NCBI RefSeq assembly: GCF_003352185.1
Contig: NZ_CP029608.1
Coordinates: 3,596,001 to 3,660,000, forward strand
Direction of reading: 5' to 3'
DNA: 64,000 nt
DNA from: Pseudomonas kribbensis
Lineage (GTDB): Bacteria > Pseudomonadota > Gammaproteobacteria > Pseudomonadales > Pseudomonadaceae
Below the pieces are notes generated by a model. That model did not search any database and was not told the DNA's origin. It worked only from the letters and a program-made list of their open reading frames with translations. The translations under genes were made by a program, and so were the position numbers. Positions 1 through 64,000 of this stretch are shown here, one piece after another. Each line of letters starts with the position of its first letter. The stretch's first letter is position 1.

Positions 1-1371
1 GGATGCGACAAGACCACCCCGGCCCTGCTGATGGGCGCGGCCAGTTGCGATGTGCCGGCGATCGTCGTCACTGGCGGGCCGATGCTCAACGGCAAGCACA
101 AGGGCAAGGACATTGGCTCCGGCACCGTGGTCTGGCAGCTCAGCGAGCAGGTCAAGGCTGGCACCATCACGATTGACGATTTCCTCGCGGCCGAGGGCGG
201 CATGTCCCGCTCGGCCGGCACCTGCAACACCATGGGCACCGCGTCGACCATGGCCTGCATGGCCGAAGCACTGGGCACTTCCCTGCCGCACAACGCGGCG
301 ATTCCGGCGGTGGATGCGCGGCGTTACGTGCTGGCGCACATGTCCGGCATGCGTGCGGTGGAAATGGTCCGTGAAGACTTGAAGCTGTCGAAGATCCTGA
401 CCAAAGAGGCCTTCGAAAACGCGATCCGGGTCAACGCGGCGATTGGCGGTTCGACCAACGCGGTGATTCACCTAAAAGCCATCGCTGGGCGCATTGGTGT
501 CGAGCTGGATCTGGACGACTGGACCCGCATCGGTCGCGGCATGCCGACCATTGTCGACCTGCAACCGTCAGGGCGTTTCCTGATGGAAGAGTTCTATTAC
601 GCGGGCGGCTTGCCGGCCGTATTGCGCCGCCTCGGCGAGGCCAATCTGATTCCGAATCCTGACGCGCTGACCGTCAATGGCAAATCCATCGGTGAGAACA
701 CCAAGGACGCGCCGATCTACGGCGAAGACCAAGTGATCCGAACCCTCGACAACCCGATCCGCGCAGACGGCGGGATCTGCGTGTTGCGCGGCAACCTGGC
801 GCCACTGGGCGCAGTGCTCAAGCCATCTGCCGCCACGCCGGAACTGATGCAGCACCGTGGTCGCGCGGTCGTATTCGAGAACTTCGATATGTACAAGGCG
901 CGCATCAACGACCCGGAACTCGACGTCGATGCGAACTCGATTCTGGTGATGAAAAACTGCGGTCCGAAGGGTTATCCGGGCATGGCCGAGGTCGGCAACA
1001 TGGGCCTGCCGGCCAAGCTGCTGGCCCAGGGCGTGACAGACATGGTGCGCATTTCCGACGCACGCATGAGCGGCACCGCGTACGGCACAGTTGTGTTGCA
1101 TGTCGCCCCCGAAGCGGCGGCCGGCGGGCCGTTGGCGGTGGTGAAGGAAGGCGACTGGATCGAGCTGGACTGCGCCAGCGGGCGTCTGCACCTGGATATT
1201 CCGGACGCCGAACTGGCGGCACGCATGGCGGATCTGCAACCGCCGCAGCAGTTGCTGGTGGGTGGGTATCGTCAATTGTATATCGACCATGTGCTGCAGG
1301 CGGATCAGGGGTGTGATTTCGATTTCCTGGTCGGTTGTCGAGGTGCTGAAGTACCCCGCCATTCCCATTAA
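1..1371 (+). CDS. IlvD/Edd family dehydratase, sugar-acid type (5' end cut by window)
   Basis: The frame is open from base 1 (Gly-Cys-Asp-Lys-Thr-Thr-Pro-Ala), so the true start lies outside the window. The family dehydrates 2,3-dihydroxy acids with an Fe-S cluster. Visible landmarks are the GCDKTTPA cysteine motif at the left edge, the second cluster cysteine in SRSAGTCNTMGTAS, and the active-site segment SDARMSGTAYGTVVLHVAPE. The C-terminus, ending in GAEVPRHSH, resembles the arabonate/xylonate dehydratase branch more than biosynthetic IlvD. A FadR-type regulator follows 140 bp downstream, as is common for sugar-acid catabolic genes. Family is certain; substrate (L-arabonate or another aldonate) is inference. 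Confidence 0.9.
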   Translation, partial: GCDKTTPALLMGAASCDVPAIVVTGGPMLNGKHKGKDIGSGTVVWQLSEQVKAGTITIDDFLAAEGGMSRSAGTCNTMGTASTMACMAEALGTSLPHNAAIPAVDARRYVLAHMSGMRAVEMVREDLKLSKILTKEAFENAIRVNAAIGGSTNAVIHLKAIAGRIGVELDLDDWTRIGRGMPTIVDLQPSGRFLMEEFYYAGGLPAVLRRLGEANLIPNPDALTVNGKSIGENTKDAPIYGEDQVIRTLDNPIRADGGICVLRGNLAPLGAVLKPSAATPELMQHRGRAVVFENFDMYKARINDPELDVDANSILVMKNCGPKGYPGMAEVGNMGLPAKLLAQGVTDMVRISDARMSGTAYGTVVLHVAPEAAAGGPLAVVKEGDWIELDCASGRLHLDIPDAELAARMADLQPPQQLLVGGYRQLYIDHVLQADQGCDFDFLVGCRGAEVPRHSH

Positions 1372-1385
1372 CACCGCCGCCCCCT

Positions 1386-1475
1386 TGTGGGAGCCAGCCC
1401 GCTGGCGATGGCGATCTGTCAGTTGATATTCATGTTGACTGATACACCGCTATCGCGAGCAGGCTCGCTCCCACA
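1386..1475. repeat. REPIN (inverted REP doublet)
   Basis: Two inverted REP copies flank about 35 bp. The left arm begins TGTGGGAGCCAGCC and the right arm is CGAGCAGGCTCGCTCCCACA. The right arm matches the right arm of the element at 34356-34460; the left arm has diverged. It lies between the dehydratase and the regulator gene. REPINs are non-autonomous elements mobilised by RAYT transposases; no RAYT gene is in this window. Confidence 0.85.
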
Positions 1476-1511
1476 TTGCTATGATGCGCGGCATCTCCAT
1501 CGCTCAGGATC

Positions 1512-2243
1512 GTGCCGTTCCCCATGGATTACCGCAAACCTTCCGACCGTAAAAGCATGCACTCGCGCATCGTTCAGGAACTGGGCATGCAGATCGTCTC
1601 CGGCCGTTTTCTGCCTGACGACAAACTGCCCGCCGAAGCCTTGCTCTGCGAGGAGTACGCGGTCAGCCGGCCGGTGTTGCGCGAAGCTACCCGAGTGCTG
1701 GTCGCCAAGGGCCTGGTGTATTCGAAACCGCGCGTCGGCACCGTGGTCAAGCCGCGCCGCGAATGGCACATGCTCGACCCGGACGTGCTGCACTGGCTGA
1801 TGCAAAGCAGCCCGCAGAACGAGTTCTTCAATGTCCTGACCAGCGTGCGCAGCATCATCGAACCGGCCGCCGCCGCCCTCGCCGCCCAGCATGCGACCGA
1901 TGCCGACATCGCAGCCATCGGCGAAGCCTACCAACGCATGGAAGCCGCACCGACCCCGGAAGCCTTGCTGCAACCGGATCTGGATTTCCACAGCCGCATC
2001 GCCGATGCGACCCATAACGACTTGCTGGCGAACCTGTGCAACATGCTGTCGGTGGCAATTGCCGAAGCGTTGAAGCATTCGAACCAGCGGCCGAATCTGC
2101 ATGAACTGGCGTTGCCTCGGCACAAGGCGATTCTCACGGCCATCGAAAACCGTGATGCATTGGGGGCTCGGCATGCGACGTTGGTGCAGCTGGATGATGC
2201 GCGGAGTGCGCTGAGTGTTGTGCTCGGCACCGAGCTTTCCTGA
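1512..2243 (+). CDS. FadR-type (GntR/FCD) transcriptional regulator
   Basis: Residues about 10-75 form a winged helix-turn-helix (PAEALLCEEYAVSRPVLREA) and residues about 95-225 an FCD ligand-binding domain. Candidate metal ligands are visible in DLDFHSR, LPRHKAI and ARHATLV. This domain layout is that of regulators sensing small carboxylic acids. Its position just after the IlvD/Edd dehydratase suggests it controls sugar-acid catabolism. The start is either GTG at 1512 or ATG at 1524 (MDYRKPSDRK); no ribosome site clearly decides. It is a different protein from the FCD regulator at 9960. Confidence 0.9.
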   Translation: MPFPMDYRKPSDRKSMHSRIVQELGMQIVSGRFLPDDKLPAEALLCEEYAVSRPVLREATRVLVAKGLVYSKPRVGTVVKPRREWHMLDPDVLHWLMQSSPQNEFFNVLTSVRSIIEPAAAALAAQHATDADIAAIGEAYQRMEAAPTPEALLQPDLDFHSRIADATHNDLLANLCNMLSVAIAEALKHSNQRPNLHELALPRHKAILTAIENRDALGARHATLVQLDDARSALSVVLGTELS

Positions 2244-2249
2244 AGCCAT

Positions 2250-2283
2250 AAAAAAGCCGCAACCCTTGGGTTGCGGCTTTTTC
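2250..2283. terminator. bidirectional intrinsic terminator
   Basis: AAAAAGCCGCAACCC / GGGTTGCGGCTTTTT hairpin with A- and T-tracts on either side. It sits between the converging regulator gene (+) and RND exporter (-) and can serve both. Confidence 0.9.
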
Positions 2284-2299
2284 GTTTCAGGCTCGCCGA

Positions 2300-4684
2300 T
2301 CAGTGAGCAAACAACGAATTGCCCTTTTGCCCCGCCAGCTTCTCCGGCTTGATCAGGAACTTCGCCAGTGCCGGCAGCAGCCACAGCGCACCGAACATGT
2401 TCCACAACAGCATGAAGGTCAGCATCAGGCCCATGTCGGCCTGGAACTTGATCGCCGAGAAGATCCAGGTGCACACGCCGATGGCCAGGCACAGACCGGT
2501 GAACAGCACCGCTTTGCCGGTGGATTTCAGGGTCTGGTAATAGGCTTCCTGCAACGGCAGGCCGGCACGCAGGAAACTTTCCAGGCGGCTGTAGATGTAG
2601 ATGCCGTAGTCCACGCCGATCCCCACACCCAGCGCCACCACCGGCAGCGTCGCGACCTTGACGCCGATGCCCATGAATGCCATCAGCGCGTTGCCCAGCA
2701 CCGAGGTCAGCACCAGCGGCAGCACGATGCACAGGGTCGCCGCCCAGGAGCGGAAGGTGATCATGCACATCACCGCCACGCAGATGTACACCAGAATCAG
2801 GATGGTCAGTTCAGCCTGCTTGATGACTTCGTTGGTAGCCGCTTCGATCCCGGCGTTACCGGCCGCAAGGATGAATTCCAGACCGTCCTTGTTGTTGTCC
2901 TTGGCGAATTCCTGCACGGCTTTCACCGCACGGTCGAGGGTTTCAGCCTTGTGGTCGTTGAGGAACACCAGCACCGGCGCCAGCGAGCAACTGTTGTTGT
3001 ACAGGCCGTCGGCACGGGCGATGGAGTTGTTCAGCACGTCCGGGTTGCGCGACAGGGTTTCCCATTTCAGGTTGCCCTCGTTCATGCCCTTGATCATCTG
3101 CTTGGACACGGTCACCAGCGAGATCGCCGACTGCACTCCCTCGGTGTTCTGCATCTTCCACATCAGCTCATCGATCGGCGCCATCGCTTCATAGCGCGAG
3201 CAGCCTTCGGACTTGGTCTTGACCATCACCACCAGTACGTCGGAGCTGGTGGAGTAGTTGTTGATGATGAAGTTGTTGTCCTTGTTGTAGCGCGAGTCCG
3301 GACGCAGTTCCGGCGCGCCCTGGTCGAGGTCGCCGATCTTCAGGTTCTGGCTGTACCAGAGGCCGCCACCGAAGGCGATCAGGGCCAGCGCGATGGACAC
3401 CGGTGCGACTTTCGGGCTGGCGAAATTCGACAGCAGGCGCCAGAACGGATGTTCGCGGTTCGCGTCCTTCTTGCTCTTGGCGATGGCGCGCTTGCTGATG
3501 CCGACATAGGAAATCGCCACCGGCAGCAGGATCAGGTTGGTGAACACGATCACCGCCACGCCGATGGACGCGCCGATGGCCAGTTCACGGATCACGCCGA
3601 TGTCGATGATCAGCAGCGTGATGAAGCCCACCGCGTCCGCGAGAATCGCGATCATCCCCGGCAGGAACAGTTGGCGGAAGGTGCGCCGCGCGGCGGTCAG
3701 GGCGTTGTCCGCCTCGCTCGATTGCAGGGCGATACCGTTGATCTTCTGCACGCCATGGGAAATCCCGATGGCAAAGATCAGGAACGGCACCAGCATCGAA
3801 TACGGATCGAGGCCGAAACCGAAGAAGTGCATCAACCCCAGTTGCCAGACCACCGCCACCAGCGTGGTGCTCAACACCGCCACGGTGCTGCGCAGGCAGT
3901 TGGTGAACCACAGAAGCAGAATCAGGGTGATGACGAAGGCAATGCCGAAGAACATCACCACCATCACCAGTCCGTCGATCAGGTCACCGACCTTCTTGGC
4001 GAAACCGACGATGTGGATCTTGACGTTGGGGTTCTGCGCTTCGAACTTGTTGCGGATCTTGTCTTCCAGTTCATGGGAGAACTGGCGGTAGTCCAGCGCC
4101 AGCAACTTGCCCTGGTCCTGCGGGTCCGGGTAGGACTCCAGCAGCGGGATGTCGACGATGCTCGACTTGAAGTCGTTGGCCACCAGACGCCCGACCTGAC
4201 CCGACTTGAGCACGTTATTGCGCAGCATGTCGAGGCTGTCCTGGGAGCCGTCGTAGCTCTGCGGGATCACTTCACCGCCGGCAAAACCTTCCTCGGTCAC
4301 TTCGGTCCAGCGCACACTCGGGCTCCACAGCGACTTCAGGCCGGAACGGTCGACGCCGGAGATGTAGAACACCTCGTCGTTGATCTGGCGCAGGGTCTCC
4401 ATGTACTCCTTGGAGAAGATGTCACCGTCCTTGGCTTCCACCGAAATGCGTACGGTGTTGCCCAGGTTCGTCAGATCGTTGCGGTGCTCCATCATCTTCT
4501 CGATGAACGGATGCTTGAGCGGGATCATTTTTTCGAAGCTGGTAGACGGCCGGATCAGCGTGGCCTGCCAGAACAGGAAAATACTGACCAGTAGGCAGAT
4601 CACGATCACTGCCGGGCGGTTGTTGAAGATCAGGCGTTCGAGGAACGTCGCCTTGTCCTGATGATGAGTGCTCAAGGAAGTCAT
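2300..4684 (-). CDS. RND-superfamily (MMPL/SSD-like) exporter
   Basis: A 794-residue inner-membrane protein: one N-terminal membrane helix (about residues 24-42), a large periplasmic domain, a bundle of five to six helices around residues 230-400, a second periplasmic domain, then a matching bundle at about 635-770. The internal duplication (GIAFVITLILLL.. and LVYICVAVMCMITF..) and the GVGIGVDYGIYIYSRLE segment place it in the MMPL/hydrophobe-exporter group, not the HAE1 drug-pump group, and there is no MFP or OMF partner nearby. It starts 28 bp after the Ycf48-like gene and forms an operon with it. In many pseudomonads such pairs travel with DUF1302 and DUF1329 outer-membrane proteins; none is present here. 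The cargo (possibly lipid or hydrophobic) is unknown. Confidence 0.88.
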   Translation of the reverse strand: MTSLSTHHQDKATFLERLIFNNRPAVIVICLLVSIFLFWQATLIRPSTSFEKMIPLKHPFIEKMMEHRNDLTNLGNTVRISVEAKDGDIFSKEYMETLRQINDEVFYISGVDRSGLKSLWSPSVRWTEVTEEGFAGGEVIPQSYDGSQDSLDMLRNNVLKSGQVGRLVANDFKSSIVDIPLLESYPDPQDQGKLLALDYRQFSHELEDKIRNKFEAQNPNVKIHIVGFAKKVGDLIDGLVMVVMFFGIAFVITLILLLWFTNCLRSTVAVLSTTLVAVVWQLGLMHFFGFGLDPYSMLVPFLIFAIGISHGVQKINGIALQSSEADNALTAARRTFRQLFLPGMIAILADAVGFITLLIIDIGVIRELAIGASIGVAVIVFTNLILLPVAISYVGISKRAIAKSKKDANREHPFWRLLSNFASPKVAPVSIALALIAFGGGLWYSQNLKIGDLDQGAPELRPDSRYNKDNNFIINNYSTSSDVLVVMVKTKSEGCSRYEAMAPIDELMWKMQNTEGVQSAISLVTVSKQMIKGMNEGNLKWETLSRNPDVLNNSIARADGLYNNSCSLAPVLVFLNDHKAETLDRAVKAVQEFAKDNNKDGLEFILAAGNAGIEAATNEVIKQAELTILILVYICVAVMCMITFRSWAATLCIVLPLVLTSVLGNALMAFMGIGVKVATLPVVALGVGIGVDYGIYIYSRLESFLRAGLPLQEAYYQTLKSTGKAVLFTGLCLAIGVCTWIFSAIKFQADMGLMLTFMLLWNMFGALWLLPALAKFLIKPEKLAGQKGNSLFAH

Positions 4685-4712
4685 AGCCCCGCCTTCTTAT
4701 TATTGATTCGGC

Positions 4713-5741
4713 TCATTTGCCCAGCTCGGTGCCGTTGGGCGTGGTGGTGTGGACGCCACCCTGCCCGCTCAGGATCAGGTTGCCGTTGCCGGCGGCGGTG
4801 ACCGACGACAGCGAGATGCGATCCGGGCGGTTGAACACGCTGAAGGTTTCACCGTTGTCACTGCTGCTGATCACCGTGCCGCCGTTACCGACGATGATGA
4901 TGGAGCCGTCGTCGAGCCGCGTCGCTCCGGAAAGGCCGAACTCCAGCGCACCGCGTGCAGCCTTGAGTTCAACCTGTTGCCAGGTGCTGCCGAAATCGGT
5001 GGAGCGGTAGAGGTTGCCGCGCAGCCCGTAGGCCAGCAGCGTGGAAGGCTGGGCCGTGCCGATCACACCGAACAGCGAGCCTTGATAAGGGCCTTCGATT
5101 TTTTCCCAGGTCTGGCCCCAGTCGGCGGAACGGAACATCGCGCCCTGCTCGCCCACGATGAACAGCCCGGCGTCCTTGACGGCGGCAATGGCGTTGAGGT
5201 GGAACTGGTCCTGGTTGTCGAGGCGGTCGCTGACGTCTTGCCAGTTTTTGCCGCCGTCGGTGGTTTCCAGCAATGCGCCGTAGGCACCTACGGCCAGGCC
5301 GTTGTTGACGTCCTTGAACCAGAGGTCGAGCAGCGGCGATTCGCGCTTGAGGTCTTCGAACTGTTTGGTCCAGGTCTGGCCGCCGTCTTCACTGGCGAGG
5401 ATCTGCGCGTCATGGCCGACGGCCCAGCCGTGTTTGTCATCGACGAAATACACAGCCGTCAGCAACTGCCGGCTCGGCACCTTGGCCTGGGTCCAGGACT
5501 TGCCCTGGTCGTCGGAGTAGAGAATGTGCCCGCGATCCCCGACCGCCACCAGCCGTGAACCGGCGTGAACGACATCGAGCATCAGGCTTTTCGGGGCCTT
5601 GGCCGATTCGATGGCGTAGACCACGTCGGCGGGCGCTTCGGCAGCCAGTACGGGCACCGACAAGGTGGCAAAGCCCAGCAGAGAGAGTGCTGTGGCCAGC
5701 AACGCGGTGTTGCGAAACGCCGGCGGGCGGCAACGACTCAT
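4713..5741 (-). CDS. Ycf48/BNR-repeat periplasmic protein, RND-exporter accessory
   Basis: 342 residues with a signal peptide (hydrophobic stretch about 10-33, ending PVLAAEAPAD) followed by a beta-propeller of repeats with the sialidase/BNR-type signature S-x-D-x-G-x-x-W (SDDQGKSWTQ, SEDGGQTWTK, TTDGGKNWQD, SADWGQTWEK, STDFGSTWQQ). This is the YCF48/Hcf136 fold. The start at 5741 is supported by a GGAAGG ribosome site. First gene of a two-gene operon with the RND exporter, so it is probably the exporter's periplasmic partner. The role is inferred from context. Confidence 0.85.
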   Translation of the reverse strand: MSRCRPPAFRNTALLATALSLLGFATLSVPVLAAEAPADVVYAIESAKAPKSLMLDVVHAGSRLVAVGDRGHILYSDDQGKSWTQAKVPSRQLLTAVYFVDDKHGWAVGHDAQILASEDGGQTWTKQFEDLKRESPLLDLWFKDVNNGLAVGAYGALLETTDGGKNWQDVSDRLDNQDQFHLNAIAAVKDAGLFIVGEQGAMFRSADWGQTWEKIEGPYQGSLFGVIGTAQPSTLLAYGLRGNLYRSTDFGSTWQQVELKAARGALEFGLSGATRLDDGSIIIVGNGGTVISSSDNGETFSVFNRPDRISLSSVTAAGNGNLILSGQGGVHTTTPNGTELGK

Positions 5742-6066
5742 AGACCTTCCCCTATTTATTATTGTTAGGCCATTCGGCCTTCAAGGGCGCCGCAAGTGTG
5801 CTTCGGCGACGGCTGGTCAGAAGCATAGTCCTGAAACCCGCAATCCAGAGCCACTTCGGAAGCTGGCTCATCCTATCGGGCATTCGAAACGTCTGACAAT
5901 CGGCGCAACGTTATCTTTTGTTAACCGAAAGGGATTACAGCGGCGGCTGAATGCGCGGGCATTCGTCCGACTGATGGAAGGGAATCTTGCGTGGGGGACT
6001 TGCACGATCGGTATTATGGTATACCATCAGACGCACAGACACTCTTTATCCCCTACGGAGCAGCTC
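5742..6066. promoter_or_regulatory. 325-bp divergent promoter region
   Basis: No credible gene. It separates the Ycf48/RND operon (-) from the catabolic operon (+). The right end holds the palindromic operator at 6013-6027. Nothing else with clear structure was seen. Confidence 0.6.
6013..6027. promoter_or_regulatory. operator site A (GntR/FCD-type palindrome)
   Basis: ATTATGGTATACCAT; the 12-bp ATGGTATACCAT is a perfect palindrome. It lies 40 bp before the start of the DUF1185-like gene and contains TATTAT, which could be a -10 box. The same 14-bp core occurs at 12274, 13472, 37318 and 37491. T-G-G-T-N-T-A-C-C-A-like symmetry is usual for FCD-type GntR regulators, and such a gene is at 9960 in the operon behind this site. 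Confidence 0.75.
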
Positions 6067-6657
6067 ATGAGTTTCGAAATTCGCAAGATCGTCAGCTATG
6101 TCGAAGAGACCTTCATTGAAGGCGGCAAGGCTTCCGACACCCCGGTGACCATGGTGGGCCTGGCCGTCGTGATGAAAAACCCGTGGGTCGGCAACGGCTT
6201 TGTTGAAGACCTCAAGCCGCAGATCCGTGCCAACTGCTCCGACCTCGGCGCGATGATGGTCGAGCGTCTGGTAGGCATCATCGGCGGCGCCGAGAAGATC
6301 GAGGCTTACGGCAAGGCTGCGGTGGTCGGTGCCGATGGCGAGATCGAACACGCCTCGGCGGTGATCCACACCCTGCGCTTCGGCAACCACTACCGCGAAG
6401 CGGTCAAGGCCAAGAGCTACCTGAGCTTCACCAACAAGCGCGGCGGTCCGGGCACTTCGATCCAGATCCCGATGATGCACAAGGACGACGAAGGCCTGCG
6501 CTCGCACTACATCACCCTGGAAATGCAGATCGAAGACGCCCCGCGCGCCGACGAAATCGTCGTGGTGCTCGGTTGCGCCGACGGTGGTCGCCTGCACCCG
6601 CGCATCGGTAACCGCTACATCGATCTGGAAGAACTGGCCGCCGAAAAAGCCCAGTAA
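6067..6657 (+). CDS. AA_synth (DUF1185) family protein
   Basis: 196 residues; ATG at 6067 follows an ACGGAG ribosome site. The sequence belongs to the so-called amino acid synthesis family (PF06684/DUF1185), recognised from SFEIRKIVSYVEETFIEGG at the start, the KNPWVGNGF segment and the C-terminal GCADGGRLHPRIGNRY. The family name is historic and no reaction is firmly established. It is the first gene of a seven-gene operon (6067-11277) led by operator A; the neighbours are catabolic enzymes, so a catabolic role, for example on a cyclic amide or its product, is more likely than biosynthesis. That is inference. Confidence 0.85.
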   Translation: MSFEIRKIVSYVEETFIEGGKASDTPVTMVGLAVVMKNPWVGNGFVEDLKPQIRANCSDLGAMMVERLVGIIGGAEKIEAYGKAAVVGADGEIEHASAVIHTLRFGNHYREAVKAKSYLSFTNKRGGPGTSIQIPMMHKDDEGLRSHYITLEMQIEDAPRADEIVVVLGCADGGRLHPRIGNRYIDLEELAAEKAQ

Positions 6658-6690
6658 TCACAATAAAAAAAGGCATTGCAGGAGCGCTCC

Positions 6691-7524
6691 ATGATTCGGC
6701 CTACCGCTGAACTCACCCCGGCCGGCACCAGTTATCTGGCGACCGGCCAGGGCCACCCCGTGGTGTTGATCCACGGCGTGGGCCTGAACAAAGAAATGTG
6801 GGGCGGCCAGATCGTTGGCCTGGCCACGCAATACCGGGTGATCGCCTACGACATGCTCGGCCATGGCGCCAGCCCGCGTCCGGCCAGCGGCACCGCCCTG
6901 CTCGGTTATGCCGATCAGTTGCTGGAGCTGCTCGACCACCTGCAATTGCCGCTGGCATCGGTGATCGGTTTTTCCATGGGCGGTCTGGTGGCGCGGGCGT
7001 TTGCCCTGCATTACCCGGAGCGCCTGAAAAGCCTGGTGGTGCTCAACAGCGTGTTCAACCGCAGCGAAGAGCAGCGCGCCGGCGTCATCGCCCGCACCGC
7101 CCAAGCCGCCGAACACGGGCCGGATGCGAATGCCGAAGCGGCGCTGTCGCGCTGGTTCAGTCGTGAATATCAGGCGGCCAACCCGGCGCAGATCGCCGCG
7201 ATCCGCCAGACCCTCGCCGGCAATGACCCGCAGGGTTACCTGACCACCTACGAATTGTTCGCCACCCAGGACATGTACCGCGCCGACGACCTGGGCAGCA
7301 TCCAGGCGCCGACGCTGATCGCCACCGGCGAGCTGGACCCCGGATCGACCCCGGAAATGGCCGAGCAACTGGCCGCGCGCATTCCCGGCGCGAAGGTTGC
7401 CGTGCTGCCCGAGCAACGGCATATGATGCCGGTAGAGTCGCCTCGGCTGGTGAACCAGACGCTGCTGGAATTTCTCGAAACCGCACACGCCCGACAAAAC
7501 CATATAAAGGGGATCGTTGCATGA
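6691..7524 (+). CDS. alpha/beta hydrolase, RutD/enol-lactonase-like
   Basis: 277 residues from ATG 6691, chosen because AGGAGCG lies 5 bp ahead. Alpha/beta hydrolase fold: oxyanion loop LIHGVGLNKEMW, nucleophile elbow GFSMGG, acid in ATGELDPGS and catalytic histidine in EQRHMMPVE. Size and motif spacing match 3-oxoadipate enol-lactonase (PcaD) and RutD (carbamate-releasing hydrolase of the uracil pathway). Its last 4 bases overlap the aldehyde dehydrogenase start (ATGA), indicating translational coupling. Likely cleaves an ester, lactone or carbamate intermediate of the operon's pathway. Confidence 0.88.
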   Translation: MIRPTAELTPAGTSYLATGQGHPVVLIHGVGLNKEMWGGQIVGLATQYRVIAYDMLGHGASPRPASGTALLGYADQLLELLDHLQLPLASVIGFSMGGLVARAFALHYPERLKSLVVLNSVFNRSEEQRAGVIARTAQAAEHGPDANAEAALSRWFSREYQAANPAQIAAIRQTLAGNDPQGYLTTYELFATQDMYRADDLGSIQAPTLIATGELDPGSTPEMAEQLAARIPGAKVAVLPEQRHMMPVESPRLVNQTLLEFLETAHARQNHIKGIVA

Positions 7525-9002
7525 CACTCGCACGCTTCCAGATGTGCATCGGCGGAGAATGGGTCGACGCCCTCTCCGGCAAGACTTTCGAAAGCCTCAA
7601 CCCGGCGCTGGCCGAGCCTTGGGCCGTATTGCCCGACGCCGATGAAGCCGATGTCGAACGCGCCGTGCAAGCCGCGCAAACCGCCTTCGACAGCCCGGCA
7701 TGGCGCGGCCTGACCGCCACCGCGCGCGGCAAACTGCTGCGTCGCCTCGGTGACCTGATCGCCGAAAACAAGGAACAACTGGCGCAGCTGGAAAGCCGCG
7801 ACAACGGCAAACTGATCCGCGAGACCCGGGGTCAGGTCGGTTATCTGCCGGAGTTTTTCCACTACACCGCCGGCCTTGCCGACAAGCTCGAAGGCGGCAC
7901 CCTGCCGCTGGACAAGCCCGATCTGTTTGCCTACACCGTGCACGAAGCCATGGGTGTGGTCGCCGCGATCATTCCGTGGAACAGCCCGCTTTATCTGACT
8001 GCGATCAAACTGGCGCCAGCCCTGGCCGCCGGCAACACCATCGTGATCAAGCCGTCCGAGCACGCCTCGGCGACCATTCTGGAACTGGCGCGCCTGGCCC
8101 TCGAAGCCGGAATTCCGCCGGGCGTGGTCAACGTCGTCACCGGTTACGGCCCAAGCACGGGCGCCGCCCTCACCCGTCATCCATTGATCCGCAAGATCGC
8201 CTTCACCGGCGGCGCGGCCACGGCCCGGCATGTGGTGCGCAGCAGCGCCGAGAACTTCGCCAAGCTGTCGCTGGAACTGGGCGGCAAGTCGCCGAACATC
8301 ATTTTTGCCGACGCCGATCTCGACAGCGCGATCAACGGCGCCATCGCCGGGATTTACGCGGCGTCCGGCCAGAGTTGTGTATCCGGTTCGCGGCTGCTGG
8401 TGCAGGATGAGATCTACGACGAGTTCGTCAGCCGACTGGTGGAGCGTGCCCAGCGCATCCGCATCGGCAGTCCGCAGGACGACAACAGCGAAATGGGCCC
8501 GATGGCCACCGCGCAGCAACTGGCGGTAGTCGAAGGTCTGGTGGCCGACGCCATCGCCGAAGGCGCGCGTCTGCGCCTGGGCGGCAAGCGGCCGAGCGGC
8601 GTGGGTGACGGCTGGTTCTATGAACCGACGCTGTTCGAGTGCGACCGCAACTCGATGAAGATCATGCAGGAAGAAGTTTTCGGTCCGGTGGCTTCGGTCA
8701 TCCGCTTCAAGGACGAAGCCGAAGCGCTGGCGATTGCCAACGACTCACAGTTCGGCCTTGCCGCCGGCATCTGGACCCGAGACCTGGGCCGCGCCCATCG
8801 CCTGGCCCGGGACGTGCGCTCGGGGATCATCTGGGTCAACACCTACCGCGCAGTGTCGGCGATGGCACCGATCGGCGGCTTCAAGAACAGTGGCTATGGA
8901 CGCGAAAGCGGCATCGATTCGGTGCTGGCCTACACCGAACTGAAAACGGTGTGGATCAACCTCTCTCAGGCGCCGATGCCTGATCCGTTTGTGATGCGCT
9001 AG
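7521..9002 (+). CDS. NAD(P)-dependent aldehyde dehydrogenase
   Basis: 493 residues, full length for the superfamily. Catalytic Cys286 lies in SGQSCVSGSR and general-base Glu252 in LELGGKSPN; the NAD-binding segment IPWNSPLYLTAIKLAPAL and the C-terminal GGFKNSGYGRESG are present. It oxidises an aldehyde to the acid, presumably a semialdehyde made from the hydrolase or monooxygenase product. Third gene of the operon, overlapping the hydrolase by 4 bp and ending 12 bp before the flavin reductase. Substrate cannot be read from sequence. Confidence 0.93.
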   Translation: MTLARFQMCIGGEWVDALSGKTFESLNPALAEPWAVLPDADEADVERAVQAAQTAFDSPAWRGLTATARGKLLRRLGDLIAENKEQLAQLESRDNGKLIRETRGQVGYLPEFFHYTAGLADKLEGGTLPLDKPDLFAYTVHEAMGVVAAIIPWNSPLYLTAIKLAPALAAGNTIVIKPSEHASATILELARLALEAGIPPGVVNVVTGYGPSTGAALTRHPLIRKIAFTGGAATARHVVRSSAENFAKLSLELGGKSPNIIFADADLDSAINGAIAGIYAASGQSCVSGSRLLVQDEIYDEFVSRLVERAQRIRIGSPQDDNSEMGPMATAQQLAVVEGLVADAIAEGARLRLGGKRPSGVGDGWFYEPTLFECDRNSMKIMQEEVFGPVASVIRFKDEAEALAIANDSQFGLAAGIWTRDLGRAHRLARDVRSGIIWVNTYRAVSAMAPIGGFKNSGYGRESGIDSVLAYTELKTVWINLSQAPMPDPFVMR

Positions 9003-9014
9003 GAGTCCTGCGAC

Positions 9015-9500
9015 ATGATCGAACCCGGCATTTACAAAGACGTCATGAGCTCGTTTCCGTCCGGAGTCACGGTGGTCACCACCCTCGACCCGGACGGGGG
9101 CATCGTCGGCATCACCGCCAGCGCCTTCAGTGCGCTGTCGATTGATCCGGCGCTGGTGCTGTTCTGCCCCAACTACGCCTCCGACACCTACCCGGTGCTA
9201 CGCGACAGCAAGCGTTTCGCGATCCATTTGCTGTCCGCCGACCAGACCGCCGAGGCCTACGCCTTCGCCGGCAAAGGCAAGGACAAGGCCAACGGCATCG
9301 ACTGGCACCTGAGCGAACTGGGTAACCCGATCCTCGCCAAGGCCACGGCGATCATCGAGTGCGAACTGTGGCGCGAATACGACGGTGGCGATCACGCGAT
9401 CATTGTCGGCGCGGTGAAGAACCTGATCCTGCCGGCGCAACCGGTGACGCCAATGATCTATCACAAGGGCAAGCTCGGCGCCTTGCCGACACTGGGCTGA
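9015..9500 (+). CDS. flavin reductase (RutF/HpaC-like), copy 1
   Basis: 161 residues. Flavin-reductase domain of the HpaC/RutF type: FPSGVTVVTT near residues 14-23, TASAFSALSIDPALVLFC in the FMN site and ECELWREYDGGDHAIIVGAV near the C-terminus. Such proteins use NAD(P)H to reduce FMN or FAD for a separate monooxygenase. The AGGAG ribosome site overlaps the stop codon of the aldehyde dehydrogenase. No monooxygenase is in this operon; a luciferase-family one is at 38110 behind a second, closely related reductase (37557) with the same operator. Confidence 0.92.
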   Translation: MIEPGIYKDVMSSFPSGVTVVTTLDPDGGIVGITASAFSALSIDPALVLFCPNYASDTYPVLRDSKRFAIHLLSADQTAEAYAFAGKGKDKANGIDWHLSELGNPILAKATAIIECELWREYDGGDHAIIVGAVKNLILPAQPVTPMIYHKGKLGALPTLG

Positions 9501-9511
9501 GCGGAGGACAC

Positions 9512-9901
9512 ATGAGCAACGAAAAGTATGAGCAAGGCCTGAAGATCCGCACCCAGGTGCTGGGCGAAGCCTATGTGCAGCGCTCGATCGAGAACGCCGA
9601 CGACTTCACCCGCCCGCTGCAGGAAATGGTCACCGAATACTGCTGGGGCCACGTCTGGGGACGCGAGGGTCTGTCACTCAAAGAGCGCAGCATGATCAAC
9701 CTGGCGATGATCTCCGCGCTGAACCGCCCGCACGAACTCAAGCTGCATGTGCGCGGCGCCTTGCGTAACGGCCTGAGTCGTGAGCAAATACGCGAAATTC
9801 TGCTTCAGGTCGGTATTTATTGCGGCGTCCCGGCAGCCGTGGACAGTTTCCGGCTCGCCCGTGAAGCCTTCGCCGAAGCCGACGCCGAGGCCTCCAGTTA
9901 A
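9512..9901 (+). CDS. carboxymuconolactone decarboxylase family protein
   Basis: 129 residues; ATG at 9512 follows GCGGAGGA. The CMD/AhpD-like helical fold is recognised by ENADDFTRPLQEMVTEYCWG at the N-terminus and ALNRPHELKLHVRGALRNG..QIREILLQVGIYCGVPAA. This matches the PcaC subgroup (about 130 residues) and lacks a C-x-x-C peroxidase motif. Members decarboxylate gamma-carboxymuconolactone or act on similar lactones. With an enol-lactonase-like hydrolase in the same operon it may process a ring-cleavage product, but the operon has no protocatechuate genes. Confidence 0.88.
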   Translation: MSNEKYEQGLKIRTQVLGEAYVQRSIENADDFTRPLQEMVTEYCWGHVWGREGLSLKERSMINLAMISALNRPHELKLHVRGALRNGLSREQIREILLQVGIYCGVPAAVDSFRLAREAFAEADAEASS

Positions 9902-9959
9902 CCCCTCGGCTGTTTGAATGCCCGTCTGGCATGGACAGCCAACTTAAAGAGCGGACCCC

Positions 9960-10712
9960 ATGAAACGCCTGCCACTCGACGACAGCTTCAAGGTCAATCG
10001 CAACCCCGTCACCCTGCGCGAAATCGTGCTGGATAAACTGCGAAGCGCCATCATGAACTTCCAGCTGCTGCCGGGCGATCGCCTGGTGGAGCGCGATCTG
10101 TGCGATCGCCTGGGCGTGAGCCGTACGTCGGTGCGCGAAGCCTTGCGTCACCTGGAATCCGAAGGCCTGGTGGAGTTCGCCGACGCCAAGGGCCCGCGCG
10201 TGGCGATCATCACCCTCGCCGATGCCGTCGACATCTATGAGCTGCGCTGCGTGCTCGAAGGCCTGATCGTCCAGTTGTTCACCCTGCGCGCCAAGGCCAA
10301 GGACATCAAGGCCCTGGAAAAAGCCCTCGACGAGAACCGCAAGGCACTCAAGGACGGCGAGCTGCAGCAGGTGATCGACTCGGTGCAGGGTTTCTACGAC
10401 GTGCTGCTGGAAGGCTCCGGCAACCATGTCGCGGCCACACAGTTGCGTCAGTTGCAGGCGCGCATCAGCTACCTGCGGGCGACCTCGGTGTCCCAGGAAA
10501 ACCGTCGCGGCGCGAGCAACCAGGAAATGGAAAAAATGGTCGAGGCGATCAAGAGCGGCGATGCGCTGGCGGCGCATCAGGCGTGCGTCGATCACGTCCG
10601 CGCTGCGGCTGCCGTGGCCCTCGATTATCTGAAGCGCAAACAGGAAGAGACCGGCGCCACACCGGCGATCACCCTGCCCATCGCGCTGAAAGAACCACGC
10701 ATAGGTCACTGA
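9960..10712 (+). CDS. GntR-family regulator, FCD subfamily (probable regulator of the operator A-E regulon)
   Basis: 250 residues. The N-terminal winged helix-turn-helix (residues about 20-85) contains VERDLCDRLGVSRTSVREAL; the FCD domain (about 95-225) begins DIYELRCVLEGLI and carries candidate metal ligands in QACVDHV. It is the sixth gene of the operon under operator A, 58 bp after the decarboxylase-like gene, so it would control its own operon. FCD regulators commonly bind short T-G-G-T-n-n-A-C-C-A-like palindromes, and five such sites (A-E) lie in this window. Usually such proteins are repressors released by a pathway acid. The link to the sites is inference. Confidence 0.9.
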   Translation: MKRLPLDDSFKVNRNPVTLREIVLDKLRSAIMNFQLLPGDRLVERDLCDRLGVSRTSVREALRHLESEGLVEFADAKGPRVAIITLADAVDIYELRCVLEGLIVQLFTLRAKAKDIKALEKALDENRKALKDGELQQVIDSVQGFYDVLLEGSGNHVAATQLRQLQARISYLRATSVSQENRRGASNQEMEKMVEAIKSGDALAAHQACVDHVRAAAAVALDYLKRKQEETGATPAITLPIALKEPRIGH

Positions 10713-10713
10713 C

Positions 10714-11277
10714 ATGTTCAGCCCGAGCTTTTGCCCGAAATGCGGTGGCGCCGACCTCGGTCAGCAAGTGCCGCCGGGCGATACGCACGAGCGCCTGATG
10801 TGCCGCGGCTGCGGCTACATCCACTATGTGAACCCGAAAATCATCGCCGGCTGCATCATCGAGCAGGACGGCAAATACCTCTTGTGCCAACGGGCGATTC
10901 CCCCGCGCCCGGGCACCTGGACCCTGCCCGCCGGTTTCATGGAAAGCGGCGAAACCACCGAACAGGCTGCCCTGCGCGAAGTCTGGGAAGAAAGCGGCGT
11001 ACGCGCGGAAATCGTCTCGCCGTACTCGATCTTCAGCGTGCCGAAGATCAGCGAGGTCTACATCATCTTCCGCGCCCTCGCACTGGAAATCACCGGCCAG
11101 TACGGCCCGGAAACCCGGGACTGCAAATTCTTCGCCCCCGAAGACATCCCGTGGGAGCAGATCTACTACCCGGCAATCCGGCAGATCCTCGAACGCTACA
11201 TCGAGGAACGCCAGGCCGGGGTGTATGGCATGTACATGGGCAATGACGACAGCGGCAAGATTCATTTCATGCGTTGA
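10714..11277 (+). CDS. Nudix hydrolase with N-terminal zinc ribbon
   Basis: 187 residues. Cys7, Cys10, Cys30 and Cys33 form a zinc ribbon (FCPKCGG, MCRGCGY). The Nudix box is complete: G-x5-E-x7-R-E-x2-E-E-x-G spans GFMESGETTEQAALREVWEE plus SGV. Zinc-ribbon Nudix proteins of this length hydrolyse nucleotide derivatives such as NADH, ADP-ribose or flavin nucleotides. It begins one base after the GntR gene stop, so it is the last gene of the operon. In a flavin-dependent pathway a role on FAD is possible but unproven. Confidence 0.9.
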   Translation: MFSPSFCPKCGGADLGQQVPPGDTHERLMCRGCGYIHYVNPKIIAGCIIEQDGKYLLCQRAIPPRPGTWTLPAGFMESGETTEQAALREVWEESGVRAEIVSPYSIFSVPKISEVYIIFRALALEITGQYGPETRDCKFFAPEDIPWEQIYYPAIRQILERYIEERQAGVYGMYMGNDDSGKIHFMR

Positions 11278-11334
11278 TCAGCCGTCACTTGCAAGAGATA
11301 CAGAGCCCGGCCCGATTCCTCGGTAGATAGGTGC

Positions 11335-11817
11335 TCAATCCGGCATCGCACGAATGATATCCGCCAGATCATCTTTGGTGATTTCATTGGCTTTGAGAGC
11401 AGCGGAGATGTCTTTTTTGGAGAGCGGGAAACGCTTGAAAATGTCTTTCAAGGTATCGGCATCAATATTGGCCAGCCAAAGAGGATCGATAAAAGAACCG
11501 CCATATTCAGGCTTCATTGGGACCTCTTCGTGGGCAATGGCACCTTTGTGATTCAGATACACAACATAACGATCGTGCCCTTCAGGAAAGCTTTTATCGT
11601 GATATAGCGTTGTTCCCATCGGCAGGACATAGTAATTGTCATCGCCGCCTTGCCCTTCGATCAGCAGTGGCTCTTTGGTTTTAATCATCTCCAGATCGCG
11701 TCCCTTCGCACTGTTCCCGAAAATCAGAAAAGCCAGAAAGACTGCATTTACAAATAGAGCAGCCACCAGCCAGAGGCCTACTCGCCTACCTGCAAACATT
11801 CCTTTTGTCATGCGCAT
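11335..11817 (-). CDS. membrane-anchored hypothetical protein
   Basis: I do not recognise the family. 160 residues from ATG 11817, chosen because AGGGG lies 7 bp ahead; ATG 11838 and 11811 are alternatives. One membrane helix near the N-terminus (about VGLWLVAALFVNAVFLAFLI) is followed by a soluble, acidic domain with PMGTTLYHDKSFPEGHDRYV and a C-terminal helical part of repeated short acidic/lysine segments. Base composition is visibly poorer in GC than the neighbouring operons, and the gene is alone between the Nudix gene and DUF1330, facing the former. It may be a later insertion. Confidence 0.7.
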   Translation of the reverse strand: MRMTKGMFAGRRVGLWLVAALFVNAVFLAFLIFGNSAKGRDLEMIKTKEPLLIEGQGGDDNYYVLPMGTTLYHDKSFPEGHDRYVVYLNHKGAIAHEEVPMKPEYGGSFIDPLWLANIDADTLKDIFKRFPLSKKDISAALKANEITKDDLADIIRAMPD

Positions 11818-11956
11818 CAATATTCCCCTAGAGCACATCGTGAAAAACCGCAGGCATTAAATTCCGTCCGGCGGACGATCTCCTGATCCAGAAAAAATAT
11901 CAAAAGATCGCGGCCGCGTTCGATTCTGTAGTTCCTGCGGATTTGCAGGCAAGACG

Positions 11957-12250
11957 TTACGGCGCCATCCCCTCCACAATAACGATCTCCGCCCTCGCCC
12001 ACTCCTCGCGATAGCTCTTCGCTTCCTGATACGCCGCCGAGCGGTAGCACGCCACCGCCTGCTCGTAGCTGTCGAATTCAATCACCACGCTGCGCTGCGG
12101 CGTCGCCCTGCCTTCCATCGCTTCGCTGCGCCCGCCTCTGGCCAAGAACTTCGCGCCGAACTCGGCGAACGCCTTCGGCGCGCGCTGGGTGTATTGGCTG
12201 TAGTGATCGGGATCGGTGATGTCCACGTGAGCAATCCAGTACGCCTTCAT
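11957..12250 (-). CDS. DUF1330 domain protein
   Basis: 97 residues, the usual length of DUF1330 (a ferredoxin-like alpha+beta barrel). Signature: KAYWIAHVDITDPDHYSQYT at the start, FLARGG, and VVIEFDSYEQAVACYRSAAY. Function of the family is not established. It diverges from the RibB-like gene with only 65 bp between, and operator B in that gap stands 23 bp before its start, so it is probably co-regulated with the flavin-dependent pathway. Confidence 0.88.
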   Translation of the reverse strand: MKAYWIAHVDITDPDHYSQYTQRAPKAFAEFGAKFLARGGRSEAMEGRATPQRSVVIEFDSYEQAVACYRSAAYQEAKSYREEWARAEIVIVEGMAP

Positions 12251-12273
12251 AGTGACCTCTTGGTTGATTTTGT

Positions 12274-12287
12274 ATTATGGTATACCA
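12274..12287. promoter_or_regulatory. operator site B
   Basis: ATTATGGTATACCA, identical to the core at site A; TGGTATACCA is a perfect 10-bp palindrome. It is centred in the 65-bp gap between the diverging DUF1330 and RibB-like genes and can control both. Confidence 0.75.
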
Positions 12288-12315
12288 CGAATTTCATCCC
12301 TATCGAGAGTCCAGC

Positions 12316-13425
12316 ATGGCCTTCAACAGCATCGAAGAAATCATCGAAGATTATCGCCTCGGCAAAATGGTGTTGCTGGTCGATGACGAAGACCGGGAAA
12401 ACGAAGGCGACCTGCTGCTGGCCGCCGACCGTTGCACGCCCGAGGCGATCAGTTTCATGGCCCGTGAAGCCCGGGGGCTGATTTGCCTGACGTTGACCGA
12501 CGATCATTGCCAGCGCCTGGGGCTGGAGCAAATGGTGCCGAGCAATGGCAGCGTGTTCAGTACCGCGTTCACGGTTTCCATCGAAGCGGCGGTCGGTGTG
12601 ACTACGGGCATTTCTGCTGCCGACCGCGCCTGCACGGTGGCTGCTGCGGTGGCGCCGAACGCACGCGCAGAAGACCTGGTGCAGCCCGGCCATATCTTCC
12701 CGCTGCGCGCCAAGGAAGGTGGCGTGCTGACCCGCGCCGGTCACACCGAGGCCGGTTGCGATCTGGCGCGGCTCGCCGGGTTCACGCCCGCCTCGGTGAT
12801 CGTCGAGGTGATGAACGACGACGGCACCATGGCCCGCCGCCCTGATCTGGAAGTCTTCGCCCGTAAGCACGGGATCAAGATCGGCACCATCGCCGACCTG
12901 ATCCACTATCGCCTGAGCACCGAACACACCATCGAGCGCATCGGCGAGCGGGAGTTGCCGACGGTGCATGGCACCTTCCGTTTGATCACCTTCGAAGACC
13001 GCATCGAGGGTGGTGTGCACATGGCGATGGTCATGGGCGAACTGCGCCGTGAAGAGCCGACGCTGGTGCGCGTGCATGTGATCGATCCGCTGCGGGATCT
13101 GGTCGGTGCCGAATACAGCGGGCCGACGAACTGGACGCTGTGGGCAGCGCTGCAACGGGTCGCGGCCGAAGGGCATGGTGTGGTTGTGGTGCTGGCCAAT
13201 CATGAATCGTCGCAGGCGTTGCTGGAGCGGGTGCCGCAACTGACTCAGCCGCCACGGCAGTTCAGTCGCTCGCAGTCGCGGATCTATTCGGAGGTCGGCA
13301 CCGGGGCGCAAATTCTGCAGAACCTGGGCGTCGGCAAGCTGCGCCACCTGGGCCCGCCGCTGAAATATGCCGGTTTGACCGGCTACGATCTGGAAGTGGT
13401 CGAGAGCATTCCGTTCACCGAATAA
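12316..13425 (+). CDS. 3,4-dihydroxy-2-butanone 4-phosphate synthase with degenerate GTP cyclohydrolase II-like domain (RibBX type)
   Basis: 369 residues from ATG 12316; an earlier in-frame codon at 12277 would place the start inside operator B. The RibB domain (residues about 3-205) has the acidic loop [10 protein letters not shown] (residues 23-32), the TTGISAADR segment and [16 protein letters not shown], so ribulose-5-phosphate to DHBP activity is expected. The C-terminal RibA-like domain (about 210-369) lacks the S-L-R-C-D-C-G zinc/catalytic cysteines; the equivalent stretch reads [14 protein letters not shown]. This is the RibBX arrangement common in pseudomonads. It is away from the rib biosynthetic cluster and under operator B, suggesting pathway-specific supply of a flavin precursor. 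Confidence 0.9.
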
Positions 13426-13471
13426 CCCCGTTTGCCAGATAGCCGGTAAGGCAAAGTGCTTGCACAAAGTT

Positions 13472-13496
13472 TGGAATACCATAATATGATATTCCA
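13472..13496. promoter_or_regulatory. operator site C
   Basis: An imperfect 25-bp palindrome with arms TGGAATACCA and TGATATTCCA around TAATA. Read on the minus strand it contains the core ATTATGGTATTCCA, the same as site D. It lies 95 bp before the ABC-transporter operon and just after the RibB-like gene. Confidence 0.72.
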
Positions 13497-13591
13497 TAGA
13501 CCGGACGACCTGAAAAACCGTCCAGCTACTGCTCCCGACAGGCGGGCAACAACGCAAGCCCGTTCAAAAACACAACAATGAGGGCGTAAAA

Positions 13592-14617
13592 ATGGTGTTG
13601 AACAAAGCTGCAACCGCGATCTTTTTTGCGGGACTGCTGAGCGTGACCGGTCAGGCCGCGATGGCCGCCGAGAGTGTGAACTTTGTCAGCTGGGGCGGTA
13701 GCACCCAGGATGCGCAGAAACAGGCCTGGGCTGATCCGTTCAGCAAGGCCAGCGGCATCACCGTCGTGCAGGACGGCCCGACCGACTACGGCAAACTCAA
13801 GGCCATGGTCGAAAGCGGCAACGTGCAATGGGACGTGGTCGACGTCGAAGCCGACTTCGCCCTGCGCGCCGCCTCCGAAGGCCTGCTCGAACCCCTCGAT
13901 TTCAAACAGATCCAGCGCGACAAGATCGACCCGCGTTTCGTCAGCGACTACGGCGTCGGTTCGTTCTTCTTCTCCTTCGTCCTCGGCTACAACGAGGGCA
14001 AGCTCGGCGCCGGCAAGCCGCAGGACTGGAGCGCGCTGTTCGACACCAAGACCTACCCCGGCAAACGCGCCCTGTACAAATGGCCGAGCCCCGGCGTGCT
14101 TGAACTGGCTCTGCTCGCCGACGGCGTGCCGGCCGACAAGCTCTACCCGCTGGACCTGGATCGCGCCTTCAAGAAACTCGACACCATCAAGAAAGACATC
14201 GTCTGGTGGGGCGGCGGCGCCCAGTCGCAGCAACTGCTGGCCTCCGGTGAAGCGAGCATGGGCCAGTTCTGGAACGGCCGGATTCATGCCCTGCAAGAAG
14301 ACGGCGCACCGGTGGGCGTGAGCTGGAAACAGAACCTCGTAATGGCTGACATCCTGGTCGTGCCAAAGGGTTCGAAAAACAAGGACGCGGCGATGAAGTT
14401 CCTGGCCAGCGCCAGCAGCGCGAAGGGCCAGGCCGACTTCTCCAACCTGACCGCCTACGCCCCGGTCAACGTCGACAGTGTGCAGCGTCTGGATTCGACG
14501 CTGGCCCCGAACCTGCCGACTGCCTACGCTAAGGATCAGATCACTCTTGATTTCGCGTACTGGGCCAAGAACGGCCAGGCCATCGCGACACGGTGGAACG
14601 AATGGCTGGTCAAATGA
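13592..14617 (+). CDS. ABC transporter substrate-binding protein (family 1, PotD/PotF-like)
   Basis: 341 residues with a Sec signal peptide (MVLNKAATAIFFAGLLSV.., cleavage after AAMAA). The mature part begins ESVNFVSWGGSTQDAQKQ, followed by DPFSKASGITVVQDGPTDYGKLKAM, typical of the putrescine/spermidine/iron family-1 binding proteins. It captures the substrate in the periplasm for the permeases and ATPase encoded next. The last 4 bases overlap the first permease start. The operon is preceded by operator C, so uptake should be co-induced with the catabolic genes. The ligand is unknown; an organic cation or nitrogenous compound is plausible. Confidence 0.9.
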   Translation: MVLNKAATAIFFAGLLSVTGQAAMAAESVNFVSWGGSTQDAQKQAWADPFSKASGITVVQDGPTDYGKLKAMVESGNVQWDVVDVEADFALRAASEGLLEPLDFKQIQRDKIDPRFVSDYGVGSFFFSFVLGYNEGKLGAGKPQDWSALFDTKTYPGKRALYKWPSPGVLELALLADGVPADKLYPLDLDRAFKKLDTIKKDIVWWGGGAQSQQLLASGEASMGQFWNGRIHALQEDGAPVGVSWKQNLVMADILVVPKGSKNKDAAMKFLASASSAKGQADFSNLTAYAPVNVDSVQRLDSTLAPNLPTAYAKDQITLDFAYWAKNGQAIATRWNEWLVK

Positions 14618-15561
14618 AAATGGCGGCCACCGCGTCCCGTCCCTCCACTGCCACCGGGAGCGCCGCCAGCGCTGCCGGGTCGGCCGCCGGAAAAAAGGCC
14701 AGTGCCATGGCGCCAGCCCCGTCCCTCAAGCAACGCTGGCGCGGCGCCGGCAACCTCGCGCCGGCGCTGCTGTTCCTCGGCCTGTTCTTTCTCGCGCCGT
14801 TGATTGGCCTGCTGTTGCGCGGCGTTCTCGAACCGGTGCCGGGGTTTGGCAACTACGAACAACTGTTCGCCAACTCGGCGTACGCACGGGTGCTGTTCAA
14901 CACCTTCTCGGTGGCCGGACTGGTGACGGTGTTCAGCCTGCTGCTGGGCTTCCCGCTGGCCTGGGCAATCACCTTGGTGCCGCGCGGCTGGGGTCGCTGG
15001 ATCCTCAACATCGTGCTGTTGTCGATGTGGACCAGCCTCCTCGCCCGCACCTATTCGTGGCTGGTGTTGCTGCAGGCTTCGGGCGTGATCAACAAGGCGC
15101 TGATGGCGCTGGGCATCATCGATCAACCGTTGGAAATGGTGCACAACCTGACCGGCGTGGTGATCGGCATGAGCTACATCATGATCCCGTTCATCGTGCT
15201 GCCGTTACAGGCGACCATGCAGGCCATCGACCCGATGATCCTGCAGGCCGGCTCGATCTGTGGCGCCAGTCCGTGGACCAACTTCTTCCGGGTGTTCCTG
15301 CCGCTGTGCCGGCCGGGCCTGGCGTCCGGCGGGTTGATGGTGTTCGTGATGTCGCTCGGTTACTACGTCACCCCGGCGCTGCTGGGCGGGGCGCAGAACA
15401 TGATGCTGCCGGAGTTCATCATTCAGCAGGTGCAATCGTTCCTCAACTGGGGGCTGGCCAGCGCCGGCGCCGCGTTGCTGATCGTCATCACCCTGGTGCT
15501 GTTCTACTTCTACCTGAAGCTTCAGCCGGAATCCCCGGTTGGCGCCAGTAACGCGAGGTAA
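14614..15561 (+). CDS. ABC transporter permease (PotH/PotB-like)
   Basis: 315 residues from ATG 14614, which overlaps the stop codon of the binding-protein gene (ATGA). An unusual Ala/Ser/Gly-rich cytoplasmic N-terminus of about 40 residues precedes six membrane helices beginning NLAPALLFLGLFFLAPLIGL. The coupling loop QAGSICGASPWTNFFRVFLP corresponds to the EAA motif that contacts the ATPase. First of two permeases of the importer under operator C. Confidence 0.9.
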   Translation: MKMAATASRPSTATGSAASAAGSAAGKKASAMAPAPSLKQRWRGAGNLAPALLFLGLFFLAPLIGLLLRGVLEPVPGFGNYEQLFANSAYARVLFNTFSVAGLVTVFSLLLGFPLAWAITLVPRGWGRWILNIVLLSMWTSLLARTYSWLVLLQASGVINKALMALGIIDQPLEMVHNLTGVVIGMSYIMIPFIVLPLQATMQAIDPMILQAGSICGASPWTNFFRVFLPLCRPGLASGGLMVFVMSLGYYVTPALLGGAQNMMLPEFIIQQVQSFLNWGLASAGAALLIVITLVLFYFYLKLQPESPVGASNAR

Positions 15562-15567
15562 GCCGAC

Positions 15568-16377
15568 ATGCTCCTGACTCCCAATGCCATGAGCCGCCGG
15601 ATGCGCTTCGGCCTGTACGCCACCACCGGGCTGATCGCACTGTTTCTGCTGCTGCCGATCGTGTTCATCGTGCTGCTGTCGTTCGGCTCGTCCCAGTGGC
15701 TGGTGTTCCCGCCACCGGGCTGGACGCTGAAATGGTACGGCCAGTTCTTCTCCAACGCCGACTGGATGAACGCCGCGGCGGCCAGCCTCAAGGTCGCGGT
15801 GCTGACCACGATCTGCGCCGTGGCCCTCGGTTTGCCGACTGCCTTTGCGCTGGTGCGCGGACGCTTCCCCGGCCGGGAAATGCTCTACGGCCTGTTCACC
15901 CTGCCGATGATCGTGCCGCTGGTGATCATCGCCGTGGCGGTGTACGCGCTGTTCCTCAAGCTCGGCTACACCGGGACGATGTTCGCCTTCGTCGTCAGCC
16001 ATGTGATCGTCGCACTGCCGTTCACCATCATCTCGATCATCAACTCGCTGAAGCTGTTCGATCAGTCGATTGAAGACGCGGCGGTGATCTGCGGGGCGTC
16101 ACGCCTGCAAGCGGTGTTCAAGGTGACCTTTCCGGCGATTCGTCCGGGAATGGTCGCCGGCGCCCTCTTCGCCTTTCTGGTTTCGTGGGACGAAGTGGTG
16201 CTCAGCGTGATGATGGCCAGCCCGACCCTGCAAACCCTTCCCGTGAAAATGTGGACCACCCTGCGTCAGGACCTGACGCCCGTCATCGCCGTCGCTTCGA
16301 CGCTGCTGATCGGCCTGTCGGTGTTGGTCATGGTGATCGCCGCCGCGCTGCGCCGGCGCAACGAAATCAGCGCCTGA
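15568..16377 (+). CDS. ABC transporter permease (PotI/PotC-like)
   Basis: 269 residues, six predicted membrane helices. The EAA coupling loop is EDAAVICGASRLQAVFKVTF followed by PAIRPGM. Begins 6 bp after the first permease gene. Partner permease of the same importer. Confidence 0.92.
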   Translation: MLLTPNAMSRRMRFGLYATTGLIALFLLLPIVFIVLLSFGSSQWLVFPPPGWTLKWYGQFFSNADWMNAAAASLKVAVLTTICAVALGLPTAFALVRGRFPGREMLYGLFTLPMIVPLVIIAVAVYALFLKLGYTGTMFAFVVSHVIVALPFTIISIINSLKLFDQSIEDAAVICGASRLQAVFKVTFPAIRPGMVAGALFAFLVSWDEVVLSVMMASPTLQTLPVKMWTTLRQDLTPVIAVASTLLIGLSVLVMVIAAALRRRNEISA

Positions 16378-16394
16378 GCGCCCAGGAGTACGAC

Positions 16395-17549
16395 ATGAGT
16401 GCCGTGATCAAAGACGCATCCCTGCAGAACGACAAACCCCTGGTCAGCCTGCGCAACCTGAACAAGCACTACGGCGATTTCGCCGCCGTGGACAACATCT
16501 CGCTGGACATCAAGGACGGCGAATTCCTGACCTTCCTCGGCTCCAGCGGATCGGGCAAAAGCACCACGCTGTCGATGCTCGCCGGCTTCGAAACCCCGAG
16601 CAGCGGCGAGATCCTGGTCAACGGCCAGTCTCTGGTGAATGTGCCGCCGCACAAGCGCGACATCGGCATGGTGTTCCAGCGCTATTCGCTGTTCCCGCAT
16701 CTGTCGGTGCGCGACAACATCGCGTTCCCGCTGGCGATCCGCAAACTCGCGGCGGCCGAGCGTGACAAGCGTGTCGATGCGATGCTGAAACTGGTGCAAC
16801 TCGAACAATTCGCCCACCGCCGCCCTTCGCAACTGTCCGGCGGCCAGCAGCAACGGGTCGCCATCGCTCGCGCTCTGGTCTACGAGCCACGCATCCTGCT
16901 GATGGACGAACCTCTGGGTGCGCTGGACAAGAAGCTGCGCGAAGACTTGCAGGACGAGTTGCGCCAGTTGCACCGCCGCCTCGGCATCACCATCGTCTAC
17001 GTGACCCACGATCAGGAAGAAGCCATGCGCCTGTCCCAGCGCATCGCGATTTTCAGTCACGGCAAGATTGTCGGGCTCGGCAGCGGTTATGACCTGTACC
17101 AGAATCCGCCGAATGCGTTTGTCGCGTCGTTCCTAGGCAACTCGAACTTCCTCAAGCTCAAGGCACAGGGCAACGGGGCGGCGAGTTTTGAAGGCCAGTC
17201 GCTGTCGATCCGGCTAACCGCTGGATTGCAGACCGGGCAGGATGTTTTGCTGATGGTGCGCCCGGAAAAGGCTTTGGCGTTGAGTGCGCAGCAAGCGGCG
17301 AGTGAATCGTTGGCGGCGGGCTGGAACGAGGTTTCGGCGAAGGTGGTCGAGGTGCTGTTTCTGGGCGAGAGCCAGACTTGCAGTGTGGTCACTTCGGGCG
17401 GGACTTCGATGACGGTGAAAGCATTGTCGGCGGCGGGTATGCCGTTGAAGGCTGGGGATCCGGTGCAGGTGCGCTGGGCGACGGCTGATGCCTGCGTCTA
17501 TACCGAGTGGGCCGAAAGCGATCTGAACAAAGCCGCGGGTGCTCACTGA
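16395..17549 (+). CDS. ABC transporter ATP-binding protein (PotA/PotG-like)
   Basis: 384 residues from ATG 16395 behind AGGAG. Walker A GSSGSGKST, signature LSGGQQQRVAIARAL, Walker B ILLMDEP and the H-loop YVTHDQEEAM are all intact. Residues about 255-375 form a C-terminal TOBE domain (VLLMVRPEKAL, VEVLFLGESQTC), as in PotA. It energises the importer with the two permeases. Last gene of the operon, followed by a strong terminator. Confidence 0.94.
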   Translation: MSAVIKDASLQNDKPLVSLRNLNKHYGDFAAVDNISLDIKDGEFLTFLGSSGSGKSTTLSMLAGFETPSSGEILVNGQSLVNVPPHKRDIGMVFQRYSLFPHLSVRDNIAFPLAIRKLAAAERDKRVDAMLKLVQLEQFAHRRPSQLSGGQQQRVAIARALVYEPRILLMDEPLGALDKKLREDLQDELRQLHRRLGITIVYVTHDQEEAMRLSQRIAIFSHGKIVGLGSGYDLYQNPPNAFVASFLGNSNFLKLKAQGNGAASFEGQSLSIRLTAGLQTGQDVLLMVRPEKALALSAQQAASESLAAGWNEVSAKVVEVLFLGESQTCSVVTSGGTSMTVKALSAAGMPLKAGDPVQVRWATADACVYTEWAESDLNKAAGAH

Positions 17550-17575
17550 CCTGCGGACTTTTCGCGTGTTACTTG

Positions 17576-17611
17576 CGGCCACCGCAACGTCGGGTTGCGG
17601 TGGCCTTTTTT
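17576..17611. terminator. bidirectional intrinsic terminator
   Basis: GGCCACCGCAAC / GTTGCGGTGGCC hairpin followed by a run of T on the plus strand, between the ABC operon (+) and map (-). Confidence 0.88.
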
Positions 17612-18403
17612 TCAAGCGATGGCCGTCAAACCTTCGATCTGATCAGGCCATACCGTCAACACCTCAAACCCGTCCTCCGTCACTGCCACCATGTGTTCCC
17701 ACTGCGCCGACAGCGAGCCATCCTTGGTCAGCACGGTCCAGCCATCCGGCATGTTCTTCACATGGCGCTTGCCGGCGTTGAGCATCGGTTCGATGGTGAA
17801 GATCATCCCCGCCTTCAGCTTCAGGCCCTGATTCGGATAACCGTAATGCAGTACTTGCGGCTCATCGTGATAGACCTTGCCGATCCCATGCCCGCAGTAC
17901 TCGCGCACCACGCTGAAGCCTTCCCTCTCCGCCAGGCTCTGGATCGCATGGCCGATGTCACCCAACGTGGCGCCCGGACGTACCACGCGAATACCGGCGC
18001 ACATGGCCTCGTAGGTAGTCTTGATCAGATGCTGCGCCTCGGGCGAGGCCTGGCCGACCACGTACATGCGGCTGGTGTCGCCGAACCAGCCGTCCTTGAT
18101 CACGGCGATGTCGAGGTTGAGGATGTCGCCATCCTTCAACGGCGTGCCCGATGGAATGCCGTGACAGACCACATCGTTGACCGACGCGCAGACGGTTTTC
18201 GGGAAGCCGTGATAACCGACGTTCGCCGGAATCGCCTTCTGCACATTGACGATGTAATCGTTGCACAACTGGTCGAGTTGATCGGTGGTGACGCCAGCCT
18301 TGACGTGCGGCACCAGCATCGCCAGCACCTCGGCGGCCAATTGCGCAGCCACACGGGATTGGGCGATCTCGGCCCGGGTGTTGATCTTGATCGGATTTCT
18401 CAT
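17612..18403 (-). CDS. map: methionine aminopeptidase, type I
   Basis: 263 residues from ATG 18403 (MRNPIKINTRAE). Removes the N-terminal methionine of nascent proteins. M24 fold with the metal ligands visible in NLDIAVIKDGWFGDTSRMY (two Asp), CGHGIGKVYH (His), FTIEPML (Glu) and GSLSAQWEHMVAV (Glu). The start overlaps the stop of the ParD-like gene by 4 bp, so the two are translated together. This is a second, rpsB-independent map copy, since the tsf/rpsB neighbourhood is absent. Confidence 0.93.
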   Translation of the reverse strand: MRNPIKINTRAEIAQSRVAAQLAAEVLAMLVPHVKAGVTTDQLDQLCNDYIVNVQKAIPANVGYHGFPKTVCASVNDVVCHGIPSGTPLKDGDILNLDIAVIKDGWFGDTSRMYVVGQASPEAQHLIKTTYEAMCAGIRVVRPGATLGDIGHAIQSLAEREGFSVVREYCGHGIGKVYHDEPQVLHYGYPNQGLKLKAGMIFTIEPMLNAGKRHVKNMPDGWTVLTKDGSLSAQWEHMVAVTEDGFEVLTVWPDQIEGLTAIA

Positions 18404-18660
18404 GCCTTGGCTGCCTCTTGAACCGGGGTGTTCTGCGCGGCATCGGCCAAGGCACAGATTTGTTGCAGATCCAGACCACCGGCTTGCTCGGCGCGAATCA
18501 GCAAGCGGCAAATGGCGTGGTGATCGAGGTCGGGATACAGCTCGGCGAGCATGCCGATGCGCATCCAGTGCTCGGCCTGCGCGTTGATCGAGCGGCTCAG
18601 TGCGTTACTGGAAATGCGCAGATTCTCGTGCATGTCCTCTGAAATCTTTACGATGCCCAT
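18400..18660 (-). CDS. ParD-like antitoxin-family protein
   Basis: 86 residues. Matches the ParD-like family (MGIVKISEDMHENLRISSNALSRSINAQ..), a ribbon-helix-helix-like N-terminus followed by helices. No ParE toxin is next to it; instead the gene is fused translationally (4-bp overlap) to map. In Pseudomonas this pairing is recurrent. Likely a DNA-binding autoregulator; two ATATGGAA direct repeats lie just upstream. Confidence 0.85.
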   Translation of the reverse strand: MGIVKISEDMHENLRISSNALSRSINAQAEHWMRIGMLAELYPDLDHHAICRLLIRAEQAGGLDLQQICALADAAQNTPVQEAAKA

Positions 18661-18671
18661 GGCAAAATCCG

Positions 18672-18690
18672 ATATGGAATATATATGGAA
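18672..18690. promoter_or_regulatory. direct repeats before the ParD-like/map operon
   Basis: ATATGGAA occurs at 18672 and again at 18683, 11 bp apart (one helical turn), 12 bp upstream of the ParD-like start, in a very AT-rich patch. It may be the ParD-like protein's operator. Confidence 0.4.
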
Positions 18691-18750
18691 CGTATATTAA
18701 TCGGGCATTCCTTCGAATTGCAAATTTCGCTGAGCACTCAAATCGCAGGC

Positions 18751-18776
18751 AAAAAAAAGCTGCCAAAGTTGGCAGC
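18751..18776 (-). terminator. intrinsic terminator on the minus strand without an upstream gene
   Basis: On the minus strand GCTGCCA-actt-TGGCAGC is followed by eight T. The nearest coding sequence in that direction is ppx-like, which runs the other way, so the transcript it ends is not a known gene. See the finding on a possible small RNA. Confidence 0.6.
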
Positions 18777-18956
18777 CAAAATCATGAAAAGCACGCGATG
18801 TATTGAGGGCAAGTATGGGCACCCGATAATGACAGTGTCATGACAGCGCTAAATTCATTGAACCGCCCTCCCCGCGTCATCAGGTTGTCATCGAAGCCAT
18901 TGCAGAATCCTCGCAAACCGCCCGGGCCTGGGGCGGTGGATTTTGCAAGGACTCCC

Positions 18957-19892
18957 ATGAAAGAAGACGCCTCGCTGTTTGCTGCCATCGATCTCGGTTC
19001 GAATGCGTTTCGCATGATGATCGGTCAGTCGGTCCGCAGTAGAAAAGGCTTCATGATTCAGGAAGTGAAAACCTTGCGTGAACCGGTGCGGCTGGCGGAA
19101 GGATTCGATGGTCGGGCACTGGACGAAATGGCGCTGGATCGCGGCTGGCAGGCCCTGGCGCGATTCGGCAAAAAGCTGCGCGGTTTCGAGCCGGGACGTG
19201 TGCGGGCGGTGGCCACCAGCGCCGTGCGCGAGGCCGACAATGCCCAGTTGTTTCTCGGCAGTGCGGAGCGGCATCTGGGCTTTCGCATCGATGTGATTTC
19301 CGGGCATGAAGAAGCGCGTCTGGTCTACGCTGGTGTGGCCCACACCTTGCCGGTCGCCGATGACATGCGTCTGGTGGTGGACATTGGCGGCGGCTCCACC
19401 GAACTGATCCTCGGCCAGGGTTCGCAGCCATTACTGACCGAAAGCATCGCCATCGGCAGCGGCACCTTGAGCGCACGTTACTTTCGCAATGGCGACATTT
19501 CCCCGGGCGCCCTGCAAGAGGCTGAGCGGGTGGCCATCCTGCAATTCGAAAAGGTCGCCCGCCGCTATCGCGCCCAGGGCTGGCAGCAGACCATCGGCTC
19601 CTCGGGAACGGCACGGATGTTGGCCAAAGTGCTCAAAGCCAATCGCCTGAACGACTTCGGTCAGGGCGGCATCACCTACGGCGGCCTGCTGCGGCTGTCG
19701 CTTCGCCTGCTGGAAGTCAGCAATGTGCGGCAATTGAAACTCGCCGGCCTGCAATCCCATCGCCAGAGCATTCTGCCCGGCGGTCTGGTCGTCATGCTCG
19801 CCGCCTTCAAGGTGTTCGGCATCGCGCAAATGGAGCCATCGGAACCCGGTTTGCGGCTGGGTGTTCTGCACGGCCTGATGAGCAACCACTGA
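18957..19892 (+). CDS. Ppx/GppA-family phosphatase, short form
   Basis: 311 residues from ATG 18957, preceded by CAAGGA. An upstream ATG at 18840 would add a Pro/Arg-rich tail with no family match. The actin-like ATPase fold shows phosphate loop 1 AAIDLGSNAFRMMIG, the catalytic region ATSAVREADN and GHEEARLVYAG, and phosphate loop 2 VVDIGGGSTELILG. It has only domains I and II of exopolyphosphatase/pppGpp phosphatase (full-length Ppx is about 500 residues). It should act on polyphosphate or pppGpp, but the short form is less well characterised. Confidence 0.88.
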   Translation: MKEDASLFAAIDLGSNAFRMMIGQSVRSRKGFMIQEVKTLREPVRLAEGFDGRALDEMALDRGWQALARFGKKLRGFEPGRVRAVATSAVREADNAQLFLGSAERHLGFRIDVISGHEEARLVYAGVAHTLPVADDMRLVVDIGGGSTELILGQGSQPLLTESIAIGSGTLSARYFRNGDISPGALQEAERVAILQFEKVARRYRAQGWQQTIGSSGTARMLAKVLKANRLNDFGQGGITYGGLLRLSLRLLEVSNVRQLKLAGLQSHRQSILPGGLVVMLAAFKVFGIAQMEPSEPGLRLGVLHGLMSNH

Positions 19893-20151
19893 TCGGTTTT
19901 CGCTGCCGGATATTCATCGTCAGATCAAGCCGTTCATGATGCTGAAGACGCCCTTTGAATACTCGATGACGCCTCTGTGTAAACCTCGGTAAATCGCTTC
20001 CTTCCCTTCTCTGATTTCGTTCTATGGTTAGATCGAAATGGCTGAATTGCACGCTGACTAATGGTTGCGACAGTTGATGTCTGCGCCTATGTTGCACGCG
20101 AGCTTTTCCCCCGCGAATGGAACGCGATCAACACCACAAAGAGGTGAAGAA

Positions 20152-21528
20152 ATGTCAAAGGAATCACGCCCTGCCGTACTTGGGCTGATCGGCAATACTC
20201 CGCTGGTACAAGTCACTCGCTTCGATACCGGCCTGTGCACCCTGTTTCTCAAGCTCGAATCCCAAAACCCCGGCGGCTCGATCAAGGATCGCATCGGCCT
20301 GGCGATGATTGACGCCGCCGAGCGCGACGGTCGCCTGCAACCCGGCGGCACCATCGTTGAAGCGACTGCCGGCAACACCGGCCTGGGCCTGGCACTGGTG
20401 GGCCGCGCCAAGGGTTACCGCGTCGTGCTGGTGGTGCCGGACAAGATGTCCACGGAAAAAGTCCTGCACCTCAAGGCCATGGGCGCCGAAGTGCACATCA
20501 CCCGCTCCGATGTCGGCAAGGGCCACCCCGAGTACTATCAGGACGTCGCCGCCCGTCTGGCGAAAGACATTCCCGGCGCGTTCTTCGCCGACCAGTTCAA
20601 CAACCCGGCCAACCCGCTGGCCCACGAATGCAGCACCGCGCCGGAAATCTGGGCGCAGACCGAGCATGATCTGGATGCCATCGTGGTCGGCGTCGGCTCC
20701 GCCGGTACGCTGACCGGCCTGACCCGTTTCTTCAAACGCGTGCAACCAGACCTCGAGATGGTCCTGGCCGATCCGGTCGGTTCGGTCATGGCTGAATACA
20801 GCCGCAGCAAGCACCTCGGCACTGCCGGTTCGTGGGCGGTGGAAGGTATCGGCGAAGACTTCATTCCGTCGATCACCGACCTGTCGAGCGTACGCAGCGC
20901 CTACTCGATCAGCGACGAAGAAAGCTTCGATCATGCCCGCCAGTTGCTGCGCTCGGAAGGCATTCTCGGTGGCTCGTCTACCGGCACCCTGCTCGCCGCC
21001 GCGCTGCGTTACTGCCGTGAGCAGACCGTGCCGAAACGTGTGGTCAGCTTCGTCTGCGATACCGGCACCCGCTACCTGTCGAAGGTCTACAACGACCAGT
21101 GGATGACCGATCAGGGCCTGTTGCAGCGCAAGCGCTACGGCGACCTGCGCGACCTGATTGCCCGCCGCTTCGAAGACGGCAAAGTGGTCAGCGTCGGCCC
21201 GGACGACACGCTGATGACCGCGTTCCAGCGCATGCGCCTGGCGGATGTTTCGCAACTGCCGGTGCTGGTGGAAGGCAAACAACTGGTCGGTGTGATCGAC
21301 GAATCGGACATTCTGGTGCGCGTACACGAAGATGCCACGCTCTTCAGCAAACCCGTCGCCAGCGCGATGACGGACAAACTGCAAACCCTCGCCCCCGCCG
21401 CGACCCTGGCTGAACTAGAAGCCGTGCTCAGCAGCGGCCTGGTGGCGATCATTGCCGACGCCTCGGGCTTCCACGGCCTGATCACCCGCGTCGACATGCT
21501 CAACCAACTACGGAGATCCCTTGCATGA
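20152..21528 (+). CDS. cystathionine beta-synthase
   Basis: 458 residues from ATG 20152 behind GAGGTGAAG. Fold-type II PLP enzyme; Lys45 in NPGGSIKDRIG binds PLP, EATAGNTGLGLAL is the substrate loop and GSAGTLTGL the phosphate-binding loop. Residues about 335-455 hold two CBS domains (MTAFQRMRLADVSQLPVLVEG; GLVAIIADASGFHGLITRVD). It condenses homocysteine and serine. The stop overlaps the next gene by 4 bp, giving a reverse-transsulfuration operon. Confidence 0.92.
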   Translation: MSKESRPAVLGLIGNTPLVQVTRFDTGLCTLFLKLESQNPGGSIKDRIGLAMIDAAERDGRLQPGGTIVEATAGNTGLGLALVGRAKGYRVVLVVPDKMSTEKVLHLKAMGAEVHITRSDVGKGHPEYYQDVAARLAKDIPGAFFADQFNNPANPLAHECSTAPEIWAQTEHDLDAIVVGVGSAGTLTGLTRFFKRVQPDLEMVLADPVGSVMAEYSRSKHLGTAGSWAVEGIGEDFIPSITDLSSVRSAYSISDEESFDHARQLLRSEGILGGSSTGTLLAAALRYCREQTVPKRVVSFVCDTGTRYLSKVYNDQWMTDQGLLQRKRYGDLRDLIARRFEDGKVVSVGPDDTLMTAFQRMRLADVSQLPVLVEGKQLVGVIDESDILVRVHEDATLFSKPVASAMTDKLQTLAPAATLAELEAVLSSGLVAIIADASGFHGLITRVDMLNQLRRSLA

Positions 21529-22703
21529 GTCAGCCCGACAAGAACGCCCGCCCGCAGGGTTTCGCCACTCGCGTGATCCACGCCGGGCAGACGCCGGACC
21601 CGACCACCGGCGCGCTGATGCCGCCGATCTACGCCAACTCCACCTACCTGCAAGACAGCCCCGGCGTGCACAAGGGTTTCGACTACGGCCGCTCGCACAA
21701 CCCGACGCGTTTTGCCCTGGAGCGCTGCGTGGCGGATCTGGAAGGCGGCACCCAGGCGTTCGCCTTCGCTTCCGGGCTGGCGACGATTTCCACCGTGCTC
21801 GAACTGATCGATGCCGGCTCGCACATCGTCTCCGGCAATGACCTGTACGGCGGCACCTTCCGCTTGTTCGACAAGGTGCGCCAGCGCAGCGCCGGTCACC
21901 GCTTCAGCTACGTCGATCTGGCCGACCTGTCGGCGTTCGAGGCTTCGCTGCAGGACGACACGCGCATGGTCATGGTGGAAACCCCGACCAACCCGCTGCT
22001 GAGTCTGTCGGATCTCGCCGCCATCGCGCGCATCTGCAAGGCCCGCGGGATCATCTGCGTGGCCGACAATACCTTCGCCAGCCCATGGATCCAGCGTCCG
22101 CTGGAGCTGGGATTCGACATCGTGCTGCACTCAACCACCAAGTACCTGAACGGTCACTCCGACGTGATCGGCGGCATTGCGGTAGTCGGTGACAATCCTG
22201 CTCTGGCCGAGCGTCTGGGCTTCCTGCAGAACGCCGTCGGTGCGATTTCCGGCCCGTTCGACGCCTTCCTCACCTTGCGCGGCGTGAAGACCCTGGCGCT
22301 GCGTATGGAGCGTCATTGCAGCAACGCACTGGAACTGGCGCGCTGGCTGGAGCAACAGCCGCAGGTCAAACGCGTCTACTATCCGGGTCTGGAATCCCAT
22401 CCGCAGCATGAACTGGCCAAGCGTCAGATGCGCGGTTTCGGCGGGATGATTTCCCTGGATCTGAACAGTGATCTGGCAGGCGCCCGGCGCTTCCTGGAGA
22501 ACGTGCAGATCTTCGCCCTGGCCGAAAGCCTCGGCGGCGTGGAAAGCCTGATCGAGCACCCGGCGATCATGACCCACGCCACCATCCCGGCCGAAACCCG
22601 CGCCAAGCTCGGCATCGGTGACAGCCTGGTGCGCCTGTCGGTGGGCGTCGAGGATATCGAGGATCTGCGTGCGGATCTGGCGCAAGCCCTGGCCAGCATC
22701 TAA
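21525..22703 (+). CDS. cystathionine gamma-lyase (Cys/Met metabolism PLP enzyme)
   Basis: 392 residues. Fold-type I PLP enzyme of the Cys/Met metabolism family with Lys206 in HSTTKYLNGHSD as the PLP-binding residue and the YGRSHNPTRFALE and FASGLATIST segments. Overlaps the cystathionine beta-synthase stop by 4 bp; together they turn homocysteine into cysteine. A gamma-synthase or homocysteine-lyase role is less likely given the partner. Confidence 0.9.
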   Translation: MSQPDKNARPQGFATRVIHAGQTPDPTTGALMPPIYANSTYLQDSPGVHKGFDYGRSHNPTRFALERCVADLEGGTQAFAFASGLATISTVLELIDAGSHIVSGNDLYGGTFRLFDKVRQRSAGHRFSYVDLADLSAFEASLQDDTRMVMVETPTNPLLSLSDLAAIARICKARGIICVADNTFASPWIQRPLELGFDIVLHSTTKYLNGHSDVIGGIAVVGDNPALAERLGFLQNAVGAISGPFDAFLTLRGVKTLALRMERHCSNALELARWLEQQPQVKRVYYPGLESHPQHELAKRQMRGFGGMISLDLNSDLAGARRFLENVQIFALAESLGGVESLIEHPAIMTHATIPAETRAKLGIGDSLVRLSVGVEDIEDLRADLAQALASI

Positions 22704-22716
22704 CCCGCAGAAACGT

Positions 22717-22742
22717 CAAAGCCCGCACGAAGCGGGCTTTGG
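22717..22742 (+). terminator. intrinsic terminator-like hairpin
   Basis: CAAAGCCCGC-acga-GCGGGCTTTG directly after the lyase gene. The following T-run is short, so it may be weak. Confidence 0.7.
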
Positions 22743-23247
22743 TGTTCGAGCAGGCGGCCAGTGCTGGTCTCTGGCTTACGAGGTTTCTCAGGACTCCCAC
22801 AGTACAGGCAATGTGCTCTGCTGCTTCACACGGCATAAGGGCTGGAACCCAGCGCGGGGTTCTTTCTAACCGTGTACCCTTCGGAACGCGCCCAACGCTT
22901 CCTCGCTATCCGCTTGCGCATCAGTCTGCGTCTTCGCCTACATTCTTGAGCCTAGCAAACACGCTGCTTTGCGCTACGCGGCTTTTAGATTGATTTTCTT
23001 CTAGCGCTTGCCTGCAAGGAAGTTAACCGACTATCGCCTTCGCGCTCCCCGGACCTGCCACCCGATCGGGGCGAACTATACTTTTTCAGTTCGCTGTTCA
23101 GGTTTCATGCAAAACGTCGACACCCGTGCGCCTCGCGGCGCGCCCGTGCCAATCGCCAATCTGGTTAACCCCGGGGCCAACGAGCCACACCGTCAACCGA
23201 CGGGCAATGCTCGGATGCTGGGTGGCTGATGGGTCGTGGAGAAAATC
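22743..23247. other. 505-bp region without a recognised gene
   Basis: No coding sequence with family support. It contains a 7-bp inverted repeat (GCGAACT 23071-23077, AGTTCGC 23088-23094) around a TATACT that could be a -10 box, and a GC-rich hairpin-prone patch CGCCTCGCGGCGCG near 23130. It presumably carries the promoter and a long leader for the repeat protein. Confidence 0.4.
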
Positions 23248-23937
23248 ATGAAACACAAGCTTTGGTCAGGCATGGTCCTGGCAGTCGCGGCAACGGTGGT
23301 GGTGATGCCCGAAGTCTGGGCGGCGCAGGCGCAGGCTGTGGCGTCTGACGGGGCGGATCATGTCGGCGCAGGTTCGGTTGCCTCGGATGGTTCGGATCAC
23401 GTTGGCGCCAAGGCCGTCGCGTCTGACGGTGCCGATCATGTGGGGGCTGGTGCCGTTGCTTCCGATGGTGCTGATCATGTGGGCGCCGGGGCAGTTGCTT
23501 CCGATGGTGCCGATCATGTGGGCGCTGGCGCAGTCGCCTCCGACGGTGCCGATCATGTGGGCGCCGGCGCAGTCGCTTCCGATGGCGCAGATCACGTGGG
23601 TGCTGGAGGGATTGCCTCTGATGGTGCCGATCACGTGGGCGCTGGCGCAGTCGCTTCCGATGGCGCCGACCATGTGGGTGCCGGGGCAGTCGCCTCTGAC
23701 GGTGCCGATCACGTGGGTGCTGGCGCAGTCGCTTCCGATGGCGCCGATCACGTCGGCGCTGGCGCAGTCGCTTCCGATGGCGCAGATCACGTAGGCGCTG
23801 GCGCAGTCGCTTCCGATGGCGCAGACAAGGTAGACGCCAGACGGCTCGCCTACTCTCGCCGTGGCGTAGGCTCTGACCAGGTCGCTTCCGCTCTCATGAC
23901 CGGCAGTTATTCAGACCAGTTCAACAGTCCTCAGTAA
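23248..23937 (+). CDS. secreted protein of 13 tandem 13-residue repeats
   Basis: 229 residues from ATG 23248, behind GGAG. A signal peptide (MKHKLWSGMVLAVAATVVVM.., likely cut after VWAA or AQA) is followed by 13 contiguous copies of VASDGADHVGAGA (bases 23338-23844); copies 1, 2, 7, 8 and 13 vary slightly and copy 13 is degenerate. A 30-residue tail ends YSDQFNSPQ. Each repeat has two Asp and one His, so metal binding or a beta-roll-like repeat fold is conceivable. Repeats differ at synonymous positions, meaning the peptide is being kept. I do not know the function; similar Pseudomonas proteins carry a vague phage-infection label in databases, from memory and unverified. Confidence 0.85.
   Translation: MKHKLWSGMVLAVAATVVVMPEVWAAQAQAVASDGADHVGAGSVASDGSDHVGAKAVASDGADHVGAGAVASDGADHVGAGAVASDGADHVGAGAVASDGADHVGAGAVASDGADHVGAGGIASDGADHVGAGAVASDGADHVGAGAVASDGADHVGAGAVASDGADHVGAGAVASDGADHVGAGAVASDGADKVDARRLAYSRRGVGSDQVASALMTGSYSDQFNSPQ
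23338..23844 (+). repeat. 13 tandem 39-bp coding repeats
   Basis: Thirteen 39-bp units encode VASDGADHVGAGA and close variants. Unit length is constant and in frame, so units could be gained or lost by slippage without a frameshift. Confidence 0.9.
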
Positions 23938-24117
23938 TGCTTTTCGGCGCGACCGGCGCCCTGCCGGTTGCGCCGCACTAGCACATTTGTGCTAATCGAC
24001 CACCCCGTTCCCTGGCGTTATATTCCCTCGCAACCCCCGACACTCCCCAACATTGCCGCTGCGCAGTGCGCGGGATCGTTGTGCCTGGAAAAACAACAAC
24101 ACCAAGGAAGCAACACC

Positions 24118-24432
24118 ATGAACCTGTACCTCAACTTCGCCAGAATCACGGTGCTCGGTGCCCTGCTTATCGGCGCCACCGGTTGCCAGACCGCCAAGCC
24201 CACCGAAGACAGCATGCGCGAACGGGCCCAGACTGTCATCGGCAAACCGGTCTCCAAAATCGGCAACATCCGCAACGACAGCACCCTGACCTACTACACC
24301 GCCTACACCGCCGCCGGCGAATACAACTGCGAACTGCCCAGTGGCGCAATCATCGCGGTCGCCAGCATGGGCATCATGACGCCTCCGCTGTCCTGCCTGC
24401 CCAAAGGCGCGTCGCCGATTCCGGTCCAGTAA
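24118..24432 (+). CDS. small lipoprotein, unknown function
   Basis: 104 residues from ATG 24118 behind AAGGAAG. Signal peptide with lipobox ending GATGC (Cys at about residue 22), so it is lipidated and exported. The mature part has TVIGKPVSKIGNIRNDSTLTY and two further cysteines (YNCELPSG, LSCLPKG) that may pair. No family recognised. A second lipoprotein gene follows 44 bp downstream. Confidence 0.8.
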   Translation: MNLYLNFARITVLGALLIGATGCQTAKPTEDSMRERAQTVIGKPVSKIGNIRNDSTLTYYTAYTAAGEYNCELPSGAIIAVASMGIMTPPLSCLPKGASPIPVQ

Positions 24433-24476
24433 ACCGTTACACCGCCTTCTCATCCGGTAAAGGATTCCGTTCGATC

Positions 24477-24785
24477 ATGAAAACACTCATCGCCACCCTC
24501 AGCCTCGCCGCCGTCGTGCTCACCGGCTGCGCCACACCGAAACAATGGGAAGCCACCGGCGGCAGCAAAACCGATGGCGTCGTCCAGGTCTCCTATGAAC
24601 TGGGCCAGTTCGAAAGCGGGCAAACCTCTGCCGCCCAGGGATTGGCCACGGCTGAAGGACGCTGCAAGGTCTGGGGCTACAAGAGCGCCGAAGTATCCGG
24701 CTCGGAGAAAAACATCTGCCGCACCATGGGCCAGTACAACTGCCTGCAAACCACCATTACGCAGGACTATCTGTGTAAGCGCTGA
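24477..24785 (+). CDS. YecR-like lipoprotein
   Basis: 102 residues from ATG 24477. Lipobox VVLTGC at about residues 13-18. The mature part (KQWEATGGSKTDGVVQVSYE, then GLATAEGRCKVWGYKSAEV) matches the YecR-like family, a small lipoprotein linked to flagellar regulons in enterobacteria. The last 29 bp overlap, convergently, the 3' end of the hybrid kinase gene. Confidence 0.75.
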   Translation: MKTLIATLSLAAVVLTGCATPKQWEATGGSKTDGVVQVSYELGQFESGQTSAAQGLATAEGRCKVWGYKSAEVSGSEKNICRTMGQYNCLQTTITQDYLCKR

Positions 24786-26394
24786 CCGCTTCGGTCTGCC
24801 GGTCGCGCAACGCACGCAAGGTCGCGCGCAGCTCGGCCGGGCGCACCGGTTTGGACAGTATGGCAATCTGGCGGTCATGCAGGGCCGCCTGGATTTTTTC
24901 GATGTCGTGCCCGGTGATGATCATGGCCGGCACCGCAAAACCCCGCTGACGGCGAACTTCATCGATGCACTCGATACCGGTGCTGTGCGAGCCGAGGTCA
25001 TAGTCGGCGACGATGATGTCGCAATCGGTGACCAGCCCCTGCCCCGTCAGTTCGGCCTGCACGACGCAACCCCAGCGCTCCAGCAACGCCGAGGTCGCCA
25101 GCAGAACGTTATGGTCATCCTCCACCAGACACACCTTCAACCCCGTCAGCAATCCGACCTGACGAACCTCGTCCCGACTGACCGGCAACTGCGGCGCCAC
25201 CCGTGACAAACCCTGCAGCGTCACGCCCGTACCGTGCCCCAGCCGAGAACGAATCAACACATCGACACCAATCATCTGCCCCAGCCGCTTGACGATCGAC
25301 AGGCCCAGCCCCACGCCTTCAACGTCCTTGTCACGCAATTGACGAACCCGATAAAACTCCTCGAAAACCCTGGGCAGATGTTCCTCCGCGATGCCGCTGC
25401 CACGGTCATACACCACGATGGCCAACCCTGCACCCTTTCTGCGCACGCCCACCAGCACCGGCCGCTGCGCGCCATATTTGAAGCAGTTGGACAGCACGTT
25501 CTGCACCATGGTCGCCAGCAAGGCCGGATCAGTGCGCACCCAATGCTCGCAACGGTGCAGACGTAATTCCACACCCGCCCAACGTGCAGCCTCGGCATTC
25601 TGGCGAATCAGTTCCGTCAGCCACTGCCCCAGCTCCAGCGTTTGCATCCTGGGTTGAACCCGGCCGTTATCAAGGGTGTACAGATCGAGGATCGAGCGGA
25701 AAAGCTGCGACACGTTGAGCAGCGAACGGTCGATGTTGTCCACCAGCCGCCGCTCGTCCTCGCCCAGCCGTGACTCGCGAAGACATGCGGTAAACAGGCC
25801 GATGGAGTGGATCGGCTGGCGCAGGTCATGACTGGCCTGGGCCAGGAATCGCGACTTTTCCAGATTCGCCGCGACGGCTTCTTCAGATGCCTTGCGCGTG
25901 CGCTCCAGCAGCAAGTGCGCATACACCGGAATCACCGTGCTGGTGATCATCAGCATCAGCACCATGAACGGTTGCGCCTGCCAGTACGGCGTCAACCGAT
26001 AGACCGCCAACAACGCAAGCAACGCCAGCACGGTGGCAATCGCCAGATAGCGCGAGCCATAGCGCATGCCGTTGCCGAGGTTGACCCAGACCATGACGGC
26101 ATAGATGGGCAGCGCCGCCTCACCTCCGACCACCAGCCCGAAGCAGGTGCCGGTGTAATCGTGGACCATGCCGAATATTCGCCGCGCCGGATAATGCCCC
26201 GGCCAACGCACGATGGCCTGACGCAGCCCGACCGAGGCCAGCAAAAACAGGGCAATGTAGGTGATCACCGGCAGATAGGTATCGAAGCGCTGGCCCGGCA
26301 GGAAACCGAGCACGCCCATGTAAACCAGCGCGATACTGGCGATGATGATGCGCAGATTGGCCTGGTCGAGCTCGGTGTTCTTTTCGAACTTCAT
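24757..26394 (-). CDS. hybrid sensor histidine kinase
   Basis: 545 residues from ATG 26394 (MKFEKNTELD). About six membrane helices occupy residues 13-165 with no periplasmic sensor domain. HisKA contains His189 in ASHDLRQPIHS; the HATPase domain has the N-box VQNVLSNCFKYG and G-box VEGVGLGLSIVKRLG. A C-terminal receiver follows with Asp464 in VADYDLG and Lys in ILSKPVRP. It diverges from a NarL-type response regulator 113 bp away, its likely partner. The signal is unknown; membrane-embedded sensing is probable. Confidence 0.92.
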   Translation of the reverse strand: MKFEKNTELDQANLRIIIASIALVYMGVLGFLPGQRFDTYLPVITYIALFLLASVGLRQAIVRWPGHYPARRIFGMVHDYTGTCFGLVVGGEAALPIYAVMVWVNLGNGMRYGSRYLAIATVLALLALLAVYRLTPYWQAQPFMVLMLMITSTVIPVYAHLLLERTRKASEEAVAANLEKSRFLAQASHDLRQPIHSIGLFTACLRESRLGEDERRLVDNIDRSLLNVSQLFRSILDLYTLDNGRVQPRMQTLELGQWLTELIRQNAEAARWAGVELRLHRCEHWVRTDPALLATMVQNVLSNCFKYGAQRPVLVGVRRKGAGLAIVVYDRGSGIAEEHLPRVFEEFYRVRQLRDKDVEGVGLGLSIVKRLGQMIGVDVLIRSRLGHGTGVTLQGLSRVAPQLPVSRDEVRQVGLLTGLKVCLVEDDHNVLLATSALLERWGCVVQAELTGQGLVTDCDIIVADYDLGSHSTGIECIDEVRRQRGFAVPAMIITGHDIEKIQAALHDRQIAILSKPVRPAELRATLRALRDRQTEAVSAYTDSPA

Positions 26395-26507
26395 GGGGAA
26401 CGTCCTTGTGCGGCAATCGTCAGAATCAGCACGAACCGACAGGCAACGCCTTCGCCCGGTGCTAAGGTGCACGCCGTGAGAAATGTCGACCCAGGGAGGG
26501 TTGAGCC

Positions 26508-27113
26508 ATGACATGCCGAATCATCATAGCCGACGATCATCCGCTGTTTCGCGAAGCGATGGTGCGCACGGTAAGTCGTCTGTTGCCTGAGGCGCAGATC
26601 GAAGAAGCCGGCGATCTGGAGGCGGTGCTCGCCCTGCTGCCATCCGGCGATGAGCCGGACACCTTGATCCTCGATCTGCGCTTCCCCGGCCTGACTTGCG
26701 TCAGCCAGCTCGGCGAGCTGCGTCGGCGCCTGCCACGCACCACGCTGATCGTGGTGTCGATGGTCGATGACGAGGCACTGATCGGCGAAGTCATGGCGGC
26801 GGGCATCGACGGTTTCATCGGCAAGAACATTGCCCCCGACGAGATCGGCGAGGCGATCCTGGCGATCCGCGAAGGCGAAGTGCTGGTGAAGTTCGCACCG
26901 TCGGGCCTGCTTCCGCTGGAAACCGGCGCCGCCCTCACCCCGCGTCAGCAGGATGTGCTGCGGCTGATCGCCCAAGGCAAGACCAACAAGGAAATCGCCC
27001 GTGAACTGGATATCTCCCCGTTCACGGTGCGGATTCATGTGTCGTCGTTGTTGCGGGCATTGAATGTGCCGTCGAGGGCGGCGGCAGCGGTGAAATATTC
27101 CGGGGCGATGTAG
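26508..27113 (+). CDS. NarL/FixJ-family response regulator
   Basis: 201 residues. Receiver domain with acidic pocket [14 protein letters not shown], phosphoacceptor Asp56 in LILDLRFPG and Lys in [11 protein letters not shown]; LuxR-type helix-turn-helix at about 140-200 ([20 protein letters not shown]). It diverges from the hybrid kinase and probably receives phosphate from it. Targets cannot be read from sequence. Confidence 0.92.
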
Positions 27114-27125
27114 CTTGTTCCTGGG

Positions 27126-27401
27126 TCAGCGGTGCGGGTGTACCGTCAACGCCACCAGTTTCACCACGATTGGCCGGACCACCAGGATGCACAAAAACGC
27201 CACGGGCATTGCCAGTTTGTAGGCGTGCAGTGCATTGCTAAGGTAGTCCGACTCAATGCCGGAGTTCGCTGCGGTGATCACCAGTGACATCAGGAACGCC
27301 ATGATGGTCGCCATGTACAACGCGAACACGTACGGCGTGGCACGGGCAGACAGCTTGCGCGGGCTGAGTGCGGCGGTGGTTGAGGGGAGTCTCTGATTCA
27401 T
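27126..27401 (-). CDS. DUF2798 membrane protein
   Basis: 91 residues from ATG 27401 (MNQRLPSTT). Two membrane helices: YVFALYMATIMAFLMSLVIT and YKLAMPVAFLCILVVRPIV. This matches DUF2798, whose function is unknown. It diverges from a LysR gene 130 bp away that may control it. Confidence 0.8.
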   Translation of the reverse strand: MNQRLPSTTAALSPRKLSARATPYVFALYMATIMAFLMSLVITAANSGIESDYLSNALHAYKLAMPVAFLCILVVRPIVVKLVALTVHPHR

Positions 27402-27531
27402 GTCGGTCCTTGTTGTTTGAAATGCTCGGGCGTCGAGCACCCTAACAACCCGACCATCCGGAAACTAGACGGATCATCGTGAGGACTTTATAAACAAAAT
27501 CTTATGAGTATTCAGTGACCGGGATCCGCAC

Positions 27532-28455
27532 ATGAATCTGCTGGGTGCAATCGATTGCTTTATCAAAGTCGTTGAGGCGGGATCGATCGTCGGCGCCGCA
27601 AAAGTCCTCGGGGTCAGCGCTGCCGCCGTCAGCCAGACGCTCAACCGCCTGGAGGCTCACCTCGACACACGCCTTCTGCAACGCACCACCCGCAGCATGG
27701 CGCTGACCGAAAGTGGCTCGGTGTACTTCGAGAAAGTGAAGCGTATCGCGCTCGATCTTGAGTCCGCACAGAGCGCCATCAGCCACCCCCAGACGCAACT
27801 TCAAGGCCACTTGAGCATCGCCTCCACCGCCGGATTCGGACGCCACGTATTGGCGCCGGTTATTGCCGGTTTCGCCGAGCGCTACCCGCAGCTGACGCTC
27901 GAGCTCTCGACCACCGACCGCAAGATCAATCACCTGCATGAAGGTATCGACCTGAGCCTGCGCATCGAGCCGCAACTGGAGGACGGCATCATCGCGCGCA
28001 AGGTCGCGACAGTGCCGTTCGTGATTTGTGCCAGCCCCGGCTATCTGCAAAGGGCCGGTTACCCGGCTACCCCGGAAGATCTTCCGCAGCACGCCTGCCT
28101 TGCGTTCCGTTACCCGCTGGACGGGCGCTTCCTGCGCTGGTGGTTCATCCGCGACGGTCAGCGCTTCGAAGCACCGATCAATGCAACCGCGATCAGCGAC
28201 GACATCGATGCCCTGGCGCAGATGACGGCTCATGGCGCGGGCATTGCGCGACTGGCCGAATTCGTTGCCGCACCCTACCTGGAAAGCGGTGAACTCGTCC
28301 GGCTGCTTGAGCCCGGCGAAGGATCAAACGTTGCCGTCACTGCCCCTCTCGAAATCTACGCCTGCGTGCAGGAGCGCGCCGCCATGACTTCCAAGGTCAA
28401 GGCATTTACCGACTATTTGTTTGAGCATTTGCAAACACGCTGGCCCGTTCGCTGA
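27532..28455 (+). CDS. LysR-family transcriptional regulator
   Basis: 307 residues, ATG 27532. Helix-turn-helix (AIDCFIKVVEAGSIVGAAKV, SAAAVSQTLNRLE) with a LysR substrate-binding domain from about residue 90. The sequence fits the CrgA-like group of regulators (LLQRTTRSMALTESG). Diverges from the DUF2798 gene and ends 3 bp before the converging SBF transporter gene. Confidence 0.92.
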   Translation: MNLLGAIDCFIKVVEAGSIVGAAKVLGVSAAAVSQTLNRLEAHLDTRLLQRTTRSMALTESGSVYFEKVKRIALDLESAQSAISHPQTQLQGHLSIASTAGFGRHVLAPVIAGFAERYPQLTLELSTTDRKINHLHEGIDLSLRIEPQLEDGIIARKVATVPFVICASPGYLQRAGYPATPEDLPQHACLAFRYPLDGRFLRWWFIRDGQRFEAPINATAISDDIDALAQMTAHGAGIARLAEFVAAPYLESGELVRLLEPGEGSNVAVTAPLEIYACVQERAAMTSKVKAFTDYLFEHLQTRWPVR

Positions 28456-28458
28456 TCA

Positions 28459-29457
28459 TCAAGGATCAACCTGCGCCATCAGTTCCTGCACCGACTCCTG
28501 TCGTTTCGCGTAACGCTGCGCCAGCACCGCGCAGACCATCAACTGGATCTGGTGAAACAGCATCAGCGGCAGAATCAGCACACCGATGGTACTGCCGGCA
28601 AATAACACCTGGGCCATCGGCACACCGGTGGCCAGGCTCTTTTTCGAGCCGCAGAACAGGATGGTGATGCGATCTTCCAGGTTGAAGCCGAACAACTTGC
28701 CCAGCAGCGTCGATGCCAGCAGCACCAGCCCCAGCAGGATGCAGCAGGCCACCACCAACCCCAGCAGGTCGATCACCGGAATCTGGTGCCAGATGCCTTC
28801 GTTGACGGCTTCACTGAACGCGCCGTAGACCACCAGCAGAATCGAACCCTGATCAACAAATTTCAGCCAGTTCTTGTTGCGGCCGACCCAGGCGCCGATC
28901 CAGCGGCGGGCGATCTGACCGGCGATGAATGGCAGCAGCAGTTGCACACTGATTTTCAGGATCGCGTCGACGGTCGAGCCGCCGTCGCCATGCACGTTCA
29001 GCAACAACGTCACCAGCAATGGCGTGAGAAAGATCCCGAACAGACTCGACGCCGCCGCGCTGCAGATTGCCGCCGGAATGTTGCCCCGGGCCAGCGAGGT
29101 GAAAGCAATCGCCGACTGCACCGTGGCCGGCAATGCACAGAGGTAAAGCATGCCCATGTACAGGTTGTCACCGATCATCGGCGACAACAGCGGTTTGAGC
29201 GCCAGCCCCAGCAGCGGGAACAGGACAAAAGTCAGGCCGAACACCAGCAGATGCAGGCGCCAGTGACCGGCACCGGCGATGATCGATTCGCGGGAAAGCT
29301 TGGCGCCGTGCAGGAAAAACAGCAGCGCAATCGCGATATTGGTCAGCCAGCCGAAGCCGACCGCGACCTGGCCGCTGGCAGGCAGGAAGCTGGCAAGCAG
29401 CACCACGGCGACGAGGGTCAGGGTGAAGTTGTCGGGCAAGAATCTTGGGCGCGTCAT
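28459..29457 (-). CDS. bile acid:sodium symporter-like transporter (SBF-like, YfeH type)
   Basis: 332 residues and about nine to ten membrane helices. Characteristic of the SBF-like CPA-group family: NIAIALLFFLHGAKLSRESI, MLYLCALPATVQSAIAFTSL, GNIPAAICSAAASSLFGIFL and FCGSKKSLATGVPMA. Family members import organic anions with sodium. An AraC regulator diverges from it 84 bp upstream and is its probable controller. Confidence 0.9.
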   Translation of the reverse strand: MTRPRFLPDNFTLTLVAVVLLASFLPASGQVAVGFGWLTNIAIALLFFLHGAKLSRESIIAGAGHWRLHLLVFGLTFVLFPLLGLALKPLLSPMIGDNLYMGMLYLCALPATVQSAIAFTSLARGNIPAAICSAAASSLFGIFLTPLLVTLLLNVHGDGGSTVDAILKISVQLLLPFIAGQIARRWIGAWVGRNKNWLKFVDQGSILLVVYGAFSEAVNEGIWHQIPVIDLLGLVVACCILLGLVLLASTLLGKLFGFNLEDRITILFCGSKKSLATGVPMAQVLFAGSTIGVLILPLMLFHQIQLMVCAVLAQRYAKRQESVQELMAQVDP

Positions 29458-29541
29458 GGTTTGTTCATCCGGGGGTTGCCAGTACGTGGAAGCGACTCTA
29501 ACGTGACTGGAAATTACCGACTAACGCCGAAGAGCCGCAAG

Positions 29542-30330
29542 ATGCCGCCAAAAGGACACGACAAAAGCGTCAGACGCAGCATTCCCGGGCTGCCGAGCCT
29601 GCCGCGTCCGTTGTATGGACGCACTGAATCACTGCCCAATCGCGCCCTGACCCGCCGCCACAGTCATCCGTGGGTGCAATTGTCTTACGCGATCCAGGGC
29701 GTGCTCGAAGTGCAGACCGCCGCCGGTCGTTTCGTCGCGCCGCCAGAGCGCGCCGTATGGATTCCGGCGGGGGTGCCGCATCGGGTATTCAGTTCGCCGC
29801 ACACGGAAATGCGCAGCCTGTACATCGATTGCAGCGTGGCGGGTTGGGCGCTGGAGCGTTGTCATGTGCTCGGCGTCAGCGATCTTCTGCGGGAGCTGAT
29901 CCGGGCCTTCAGTCAGATTCCTGTCGAGTATGACCAGAGCGGCCCTCACGGACGCCTGGCGCAGGTGATCCTCGATCAATTGGCCGAAGCCCCGCAAATC
30001 GACCTGATGCTGCCACTGCCTCAGGACATCCGTTTGCGGCAGATCTACCAAAGTCTCGAGCAACATCCGGAACAGCAGACCACACTCAGTCACTGGAGCG
30101 AAAAGTTCGGCGTGACCGAGAAAACCCTCAGCCGGCTGTTCCTGCGCGACACCGGCCTGACCTTCCGCGCATGGCGCCAGCGCTTGCGTTTGCTGGGAGC
30201 GCTGACGCCGCTGGAGCGTGGCGAACGGGTCACCGAAGTGGCTCTGGCCTGCGGTTACGATTCGACATCGGCGTTCATTGCAGCCTTTCGCCAACAGTTT
30301 GGCGAGACGCCTGGAGAATTTTTTCGCTGA
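29542..30330 (+). CDS. AraC-family transcriptional regulator with cupin sensor
   Basis: 262 residues from ATG 29542. N-terminal cupin-like domain (RRHSHPWVQLSYAIQGVLEV, WIPAGVPHRVFS) then a double helix-turn-helix at about 160-260 (TLSHWSEKFGVTEKTLSRLF; VTEVALACGYDSTSAFIAAF). Divergent from the SBF transporter gene. Confidence 0.9.
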   Translation: MPPKGHDKSVRRSIPGLPSLPRPLYGRTESLPNRALTRRHSHPWVQLSYAIQGVLEVQTAAGRFVAPPERAVWIPAGVPHRVFSSPHTEMRSLYIDCSVAGWALERCHVLGVSDLLRELIRAFSQIPVEYDQSGPHGRLAQVILDQLAEAPQIDLMLPLPQDIRLRQIYQSLEQHPEQQTTLSHWSEKFGVTEKTLSRLFLRDTGLTFRAWRQRLRLLGALTPLERGERVTEVALACGYDSTSAFIAAFRQQFGETPGEFFR

Positions 30331-30468
30331 TTTTTGTCGATATTTATCGAATTAGGACATGCCAATCGACAAACTTCAGGGTAGAGTTTCGCCCATCAAG
30401 AATGATTGACACGTTTCGACGATAACAATGATCAACCACCCTTTAGCGAACCTGTCGGCGGTAACAGC

Positions 30469-32181
30469 ATGATCGAAGTCACTGAAGTCTCCATTGCTCA
30501 ACTGCGCTCGGCGCTCGAATCCGGCCAGACCACCGCGGTTGAACTGGTCCAGGCCTATCTGGCGCGTATCGATGCCTATGACGGCCCGCAAACCGCCACC
30601 GCCCTGAACGCGGTGATCGTGCGCAACCCCGAGGCCTTGAAGGAAGCCGAGGCGTCCGATGCCCGCCGCGCCAAGGGCGAAACCCTCGGTCCGCTGGACG
30701 GCATCCCCTACACCGCCAAGGACAGCTATCTGGTCAAAGGCCTGACTGCTGCGTCCGGCAGCCCTGCGTTCGCCGATCTCGTAGCCCAGCGCGATGCATT
30801 CACCATCGAGCGCCTGCGTGCGGGCGGCGCGATCTGCCTGGGCAAGACCAATATGCCGCCGATGGCCAATGGCGGGATGCAGCGCGGGGTCTACGGTCGC
30901 GCTGAAAGTCCTTACAACGCCGCTTATCTGACTGCGCCGTTTGCTTCCGGCTCGTCGAATGGTGCTGGCACTGCCACCGCTGCTAGCTTCTCGGCATTCG
31001 GTCTGGCGGAAGAGACCTGGTCGAGCGGTCGCGGCCCGGCGTCGAATAATGGCTTGTGTGCCTACACACCATCGCGCGGCGTAATCTCGGTGCGCGGCAA
31101 CTGGCCATTGACGCCGACCATGGACGTGGTGGTGCCCTACGCTCGCACCATGGCCGATCTGCTGGAAGTCCTCGACGTAGTCGTGGCCGAAGACACCGAC
31201 ACCCGTGGCGACCTGTGGCGCCTGCAACCCTGGGTGCCGATCCCGAGCGTCGCCTCGGTGCGCCCTGCTTCCTACCTTGATCTGGCGGTGAAAAGTGATG
31301 CCCTGGCTGGCAAACGCCTCGGCGTGCCGCGCATGTACATCAACGCCGACCCTGAGGCCGGCACCAGCGACGAGCCAGGCATCGGCGGCCCGACCGGGCA
31401 ACGCATCAACACCCGCGCCTCGGTGATCGACCTGTGGAAACAGGCTCGCCAGGCCCTCGAGGCTGCCGGCGCCGAAGTGATTGAAGTGGATTTCCCGCTG
31501 GTCTCCAATTGCGAAGGCGATCGTCCGGGCGCACCGACCGTGTTCAATCGCGGCATCGTCTCCAAAGAGTTCATGCACCACGAACTGTGGGACCTGTCGG
31601 CCTGGGCCTTCGATGATTTTCTGCGCGCCAACGGTGATCCGAAACTCAATCAACTGGCGGACGTTGACGGGCCGAAAATCTTCCCGCACGACCCGGGCAC
31701 CCTGCCCAACCGTGAAGGCGATCTCGCCGCCGGCATGGACGAATACGTGCGCATGGCCGAACGCGGCATCACGCCGTGGGATCAGATTCCGACCCTGCCG
31801 GACGGTCTGCGCGGCCTGGAGAAGACCCGCAAGCTCGACCTCGAAGACTGGATGGATCGCCTCGGCCTCGACGCCGTGCTGTTCCCGACCAACGCCGACG
31901 TGGGCCCGGCGGATGCCGACGTCAACCCGGCCTCGGCGGACATCGCCTGGAGCAACGGCATCTGGGTCGCCAACGGCAACCTCGCGATCCGCCACCTCGG
32001 TGTGCCGACCGTCACCGTGCCGATGGGCGTGATGGCCGACATCGGCATGCCGGTGGGGCTGACGTTTGCCGGTCGCGCCTATGACGATTCGACGTTGCTG
32101 CGTCTGGCAGCGGCGTTCGAAGCGACCGGGTCGAAGCGACTGGTGCCGCCACGTACGCCAGCCCTGGCGGCAGGCAAGTAA
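30469..32181 (+). CDS. amidase (amidase-signature family)
   Basis: 570 residues from ATG 30469 (MIEVTEVSIAQL); the ribosome site is weak, and an upstream ATG would only add a non-conserved tail. The Ser-cisSer-Lys triad can be placed: Lys84 in YTAKDS, Ser162/163 in ASGSSNGAG and Ser185/186 in ETWSSGRG. The nucleophile segment differs from the usual DTGGSIR, so the substrate may be unusual. It hydrolyses an amide to acid plus ammonia. No obvious operon partner; a terminator follows. Confidence 0.88.
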   Translation: MIEVTEVSIAQLRSALESGQTTAVELVQAYLARIDAYDGPQTATALNAVIVRNPEALKEAEASDARRAKGETLGPLDGIPYTAKDSYLVKGLTAASGSPAFADLVAQRDAFTIERLRAGGAICLGKTNMPPMANGGMQRGVYGRAESPYNAAYLTAPFASGSSNGAGTATAASFSAFGLAEETWSSGRGPASNNGLCAYTPSRGVISVRGNWPLTPTMDVVVPYARTMADLLEVLDVVVAEDTDTRGDLWRLQPWVPIPSVASVRPASYLDLAVKSDALAGKRLGVPRMYINADPEAGTSDEPGIGGPTGQRINTRASVIDLWKQARQALEAAGAEVIEVDFPLVSNCEGDRPGAPTVFNRGIVSKEFMHHELWDLSAWAFDDFLRANGDPKLNQLADVDGPKIFPHDPGTLPNREGDLAAGMDEYVRMAERGITPWDQIPTLPDGLRGLEKTRKLDLEDWMDRLGLDAVLFPTNADVGPADADVNPASADIAWSNGIWVANGNLAIRHLGVPTVTVPMGVMADIGMPVGLTFAGRAYDDSTLLRLAAAFEATGSKRLVPPRTPALAAGK

Positions 32182-32183
32182 AT

Positions 32184-32219
32184 AAAAACGGCGGGATCAA
32201 TTGATCCCGCCGTTTTTTT
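32184..32219. terminator. bidirectional intrinsic terminator
   Basis: AAAACGGCGGGATCAA / TTGATCCCGCCGTTTTTTT between the converging amidase and DyP peroxidase genes. Confidence 0.92.
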
Positions 32220-33243
32220 ATCGCTCTGCCAGCTCTTCAAGCAAATCCGCCGAAGGCACAAAGAACAGACTGCCGGTGACCGCCGTGCTGAAGTCCAGCA
32301 ATCGATCGTAATTGCCGGGCGGCTTTCCGACGAACATGTTTTCCAGCATCTGCTCCAGCGGCTCGGGCGAACGCGCGTAACCGATGAAGTAAGTGCCGAA
32401 TTCACCTGCGCCGGGCCGACCGAACGGCATGTTGTCGCGCAGGATTTTCACCTCTTCGCCGTCCTTGGTGATGGTCGTCAACGCGCTGTGGGAGTTGCTC
32501 GGCTTGACCGAGTCATCCAGCTCGATATCGGACAGCTTGGTGCGCCCGATCACCCGTTCCTGCGCTTCGACCGGCAATTCGTTCCACGCCTTCATGTTGT
32601 GCAGATACTTCTGCACCAACACATAACTACCACCGCTGAACGTCTGATCTTCATCACCTACGAGGGTAAAATGCTCGGCTTTGCGACCGACCGGATTCTC
32701 CGTGCCGTCGACGAAACCGATGATGCTGCGCATGTCGAAATAGCGGAAACCCTGCACTTCGTCGGTCACCGTCACGGCGCCGTCCAGCGCCGACATCAGT
32801 TGCGTCGCCAGCTCGAAACACAGATCCATCTGATCGGCGCGAATGTGCAACAGCAGGTCGCCGGGCGTGGAGACGGCGCGCCGCCCTTCTACACCGAACT
32901 CGCGAAAGTCATGCAGCGACGCCGGTCGCGGACTGCCGAACAGACGATCCCAGGCGCTGGAAGAAAACCCGCAGACGCAGGACAGGTTGCCCGAGGGGAC
33001 GCGCTTGCCGACCGAGCGTGTCAGGCCTGCAATATCGGCGCACCAGTCGCGGACTTTTTCGGCCGCCTCGGCTTCGGCGTTGAGGGTCGCCACGATGAAG
33101 ATCGCAGCGCTGGTGATCGGGCTGCAGACGGCTTGAGGATCTGGCGTGTCGATGATCGTCGCTCCTGGCGTGGTGGACTGGCTCGACAGCGAGGTTAGCA
33201 AAGAAGTGTTGAATGAAGTATTCCCCGCATCTGCCCATCTCAC
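32218..33243 (-). CDS. DyP-type heme peroxidase
   Basis: 341 residues as the longest frame; the start is uncertain because residues 1-30 are Ser/Thr-rich and not conserved. DyP family: the G-x-x-D-G motif in GFVDGTENP, the proximal heme His in NSHSALTT and the distal Arg in VKILRDNMPFG, plus GTYFIGYARSP near the end. It oxidises dyes and phenolics with hydrogen peroxide. No encapsulin gene or Tat signal is seen. Confidence 0.88.
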   Translation of the reverse strand: MRWADAGNTSFNTSLLTSLSSQSTTPGATIIDTPDPQAVCSPITSAAIFIVATLNAEAEAAEKVRDWCADIAGLTRSVGKRVPSGNLSCVCGFSSSAWDRLFGSPRPASLHDFREFGVEGRRAVSTPGDLLLHIRADQMDLCFELATQLMSALDGAVTVTDEVQGFRYFDMRSIIGFVDGTENPVGRKAEHFTLVGDEDQTFSGGSYVLVQKYLHNMKAWNELPVEAQERVIGRTKLSDIELDDSVKPSNSHSALTTITKDGEEVKILRDNMPFGRPGAGEFGTYFIGYARSPEPLEQMLENMFVGKPPGNYDRLLDFSTAVTGSLFFVPSADLLEELAER

Positions 33244-33359
33244 CTGACACTTCGGTATTCACGAACAATACCCACGAAATAAACGATTTTTCTTCGTCGG
33301 AACTCTCCTACTAGCATGGCCTCGTCTACCCCGAAAAACATAAAGACAGGGAGAACGAC

Positions 33360-34340
33360 ATGCACCCCATCAACATCGGCGAACCCTGGATGTGGGCCGC
33401 CTTCATCGTTTTTGTCCTCGCCATGCTGGCCGTTGACCTGTTTGTCTTCGGCGGGCGCAAGGCCCATCGGGTCTCGGTGCGCGAAGCCTCATCCTGGGTG
33501 ATTGCGTGGTGCATGCTCGCGCTGGCCTTCGCCGGGTTGCTCTGGTGGTATCTGAACGGCGAATTCGGCCCCGAGATCGCCCAGCGCAAGACCCTGGAAT
33601 TCCTCACCGGTTATCTGATCGAGCAATCGCTGTCGATCGACAACATGTTCGTGTTCGTGATGATCTTCGGCTACTTCGCCGTCCCCCCGGAGCTGCAGCG
33701 CCGGGTGCTGCTGTACGGCGTGCTCGGGGCGATCGTGATGCGCGCGGCGATGATCTTTGCCGGCGTGTGGCTGGTGTCGCAGTTCACCTGGCTGCTGTAT
33801 GTGTTCGGCGTGTTCCTGATCATCACCGGGATCAAAATGCTGGTGTTCGCCGAACAGCAACCGGACCTTGATAACAATCCGCTTCTGCGCTGGGTGCGCG
33901 GGCATCTGCGAATCACCAACGGTTTTCATGGCGAGCGCTTTTTCGTGCTGCAGAACGGCGTGCGCTGGGCCACGCCGATGTTTCTGGTGCTGGTGCTGAT
34001 CGAGGCCAGCGACCTGATGTTCGCGGTGGACAGCATCCCGGCGATTTTCGCGGTGACGACCGATCCGTTCATCATTTTCACCTCGAACATCTTCGCGATC
34101 ATGGGGCTGCGGGCGCTGTACTTTCTGCTGGCGAACATGGCCGACCGCTTTCATCTGCTCAAGTACGGACTGGCGCTGGTGCTCGTGTTCATCGGCGGGA
34201 AGATGACGGCGATGCCGTGGTTTCACATGCCGGTGGAGTGGTCGCTGGCGATTGTCGGCGGGCTGATACTGGCGTCGGTGTTGCTCAGTCTGGTGCTGAC
34301 GAAGGACAAGTCGCCAGAAAAAGAACGGCAGAGTCAGTGA
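33360..34340 (+). CDS. TerC/Alx-family membrane protein
   Basis: 326 residues and about nine membrane helices. TerC signatures are EQSLSIDNMFVFVMIFGYF and LIEASDLMFAVDSIPAIFAV, whose acidic residues are thought to bind metal. The start follows AGGGAGAACG. Family members export manganese or help load exported metalloproteins. The 116-bp gap ahead does not show a convincing yybP-ykoY riboswitch. Confidence 0.9.
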   Translation: MHPINIGEPWMWAAFIVFVLAMLAVDLFVFGGRKAHRVSVREASSWVIAWCMLALAFAGLLWWYLNGEFGPEIAQRKTLEFLTGYLIEQSLSIDNMFVFVMIFGYFAVPPELQRRVLLYGVLGAIVMRAAMIFAGVWLVSQFTWLLYVFGVFLIITGIKMLVFAEQQPDLDNNPLLRWVRGHLRITNGFHGERFFVLQNGVRWATPMFLVLVLIEASDLMFAVDSIPAIFAVTTDPFIIFTSNIFAIMGLRALYFLLANMADRFHLLKYGLALVLVFIGGKMTAMPWFHMPVEWSLAIVGGLILASVLLSLVLTKDKSPEKERQSQ

Positions 34341-34355
34341 CTTGAATATAAAACC

Positions 34356-34460
34356 TGTGGGAGCGAGCCTGCTCCGGGCGGCGTTCCGACGATGGCGTCA
34401 TGTCAGCCAACTGATATGTTGAATGACACAACGCTATCGCGAGCAGGCTCGCTCCCACAT
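34356..34460. repeat. REPIN (inverted REP doublet)
   Basis: Left arm TGTGGGAGCGAGCCTGCTCC and right arm CGAGCAGGCTCGCTCCCACA in inverse orientation around about 60 bp. Same family as 1386-1475; the right arms are identical. It lies between TerC and the PotF-like gene. Confidence 0.88.
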
Positions 34461-34473
34461 TTTTAAATCTGGA

Positions 34474-35574
34474 TTATTTATCGGACTTGATGCTGGTCCA
34501 CACCCGCGTCCGCACCCGCTCCAGTTTCTGCGGCAATGGCTGCACCACATACAGCGTCTTGAGCGCCTCGCTGGTCGGCGTCAGGTTCGGGTTGCCGGTG
34601 ATTTCCTTGTTGATCAGCGGCAGCGAATCCTTGTTGGCATTCGGGTAGCCGAGGAAGTCGCTGATCGAAGCAATGACCTTCGGATCGAGCAGGTTGTTGA
34701 GGAATTCATGGGCCTCTTCAACGTTCTTCGCGCTCTTCGGAATGGCGAAGGTGTCGAACCAGATCGGCGCGCCTTCCTTCGGCAAGCGCCAGTCGACCAC
34801 CACGCCGTTTTTCGCCTCTTTGGCGCGGTTGCCGAACTGGTAGAAGCTGCCGGAATAACCGATGGCCACGCAGATGTCGCCGTTGGCGATATCGGTCATG
34901 TACTTGGCCGAGTTGAAGTAGGTGACGTAAGGGCGAACCTTGAGCATCAGGTCCTTGGCCTTCTCATAGTCGGCCGGATTCTGGCTGTTCGGGTCAAGGC
35001 CCAGATAATGCAGGGCCAGCGGGAGGATTTCCGACGGCGAATCGAGCATCGCCACGCCGCAGGATTTGAGTTTTTCCATGTTCTCCGGTTTGAACACCAG
35101 ATCCCAACTGTCCACTGGCGCATTCTCGCCGAGCGCAGCCTTGACCTTGGCCGGGTTGAACCCGATCAGCACCGTGCCGACCATGTAGGGCACTCCGTAC
35201 TGATTGCCGGGGTCATTGGAATCGAGCAACTTGAGCAACGCCGGATCCTGGTGGTTCCAGTTCGGCAGCTTGGACTTGTCGAGTTTCTGGAACACGCCGG
35301 CCTTGATCTGGGTATCGAGGAACTGGTTCGACGGCACCACCAGGTCGTAACCGGAGTTGCCGGTCAGCAGTTTGGCTTCGAGGGATTCGTTGGTGTCGAA
35401 GGTGTCCCAGGTCACTTTGATGTTGCTTTTGGCGGCGAAGTCCTTGGGCACCGACGGCAGGATGTAATCCGCCCAGTTGTATACCCGCAGTTCGCGCTGT
35501 TCGGCCTGGACGGCGCTGGCCAGCAGCGTCAGCCCGAAAACAGTAGCGCCCAGAATGCGTTTCATCGTGACCAT
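34474..35574 (-). CDS. polyamine ABC transporter substrate-binding protein (PotF/SpuD-like), orphan
   Basis: 366 residues with a signal peptide (MKRILGATVFGLTLLASAVQA). GGGGAA lies 7 bp ahead of the start at 35574; Met4 is an alternative. The mature protein begins EQRELRVYNWADYILPSV, and DVVVPSNQFL-like and GTVLIGFNPAKVKAALGE segments are those of putrescine/spermidine-binding PotF. No permease or ATPase gene adjoins it, and it has its own promoter behind the permease terminator. It may serve a distant Pot system. Confidence 0.9.
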   Translation of the reverse strand: MVTMKRILGATVFGLTLLASAVQAEQRELRVYNWADYILPSVPKDFAAKSNIKVTWDTFDTNESLEAKLLTGNSGYDLVVPSNQFLDTQIKAGVFQKLDKSKLPNWNHQDPALLKLLDSNDPGNQYGVPYMVGTVLIGFNPAKVKAALGENAPVDSWDLVFKPENMEKLKSCGVAMLDSPSEILPLALHYLGLDPNSQNPADYEKAKDLMLKVRPYVTYFNSAKYMTDIANGDICVAIGYSGSFYQFGNRAKEAKNGVVVDWRLPKEGAPIWFDTFAIPKSAKNVEEAHEFLNNLLDPKVIASISDFLGYPNANKDSLPLINKEITGNPNLTPTSEALKTLYVVQPLPQKLERVRTRVWTSIKSDK

Positions 35575-35780
35575 ATTGTGTTTCCCCGAATGCAGCGTGA
35601 GTCGATGGTTTTTATGTTCTGTACACGGCAGCGGCTGTCAGGTCAGCCAAGGGCAAGGAAGATGCAGCGTCTTGTTGTGGCTTCGATTCTTGCCGACAAG
35701 CGCACAAGGCGCACAGTAGCCGATTGGCCAAAAGGGGATCGATATGGCCAATTTGCGTGACCGTCAGAATACTGAAACGA

Positions 35781-35810
35781 CAATGCCCGGCGAGTGGCCG
35801 GGCATTGTTT
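35781..35810 (-). terminator. intrinsic terminator of the NCS1 permease gene
   Basis: CAATGCCCGGC-cactc-GCCGGGCATTG on the minus strand, 18 bp after the permease stop codon; the trailing T-run is short. Confidence 0.75.
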
Positions 35811-35827
35811 GAACAGACGGCGAACGG

Positions 35828-37234
35828 TCAGTCAGTAAAACCCAATTTTGCCGCCCTGCTCTGCTGCGTCTGCCCGCGCGTCGCCAGGCAGTAATACAAC
35901 GGGCAGGTCACGATCAGGCCGACCAGCCATGACAGGTCCGCACCGTCCACCAGGTTGGCGTAGGGGCCGACGTACAACGAAGTGTTGGCAAACGGCAACT
36001 GCACGATGATGCCGATGAAATAGGCAATGATCGCGTGCAGATTGAAGCGCCCGTAGATCCCGCCATCGGCGCGGAAGATCGAGGCGATGTCGTAGCTGCC
36101 GCGCTTGATCAGGTAGAAGTCGATCAGGTTGATCGACGCCCACGGCACCAACACCAGCAGCAGCGCCAGAATCAGCCCGATGAACTCGGAAATGAAATCC
36201 GCCGAAGCCCCCAGCGCGACCACGCAGCAGCCCGCCAGCACGACGCTCGACAGGATCACTCGCACCTTGATGCTTGGCGTCCACTGGCTGGCGAAGGTCT
36301 GGATCGAGGTGATGATCGACAGCACCGCGCCATACAGATTCAGCGCGTTGTGGCTGATGATGTTGAGCAGGAACAGCACCATCAGAATCGGCCCCAGCCA
36401 ACCGGTGGACTGCTTGACCGCCGCCATCGCCTCGGTGCCCTCGGGTGTCGCAAGCACCGCCACCGCACCGAAGGTGAACGACAGAATCGTGCCCAGCGTG
36501 GCGCCCAGGTAAGTCGCGATAAATGGCTTGCTGATACCGATGTCCGCCGGCAGGTAGCGGGAATAGTCCGAGACGTACGGCGAGAAACTGATCTGCCAGA
36601 TGATCCCCAGCGACACCGTCGCCAGCCACCCGGACAGATTGAAGCTGCCACGGGTAAAGAAGTCCGCCGGCAAGTCATGGGCAAAGATGTAGATGAAGCC
36701 GGCCAGCAACGCGCTGCCCATCACCCAGGTGCCGATGCGGTTCAGTGTGTGGATGAAGTTGTAGCCGATCACGCCGATGGCCGTGGCGCTGAGGGCGCCG
36801 ATCAGAATGCTCAATGGCGCCGGCACCGACGGCGCAATGCCGACGATGGACTTGCCGGCGAGCACGATGTTGGAAATGAAGAAGCCGATATAAATGATCG
36901 CCGCGAAGAACACGATCAGCAGCGCACCATAACGCCCGAACTGGCCACGACTCTGCACCATCTGCGGAATACCCATGCGCGGGCCTTGCGCCGACGCCAG
37001 GGCGATCACCACACCGCCGATCATGTGCCCCAGCGCAATCGCCAGCAGCCCCCAGAACAGGTCGAGATGAAACACCTGGACCACCATGGCGCCGGTGACG
37101 ATGGGCAGTGGCGCAATGTTGGTGCTGAACCAAAGAGTGAAAAGGTCGCGGGCCTTCCCGTGGCGTTCCGCGAGTGGGACGTAGTCGACCGTGTGATTCT
37201 CGATCAACGGATCTTGCCGGGACATCTGGGACAT
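35828..37234 (-). CDS. NCS1-family permease (cytosine permease-like), copy 1
   Basis: 468 residues and 12 membrane helices. CodB-like NCS1 features: FTLWFSTNIAPLPIVTGAMV in helix 1, AQGPRMGIPQMVQSRGQFGR, and FSPYVSDYSRYLP. NCS1 proteins import nucleobases, hydantoins, allantoin and related vitamins with H+ or Na+. Operator D lies 83 bp upstream, so it should be induced with the flavin-dependent pathway; its substrate is probably the pathway substrate. A close paralogue is at 57750. No deaminase gene is nearby, so the CodB label is only structural. Confidence 0.92.
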   Translation of the reverse strand: MSQMSRQDPLIENHTVDYVPLAERHGKARDLFTLWFSTNIAPLPIVTGAMVVQVFHLDLFWGLLAIALGHMIGGVVIALASAQGPRMGIPQMVQSRGQFGRYGALLIVFFAAIIYIGFFISNIVLAGKSIVGIAPSVPAPLSILIGALSATAIGVIGYNFIHTLNRIGTWVMGSALLAGFIYIFAHDLPADFFTRGSFNLSGWLATVSLGIIWQISFSPYVSDYSRYLPADIGISKPFIATYLGATLGTILSFTFGAVAVLATPEGTEAMAAVKQSTGWLGPILMVLFLLNIISHNALNLYGAVLSIITSIQTFASQWTPSIKVRVILSSVVLAGCCVVALGASADFISEFIGLILALLLVLVPWASINLIDFYLIKRGSYDIASIFRADGGIYGRFNLHAIIAYFIGIIVQLPFANTSLYVGPYANLVDGADLSWLVGLIVTCPLYYCLATRGQTQQSRAAKLGFTD

Positions 37235-37317
37235 ATATGAACTCGATTGGGTCTGTTCTTATCGTTGTATGAAGCCAAACCGGGGACGTACTTCGTCGCC
37301 CCTCAGATGAACACCAT

Positions 37318-37331
37318 ATTATGGTATTCCA
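37318..37331. promoter_or_regulatory. operator site D
   Basis: ATTATGGTATTCCA; overlapping it, ACCATATTATGGT is a 13-bp palindrome. The core equals that of site C. 83 bp upstream of the NCS1 permease start. Confidence 0.72.
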
Positions 37332-37490
37332 ACATTTTCACAAGACTGATCCGCTGTTTACGGCGGTAACTGATCCGGCATCCTCCCCGATAGCCAGGCT
37401 TTGCGGCTAGACGAAAGCCCCGTAAATGTTGAGTTTCCGACGAATGCACCACGTTTATCGTTTCACCAAAAAAGCGCTTGCAATCGATGT

Positions 37491-37504
37491 ATTACGGTAT
37501 ACCA
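37491..37504. promoter_or_regulatory. operator site E
   Basis: ATTACGGTATACCA followed by TCAGAC, as at site A (13 of 14 core bases and the following TCAGAC identical). 52 bp upstream of flavin reductase 2. Confidence 0.74.
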
Positions 37505-37556
37505 TCAGACCCACAAACGAATAAAAACACGCTTCACCGCACTCGAGGATTGACCA

Positions 37557-38042
37557 ATGATCGATGCTGCCGTCTACAAACAAGTCATGGGCTCGTTCCC
37601 GTCCGGCGTCACCGTCATCACCACGCTTGATGACGACGGCCAGATCGTCGGCCTCACCGCCAGCGCGTTCAGTTCGCTGTCGATGGACCCGGCCCTGGTG
37701 CTGTTCTGCCCCAACTACAGCTCCGACTCCTATCCCGTCCTGATCAAAAACAAACGCTTTGCCATTCACGTCCTGTCCGGCGGACAACAGAGCGAAGCCT
37801 ACGCGTTCGCCCGCAAAGGCAAGGACAAGGCCCAGGGCATCGAATGGACGCTGAGCGAACTGGGCAACCCGATCCTGGCCAACGCGACAGCTATCATCGA
37901 ATGTGAGCTGTGGCGCGAATACGAAGGTGGCGACCACGCGATCATGGTCGGCGCGGTGAAAAACCTCATCGTCCCTCAGCAGGACACCGGCCCACTGGTG
38001 TATTGCCACGGCAAGATGGGCGCCCTGCCCGCCTTCGCCTGA
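37557..38042 (+). CDS. flavin reductase (RutF/HpaC-like), copy 2
   Basis: 161 residues, the same length as copy 1 at 9015 and roughly 70 percent identical by eye (FPSGVTVITT, DPALVLFCPNY, KGKDKAQGIEW, ELWREYEGGDHAI). It should supply reduced FMN to the monooxygenase encoded 67 bp downstream. Operator E precedes it. Confidence 0.93.
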   Translation: MIDAAVYKQVMGSFPSGVTVITTLDDDGQIVGLTASAFSSLSMDPALVLFCPNYSSDSYPVLIKNKRFAIHVLSGGQQSEAYAFARKGKDKAQGIEWTLSELGNPILANATAIIECELWREYEGGDHAIMVGAVKNLIVPQQDTGPLVYCHGKMGALPAFA

Positions 38043-38109
38043 TCCGCACAATTGCACTTAAACAGGCCTGCATGCGACCGGCCGACCACAAGAGATTCGA
38101 GGTAGCGTC

Positions 38110-39153
38110 ATGAAATTTTCCCTGTTCGTACACATGGAACGCTGGGACGAAAGCGTCAGCCACCGTCAACTGTTCGAAGACCTGACCGAACTGACGTTGA
38201 TGGCCGAGGCCGGCGGTTTCAGCACCGTGTGGATCGGCGAACACCACGCCATGGAATACACCATCTCGCCGAGCCCGATGCCGCTGCTGGCCTACCTCGC
38301 CGCCAAAACCACCACCATTCACCTCGGCGCCGGCACCATCATCGCGCCGTTCTGGCACCCGCTGCGGGTCGCCGGCGAATGCGCCCTGCTCGACGTGATC
38401 AGTAACGGCCGGATGGAAGTCGGCCTGGCCCGTGGCGCCTATCAGGTGGAATTCGACCGCATGGCCGGCGGCATGCCTGCTTCCAGCGGCGGCCAGGCGC
38501 TGCGGGAAATGGTCCCGGTGGTCCGCGCCCTGTGGCAGGGCGACTACGCCCACAACGGCGATATCTGGAAATTCCCCACGTCGACCAGCGTGCCGAAACC
38601 GATCCAGCAGCCGAACCCGCCAATGTGGATCGCCGCCCGCGACCCGGACTCCCACAACTTCGCCGTAGCCAATGGCTGCAACGTGATGGTCACGCCGCTG
38701 ATGAAGGGCGACGAAGAAGTCCTCGACCTGAAAAACAAATTCCAGACCGCGCTGGACAACAATCCCGACGTGCCACGCCCGCAATTGATGGTGCTGCGTC
38801 ATACCCACGTGCATTCAGTGGATGACCCGGAAGGCTGGAAGGTCGGCGCCAAAGCCATTTCACGTTTCTACCGCACCTTCGATGCGTGGTTCGGCAACAA
38901 GGAAGTACCGGTGAACGGCTTCCTCGCCCCGAGCCCTGAAGAGAAATTTGCCGGACGGCCAGAGTTTGAGCTGGAGAGCCTGCACAAGACCGCGATGATC
39001 GGCACGCCGGAAGAAATCATTCCGCGGATCAAGTACTACCAGGAACTGGGGGTGGATGAGTTCAGCTTCTGGTGCGACAACAGCTTGCCGCATGCGGAGA
39101 AGAAGAAGTCGCTGGAGTTGTTTATCAAGCATGTGGTGCCGGCGTTTAGATAA
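38110..39153 (+). CDS. LLM-class (luciferase-like) flavin-dependent monooxygenase
   Basis: 347 residues; ATG 38110 follows GAGGTAG. Bacterial-luciferase TIM-barrel: MKFSLFVHMERWDES at strand 1, TVWIGEHHAMEYTISPSPMP, LGAGTIIAPFWHPLRVAGE and ISNGRMEVGLARGAYQVEF, then GTPEEIIPRIKYYQELGVDE. Uses FMNH2 from a partner reductase plus O2 to oxygenate a substrate. It is co-transcribed with flavin reductase 2, giving a two-component monooxygenase like RutA/RutF, but it is not RutA by length or signature. Probably performs the first step on the imported compound. Confidence 0.92.
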   Translation: MKFSLFVHMERWDESVSHRQLFEDLTELTLMAEAGGFSTVWIGEHHAMEYTISPSPMPLLAYLAAKTTTIHLGAGTIIAPFWHPLRVAGECALLDVISNGRMEVGLARGAYQVEFDRMAGGMPASSGGQALREMVPVVRALWQGDYAHNGDIWKFPTSTSVPKPIQQPNPPMWIAARDPDSHNFAVANGCNVMVTPLMKGDEEVLDLKNKFQTALDNNPDVPRPQLMVLRHTHVHSVDDPEGWKVGAKAISRFYRTFDAWFGNKEVPVNGFLAPSPEEKFAGRPEFELESLHKTAMIGTPEEIIPRIKYYQELGVDEFSFWCDNSLPHAEKKKSLELFIKHVVPAFR

Positions 39154-39172
39154 GTCTGCCACCCGATATATG

Positions 39173-39206
39173 AAAACGCCCCGAGATGTTCGGGGCGTTT
39201 GCTTTT
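39173..39206 (+). terminator. intrinsic terminator
   Basis: AAAACGCCCCGA-gatg-TTCGGGGCGTTT followed by GCTTTT, after the monooxygenase gene. Confidence 0.88.
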
Positions 39207-39269
39207 AAGATTTCAGCTCGTTGCCGGGCGCTGGTCTTCAGCCTGCACCTAGCGCAACTACGCTCCGGT

Positions 39270-39509
39270 TCATATCAATTTCAAATTTGAGACATACGCA
39301 TTGACACCTTCGCGCGTCAGCCTTTTTTGCAATTCAATCATGACGTTATTCAGATCCTCTTTACTGGCGATGGCGGTCTGCGCTTCTTGCATCGAAATCT
39401 CGTCTTCGCGCATGACGGGAGCAATCGTCCCAACGTCGTATTTTATGAAATAGCGGCCATCACGCTCGCTGATTTCCACATCGCGGAATTTGAATATCAC
39501 TTTACTCAT
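39270..39509 (-). CDS. candidate immunity protein (CdiI-like)
   Basis: 79 residues, unrecognised family, AT-rich relative to the window. It follows the CdiA-like gene by only 9 bp in the same direction, the standard place of a CdiI immunity gene. Predicted small alpha+beta protein: KVIFKFRDVEISERDGRYFI then two helices. No signal peptide, as expected for a cytoplasmic inhibitor of the toxin tip. The role is inferred from position. Confidence 0.7.
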   Translation of the reverse strand: MSKVIFKFRDVEISERDGRYFIKYDVGTIAPVMREDEISMQEAQTAIASKEDLNNVMIELQKRLTREGVNAYVSNLKLI

Positions 39510-39518
39510 ATCGCTTCC

Positions 39519-42500
39519 TCACTGGAAAACCTTGGTGAACGTATAGTCTCCGGGGTGTAGCGGATCCATCACAGCCTCTGGTACCCCACCACTGGTAAAT
39601 CCGCCCGGGCGCCAAAAGCCATTCGCCCCCCACTCATTCCCTGACGGGATCCTGACTCCATCTGTTTTATTAACAGCAATCAGGACTGGATCAGTCCCCA
39701 GCGTTCCTTTATCCAGACCAAGATATTGCTCAAGTTTCGATACGTCACCGTTGGCACGCGAAATCATATCCTGCGCGACATTTTTCGGTAACACCCACGT
39801 CTCCGTTCGTCCTATGACGCCTTCAGGTACCACGGGCTGGAATCGTGCGATACCACTGCTGAACAACCTGGCGTACGCCTCTTGGTAGTCAATAGACAGA
39901 TATGTTGATGGAAGAGGTCGCTCTCCCTTATCGATTCCGACAATTCTGTCAATGATCGTTTTGTCCAGTGAGTCGGCATTGATTGGAGGCGGAACTCGTG
40001 TCTTGCTCACCAACGCCCGAAGCTTGGAAAACTGGTTCTTGAATACGTCGAGACTGAACTTCGATGAAATCTTTTTCACCGTCTGACTGGCGACGCTAAT
40101 ACCCATTCGGGCCAGCAGTGCCGCACTTCTTGCTGCGCTGGTACCTCCTCCTGCCACGGCACCGACCACCATAGCGACCGCTTGCCCCATCTGCCTCCCG
40201 AGGTTGACGGCATTATCATCGCCACCGACTTCAAGCGCGTTGTTCATCTCTTCAAGTTGTATCTTGAATGACTTCGAAAGTTCTTCACCGAGAACGGAAA
40301 CTCCCTCAGTCGAAGAAACAAAGTCAATCATCGCGACGATGCCCTCCTTGGGATGACGCATGAACTCTGCGGCACCGTTCAGCCCATCCAACCCGGCCTC
40401 AGCCATACCGTCCTTGAAACCATCAACGATACCGATCCCTGTCAAACCATCTTGACGTACGGAAGTGAGCTCCCACTCCGCGTAGATCTGCATTTTCTTC
40501 AAAACGTTAGGTTCGGCAGCAATCTCTTTATTGCGTTGGACTTCCTGCTGCGTTGCCAACCAGTTGTTATCGACGTTCGCAATAGCCGCGTTAGTTGCCG
40601 TGGCGGCTCCGTTCGGGTTGGACATCGCTGCAATACCGGCGACCAACGTGGTGAGGAGGTTGCGCTTCGTCTCACGGTCCTCAGCCGTTTCATCCGGATT
40701 AGGGTCGGCAAACAGTGCCGTCAGAACGCTGGACGCTGCGCCCCCCAGCGCCCCCGCCGAGCAGCTTTGGTTGCTGGCAGCAGCGCCGGCACAACCAAGG
40801 ATTGCGTGCAGGCCTGCGTGTACCGGGCTACCTTCTTTCAGCCCCTTCAACACCAGTTGCCCAATGTAGGCCGAGCCCTGTTGCTGAACATAGTTAACCA
40901 CCATGTTCTGCGCGAACTGAGCGCTACTGCCCGTGACGCCTCCACTGACTCCTGCGACCAACGCTGTTGCGACTTGACGGTAAGTGCCTCCCGGCCCCCA
41001 GTTCTCGCCAATGTCTTTTACCTGTTGTTTAAGCTCATCATATTTGGCGCGATGTAGGTCCTGTTTGTCCTTGGATAATGAGGGGTCGCGAGAAGCCAAC
41101 AACTCCAGATCTGCTTGTTTCTTCTTGTCGTCTGCTTCCTTTGCGCGGTTCTCAATGAATTGGGAAACGTTCTGTACAAACTTGCCGACAATCTCGAAAT
41201 TCGCATCAATTTCTCGTACATCGAAAATTGGCTTGAGCTTATTGCTGCCATCCCTGTCACTGGAAACATCGGTGTTGATGGCCGCGATAGTCTGCTCAGC
41301 GGTTTGCCCGGTCAGTTCCTGTTGCCTGGTTTCGTTGGTGATAGTGACTGCAGCACCACTGATTCCGCTGTGGGTAGTGCTGCTTGAGTTGCCACCGGCA
41401 AACAAAACAATCGGCGTTGAAGTGTTCGCCCCCTCTTTAACGGCGTTGACAGGACCGCCTCGATTAGCGGTATTACCACCACTGCCCCCCTTGCCAAGAT
41501 CGACGCCATATCCACCACTCAGGTTAATGCTGCTGGCATCGTACTCAGCCTTGTTCTTGACGTCCGACGTGGTCAGCGTGCCGGTGCTCAGAGTGTTTTT
41601 GCCATCAGCCACCGCTTTGTCGGTACTGGCGATGATCGCGCCGACGAGGTCGGTGTTGCCCTTGACCTCGACCTGGAAGCCGCCATTGCCCGCCTTGATG
41701 CCCGACTGTTCGGAGACGCTGGCGTACTCGCTATGCATGTGTTGCTGGGAAACGCCGCCGCTGACGCTGCTGTTGCCGACACAGAACGGAGGCACGCAGA
41801 CACTCAGGCCGACGTTGGCGCTTGACTGCTTGGAGGTGTAGGTACTGGTGTCTTGCAGGCTCTCGATATTGAGATCGCCGCCCACGTTGACCTTGACCGT
41901 TTCGCCGCTGGCGGTGGCGCCCTTGATGTTGGTGTCGCCACCACTCTTCAGGTTCAGCGTGCCGCCGGACTTGACCGAGGTGTTGGTGTGCGTGACGTCG
42001 TCACCATCACTGCTGCCACGGCCCTTGTTGGCGGCCAGTTCAAAGGTAATGCCGTTTTGCTCGCCGAAGCCGAAACCGATACCGGCGCTCCAGCCGCTGT
42101 TGCTGTTGGTGCTTTCCTGATGAGCAGTGTTCTGTGCGGACAAAAGATTGATCGCACCATCGGCGTTCAGCGAAACATCGCCACCGCCTTCGATGCGACT
42201 ACCGACCACATTGATGTTGCTGTCGGCACCGGCACCCTTGGCGACGATGTTGATGTTGCCACCCGCAATCACGCCGCTGCCGACGACATTGCTGCCGCTC
42301 TGGCTACTGTTCATCTTGCTTTGGCTATTGCTCAGGTTGACGCTGACCTTCACTCCGACCCGAGGGTCTTCCTTCAACGCCTTGGCCGCGTCTACCGCTT
42401 GATCGGCACTCATGGCCGCATTCACGGCAGCGAGTGCAAGCATTCGTCCGTCGGTGGTTTTCCCGGCGGCTTCGCCCATTTGTTGAATGCCGCGCAGCGC

Positions 42501-45500
42501 ATCAACCAGCGGAATGCTCACTGTGCCACCGACGGCGGTGCGATTGGTGCTGGCGGTTTTGGTGGAGCTCAGTGTGTCGTAGCCCTCACCGATATCCACG
42601 TGCTTGGCCGTGATCCCGATGTCACCCACCGGCGCGACCAGTTGGCTGGCCGTCTGGGTGTAATGATCCCCGGCCGTCAGCAGGATGTTGCCGCCAAGCG
42701 AAGCAATCTGGCTGCCCGACTGGCGAGTCGTGGTGCTCTGATCCGACTCTTTGGTCTTGACGATCCCGGTCGCGCCTTGCCACCAGGAACCGATCTCGCC
42801 CACCTTCTTGCTGCCTGAAGAGGAACTGGCGGTCGTGGTGTTTTCAGCGCTGATGACTTCCAGGTTGCGCCCGGCGTTGATACCGATGTTCTTGTCGGCC
42901 ACCAGCGTGCTGCCTTCAACCACCGTGTCCCGGCCGCTCTTGATCTGCAGGCTGCCGGCGCTGATATCGCTGCCGATGCTTTCGGTGGACGACTGTTGCC
43001 CCTGTTGCGACTTCTGCGTGTTGGACAGCAGCCCGGTAATCGTCGCCCCTGTCTTGCTGGAGCTCTGCGACTGGCTGGAGGTTTGTGTTTCCTGAGCGGC
43101 GCCGATGAACACATCATTGGCGGCTGTCAGCGTGATGTCATCCGTTGCACGCAACGAAGCAGCTTTCAACGCAATGTCATTGTCGGCCTTGAGCTCCATG
43201 CTCTTGGCAACCCACTCGGTGCTGTTCAAGCGGGTTTGAGTGGCCTCGCCACTATTGGATTTGCTGGATTTCCAGTTCTTCTTCGAAGAGGCACTGGCCT
43301 GGCTGGCATAGTCTTCGGCCGCGTCGAGGTTGATGTCATGGCCGGCAGTCGCCAGCAACGATCCATCGGATTTGACTTTTGCCCCTTGTGCATTGATGTC
43401 CTGACCTGCCGACATCACCAGCTTGCTTCCTGACTCGATACTCGAGCTGACCGACGCGATACGTTCGCTTTCGGTCATCACGGATTTTTTCTTGCCGAAG
43501 CTGCCCTTCGTTGTCTTGGTGTAAAACGAGTGATCGAGGTTATCAGCGGTCAGCAGGTTCAGGTCGTCGCCAGCATAGACAAAAGCCTCGCCACCCGACT
43601 TGACATGGCTGGCGATCAGGTTGAGATCCTTGTCGGCATTGAGCGTCAGGCTTCCACCAGCCTTGATCACGCTCGATTGCTGGGCGACGTGATCCTCCTC
43701 CGCACGGAACTTCTTGTTCCAGCCGGTGGCATGGGATTCGTCAGCCGCAGAGCTGATCGTCAGGTCACCTTTGGCATTGATGTCAACGTTGCCTTTGGCC
43801 TCGACATTACTCGCCACTACGCTGACGTCACGCTGAGCCGTAACCTTGAGTGTGCCGCCGACGTTGACGTCCGAGCCATGTTGCTTGACCGTCGAATACT
43901 GATAGTTGGTATTGCTGCGGTCAGTCGTCTGTTCGGTCGAGTCGATATGCACATCGCGCCCGGCCGTCAGCGTGGTATCGCCACCGCTTTTCAGCACGCT
44001 GCCGCTGTTGTTGATATCGCGACCGGCGCCGATAACCAGAGCATTCGCCGCTTCGATACGCGCCGCATTGTCAACGAAGTCGGTGTCTTCGCTTAGGCGG
44101 CCGTCACTGCTGCGATGGGTGGTCACGGTGCGTTCGTTGATCACGTCGCCGTGTTCGGCGGTGAGCGTGACGTCTCGACCGGAAATGATCCCGCCTGCCT
44201 TGTTCGTCAGGTTGTCGGTCGCCGTCAACTTCAGGACATTTCCGGCCTCGACCAGACCGCTGCTTACCAGATCCTTCTTGGCTGTTGCATCGAGATTTTG
44301 ACTGGCGCGCAACGTGCCGGAGTTCTCCAGGTTTTCGCCGGCAATCAGCGTGACGTCCTTGCCCTGAATCAACGCGCCCGTGGACGCGAGGCGGTTGTTG
44401 GCATTGGCCAGGTACAGCACCGGCACCAAGACCTTTTCGCCGTTCACTTCACGCTCTTCGAGCCAGACGATGTCGTGGGTCAGGGCCGCGACCTGCTGTG
44501 CACTGAGGGTGACGCCTACACTCAGATTCAACGCGTTCTTGCTGGCGATGGCGTTGTCCATCAGATACTTGTAGACCGCCTCGTCGGAGGTCTGCCCATC
44601 GATGAAACGCTGCCCCGTGCGGGCCACGACGGCCTGCTGAACCAGTTTCTGTTCGAACAGACCATCACCCAGACGCTTGGCGCTCTGGTCGGCGTCGTAG
44701 CCCAGCCCCTTCAGCAGATAATCCGAGCTCATGAACTGCTTGAGGTCGGTCAGTACCGGGTTGGTTTCGATCAGGTATTTGTGTGGCTGGGACTTGCCGG
44801 CGTTGCTCGGCAAGCCTTGTACCCGATTGATGGTTATCGGGGTTGCCGATGGATCGGCGGAGACTTTGCCACCGCTCAGCGTCCAGCTTTGCGGGCCAGT
44901 GGCGGTCGGATTGCTGCTGCCTTCGGAGCTCAGGCGGAACAGGCCGTTCTGGCCCGTCGGCAAGCTGAAACCTGGCAGGTCGATCGGGCTGACCTGCTGC
45001 TGGGCCAGATCCGGCGGCAGTTGCGGGTTGATTTTGACCACCGTGGAGTAGCCACTGCCAGCGCCCGTATCGGTGTTGGTTTTGCCTGCCGCGACGTAGC
45101 TGTAATAAGGACGCACCACACTGTTGTCGATGGTCTGGGTGGCATTCAATGTGATGTTGCCACCGGCCTGGATCACAGCGTCATAGGAACTGCCGGATCC
45201 GGGGACGGTGACGATGCTTTCGGTGAGCTTGCCACCGCCGAGCATGCTGATGAAACGACTCAGATCCGCCTCGACAGTAGGCGACGGCGTGCCCCCGTTC
45301 TTTTCGTTGAACGCTTTGGCAGCGGGCTCTGTGGCGTAGATCTGGTCGACGTAGTTCCAGTAGGTACGCTTGGTGATGATCTCCTGCTCTTGCACGCCCT
45401 TGTTGGTGATGGTGCCGGCATTGACCGAAATGTTTCCGGTGGCGGCAATGGTACTGCTGCTGTTGTTCAGAGCCTGGGCGTTGATCGTCATGTTGCCACC

Positions 45501-48500
45501 GCTGGTCAGACTCGCGGCGGCGCTGCTGTTGTCGACTTTCAGGCGATCGGTCTCGGCGATCTCCCAATGTCCGTTACGCCGTCCGCCACTACGGAAGTCG
45601 CAGCCGGCAATGGGAATCAGGTTGCAGTCCAGTTGCGTGATGACCACCGAGCTTTTTTCATGGGCGGAGTATTGGAGAATGTCCCTCACGTTGTTCACGG
45701 TCAGGGCATTGATGGTCAGGTCTTGCGCGCTGTAGATCTCGCCGGAACGGTTGTCCAGCAAGTCAGCCTTGCCGCTGTCGCGATCACGGCCGATGTGCAC
45801 ATTGCTCAAGCCATACACATTGCCGTAGGCGTTGGTGAAACTGGCCAACAGCAGACGCATGTCGCCGCCACTGGTGATCAGGCCCCCGCTGTTCAGGAGA
45901 GCATTGGTGGTCAGAGTGAGTTCTTTGCCGGAACCGATGGTGCCGTAGTTATTGATGTTGGCGGCGCCCAGGGTGAGATCACCGCTGGATGTCAGACGCC
46001 CCTGGTTGTTCAATACGCCATTGATATTGATGGTGGTGTTGCCGCCACCGGCAATGCTGGTCCCGGCGTTGAGATCCAGCTGATTGGCCTTGAGCACCAA
46101 GTCGCCAAGACTGCTGGTGCGACCATTCCCGGAATAGCTGCCCCACAATGCCAGATCCAGAGCGCCGTCACTGGCAATCAACCCGTCGTTATTCCAGTTG
46201 CCACCGGTCCCGGTCAGTTTGCTGACGGCCAGCAACTGCCCGCTCACCGTCTGGTTGAGGTTGTTGATGTTGACCGTCAGACGATCGGCCTGGATCAGAC
46301 TGCTGTTGGTCCAGCCATCGGCTGTCAGCGTCAGTCCACCGCGTGTGACGAAGCTGCCGCCAGCACTGCCGAGCTGGCCGGTGGCGATGTCGAAGATTCC
46401 GGTACCGACATGCAACACGTTACCGCCACCGTTCAACAATCCACCCGCGCCGAGACTGAGGTCATTGTTGGCACTTTCTACAGTGCCGTTGCGGTTATCG
46501 AACAGGCCGCCGAGGGTGAACGCGGTTTTTCCGGTGCTGCCGAGTGCGCGCAATTGACCGGTCTGGTTATCGATACTGGCCGCGCCGATGCTCAGGGTGC
46601 TGGCGCTTTCGACGATGCCTTTGCGGTTGTACAGGGCGCCGCTCAAGCTGAAGTCGATCTGCTGACCGGCAACCTGGCCACCCGTGTCGCCACTGTTGTC
46701 AAAGTCTTTGCCGGTAACGCTGACGTGTTGCCTGGCGACCAGTACGCCGTTGCGGTTGTTGAAACTTCCGGTTCTGCCCAGATCGATAGTCGCGTCACCG
46801 CTCTGTGCCGCGATCCGTCCAGCCTCGTTGTCGAGACCGGCCAAGGCCTTGAGCGTCAGTTGCTGAGCCTGAATCACCCCGCCCTGCCCATTACGCAACA
46901 AACCACCGATCTGCGCGGTAAAAGCGCTTTTGAGGCTGGAGAGCACACCGCCACGGCTGTCGAGACTGGCAGCGGTGATGTTGAGATCGCCGGTTTTGGC
47001 AACGAAACGACCGCTCTGGTTATCGATGGCGCCGCCGACGTTCGCAGTGAGTGCGCCTTCGCTTTGCAGGGTTCCCTTGACGTTTTCGAGGCTGGCAGCG
47101 GTCAGTTGCAGATCAGCGGCGTCGCTGTAGATCAGGCCGCCACTGTTTTGCACTGCACCGCTGGCGGTGATCGCAAGGTTATCGTTAGCAGCGACGGTGC
47201 CGCCATTGCGGTTGTCGAGGCCGCCGGTCGACAGACTGAGCAATTTCTGGCTGACCAGTTTGCCACCCTGGTTATTGATTTGTGTGGCACGGGCAATCAC
47301 TAGCGGGCCAACACCGACCAATTGACCTTTGATGTTTGTCAGAGCGCCAAGCAAGTCGAGATTGACAGCCGCTTCACTGGCCAGAACCCCCTCTGTGTTA
47401 TCCAGGTCTGTGCCGGTGAAACGGATGTCCTGCTTGGCGTTGATGGTCGCATGGGTGTTGTCGAGACGTTTGGCGGTGATATCCAGAACCGCGCCACTGT
47501 CGATCTGGCCACCCTGTCCGTTGTTCAACGTACCGGTGACGGTCAGGGTCTGCGCGCCCTCACTCGAGAGCGCACCTTTGTCCGAGTTATCGATGTTGGC
47601 CGCAGTGATCTTCAAAATGCCTTTGCTGGCCAGTGCGCCGGTATTGCTGTTGCGGATGTCGCCCGTGAGATCGACCAATAGATCGCCATCACGACTGGAC
47701 AACGTACCGTGATTGCGATTGTCGAGACTGCCACCGAGCAGGCTCAGGTTTTGCCAGCCGGAAATCAGGCCATTGAGATTGCGCGTGTTGTCAGCGCTCA
47801 GATCCAGTCGCTGACGACTGAAAAGCTTGCCGTCACTGTTGTCCAGATTGCGTGCGGCAAGCGTATAGCTCAGGTCGCTGGAGAGTTCTCCGCCCTGGTT
47901 GCTCAGGTCCCGCAGGTGATTGATGCTCAACCGGCCTTTGGTCGTAATCAGGCCCTTGCTGTTGTTCAGGTCGCCCATCGCACCGCTGAAATCGATGGCG
48001 ATGGCGCTACCGAGCAGCGAGCCGCCATTCTGGTTGTTGATATTGGCAGCGCTGATGGCGAGAGCTTGTGTGGCGTTGATCAGTCCTTTGTCCTGATTGT
48101 CGAGCTGACCGTCAACGCGCAGATCCAGGCCGGTACGACTGGTGAGGGTAGCGCCATTGTTGTTCAGGCTACCTGCGTGGGCATCGATGCTGGCTGCAGC
48201 GATAAGTCCCTTGATATTGGTCAATGCCTGTTGCACGCGCAGGGTCAGGGTTTGATTGCTCAGCAGTTTGCCATTGCTGTTATCCAGGCTGTTGGCAGCA
48301 AACGTAAACGCCTGGGCGCTGGAGATTTCACCGCTACGGTTATCGACCTGTTGCAGTTTTTTCAGAACCAGCAACGGTGCATTGATCAGACCCTTCTGGT
48401 TGTTCAAGGCGCCGTTGTTGAGATCCAGCGTCAGCGACGTATCGCTGGTGAGTTGTCCACCTTCGTGTTGATCCAGGCTTGCTGCATTGACCGACAACGC

Positions 48501-50147
48501 ACCGTTGCTGGCGATCCGGCCCTTGTCGCTGTTGACGATGTGGCCAGCCTTGAGCGTCAGGTTGTCAAGGGAGGTCAACTTGCCACTCTGGTTGTTGATC
48601 TGGCCGGTAGCGGTAATGCTCAAGGTTTTTCCGGCATTTACCAACCCTGCAACGTTGTCCAGCGTTGCCATGCGCAACGTCGCACTTTGCAGGCTCGACA
48701 GTTCGCCACTGCGGTTATTCAAGTGACCGATGTCGGCATCCAGATGCCCGGAACTCTTGATCAGACCGCTGGTGTTGAGTACCTGGCTGGCGTTGAGACT
48801 CAAAGCCCCTGTGCTCAGTACGCGACCTTTGTTCTGGTTATCAAGAGTGCCTGCGGTCACGCGCGTGTTTTGCGAGCTAAAGGTACCGCCCTGATTGTTC
48901 AGGGTCTGTGCCGCCGCGACCGTCAAATCGCGGCTCGCGACCACGCTTTTGCCATTGTTATCGATGCTGCTCGCGCTGATGGCGACATTGCCTGTCGCAT
49001 TGCGAGTGTTGTCGGCGTTGACCCCGGCTTCGATGATGCCGTTGTTGGTCAGTTTTCCACCGGCACTGAGATTGATGTTGTCACGTGCCGCGAGAGTCTG
49101 CCGATTGCTCAGGTTGCCCTGAGTCTGAGCATTGACGCTCATGCCGGCATAAATCGGTCCTTGGGCATCGATGCCGGAGGCCGTGAGGTTGACGTTGCTC
49201 GCAGCCGAGGCTTGTGCCAGTGTCAGCTGGCCGTTGGCATCGATCTGGATATCACCGCCACTGGCCGCCACGTTGCCTGCCAGCTTCACCCCTACGCCAG
49301 CCTCCGTACCCACCAGTTTGATCGTCCCTGCATACATTCCGCCGAGCGCTGAAGAGTCGATCGCCAGTTGCGGTTTGGTGCTGCCATCATCAGTGCGGGC
49401 TGTTGCATTGAGAGTTTGTGCGTTGACATCGTTGCGACCGGCAACAATGGTCAGGTTCTGCGCCTGGATTTCAGCGTTGATTTTTGCACTGCGGGTGATG
49501 ATCTCGAAACGGTCGACGTTGCTGGCATTGAGTCCTGCACCTTCGATGGCGACGTTGCCCTGATCGACCTGAAAACGGTCCAGTCGGCCCGCGCCATCGA
49601 TCACCGGTTTGCCGGTGGTCAGGGTCACCCGAGGCGAGTTGATGAATCCGCAACCGTTACAGGTGATGCCGTAAGGGTTGGCGACAATCACTCGCGCCGA
49701 CTGCCCCGCTACTTCGGTGTAGCCGCGTAATTGACTTGGATTGCCACTGATCACCTCGTTGAGAATCGCCTGCGCCGCTACCCGATTGGTCAGGTTGGGG
49801 TTGCCCACGATGATGCCGCCCAGTTGCGTCTGCCCGGTCTGCGCCGCCACGTTGTTGAGGATGACGCCCTGCGCACCGACGTTGTAGTCATGAAACTGGT
49901 TGTGCGACAGACCCGCACCATTGGGCGTGGCAATGTTGACGATCGGCACGCCGTTGCCCGCCTGACCCAGGCTCGTACCGGGATTGGCCACCACGATACC
50001 GTCCGCCTGTGCCCACATTGGCTGCCAGAACATGACGTTGGCCAGCAGGAATGCCAGGCCACGCTTGGGCATGCCCCAGAAGTGATCGCGGTTTTTTACG
50101 ACCGCAGCAGGCTGGCCGGCCAGAAAGGTCAGGTGGCGAATGTCCAT
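39519..50147 (-). CDS. CdiA/FhaB-like giant two-partner-secreted exoprotein with C-terminal toxin module
   Basis: 3542 residues. The N-terminus is an extended signal peptide (VVKNRDHFWGMPKRGLAFLL ..) ending AQADG, followed by a TPS domain (NPNLTNRV; VANPYGITCNGC). From about residue 300 to 1450 come degenerate FHA repeats of the type LDNxxGxLSS. Residues about 1880-2750 hold hemagglutinin-type repeats (VTLTAGRDVHIDS). A pretoxin region ends in VDNN (residues 3192-3195), a variant of the VENN motif. The 347 residues after it should hold the toxin; the tip has GNEWGANGFWRPGG. Secreted by the TpsB at 50173 and used for contact-dependent inhibition of neighbours. Toxin activity is not recognised. 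Confidence 0.9.
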   Translation of the reverse strand: MDIRHLTFLAGQPAAVVKNRDHFWGMPKRGLAFLLANVMFWQPMWAQADGIVVANPGTSLGQAGNGVPIVNIATPNGAGLSHNQFHDYNVGAQGVILNNVAAQTGQTQLGGIIVGNPNLTNRVAAQAILNEVISGNPSQLRGYTEVAGQSARVIVANPYGITCNGCGFINSPRVTLTTGKPVIDGAGRLDRFQVDQGNVAIEGAGLNASNVDRFEIITRSAKINAEIQAQNLTIVAGRNDVNAQTLNATARTDDGSTKPQLAIDSSALGGMYAGTIKLVGTEAGVGVKLAGNVAASGGDIQIDANGQLTLAQASAASNVNLTASGIDAQGPIYAGMSVNAQTQGNLSNRQTLAARDNINLSAGGKLTNNGIIEAGVNADNTRNATGNVAISASSIDNNGKSVVASRDLTVAAAQTLNNQGGTFSSQNTRVTAGTLDNQNKGRVLSTGALSLNASQVLNTSGLIKSSGHLDADIGHLNNRSGELSSLQSATLRMATLDNVAGLVNAGKTLSITATGQINNQSGKLTSLDNLTLKAGHIVNSDKGRIASNGALSVNAASLDQHEGGQLTSDTSLTLDLNNGALNNQKGLINAPLLVLKKLQQVDNRSGEISSAQAFTFAANSLDNSNGKLLSNQTLTLRVQQALTNIKGLIAAASIDAHAGSLNNNGATLTSRTGLDLRVDGQLDNQDKGLINATQALAISAANINNQNGGSLLGSAIAIDFSGAMGDLNNSKGLITTKGRLSINHLRDLSNQGGELSSDLSYTLAARNLDNSDGKLFSRQRLDLSADNTRNLNGLISGWQNLSLLGGSLDNRNHGTLSSRDGDLLVDLTGDIRNSNTGALASKGILKITAANIDNSDKGALSSEGAQTLTVTGTLNNGQGGQIDSGAVLDITAKRLDNTHATINAKQDIRFTGTDLDNTEGVLASEAAVNLDLLGALTNIKGQLVGVGPLVIARATQINNQGGKLVSQKLLSLSTGGLDNRNGGTVAANDNLAITASGAVQNSGGLIYSDAADLQLTAASLENVKGTLQSEGALTANVGGAIDNQSGRFVAKTGDLNITAASLDSRGGVLSSLKSAFTAQIGGLLRNGQGGVIQAQQLTLKALAGLDNEAGRIAAQSGDATIDLGRTGSFNNRNGVLVARQHVSVTGKDFDNSGDTGGQVAGQQIDFSLSGALYNRKGIVESASTLSIGAASIDNQTGQLRALGSTGKTAFTLGGLFDNRNGTVESANNDLSLGAGGLLNGGGNVLHVGTGIFDIATGQLGSAGGSFVTRGGLTLTADGWTNSSLIQADRLTVNINNLNQTVSGQLLAVSKLTGTGGNWNNDGLIASDGALDLALWGSYSGNGRTSSLGDLVLKANQLDLNAGTSIAGGGNTTININGVLNNQGRLTSSGDLTLGAANINNYGTIGSGKELTLTTNALLNSGGLITSGGDMRLLLASFTNAYGNVYGLSNVHIGRDRDSGKADLLDNRSGEIYSAQDLTINALTVNNVRDILQYSAHEKSSVVITQLDCNLIPIAGCDFRSGGRRNGHWEIAETDRLKVDNSSAAASLTSGGNMTINAQALNNSSSTIAATGNISVNAGTITNKGVQEQEIITKRTYWNYVDQIYATEPAAKAFNEKNGGTPSPTVEADLSRFISMLGGGKLTESIVTVPGSGSSYDAVIQAGGNITLNATQTIDNSVVRPYYSYVAAGKTNTDTGAGSGYSTVVKINPQLPPDLAQQQVSPIDLPGFSLPTGQNGLFRLSSEGSSNPTATGPQSWTLSGGKVSADPSATPITINRVQGLPSNAGKSQPHKYLIETNPVLTDLKQFMSSDYLLKGLGYDADQSAKRLGDGLFEQKLVQQAVVARTGQRFIDGQTSDEAVYKYLMDNAIASKNALNLSVGVTLSAQQVAALTHDIVWLEEREVNGEKVLVPVLYLANANNRLASTGALIQGKDVTLIAGENLENSGTLRASQNLDATAKKDLVSSGLVEAGNVLKLTATDNLTNKAGGIISGRDVTLTAEHGDVINERTVTTHRSSDGRLSEDTDFVDNAARIEAANALVIGAGRDINNSGSVLKSGGDTTLTAGRDVHIDSTEQTTDRSNTNYQYSTVKQHGSDVNVGGTLKVTAQRDVSVVASNVEAKGNVDINAKGDLTISSAADESHATGWNKKFRAEEDHVAQQSSVIKAGGSLTLNADKDLNLIASHVKSGGEAFVYAGDDLNLLTADNLDHSFYTKTTKGSFGKKKSVMTESERIASVSSSIESGSKLVMSAGQDINAQGAKVKSDGSLLATAGHDINLDAAEDYASQASASSKKNWKSSKSNSGEATQTRLNSTEWVAKSMELKADNDIALKAASLRATDDITLTAANDVFIGAAQETQTSSQSQSSSKTGATITGLLSNTQKSQQGQQSSTESIGSDISAGSLQIKSGRDTVVEGSTLVADKNIGINAGRNLEVISAENTTTASSSSGSKKVGEIGSWWQGATGIVKTKESDQSTTTRQSGSQIASLGGNILLTAGDHYTQTASQLVAPVGDIGITAKHVDIGEGYDTLSSTKTASTNRTAVGGTVSIPLVDALRGIQQMGEAAGKTTDGRMLALAAVNAAMSADQAVDAAKALKEDPRVGVKVSVNLSNSQSKMNSSQSGSNVVGSGVIAGGNINIVAKGAGADSNINVVGSRIEGGGDVSLNADGAINLLSAQNTAHQESTNSNSGWSAGIGFGFGEQNGITFELAANKGRGSSDGDDVTHTNTSVKSGGTLNLKSGGDTNIKGATASGETVKVNVGGDLNIESLQDTSTYTSKQSSANVGLSVCVPPFCVGNSSVSGGVSQQHMHSEYASVSEQSGIKAGNGGFQVEVKGNTDLVGAIIASTDKAVADGKNTLSTGTLTTSDVKNKAEYDASSINLSGGYGVDLGKGGSGGNTANRGGPVNAVKEGANTSTPIVLFAGGNSSSTTHSGISGAAVTITNETRQQELTGQTAEQTIAAINTDVSSDRDGSNKLKPIFDVREIDANFEIVGKFVQNVSQFIENRAKEADDKKKQADLELLASRDPSLSKDKQDLHRAKYDELKQQVKDIGENWGPGGTYRQVATALVAGVSGGVTGSSAQFAQNMVVNYVQQQGSAYIGQLVLKGLKEGSPVHAGLHAILGCAGAAASNQSCSAGALGGAASSVLTALFADPNPDETAEDRETKRNLLTTLVAGIAAMSNPNGAATATNAAIANVDNNWLATQQEVQRNKEIAAEPNVLKKMQIYAEWELTSVRQDGLTGIGIVDGFKDGMAEAGLDGLNGAAEFMRHPKEGIVAMIDFVSSTEGVSVLGEELSKSFKIQLEEMNNALEVGGDDNAVNLGRQMGQAVAMVVGAVAGGGTSAARSAALLARMGISVASQTVKKISSKFSLDVFKNQFSKLRALVSKTRVPPPINADSLDKTIIDRIVGIDKGERPLPSTYLSIDYQEAYARLFSSGIARFQPVVPEGVIGRTETWVLPKNVAQDMISRANGDVSKLEQYLGLDKGTLGTDPVLIAVNKTDGVRIPSGNEWGANGFWRPGGFTSGGVPEAVMDPLHPGDYTFTKVFQ

Positions 50148-50172
50148 ATCAGTATCTCGGGGCAGGCGGAAA

Positions 50173-51879
50173 TTAAATAAAGAAATCGAGGCGGAAATAG
50201 ATCGGCGCTTCGCGCTCGGTCAGCGCGGCGGGTCGTTCCAGGGAATGGGCGAAGGTCACACTGGCTGCCACATGCTGGCCACGAGCAAACAACTCCAGCG
50301 AGTTGCTCGACATGCGTCCGTGCTGGTCACCGTTGTATCGATCATTGCGAATCACGCCCTGGTCGTAGCCCAGGCTGGTGCCGTACTCGGCGAACACCGG
50401 GCGCAGCCATTCGGCGGTCACCGGGCGTGCCCAGCGCAGGTCGTTGCGCCAGTAGCCGCCGCTGTCGCCGGACAGCGATTGATCCTTGTAGCCACGGATC
50501 GATGACAGCCCGCCAAGGCTGGTGCGCTGCGGACTGAACAGCACGTCTTCGCTGCGCTGGCCGGTCATCAGGCTGCTGAAGGTGAGCGACTCGCCCCACA
50601 GTTTGAACGGCTGCAGATAACTCAGGGTCGCGGTGTATTTGCGGTAGCGCGCGTCCGGTTCGCCGGGGCCCGGATCGTGACTGCCCTGGGCGTCGAACGC
50701 GCCGATGCCCTGCTGCATGCCGGCATCGAAGTTGACGAAGGCGCTGCCGATCCGCCGCCCGTGGTTGAAGCCGAACTGCGCTTCGCTGATGCGGTTGCTG
50801 CTCAGGCGCAGCTTGCTGTCTTCGATGAAGTTGTTGCTGCGCAGGTACGACAGGCCAGTGCTCAAGGACGTCTTGCTGACGGCGTCGCGGTGGATCACCC
50901 GCTCGGCACGGAACTGATGGTTTTCGCTGTCGCCGGTCTGCTTGAAGTTGTAGCCGTTGGCGGCGATCTGCGAGCGGTATTCGCTCTGGCTGTAGGTGTA
51001 GCTGAAGTTCCACCAGCCCCACGGCAAGTTGTAATTGAGCATGGCGTTGTTGGAAGTGTGCTGATGGTCGGTCATCGCATCGTGACCGCCGCGCAGGCTC
51101 AACTGATCGGCCAGGCCCAGCGGGCTGTCCCAGTCGAAGGTGGTGCCCCACTGCTGCTCGCCGGTGCTGCGCTGGCCGTCGTTGCTGCGCGACAATCCGA
51201 CACGCCAGGGCTTTTGCGGGGTGTTGTTGACCAGTACATCACTGCCACCGACGTTCTTGCCCGGCGAGAGCTCCATCTTGGCCTGATTGGACGGCAGGCG
51301 ATTGAGCTGATCGACCATCTGCTCGATCTCGCGCAGGTTGACCAGTTCGCCGGCCTTGCCGGGAAACGCCATCGACAGCTCACGCTCGGAAAGCTTGCTG
51401 TTGTTGGCGCCTTTCAGGCTTTCGAGTTTGCCTTCGACCACCAGCACTTTCAGGTGCCCCGCGGACAGGTCCTGTTGTGGCAGGTAGGCACGGCTGGTCA
51501 CCAGCCCTTTCTCGATGTAGTGGTCGGTGATGACTTTGAGCAGTTCATTGAGCTGCGGTACGCCCAGGCACTGGCCGATGTAAGGCTTGAGCAGGCGCGC
51601 CTTGTCGCTCTCTGACAGGCTGTCGGCGCCTTTGAGTTCGATGTCCTTGATCGGGAAGCAACGGGTGTCGACCGGCGCCGTCGGTTGAACCGGCCTGGCT
51701 TCCTTGCCGGGCAGATCCTTGAGTTCTTCGAGACGCCGCTGCTGCTCTTCGAGCAGTCGGTTCTGGCGGTCGCGGATCAGGTCGGTATCACCGGGGGTGG
51801 GTGCAGCGAATACAGCATCAAGCGGAGAAAGGCACAGCAAAGCCAGGCACAACCTCGCCACGAGGGCGGGTGAGGACAT
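50173..51879 (-). CDS. TpsB outer-membrane transporter (CdiB/ShlB/FhaC family)
   Basis: 568 residues with a signal peptide (LCLALLCLSPLDAVFA). An N-terminal plug helix rich in Glu/Arg (NRLLEEQQRRLEELKDL) is followed by two POTRA domains (about 75-220, starting DTRCFPIKDIELKGAD) and a 16-strand barrel with the conserved L6 motif LSSIRGYKDQSLSGDSGG (VRGY/F class). It ends in Phe at LDFFI. It lies 25 bp before the CdiA-like gene in one operon and exports that protein. Start supported by a GAGGGA ribosome site. Confidence 0.93.
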   Translation of the reverse strand: MSSPALVARLCLALLCLSPLDAVFAAPTPGDTDLIRDRQNRLLEEQQRRLEELKDLPGKEARPVQPTAPVDTRCFPIKDIELKGADSLSESDKARLLKPYIGQCLGVPQLNELLKVITDHYIEKGLVTSRAYLPQQDLSAGHLKVLVVEGKLESLKGANNSKLSERELSMAFPGKAGELVNLREIEQMVDQLNRLPSNQAKMELSPGKNVGGSDVLVNNTPQKPWRVGLSRSNDGQRSTGEQQWGTTFDWDSPLGLADQLSLRGGHDAMTDHQHTSNNAMLNYNLPWGWWNFSYTYSQSEYRSQIAANGYNFKQTGDSENHQFRAERVIHRDAVSKTSLSTGLSYLRSNNFIEDSKLRLSSNRISEAQFGFNHGRRIGSAFVNFDAGMQQGIGAFDAQGSHDPGPGEPDARYRKYTATLSYLQPFKLWGESLTFSSLMTGQRSEDVLFSPQRTSLGGLSSIRGYKDQSLSGDSGGYWRNDLRWARPVTAEWLRPVFAEYGTSLGYDQGVIRNDRYNGDQHGRMSSNSLELFARGQHVAASVTFAHSLERPAALTEREAPIYFRLDFFI

Positions 51880-51907
51880 GTTCGATCCCTCGAGACGGAA
51901 AGTGATA

Positions 51908-51946
51908 TCAGAATAGTGGCGACATGTTAAAGTGCCACTATTCTGA
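51908..51946. promoter_or_regulatory. 13-bp perfect inverted repeat in the cdiBA promoter
   Basis: TCAGAATAGTGGC at 51908-51920 and GCCACTATTCTGA at 51934-51946, separated by 13 bp (centre-to-centre 26 bp). A third partial copy, GAATAGTG, lies at 51968-51975. It begins 29 bp upstream of the TpsB start and is a good candidate operator for controlling the CDI operon. Which protein binds it cannot be told; HxlR is the next gene upstream. Confidence 0.7.
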
Positions 51947-52116
51947 CGTCAATTTAAGGATTCACCGGAATAGTGTTGCCGACGAGCGGCATCGGCGAAA
52001 TCGTCCGACTCCGACAGAGATGCAGGAGGTTTCGCAGATCAACCAAGGAAAACCGGCCACAGGATCGGCAAACGTTCCGAGAAGCGAAACATCCGACAGA
52101 CCCGACTCACTTCACC

Positions 52117-52566
52117 TCAATGCTCAACAGCCCGTTTCGTCGCCACATCCTCCGGTGCCAGTACCCGGCCATCGGCTGACAGCAACTCCAGCTTCCTGAT
52201 CGGCTTCCCTTTCTGCGCGTCGACCATCACCGACCCCGACTCACCCGGCTCAAACATGAACTCCCCGCCCCACTGCGACAGCGCGACAATCACGGTTTGC
52301 AGCGCCCGGCCCTTTTCCGTCAGCACGTACTCCTTGTAGGCACTGCCATCGGACGCCGGCACCAGGCGCAGGATGTCGCGCTCCACCAGGCCTTTGAGGC
52401 GAACGCTCAAGATGTTCTTGGCGATTTCCAGACTTCTCTCGAAATCGCCGAAACGGCGGATGCCTTCCAGCGCATCACGGACGATCAGCAACGACCACCA
52501 GTCGCCGATCAGGTCCAGCGTCCGGGCGACCGGGCAGGCATTGCCGGCAAGGCTTTTGCGCTTCAT
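52117..52566 (-). CDS. HxlR-family transcriptional regulator
   Basis: 149 residues from ATG 52566 (MKRKSLAGNACPVAR). The HxlR winged helix is recognised by CPVARTLDLIGDWWSLLIVRDA and FDEFERSL-like RFGDFERSLEIAKNILSVRL. The N-terminal Cys may be redox- or aldehyde-sensing, as in some HxlR proteins. It diverges from the alpha/beta hydrolase gene, its usual target in such pairs. Confidence 0.92.
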   Translation of the reverse strand: MKRKSLAGNACPVARTLDLIGDWWSLLIVRDALEGIRRFGDFERSLEIAKNILSVRLKGLVERDILRLVPASDGSAYKEYVLTEKGRALQTVIVALSQWGGEFMFEPGESGSVMVDAQKGKPIRKLELLSADGRVLAPEDVATKRAVEH

Positions 52567-52747
52567 TTCGACTATCTCCGGCAAACGAAAGATGGGATGC
52601 GGTTGCATCTTACAACTCATGTTGCAGAAGCGATAACACCGGCCACCACGAACTTAGCACCTGCGTACAAGTGGCTGATGCGTTTTGTCGCGATAGTGAT
52701 TGTTGCCACCACGGCAACCACATAGAGCCAACCTCCAAGGAGTTTCC

Positions 52748-53566
52748 ATGAGCACGTTCACCACCCAAGACGGCACCGAGATCTATTTCAAGGACTGGGG
52801 CAGCGGCAGGCCCGTGCTGTTCAGCCACGGTTGGCCACTGGACGCCGACATGTGGGAATACCAGATGGAATACCTGAGCAGTCGTGGCTACCGCACCATC
52901 GCCTTCGACCGTCGCGGTTTCGGCCGCTCCGGGCAGCCGTGGACCGGCTACGACTACGACACTTTCGCCGACGACATCGCGCAGTTGATCGAGCACCTCG
53001 ACCTGCGTGACGTGACCCTGGTCGGTTTCTCCATGGGCGGCGGCGATGTCAGCCGCTACATCGCACGCCACGGCAGCGAGCGCGTGGCCGGGCTGGTGCT
53101 GCTGGGCGCGGTGACGCCGCTGTTCGGCAAGAAACCGGACTTTGCCGAAGGCGTCGACAAGTCGGTGTTCGACGGGATCAAGGCCGGCCTGCTGAAGGAC
53201 CGGGCGCAGTTCATCGCTGACTTTAACGCCCCGTTCTACGGCACCAATCAGGGCCAGAAAGTCTCCGAGGGCGTGCTGACGCAAACCCTGAATATCGCGT
53301 TGCTGGCTTCGCTGAAGGGCACCGTGGATTGCGTCACCGCATTTTCGGAAACCGACTTCCGCCCGGACATGGCGAAAATCGATGTGCCGACGTTGGTGAT
53401 TCATGGCGATGGCGACCAGATCGTGCCGTTCGAAACCACCGGCAAACGCGCCGCCGCACAGATCAAGGGCGCCGAATTGAAGGTGTATGCCGGTGCGCCC
53501 CACGGCTTTGCGGTGACCCATGCGCAGCAATTGAATGAAGACCTGCTGGCGTTTCTCGATCGCTGA
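52748..53566 (+). CDS. alpha/beta hydrolase, non-heme haloperoxidase (perhydrolase) type
   Basis: 272 residues from ATG 52748 behind CAAGGAG. Near-identical layout to bacterial non-heme chloroperoxidases/arylesterases: LFSHGWPLDADMWEYQM, FDRRGFGRSGQPW, nucleophile in GFSMGGGDVSRY, Asp in HGDGDQIVP and His in APHGFAVTH. These enzymes hydrolyse esters and can make peracids. The HxlR regulator diverges from it. Confidence 0.93.
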   Translation: MSTFTTQDGTEIYFKDWGSGRPVLFSHGWPLDADMWEYQMEYLSSRGYRTIAFDRRGFGRSGQPWTGYDYDTFADDIAQLIEHLDLRDVTLVGFSMGGGDVSRYIARHGSERVAGLVLLGAVTPLFGKKPDFAEGVDKSVFDGIKAGLLKDRAQFIADFNAPFYGTNQGQKVSEGVLTQTLNIALLASLKGTVDCVTAFSETDFRPDMAKIDVPTLVIHGDGDQIVPFETTGKRAAAQIKGAELKVYAGAPHGFAVTHAQQLNEDLLAFLDR

Positions 53567-53594
53567 GTCCGTGTGATCCGAGCACGCCTTGCAA

Positions 53595-53632
53595 AGGGCC
53601 GCCGACTACCCTGTCGGCGGCCCTTTTTTTTC
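53595..53632 (+). terminator. intrinsic terminator
   Basis: GGGCCGCCGAC-taccct-GTCGGCGGCCC followed by eight T, after the hydrolase gene. Confidence 0.93.
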
Positions 53633-53826
53633 GTTGTCCCGGATTCCGGTGCCATGGCGAGACTCAGCATTTACGGGGCTTTGAAGCCTCTGCATCACGT
53701 TTTTATCTTCACATGCCAGCTTAATAATATTTTACCGATAACCACCCCCTCCCTAGTCTGATCCCAAGCACAGAGAACAGGTCGACAGCGGCCTGAATCC
53801 AACGGCCTCGTGAGAAGGGATCAGAG

Positions 53827-55134
53827 ATGACCACTGAAATAATAAAAACAGACACGCTTGTTGTCGGCGCCGGTCAAGCGGGTGTGGCCATGAGTGAACA
53901 CCTGAGCAAACTCGGGGTTCCGCACCTGGTGCTGGAGCGCAGCCGCATCGCCGAACGCTGGCGCACAGGGCGCTGGGATTCGCTGGTGGCCAACGGTCCG
54001 GCGTGGCACGACCGCTTTCCGGGGATGGAATTCGACGATGTCGATCCGGATGGCTTCGCTCACAAGGAGCGGGTTGCCGATTACTTCGAAGCCTATGCGA
54101 AGAAATTCAACGCGCCGATCCGCACCGGCGTGGACGTGAAGAGCGTAGTGCGCAATGTCGGTCGTCCGGGCTTCACCGTCGAGACTTCCGAAGGCGAGAT
54201 CGAAGCCGCCCGCGTCGTCGCTGCGACTGGTCCGTTCCAGCGTCCGGTGATCCCGGCCATTGCGCCGAAAGATGAACGCCTGCTGCAGATTCACTCGGCC
54301 GACTACCGAAACCCGCAACAGCTGCCGGCCGGCGCGGTGCTGGTGGTCGGTGCCGGTTCGTCGGGCGTGCAGATCGCCGACGAATTGCAACGTTCGGGCA
54401 AGCAGGTTTACCTCTCGGTCGGTGCCCATGACCGCCCGCCTCGCGCTTATCGCAACCGTGATTTCTGCTGGTGGCTCGGCGTGCTCGGCGAGTGGGATCA
54501 GGCCGCAATGAAACCCGGCCGCGAGCACGTGACCATCGCCGTCAGCGGCGCCCACGGTGGCCGCACCATCGACTTCCGTGGCCTGGCCCATCGCGGCATG
54601 ACCCTGGTCGGCGTCACCGAATCGTTCAGCGACGGCGTAGTGACCTTCAAACAGGACCTGCGCGACAACCTCAAGCGCGGCGACGAGAACTACCTCGCGC
54701 TGCTGGATGCCGCCGATGCCTACATCGAACGCAATGGCCTTGATCTGCCACTGGAACCGGAAGCCCGGGAAACCTATCCGGATCCTGAATGCGTGAAGAA
54801 CCCACTGGCCGATCTCGATCTGGCCGCCGCCGGCATCACCTCGATCATCTGGGCCACCGGGTTTGCCGTGGACTATTCCTGGCTGAAAGTCGCCGCTTTC
54901 GACGACAACGGCAAGCCGCAACATCAGCGTGGCGTGTCCAGCGAAGCGGGTGTGTATTTCCTCGGTCTGCCGTGGCAGTCGCGACGCGGTTCGTCGTTCA
55001 TCTGGGGCGTGTGGCACGACGCCAAGCACGTGGCCGATCACATCGCCACCCAGCGCAAATACCTGGCCTATCGCGATGCCGAACAACGCGAAGCCGCGCA
55101 GCACAACAAAGCCGCCGACACCGTCGACGCTTGA
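53827..55134 (+). CDS. flavin-containing monooxygenase (CzcO-like FAD/NAD(P) oxidoreductase)
   Basis: 435 residues. FAD-binding G-x-G-x-x-G at residues 14-19 (VVGAGQAGVAMSEHL) and an NADPH-binding site at about 173-182 (VVGAGSSGVQIADEL). The WATGF motif (IIWATGFAVDYSWL) typical of N-hydroxylating or flavin-containing monooxygenases is present. Expected to add oxygen to a nitrogen, sulfur or carbonyl group. It heads a run of RidA-like, DUF1028, M20 and NCS1 genes, so the substrate is probably a nitrogenous compound. Confidence 0.88.
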   Translation: MTTEIIKTDTLVVGAGQAGVAMSEHLSKLGVPHLVLERSRIAERWRTGRWDSLVANGPAWHDRFPGMEFDDVDPDGFAHKERVADYFEAYAKKFNAPIRTGVDVKSVVRNVGRPGFTVETSEGEIEAARVVAATGPFQRPVIPAIAPKDERLLQIHSADYRNPQQLPAGAVLVVGAGSSGVQIADELQRSGKQVYLSVGAHDRPPRAYRNRDFCWWLGVLGEWDQAAMKPGREHVTIAVSGAHGGRTIDFRGLAHRGMTLVGVTESFSDGVVTFKQDLRDNLKRGDENYLALLDAADAYIERNGLDLPLEPEARETYPDPECVKNPLADLDLAAAGITSIIWATGFAVDYSWLKVAAFDDNGKPQHQRGVSSEAGVYFLGLPWQSRRGSSFIWGVWHDAKHVADHIATQRKYLAYRDAEQREAAQHNKAADTVDA

Positions 55135-55192
55135 TTTCCCTCTTCCATACCGGCGCCTGTCGCGCCGGGTTCGATTTCGTCAGGAGCCTCAC

Positions 55193-55609
55193 ATGAGTCA
55201 GCCAACCCATACCCGCATCCGCATGTTCAACACCAAGGACACCTACCCGAACCAGACCCTGGACAACGATTTGTGCCAGGCCGTGCGCGCCGGAAACACC
55301 GTGTATGTCCGTGGTCAGGTCGGCACCAATTTCGATGGCGAACTGGTCGGCCTCGGCGACCCGCGCGCGCAGACCGAACAGGCGATGCGCAACGTCAAGC
55401 AACTGCTCGAAGAGGCCGGCAGCGACCTGAGCCACATCGTCAAGACCACCACCTACCTGATCGACCCGCGCTACCGCGAACCGGTGTATCAGGAAGTCGG
55501 CAAATGGCTGAAAGGCGTGTTCCCGATTTCCACCGGGCTGGTGGTGTCGGCTTTGGGTCAGCCGCAGTGGCTGATGGAGATCGATGTGGTTGCGGTGATT
55601 CCCGAGTAA
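55193..55609 (+). CDS. RidA/YjgF-family protein lacking the catalytic arginine
   Basis: 138 residues from ATG 55193 (AGGAG 8 bp ahead). Rid fold: NDLCQAVRAGNTVYVRGQVG, DPRAQTEQAMRNVKQLLEEA and IVKTTTYLIDPRYREPVY. Where canonical RidA has P-A-R-S and uses Arg105 to deaminate imines, this reads FPISTGLVVSAL, so the arginine is missing. It therefore belongs to a non-archetypal Rid subgroup and may bind or hydrolyse a different small molecule, as RutC is thought to do in the uracil pathway. Confidence 0.9.
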   Translation: MSQPTHTRIRMFNTKDTYPNQTLDNDLCQAVRAGNTVYVRGQVGTNFDGELVGLGDPRAQTEQAMRNVKQLLEEAGSDLSHIVKTTTYLIDPRYREPVYQEVGKWLKGVFPISTGLVVSALGQPQWLMEIDVVAVIPE

Positions 55610-55636
55610 TTCGACCTTAGCGAAAGGAGGCCACAC

Positions 55637-56314
55637 ATGACATTTTCCATCGCCGCCCGCTGTCCCGAAACCGGTCAGTTCGGCATCGCCATCAGTTCCT
55701 CCAGCATCGCCGTCGGCGCCCGCTGCCCGTGGCTGCTGCCCGGTGTCGGCGCGGTATCGAGCCAGAACATCACCCTGCCCTCCCTCGGCCCGGAAGTGCT
55801 CGCCCTGATGGAGCAAGGTCTGTCGCCCGAGGCGGCGCTGGACAAGGTGCTGACCCGCAATGGCTACAGTCAGTACCGGCAGATCACGGCGATCAACCAC
55901 CTCGGCCAGACCGCCCATTTCAGCGGCGCGCAAACCCTTGGCGTACACAACGCGGTGTCGGGCGAGCAATGCGTGGCGGCGGGCAACATGCTCGCCGGAC
56001 GCTCGGTGATCGAAGCCATGGTCAGCGCCTTCGAGGATGGCGAAGGCCAATTGGCCGACCGCCTGCTCAAGGCCCTGCACGCCGCCCAAGCCTTGGGCGG
56101 CGAAGCGGGACCGGTGCATTCGGCAGCCGTGGTCGTGGTCGGCGAACTGACCTGGCCTATCGTCAACCTGCGGGTGGACTGGGCCGATGAAGACCCGATC
56201 GGCCAGTTGCAGAAACTCTGGGACGCCTATCGTCCGCAATTGCAGGACTACATCGACCGCGCCCTCGATCCGGCCAAGGCGCCGGGCTACGGGGTTGCCG
56301 GAGACGACCGATGA
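55637..56314 (+). CDS. DUF1028 protein (Ntn-hydrolase-like)
   Basis: 225 residues, ATG 55637 behind GAAAGGAGG. DUF1028 family: MTFSIAARCPETGQFGIAIS with SSIAVGARCPW, and GNMLAGRSVIEAMVSAF. The family has an Ntn-hydrolase-like fold and often sits with RidA and peptidase or deacylase genes; I expect amide or N-acyl hydrolysis. Its last 4 bases overlap the M20 gene (ATGA), suggesting coupling. Confidence 0.88.
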   Translation: MTFSIAARCPETGQFGIAISSSSIAVGARCPWLLPGVGAVSSQNITLPSLGPEVLALMEQGLSPEAALDKVLTRNGYSQYRQITAINHLGQTAHFSGAQTLGVHNAVSGEQCVAAGNMLAGRSVIEAMVSAFEDGEGQLADRLLKALHAAQALGGEAGPVHSAAVVVVGELTWPIVNLRVDWADEDPIGQLQKLWDAYRPQLQDYIDRALDPAKAPGYGVAGDDR

Positions 56315-57459
56315 GCGACAGCGTCGCGTTGCTCAAGACGCTGGTGGGGTTCGACACCACCAGCCGCGAGTCCAACCTGCAATTGATCGACTTCGTTCGC
56401 AGCTACCTCGAAGGTTTCGATGTGCCGTGCAAGCTGATCTACAACGATGAGCGCAGCAAGGCCAATCTGTTCGCCACGATTGGCCCGGCCGATCAGCCGG
56501 GCATCGTGTTGTCGGGACACACCGATGTGGTACCTGCCGATGGTCAGCCATGGACCGTGCCGCCGTTCGAACTCAGCGAGCGTGACGGCAAGTTGTACGG
56601 TCGTGGCACGGCGGACATGAAGGGCTACATCGCCTGCGTGCTGGCGCTGGTGCCGTCGTTGATCGAATCACCATTGCGTATGCCGGTGCACATTGCTCTG
56701 TCCTATGACGAAGAGGTCGGCTGCCTCGGCGTGCGTTCGTTGCTCAAGATGCTGGAGCAGCGTCCGGTCAAACCGTTGCTGTGCATCATCGGCGAGCCCA
56801 CCGAACTCCAACCGGTGCTCGGGCACAAGGGCAAACTGGCGATGCGTTGCGATGTTCAGGGTCACTCCTGTCACTCTGCCTACGCGCCGCTCGGGGTCAA
56901 CGCCATCGAATGCGCCGCCGAACTGATCGGCGAGCTGGGACGCATCGGTCGGCAGCTCAAGGATGAACATCTCGACCCACGTTTCGACCCGCCGTATTCC
57001 ACGGTGCAAACCGGCGTGATCAGCGGTGGCAAGGCGTTGAATATCGTCCCCGCCGATTGCCGTTTTGATTTCGAAATACGCGCTCTGCCCTCGCAGGATC
57101 CGGCGGTCGTCGCGCAGCAACTCAAGGTCTACGCCGAGCAGCAAGTACTGCCGCGTATGCGTGCGGTCAGCGAGCTGAGCGATATCCGATTCAGCGAACT
57201 GTCGGCCTATCCGGGGCTGGCGACTGACGCCCGGAGCCAGGCGGCGCAATTGATCGCCACGTTCTGTGGCTCGGACGATTTCGGCACTGTGGCGTTCGGC
57301 ACTGAAGGCGGTTTGTTCGACGCAGTGGGGATCCCCACAGTTGTGTGCGGTCCCGGCAGCATGGATCAGGGCCACAAGCCGGACGAGTTCGTCAGCCGCG
57401 ATCAGCTCAAGGCTTGCGATGAGATCCTGCAACGGATGCTGGCGTCGATTCGCCTTTGA
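56311..57459 (+). CDS. M20-family deacylase (acetylornithine deacetylase ArgE-like)
   Basis: 382 residues. Di-zinc M20 peptidase: His70 in SGHTDVVPAD, Asp102 in GTADMKGYI, general-base Glu134 in SYDEEVGCLG, further ligands in IGEPTELQP and GHKPDEFV, and the dimerisation domain from about 180 (GHSCHSAYAPLGVNAIE). Size and motifs match ArgE, but the catabolic setting (DUF1028, RidA-like, NCS1 permease) suggests a role on another N-acyl or N-carbamoyl amino acid. Confidence 0.9.
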   Translation: MSDSVALLKTLVGFDTTSRESNLQLIDFVRSYLEGFDVPCKLIYNDERSKANLFATIGPADQPGIVLSGHTDVVPADGQPWTVPPFELSERDGKLYGRGTADMKGYIACVLALVPSLIESPLRMPVHIALSYDEEVGCLGVRSLLKMLEQRPVKPLLCIIGEPTELQPVLGHKGKLAMRCDVQGHSCHSAYAPLGVNAIECAAELIGELGRIGRQLKDEHLDPRFDPPYSTVQTGVISGGKALNIVPADCRFDFEIRALPSQDPAVVAQQLKVYAEQQVLPRMRAVSELSDIRFSELSAYPGLATDARSQAAQLIATFCGSDDFGTVAFGTEGGLFDAVGIPTVVCGPGSMDQGHKPDEFVSRDQLKACDEILQRMLASIRL

Positions 57460-57749
57460 AAAAACCGGTCTGGCTGCTGGATAAAAGTCCGCAGCCAAGC
57501 CGCAATAACACCGACAGACAGCTGCTCCAATGGAGGTCAGCTGCGTTGCCGCTCATGGCGCTGAAACGCCCGAAACAGAGCGCTTTGAGCTGCCCGAAGA
57601 GCCTCGTATTTTTAACGTCTGAAGCAACAAAACTACTAATTTATCTCTCCCCTTTCCTTGCCCATGATCAACCCCAACAAGAAATGCGCCGTCCGTGCCG
57701 GCGCTCACTGAAGTACGTCCACGTACTCGTCCTTGCCTTGGAGTTCGTC

Positions 57750-59165
57750 ATGGCCACCTCTGCAACAACGTCCGCACCGCTCATTGAAAAACACACGATC
57801 GGCTACGTGCCGCCCGAAGATCGCCACGGAAAGGTCAGGGATCTGTTCACCCTCTGGTTCGGCGGCAACATCGCGCCGTTGCCCATCGTCACCGGCGCCC
57901 TCGGCGTGCAACTGTTTCACCTGAATCTGCTGTGGGGCATCGTCGCCATTCTGGTCGGGCATCTCGTCGGTGGTGTGCTGATGGCGCTGCACTCGGCGCA
58001 AGGCCCGCAGATGGGCATCCCGCAGATGATTCAGAGCCGCGCACAATTCGGCTCCCTCGGCGCGCTGCTGGTGGTGTTGATTGCCGGCGTGATGTACATC
58101 GGCTTCTTCGCCTCCAACATCGTGCTGGCCGGCAAGTCCTTGCATGGCGTGGTCGACAGCGTTCCGGTGCCGGTCGGCATCGTCATCGGCGCGCTGGGTT
58201 CGGGGATCATCGGGATCATCGGTTACCGCTTCATCCACGTGCTCAACCGCATCGGCACCTGGGTGCTCGGGATCGGCATCGTGGTCGGTTTCGGCTACAT
58301 CCTGACTCACGTGCAAACGGCTGACTTCCTTACCCGTGGCGGTTTCAACCTTTCAGGCTGGCTCGCGACGGTGTCGCTGGCGGCGTTGTGGCAGATTGCG
58401 TTTGCGCCTTACGTCTCGGACTACTCGCGTTATCTGCCGGCGAATGTGCCGGTGGCGGCGACGTTCTGGACCACTTACCTCGGCTCCGCGCTGGGCTCGA
58501 GCCTGTCGTTCATCTTCGGGGCGGTCGCCGTGCTGGCAACGCCGGTGGGCATGGACACCATGGACGCGGTGAAACTCGCCACCGGCTCGATCGGCCCGCT
58601 GATGCTGGTGCTGTTCCTGCTCAGCGTGATCAGCCATAACGCCCTCAACCTGTACGGCGCCGTGCTGTCGCTGATCACCCTGGTGCAGACGTTCGCCTAC
58701 CGCTGGATTCCGACCGCCAAGAGCCGCGCGGTGATTTCGCTGATCGTGCTGCTGGCCTGCTGCTTTGCTGCAGTCGGTGCGTCGTCGGACTTCATCGGCC
58801 ATTTCGTCGACATGGTGCTGGTGCTGCTGGTCGTGCTGGTGCCGTGGACCGCGATCAACCTGATCGACTTCTACGCCATCCACAAAGGCCAGTACGACAT
58901 CGCCTCGATCTTCCAGGTCGACGGCGGCATCTACGGCCGCTATAACCCGCAAGCCTTGCTGGCGTATGCAATCGGCATCGTGGTGCAGATTCCGTTCATG
59001 AACACGCCGCTGTACGTCGGCCCGGTGTCGGCGCACATCAACGGCGCGGACCTTTCCTGGCTGGTGGGGTTGCTGGTGACGTCGCCGCTGTATTTCTGGC
59101 TGGCGAGTCGTGACAGTGCTTATCGTCGGCGGCTGATGACCGGGAAACTGGCGGGCAGTCTCTGA
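57750..59165 (+). CDS. NCS1-family permease (cytosine permease-like), copy 2
   Basis: 471 residues from ATG 57750 behind GGAG; the 290-bp gap ahead suggests its own promoter. Closely related to the permease at 35828 (FTLWFGGNIAPLPIVTGALG, AQGPQMGIPQMIQSRAQFGS, FAPYVSDYSRYLP). Twelve membrane helices. Located with the monooxygenase/RidA/DUF1028/M20 run, it likely imports that pathway's substrate. No operator of the A-E type is in front. Confidence 0.92.
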   Translation: MATSATTSAPLIEKHTIGYVPPEDRHGKVRDLFTLWFGGNIAPLPIVTGALGVQLFHLNLLWGIVAILVGHLVGGVLMALHSAQGPQMGIPQMIQSRAQFGSLGALLVVLIAGVMYIGFFASNIVLAGKSLHGVVDSVPVPVGIVIGALGSGIIGIIGYRFIHVLNRIGTWVLGIGIVVGFGYILTHVQTADFLTRGGFNLSGWLATVSLAALWQIAFAPYVSDYSRYLPANVPVAATFWTTYLGSALGSSLSFIFGAVAVLATPVGMDTMDAVKLATGSIGPLMLVLFLLSVISHNALNLYGAVLSLITLVQTFAYRWIPTAKSRAVISLIVLLACCFAAVGASSDFIGHFVDMVLVLLVVLVPWTAINLIDFYAIHKGQYDIASIFQVDGGIYGRYNPQALLAYAIGIVVQIPFMNTPLYVGPVSAHINGADLSWLVGLLVTSPLYFWLASRDSAYRRRLMTGKLAGSL

Positions 59166-59172
59166 GATAGAT

Positions 59173-59217
59173 AAAAAAATTCCCGGTTCGGCAAATCACC
59201 GAACCGGGCATTTTTTT
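59173..59217. terminator. bidirectional intrinsic terminator
   Basis: AAAAAAATTCCCGGTTCGG / CCGAACCGGGCATTTTTTT between the converging permease and molbindin genes. Confidence 0.92.
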
Positions 59218-59233
59218 CGAGTCACGCGTTTGA

Positions 59234-59662
59234 TCAGGCCGGCACACCCAGAATGATGTGCGAAGCCTTGATCACGGCAGTGGCACTGACGCCAGCCGCC
59301 AGACCCAGTTCGTTCACCGCATCGCGGGTCACGATCGAATAGACCTTCGAACCGCCAGCCAGCTCGATCACCACTTCGGCGTTGACCGCGCCATCGGTCA
59401 CGCTCAGCACCTTGCCTTGCAGGCAGTTGCGGGCCGACAGGCGAATGCCTTCGGACTCGGTCATCAGCATCACCCAAGGCGCCTTGACCAGGGCGACGGC
59501 TTCTTTGCCCACCGCAATGCCCAGGCTCTTGAGGCTGGCCAGGGTCACGACCGCCACCAGCTTCTCGCCGCCCGGCAGAGTCAGGACAACTTCGGCATTG
59601 ACCGAGCCTTCCTGAACCTGGCTGACCTGACCTTTGAACACGTTGCGGGCACTGACTTTCAT
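59234..59662 (-). CDS. tandem Mop/TOBE-domain molybdate-binding protein (molbindin)
   Basis: 142 residues made of two Mop domains: SARNVFKGQVSQVQEGSVNA (residues 4-23) and SARNCLQGKVLSVTDGAVNA (about 76-95), each followed by a beta-barrel half. This is the molbindin type that stores molybdate or tungstate in the cytoplasm. It stands alone between convergent permease and M24 genes; no modABC is in the window. Confidence 0.92.
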   Translation of the reverse strand: MKVSARNVFKGQVSQVQEGSVNAEVVLTLPGGEKLVAVVTLASLKSLGIAVGKEAVALVKAPWVMLMTESEGIRLSARNCLQGKVLSVTDGAVNAEVVIELAGGSKVYSIVTRDAVNELGLAAGVSATAVIKASHIILGVPA

Positions 59663-59793
59663 GATGGACGTCCTTTTGTTGACTTTGGAGTTAGGAAACG
59701 GCCTGCATCATCGTGGCAAGCGCTATGTAGTTACAACTACAGCGCTACACCTCTCTGAACATCGACTCCTGACTCTAGCACCGTCAATGTGAA

Positions 59794-60456
59794 TCAGATC
59801 AACAGGTCTTCATAGAACGCGCCGTAGGGAAGTTCAGGGTGTTCGATCTGGATTTCCAGAATCCACACACCGGCATTCGGCGCCTGATCGAAATCACCGA
59901 GATTGCCGCCGCGATAAATCGCGTGAGGAAAATCGCTGACCCGGTGGCCCTTTATGTCCAGGTTCAACTTCCAGCCCATGGCCTGCGCCTGATCGGTGGC
60001 GTAGCGGTACAGTTCGACACCGGTTACGCCCTTGCGCCAGAAGGCTTCGACCTTGTCAAAGAGTTCCTTGGAGGCTGCCGCACAGGCGATCATTTGCGGA
60101 TCAGACCCGGTGACGAACGTCGCTCCGGCATCGCCTTCGTGGCCTTCCCAGACCACGCCCATGTCGATGAAGAAAATGTCGCTCTCGCCCAGCACCGGAT
60201 CGCCGTCGGAGCGTTCCTTGAAAGTCTTGAGTGTATTGGCGCCGAAGCGGATCAGCAGCGGATGCCAGATCCGGTCCATGCCCAGCTCGACGAGGATTTC
60301 CTTGCCACGTGCATGGGCTTCGGATTCGCGCATGCCGGGTTTGATCACCTTGGCGATCTCGTCCACGGCCTTCCAGGTCAACTGCTGGGCATGGCGCATG
60401 GTCTCCAGCACAAAACGCTCACCTACTGCTTCTTTACCGCTCAGGGCTGTGGTCAT
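59794..60456 (-). CDS. M24-family metallohydrolase (creatinase/aminopeptidase P-like)
   Basis: 220 residues from ATG 60456 behind AAGGA. Pita-bread M24 core without the N-terminal domain of creatinase or PepP: metal ligands in FIDMGVVWEGHEGDAG (two Asp), a His in KGHRVSDFPHAIY and Glu in LEIQIEHP. Substrate unknown; proximity to the RidA/DUF1028/M20 genes suggests an amide or amidine bond. It lies downstream of the LysR gene, on the same strand, with an 88-bp gap containing a palindrome. Confidence 0.85.
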   Translation of the reverse strand: MTTALSGKEAVGERFVLETMRHAQQLTWKAVDEIAKVIKPGMRESEAHARGKEILVELGMDRIWHPLLIRFGANTLKTFKERSDGDPVLGESDIFFIDMGVVWEGHEGDAGATFVTGSDPQMIACAAASKELFDKVEAFWRKGVTGVELYRYATDQAQAMGWKLNLDIKGHRVSDFPHAIYRGGNLGDFDQAPNAGVWILEIQIEHPELPYGAFYEDLLI

Positions 60457-60532
60457 CGCTGATTCCTTCTGGCTAATCGCTTGCGCTGTATAGTTTTTTA
60501 TATTGCGAAACAGGACGCCTAAGATACAACCA

Positions 60533-60547
60533 TGACACAAAGTGTCA
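60533..60547. promoter_or_regulatory. 15-bp palindrome before the M24 gene
   Basis: TGACAC-AAA-GTGTCA, 6-bp perfect arms, 77 bp upstream of the M24 start and overlapping the LysR stop codon. Possible operator. Confidence 0.45.
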
Positions 60548-61432
60548 ATTCTCTTCTGCACGCACCACGCCGCGCTCTTCGAGCAAGCGCACAAACATGC
60601 TCAGACTGCGCGACACCGTACCTCGCCGCCACACCAGCCAAGTGGTCAGATAGCGAAAATCCGCCGCCAGCGGCCAGACGCTTACCGTCGCGCAACCGGG
60701 CATGCTCTGCAGCATGCTGCGCGGCATCAGGGCCAGACCCGCCCCCGCGCTGACGCAGGCGAGCATGCCGTGATAGGACTCCATTTCGAAGATCTTGCCG
60801 GGCACGGCGGCGTCGGTGCTGAACCATTTTTCGAAGTGATGGCGATAGGAGCAGTTCGAGCGGAACGCATAGATGTTCTCGCCATTCACGTCCGCAGCAC
60901 GCTTGATCGGCCCGTGATGCAGCGGCGAGATGATGACCATTTCCTCTTCGAACGCCGGGATGCCTTCCAGTGCCGGATGTAACACCGGGCCGTCGACAAA
61001 CGCGGCCGCCAGGCGCCCGGAAAGCACACCGTCGATCATCGTCCCGGAGGGGCCGGTCGAGAGGTCCAGATCGACCTTCGGATGCTGCTGGTTATAGGTC
61101 GCCAGCAAACCGGGAATCCTCACCGCTGCGGTACTTTCCAGCGAGCCCAGCGGGAATGCACCTTGCGGTTCCTCGCCGGCCACTGTGGCGCGCGCTTCTT
61201 GCACCAGGTCGAGAATCCGCCGCGCGTACTCCAGAAAACTCCAGCCGGCCGGTGACAGGCGCAAGCGGCTTTTCTCGCGGATGAACAGATCGACGCCCAG
61301 ATCCTCTTCCAGCTGCTTGATGCGGGTCGTCAGGTTCGACGGCACGCGATGGATCTGCGCCGCCGCCGCGCTGATGCTGCCGTGCTCGGCAACGGCCTTG
61401 AAGATTTCCAGTTGCACCAGATCCACAGTCAT
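60545..61432 (-). CDS. LysR-family transcriptional regulator
   Basis: 295 residues from ATG 61432 ([16 protein letters not shown]). N-terminal helix-turn-helix ([20 protein letters not shown]) and an effector domain with [18 protein letters not shown] and [15 protein letters not shown], close to the PtxR/CysL-like group. It diverges from the aldehyde dehydrogenase gene, its probable target. Confidence 0.93.
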
Positions 61433-61529
61433 TCTCCAATCGTGAAAGAAACGCTCTTTATTATTCAGTTTCCAGAAATCAAACGCCACCCTACTCTGAG
61501 CGCATCCACTGACCTCGCAGGACGATGCC

Positions 61530-62921
61530 ATGAGCCCGATTTCCAGCCAGACCCACGCCATCTCGATCAACCCCGCCACCGGCGAGCAGATCGGTCACTA
61601 CGCCTTCGAATCCGCCGAGGCCCTCGATGCCGCGCTGACCCGTGCCGCCTTCGGATTCGGCAAATGGAAACGCAAGCCTTTGCAGGACCGCTCCCGCGCA
61701 CTGACCACGCTGGCCGGCGCTCTGCGTGACAGCAGCGAAGCCATGGCGACCATGATCACCCGGGAAATGGGCAAGCCGATCGCTCAGGCCCGTGGCGAAA
61801 TCGAAAAATGCGCCAAGCTCTGCGAGTGGTACGCCGAACACGGCCCGGCCATGCTCAACGCCGAAGCGACCCTGGTCGAAGGCGGCAAGGCGCGCATCGA
61901 GTACCGTCCGCTGGGGCCGATCCTCGCCGTGATGCCGTGGAACTTCCCGATCTGGCAGGTACTGCGCGGTGCCGTTCCGGCGCTGATCGCCGGCAACACC
62001 TACGTGCTCAAGCATGCGCCGAACGTGATGGGCAGCGCCTATCTGCTGCGCGATGCCTTCACCCGCGCCGGGTTTGCCGATGGCGTGTTTGAAGTGATCA
62101 ACGTCACCCCGGAAGGCGTGTCCACCGCCATCGCTGACCCGCGCATTGCTGCCGTAACCCTGACCGGCAGCGTCCGCGCCGGCATGGCCATCGGCGCACA
62201 GGCCGGTGCCGCGCTGAAGAAATGCGTGCTGGAACTGGGCGGTTCCGATCCGTTCATCGTGCTCAACGACGCCGACATCGATGAAGCCGTGCAAGCAGCA
62301 GTGATCGGCCGTTACCAGAACTCCGGCCAGGTCTGCGCCGCCGCCAAACGCCTGATCATCGAAGAAGGCGTGGTCGAAGAGTTCACCCGCAAATTCGTCG
62401 AGGCCACCCGCCAGTTGAAAATGGGCGATCCGTTGTCCGCCGACAACTACATCGGCCCGATGGCTCGTTTCGATCTGCGTGACGAACTGGATCAACAGGT
62501 GCGCGACACTCTCGAAGAAGGTGCCACCCTGCTGCTCGGTGGCGGTAAGGTCGAAGGCGCAGGCAACTACTATGAGCCGACCGTGCTGGCCGATGTCACT
62601 GACCGCATGACCTCGTTCAAGCAGGAACTGTTCGGCCCGGTGGCATCGATCATCACCGCCCGCGACTGCGCCCATGCCGTGGCCCTGGCCAACGACAGTG
62701 AGTTCGGTCTGACTGCAACGATCTACACCGCCAACGTCGCCCTGGCCCATCAACTGACCAGCGAACTGGAAACCGGTGGCGTGTTCATCAACGGCTACTC
62801 CGCCAGCGACCCGCGCGTGACCTTCGGTGGCGTGAAGAAAAGCGGTTTCGGCCGTGAGCTGTCGCATTTCGGCGTGCGCGAGTTCTGCAATGCGCAGACC
62901 GTGTGGCTGGATCGCCGTTGA
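61530..62921 (+). CDS. NAD(P)-dependent aldehyde (semialdehyde) dehydrogenase
   Basis: 463 residues. Catalytic Cys269 in [11 protein letters not shown] and Glu235 in LELGGSDPF; cofactor motif [20 protein letters not shown]. Length and the [14 protein letters not shown] start match the short succinate-semialdehyde dehydrogenase type. Under the control of the divergent LysR gene. The second such enzyme in the window (first at 7521). Confidence 0.93.
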
Positions 62922-62931
62922 TCCGATGAAC

Positions 62932-62967
62932 AAAGCCCGGAAGCGTTTTGCGCTTCCGGGCTTTTTC
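62932..62967. terminator. bidirectional intrinsic terminator
   Basis: AAAGCCCGGAAGCG-ttttg-CGCTTCCGGGCTTTTT between the converging aldehyde dehydrogenase and MFS genes. Confidence 0.92.
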
Positions 62968-62969
62968 AT

Positions 62970-64000
62970 TTATGCCGCAGCCTGTTGTGGCTCCGATACC
63001 GTCCCCTCCTTGCTCAACAGCCCCAACACCACGGCTGCCGACGCCAGGGTGATGATCGTCAGGATGTGCAGCAGGTACTGGAACGCCGAAGCGTAGCCTT
63101 GCACCAGACGTTCATTGGCCAACCCTGGAATCGTGTTGATTGCGTGCGCCATGTCGCCTGTCGTCACCCGGTGCGCGGTTTCGGCAATCAATGCAACGTC
63201 GGCGCTGCCGGCCACCGGTTGCAGATCGGTATGCAGCAGCGAGGCAAGCATCGCCGCCACGCTGGCCAGTGCAATCCCCTCACCCGCCACCCGCACCGTG
63301 TTGAAGATCCCGGCTGCCATGCCGGCGCGCGCTTTCGGCACCACGCTGACCGACAGTCCATCCATCAAGCCCCACGGCAAACCTGCGCCGATCCCGATCA
63401 ACACCATCGGCATCACCAACGCGAATTTCAATTCGCCGACGTTGTACAGACTCAGCCAGTGCAGGCCCACGGCGGCAATCAAAAAGCCCACGCCTGACAA
63501 TATACCGGCCGAAAAAAAACGCGTCATCGACGCCGCAAGCATCGGCACCACCAGCATCGGCGCCGACAGCGCCAGCAACAGCAGGCCGGCGTCGATTTCA
63601 CTCAAGCCTTCGACACCGATAAACCGCAGCGGCAACATGACCACCAGCACGATGTAGCAATAGCAGGTGCCGATAGGCAGCATCTGCACCCCGATGAAGC
63701 GCGGAAAACGGAACAGGGTCAGATCGAGCATCGGGCGTTTTACACGCATTTCGATGAAGACGAACAGCGCCAGCAACAACGCCGAAGCGCCCAACAGCCC
63801 CACCACCAACGGACTGCCCCAACCGCTTTCGGGGGCCTGGATAACTCCGAACGTGAACAGCGCGAGCATCGAACTGAAGGTCACGGTGCCTGGCCAGTCG
63901 AGACCGCTAGCGTCGGGGTCGCGGGTTTCACGCATGCGCGGCAGGCCGAAGACCATCGCGATCACACCGATCAGTGCGGTGAAGACAAAGATCGCACGCC
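62970..64000 (-). CDS. MFS transporter, DHA2 (EmrB/QacA) type (start outside window)
   Basis: The frame stays open to the right edge (reading RAIFVFTALIGVIAMVFGLP from the boundary), so only the C-terminal part of about 343 residues is here. About eight membrane helices are visible, including VQMLPIGTCYCYIVLVVMLP and GIGAGLPWGLMDGLSVSVVP. The layout fits the 14-helix drug:H+ antiporter group. No partner membrane-fusion gene is visible. Confidence 0.9.
   Translation of the reverse strand, partial: RAIFVFTALIGVIAMVFGLPRMRETRDPDASGLDWPGTVTFSSMLALFTFGVIQAPESGWGSPLVVGLLGASALLLALFVFIEMRVKRPMLDLTLFRFPRFIGVQMLPIGTCYCYIVLVVMLPLRFIGVEGLSEIDAGLLLLALSAPMLVVPMLAASMTRFFSAGILSGVGFLIAAVGLHWLSLYNVGELKFALVMPMVLIGIGAGLPWGLMDGLSVSVVPKARAGMAAGIFNTVRVAGEGIALASVAAMLASLLHTDLQPVAGSADVALIAETAHRVTTGDMAHAINTIPGLANERLVQGYASAFQYLLHILTIITLASAAVVLGLLSKEGTVSEPQQAAA

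Follow-up and report, generated by a model that had tools for sequence, protein, structure and literature searches.

Five copies of a 14-bp palindrome, ATTAYGGTATWCCA, in a 64,000-nucleotide stretch of Pseudomonas kribbensis DNA (the window, meaning the whole stretch that was analysed) can with good confidence be regarded as the operators of an FCD-type GntR repressor encoded in the same window (9960..10712, + strand), for which we propose the name TgnR and which would control a regulon for trigonelline catabolism. Together, the gene groups behind these sites probably allow this Pseudomonas to eat trigonelline, a plant compound. Since the palindrome accompanies the same kind of repressor in distant bacteria, palindrome and repressor gene very probably form a conserved on/off switch. 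The sites, their positions in promoters and the way in which they are conserved along with the regulator and the pathway genes are read directly from the DNA. Enzymes that degrade trigonelline, a betaine common in plants, are already known; this work adds a named candidate regulator, its operator and a presumed target set, and both the regulator and its predicted binding site are now open to direct testing. The part of the open PMC literature that was covered yielded no regulator of the trigonelline pathway, and the operator letters together with GntR or UxuR gave no match in the literature searched.

Results

A preliminary description of this DNA had reported exact 14-mers at 6013, 12274, 37318 and 37491 on the + strand and at 13472-13485 on the - strand, all five of which were recovered; the whole genome of 6.32 Mb holds no other exact match. 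When up to three mismatches are allowed, the window holds 16 matches against 3.9 expected, a number reached by none of 100 shuffles, while the reversed pattern has no match in the 6.32 Mb genome. One-mismatch copies occur at three other places in the genome, two of them within frames open for more than 500 codons and the third, at 820831, in no long frame. The exact motif is found at five promoter sites only and is not frequent inside unrelated genes. A chance motif is rejected by the exact counts, the shuffles, the genome-wide scan and the co-occurrence in 199 genomes described below.

Predicted operator A (6013..6026, +) precedes by 40 bases the start codon of a TgnF-like DUF1185/AA_synth gene (6067..6657, +; PF06684, solved relatives 2qtp and 3byq), which leads the operon that contains the GntR gene, so that autoregulation is predicted. 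On the + strand there follow genes for a TgnD-like alpha/beta hydrolase (6676..7524, frame as listed; the true start may lie a few codons later), a TgnC-like aldehyde dehydrogenase (7521..9002, assigned by homology and homologue names), flavin reductase 1 (9015..9500; PF01613), a carboxymuconolactone-decarboxylase (CMD) family protein (9512..9901; PF02627), TgnR itself and a Nudix hydrolase (10714..11277; PF00293). Predicted operator B (12274..12287, +) lies between divergent genes, 23 bases from that of a DUF1330 protein (11957..12250, -; PF07045) and 28 bases from a ribBA-like gene (12316..13425, +; NF009132, 816 bits) whose RibB-like product has a cyclohydrolase-II-like second half. Predicted operator C (13472..13485, -) is located 106 bases upstream of an ABC importer (13592..17549, +) comprising a solute-binding protein, two permeases and an ATPase (PotD/PotB/PotC/PotA-like). 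It is overlapped by a second copy with two mismatches at 13483-13496, with arms (13472-13483 and 13485-13496) that are 92% complementary. Predicted operator D (37318..37331, +) would serve an NCS1 permease gene 83 bases away (35828..37234, -; PF02133), and predicted operator E (37491..37504, +) stands 52 bases from a TgnA-like flavin reductase 2 gene (37557..38042, +; PF01613) and would serve both this gene and that of a TgnB-like LLM monooxygenase (38110..39153, +; PF00296). With spacings of 23 to 106 bases, the earlier statement that all sites fall within about 100 bp of a start codon holds.

The two sub-classes that had been suggested are present as well: A, B and E read GGTATACCA, and C and D read GGTATTCCA. 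Sub-class matches orientation, A and E running along their gene, B lying between divergent genes, and C and D running against theirs. The dyads of C and D fall between -35-like and -10-like hexamers (TTGCAC and TAATAT for C, TTGTGA and TAATAT of the - strand for D), and those of A and E occupy the -10 position. Rather than pointing to two regulators, the sub-classes appear to mirror two ways of placing the dyad with respect to the promoter; a second regulator is not needed because sub-class follows promoter placement.

The genes at 18.4-35.8 kb (Ppx/GppA, a CBS-domain PLP enzyme, a two-component system, DyP peroxidase, TerC and others) have no exact site. Since, in addition, the modules are unlinked in several relatives, we reject the idea of a single regulated stretch across the window.

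The 9960 product carries both domains expected of an FCD-type GntR protein (GntR HTH PF00392, 62.3 bits against a cut-off of 27; FCD PF07729, 87.0 bits against 24.3), and a conserved palindrome stands at its presumed target promoters. It reaches no NCBIfam cut-off, the best model being phnR_burk (125 bits against 271.5). Canonical FCD domains bind metal through His residues. In the alignment, Tyr146 and Met190 occupy two of the three positions checked and His212 is kept, which places the protein outside the metal-binding subclass as judged by its histidines. Tyr occupies the first of these positions in every one of the 23 aligned tgn-type GntR rows, the window's own among them, and Met the second in 21; the count excludes L182_3, which is gapped there, and two proteins with His at all three positions, Arthrobacter L188 and the unrelated L207_2. 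The HTH segment LGVSR(T/S).(V/I)RE is common to the set of related GntR proteins outside Pseudomonas.

Among 199 Pseudomonas genomes, the exact site is present in all 114 with an ortholog of the 9960 gene and in one of the 85 without it (G070, with a single exact site), a table on which the Fisher test ignored phylogeny. TgnB has a match in 111 of these genomes and the importer protein in 113; in two of the latter (G159, G206) the sole importer match is 63-65% identical. Remote promoters keep the site where the modules are unlinked, the importer lying 943 kb from the GntR gene in G003 and 1.10 Mb away in G211, and importer and TgnB lying 1.21 and 1.25 Mb away in G019. The 80 named Pseudomonas loci hold 242 exact matches, of which 238 are no more than 250 bp from these genes; the remaining four fall within 100 bp of a locus end. 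Operator A is found in 80/80 named loci, with a mean identity of 1.00 inside the site and 0.63 across the remaining upstream sequence, and is embedded in a conserved block, GTATTATGGTATACCATCAGAC, at about 6011-6032. Operators B and C are each found in 69/69 named loci holding the respective gene (mean identity 0.98 against 0.79 for B; mean alignment identity 0.91 against 0.76 for C). TgnB has its own site in 9/9 loci lacking flavin reductase 2 in the 1.5 kb upstream and in 6/21 loci that have it there; eight of these 21 show no copy with at most one mismatch directly upstream of flavin reductase 2, just site D about 220 bp off.

A class-wide sample contained TgnB in just two of 321 genomes, that of P. 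kribbensis included, and plasmid records were therefore used to look outside Pseudomonas. The other genome's locus (L155; 4 kb, LLM 53%) stops short of DUF1185, has no site and enters none of the counts. In the plasmid records a TgnB relative occurs at 27 loci; a related GntR gene was found in 20 of them and none in six, the last being Arthrobacter. The palindrome TGGTATACCA, with at most one mismatch, precedes DUF1185 in 19 of the 20 loci whose GntR is 36-45% identical and in none of the six where no related GntR was found, being absent throughout their 17 kb. It ranks first among 1024 palindromic 10-mers, the next reaching six loci, and it is kept beside related GntR genes of alpha-, beta- and gammaproteobacteria alike. 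In Thioclava the GntR gene is present with a site that has two mismatches at best; Arthrobacter, whose LLM is 78% and whose GntR is 31% identical, has no site. In the six loci where no related GntR was found, the LLM is more distant (40-45%) and the gene order, where annotated, differs; these loci may represent another pathway.

The preliminary description had united the five units in one regulon, a reading strongly supported by the 199-genome co-occurrence, the sites kept at unlinked loci and the palindrome beside related GntR genes elsewhere. Its choice of the 9960 protein as regulator is very probably right, the predicted pairing drawing strong support from the comparative evidence.

Discussion

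To judge by homology, the pathway of the regulon, left unnamed in the preliminary description, is most likely trigonelline (N-methylnicotinate) catabolism, since some close relatives of three enzymes are so named and the DUF1185 protein is TgnF-like. Among 120 listed homologues of each, three of the LLM protein (P0046 and P0054, 83% identical; P0086, 79%) bear the name flavin-dependent trigonelline monooxygenase, oxygenase component; two of the aldehyde dehydrogenase (P0221, P0225; 69%) bear that of (Z)-2-((N-methylformamido)methylene)-5-hydroxybutyrolactone dehydrogenase; and one of the hydrolase (P0258; 87%) bears that of (E)-2-((N-methylformamido)methylene)succinate hydrolase, the rest having generic, other or no names. 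TgnA and TgnB are thus assigned by homology and homologue names, and TgnC and TgnD by homology to relatives so named. The TgnF assignment follows from the shared Pfam family, TgnF being described as homologous to a protein of the DUF1185 family (PMC7913881).

No gene under a site in the window was recognised as encoding a TgnE-like succinate-semialdehyde dehydrogenase; Rhizobium, Sinorhizobium, Caballeronia and Aquabacterium have such an enzyme annotated next to the cluster. The trigonelline pathway tgnABCDEF of Acinetobacter baylyi ADP1 was reportedly described by Perchat in 2018. The ADP1 pathway and the window share the LLM oxygenase, a flavin reductase, the aldehyde dehydrogenase, the alpha/beta hydrolase and the DUF1185 protein. 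They differ in that the window's genes form separate units joined by one operator, with no TgnE-like gene recognised under a site, and include two importers, two small flavin reductases and the CMD, Nudix, DUF1330 and RibB-like genes.

The Rut pyrimidine pathway (RutA/RutF/RutD/RutG), which combines flavin-dependent ring opening with a flavin reductase, an alpha/beta hydrolase and a dedicated permease, is alike in outline. However, the window's hydrolase and both flavin reductases score far under the respective cut-offs of RutD and RutF, and the best 25 of 30 families for the LLM protein include no RutA model. FCD GntR repressors of catabolic regulons (the FadR, UxuR, LldR and VanR kinds) combine, as does this system, a GntR HTH and an FCD domain with a short dyad of GT...AC half-sites and an operator over their own operon, whereas the replaced histidines set TgnR apart from those with a metal site. 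A UxuR/ExuR hexuronate regulon is rejected, the target genes being others and the Uxu regulator model scoring 32 bits against a cut-off of 442.

We infer the binding, the ligand and the sign of regulation; the likely mechanism is promoter occlusion, with trigonelline or an intermediate lifting the repression. With substrate absent, a TgnR dimer would occupy ATGGTATACCAT within or next to the -10/-35 region and would block RNA polymerase at the catabolic operon, its own gene included, at the divergent promoters of DUF1330 and ribBA, and at the units for the ABC importer, the NCS1 permease and the flavin reductase/monooxygenase pair. Trigonelline or a ring-opened intermediate would release TgnR, permitting coordinated uptake, FMN supply, ring opening and product conversion. 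It is improbable that TgnR is instead an activator, or acts both ways: the sign of regulation is unreadable from sequence, but the dyads at or between promoter hexamers fit steric repression, and most FCD GntR proteins are repressors.

The sites could also belong to another transcription factor encoded elsewhere in the genome, with the GntR gene a mere passenger of its operon. FCD regulators with similar TGGTATACCA-like operators do exist (UxuR), and linkage within Pseudomonas is compatible with a passenger; gene, site and pathway are inherited together there, and the 199-genome table alone therefore cannot separate regulator from passenger. However, only one of the 85 genomes without the gene has any exact site, and the palindrome tracks the related GntR across three proteobacterial classes (19/20 against 0/6), making a passenger very improbable. 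There is a somewhat greater, still small, chance that the same regulator and operators serve another N-methylpyridinium or pyridine substrate (for example homarine or a nicotinamide-derived compound), the trigonelline names having been over-extended from homology. LLM two-component monooxygenases differ in substrate, the names are database entries on few listed homologues rather than assays, and the importer type varies among relatives. Against this stand three enzymes with homologues named for trigonelline steps, the TgnF homologue, and a related cluster in S. meliloti near nodulation genes on pSymA, trigonelline catabolism genes having reportedly been placed in the pSym symbiotic region (Goldmann, 1991). 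In another study, TgnA/TgnB are argued to be unlikely to act on homarine, on which Ruegeria pomeroyi grows less effectively than on trigonelline (PMC8269262).

The same GntR/operator pair is readable in rhizobia, where symbiotic conditions reportedly induce the trigonelline genes (Boivin, 1990). A tentative if plausible extension is that TgnR represents a pan-proteobacterial regulator of plant-betaine (trigonelline) catabolism, in which an FCD subfamily devoid of the metal site senses the pyridinium compound or its ring-opened product directly and the operator is kept across at least three classes, rhizobial symbiotic plasmids included. In Pseudomonas, the scattered regulon would then have been extended to a flavin-biosynthesis paralog, such that FMN supply rises with the flavin-hungry monooxygenase, possibly an example of flavin supply being coupled to a pathway that depends on flavin. 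Flavin supply is the role we propose for the RibB-like protein, one of three DHBP synthases in the genome. The idea that this copy is an unusual degenerate form was dropped because all three copies, by eye, lack what we take to be the cysteine pattern of the cyclohydrolase-II-like second half. A homologue of the DUF1330 protein, its divergent neighbour, is present in the Burkholderia and Klebsiella clusters.

Five probable operators and their likely pathway

The five palindromes are very probably operators of the FCD-type GntR repressor encoded at 9960..10712 (+), governing a regulon for trigonelline (N-methylnicotinate) catabolism. Exact matches to ATTAYGGTATWCCA lie at all five places named in the preliminary description: before the DUF1185-led operon that contains the regulator gene (site A, 6013), between the divergent DUF1330 and ribBA-like genes (site B, 12274), and before an ABC importer (site C, 13472-13485, minus strand), an NCS1 permease (site D, 37318) and flavin reductase 2 with a TgnB-like LLM monooxygenase (site E, 37491). 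The single-contig genome (6,324,282 bases) holds no sixth exact copy, and a reversed control pattern has no exact match in it. One mismatch adds three places; two of them fall inside open frames longer than 500 codons, the third in no long frame. When two mismatches are allowed, this genome has 29 matches against 8 for the control, and G070, a Pseudomonas genome in which no GntR ortholog was found, has 31 against 17. Four weak matches have identical letters in both genomes, so these weak matches as a class are not tied to the regulator.

By Pfam and NCBIfam, the DUF1185-led unit encodes a DUF1185 protein, alpha/beta hydrolase, aldehyde dehydrogenase, flavin reductase, CMD-family protein, FCD-GntR and Nudix protein, while the remaining units encode DUF1330 and RibB-like proteins, the ABC importer, the NCS1 permease, flavin reductase 2 and the LLM monooxygenase. 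The pathway is named by a handful of homologues carrying names given by their sources: flavin-dependent trigonelline monooxygenase, oxygenase component, for 3 of the 120 listed for the LLM protein (79-83% identical), (Z)-2-((N-methylformamido)methylene)-5-hydroxybutyrolactone dehydrogenase for 2 of 120 for the aldehyde dehydrogenase (69%), and (E)-2-((N-methylformamido)methylene)succinate hydrolase for 1 of 120 for the hydrolase (87%). Among the other listed homologues, names are generic, absent or those of other enzymes, 3-oxoadipate enol-lactonase being an example for the hydrolase; because so few have trigonelline names, confidence in the overall explanation is slightly reduced. One report describes Acinetobacter baylyi TgnF as homologous to HcdD, a DUF1185-family protein (PMC7913881).

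Conservation within Pseudomonas

Among 199 Pseudomonas genomes, 114 have a GntR ortholog (E <= 1e-60), 115 the exact site, 111 a TgnB match and 113 an importer-protein match. The site follows the regulator gene: it occurs in 114/114 genomes with the ortholog versus 1/85 without, the exception being G070 (Fisher p ~2e-56, shared ancestry ignored). Each of 80 named loci surrounding the GntR gene has an exact site A, and sites B and C are each exact in the 69 loci that have the respective gene. Of 242 exact matches, 238 are no more than 250 bp from target genes, and the remaining four are at most 100 bp from where a locus ends. Mean identity is 1.00 in the site versus 0.63 in the rest of the upstream stretch at A, 0.98 versus 0.79 at B and 0.91 versus 0.76 at C. 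Sites also adjoin modules far from the GntR gene in single-contig genomes, namely importers 943 kb (G003), 1.10 Mb (G211) and 1.21 Mb (G019) away, and TgnB genes 1.25 Mb (G019) and 883 kb (G015) away.

Of 30 TgnB loci of 4 kb each, 9 lack flavin reductase 2 in the 1.5 kb preceding TgnB, and in all 9 TgnB has its own site; in the 21 with flavin reductase 2 there, TgnB has one in 6. In 8 of these 21, no copy (<=1 mismatch) directly precedes flavin reductase 2, the only site being D, ~220 bp away, which speaks against a neat regulon picture.

The proposed operator beyond Pseudomonas

A protein search found a TgnB relative in 325 plasmid records, from which 27 loci (13, then 14 more) were picked by hand for spread of genera and identity, with one further stretch added to each of the Acinetobacter and Caballeronia Lep1P3 records. 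A GntR 36-45% identical to the 9960 product is found in 20 of the 27, mostly adjoining DUF1185 (~10 kb from it in Aquabacterium and Caballeronia Lep1P3). TGGTATACCA (<=1 mismatch) is found no more than 200 bp upstream of DUF1185 in 19 of the 20. Among all 1024 palindromic 10-mers it takes first place, the runner-up reaching 6 loci; the single miss, Thioclava, has a two-mismatch copy. For the first 13 loci, including Arthrobacter, the site lies within 150 bp in 12; 500 first-order shuffles gave 0.04 such loci on average and never more than 2. The Burkholderia multivorans cluster has nearly the same parts as the Pseudomonas units (DUF1330, GntR, flavin reductase, importer, DUF1185, hydrolase, monooxygenase, dehydrogenase, NCS1 permease and CMD), but is compact where those are scattered; neither a RibB-like nor a Nudix gene was seen in the viewed stretch.

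No related GntR was found within 17 kb in six loci (Thalassospira, two Agrobacterium, Mesorhizobium 131-2-5, Ensifer adhaerens and Rhizobium phaseoli), and none has an operator copy (<=1 mismatch) anywhere in that span (19 of 20 versus 0 of 6, Fisher p = 3e-5, Arthrobacter left out). Given the greater divergence of their LLM proteins (40-45% identity) and their different gene order, these loci may serve another substrate. The four annotated ones (L200, L201, L203, L204) encode a helix-turn-helix regulator of roughly 600 residues in GntR's place, three with an amino-acid-type importer, and possibly represent a sister pathway directed at a different pyridine compound.

The Arthrobacter dokdonellae plasmid pDCT5 has a trigonelline-like cluster with two DUF1185 genes, a tautomerase, a riboflavin kinase and a Nudix gene. 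Its LLM protein is 78% and its GntR 31% identical to those of P. kribbensis, and the operator is absent from this locus; perhaps the oxygenase was transferred horizontally and came under a different control. Counting it, the site is present in 19/21 loci with any linked GntR. On Sinorhizobium meliloti pSymA, a tgn-like cluster that has its GntR and a copy of the operator with one mismatch is found near noeA/noeB, in agreement with reports placing trigonelline genes in the symbiotic region.

The proposal of one regulon under the 9960 GntR is supported; it can be extended by naming a likely pathway and by a predicted regulator-operator pair common to three proteobacterial classes. The system would be an FCD-GntR catabolic regulon, a known kind, and is of value for how widely it is conserved and how directly it can be tested.

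Promoter placement, proposed regulator and possible flavin supply

Along the gene, site A reads GTATTATGGTATACCATCAGAC and site E GTATTACGGTATACCATCAGAC, a largely symmetrical block of 22 bases, whereas C and D read TGGAATACCATAATATG, with the dyad flanked by TTGCAC or TTGTGA on one side and TAATAT on the other. The two sub-classes noted earlier thus correspond to two positions of the dyad relative to the promoter. The CTTG of a -35-like element is equally spaced from the 14-mer at A, C, D and E, within one base, and C has a second overlapping copy with two mismatches. As promoter elements the hexamers are suggestive only; the best-scoring pairs at A and B disagree with this reading.

The 9960 product is most likely a repressor that also controls its own operon, as dyad position and family habit argue; the arrival of trigonelline or an intermediate would switch on importers, flavin-linked genes and enzymes jointly. 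Tgn-type GntR proteins have in common the helix-turn-helix segment LGVSR(T/S).(V/I)RE and keep His212. At position 146 all 23 (this one included) have Tyr, and at 190 21 have Met, the other two Leu and Ile. The Arthrobacter GntR, with its canonical histidines, and one unrelated GntR have His at both positions, the third outside row of the alignment being gapped there. These histidines bind metal in FCD domains, and without them the ligand may be held in a different way.

The genome encodes three DHBP synthases, of which the ribBA-like gene is one, and riboflavin kinase and Nudix genes adjoin the Arthrobacter cluster. This would fit a flavin supply co-ordinated with the pathway, though fit is not proof. 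By eye, all three paralogs (12316-13425, L178 and L180) have a GTP-cyclohydrolase-II-like half without the zinc cysteine pattern.

Between the regulon halves lie an AraC-type regulator with a cupin-like domain (28786-30330, +) and an amidase (30406-32181, +), neither with an exact site in the 14-mer scan of the window. Adjoining the trigonelline genes, a 3542-residue open frame (39519-50147, -) encodes a large two-partner-secretion-type exoprotein, which has haemagglutinin repeats as well as a TPS secretion domain.
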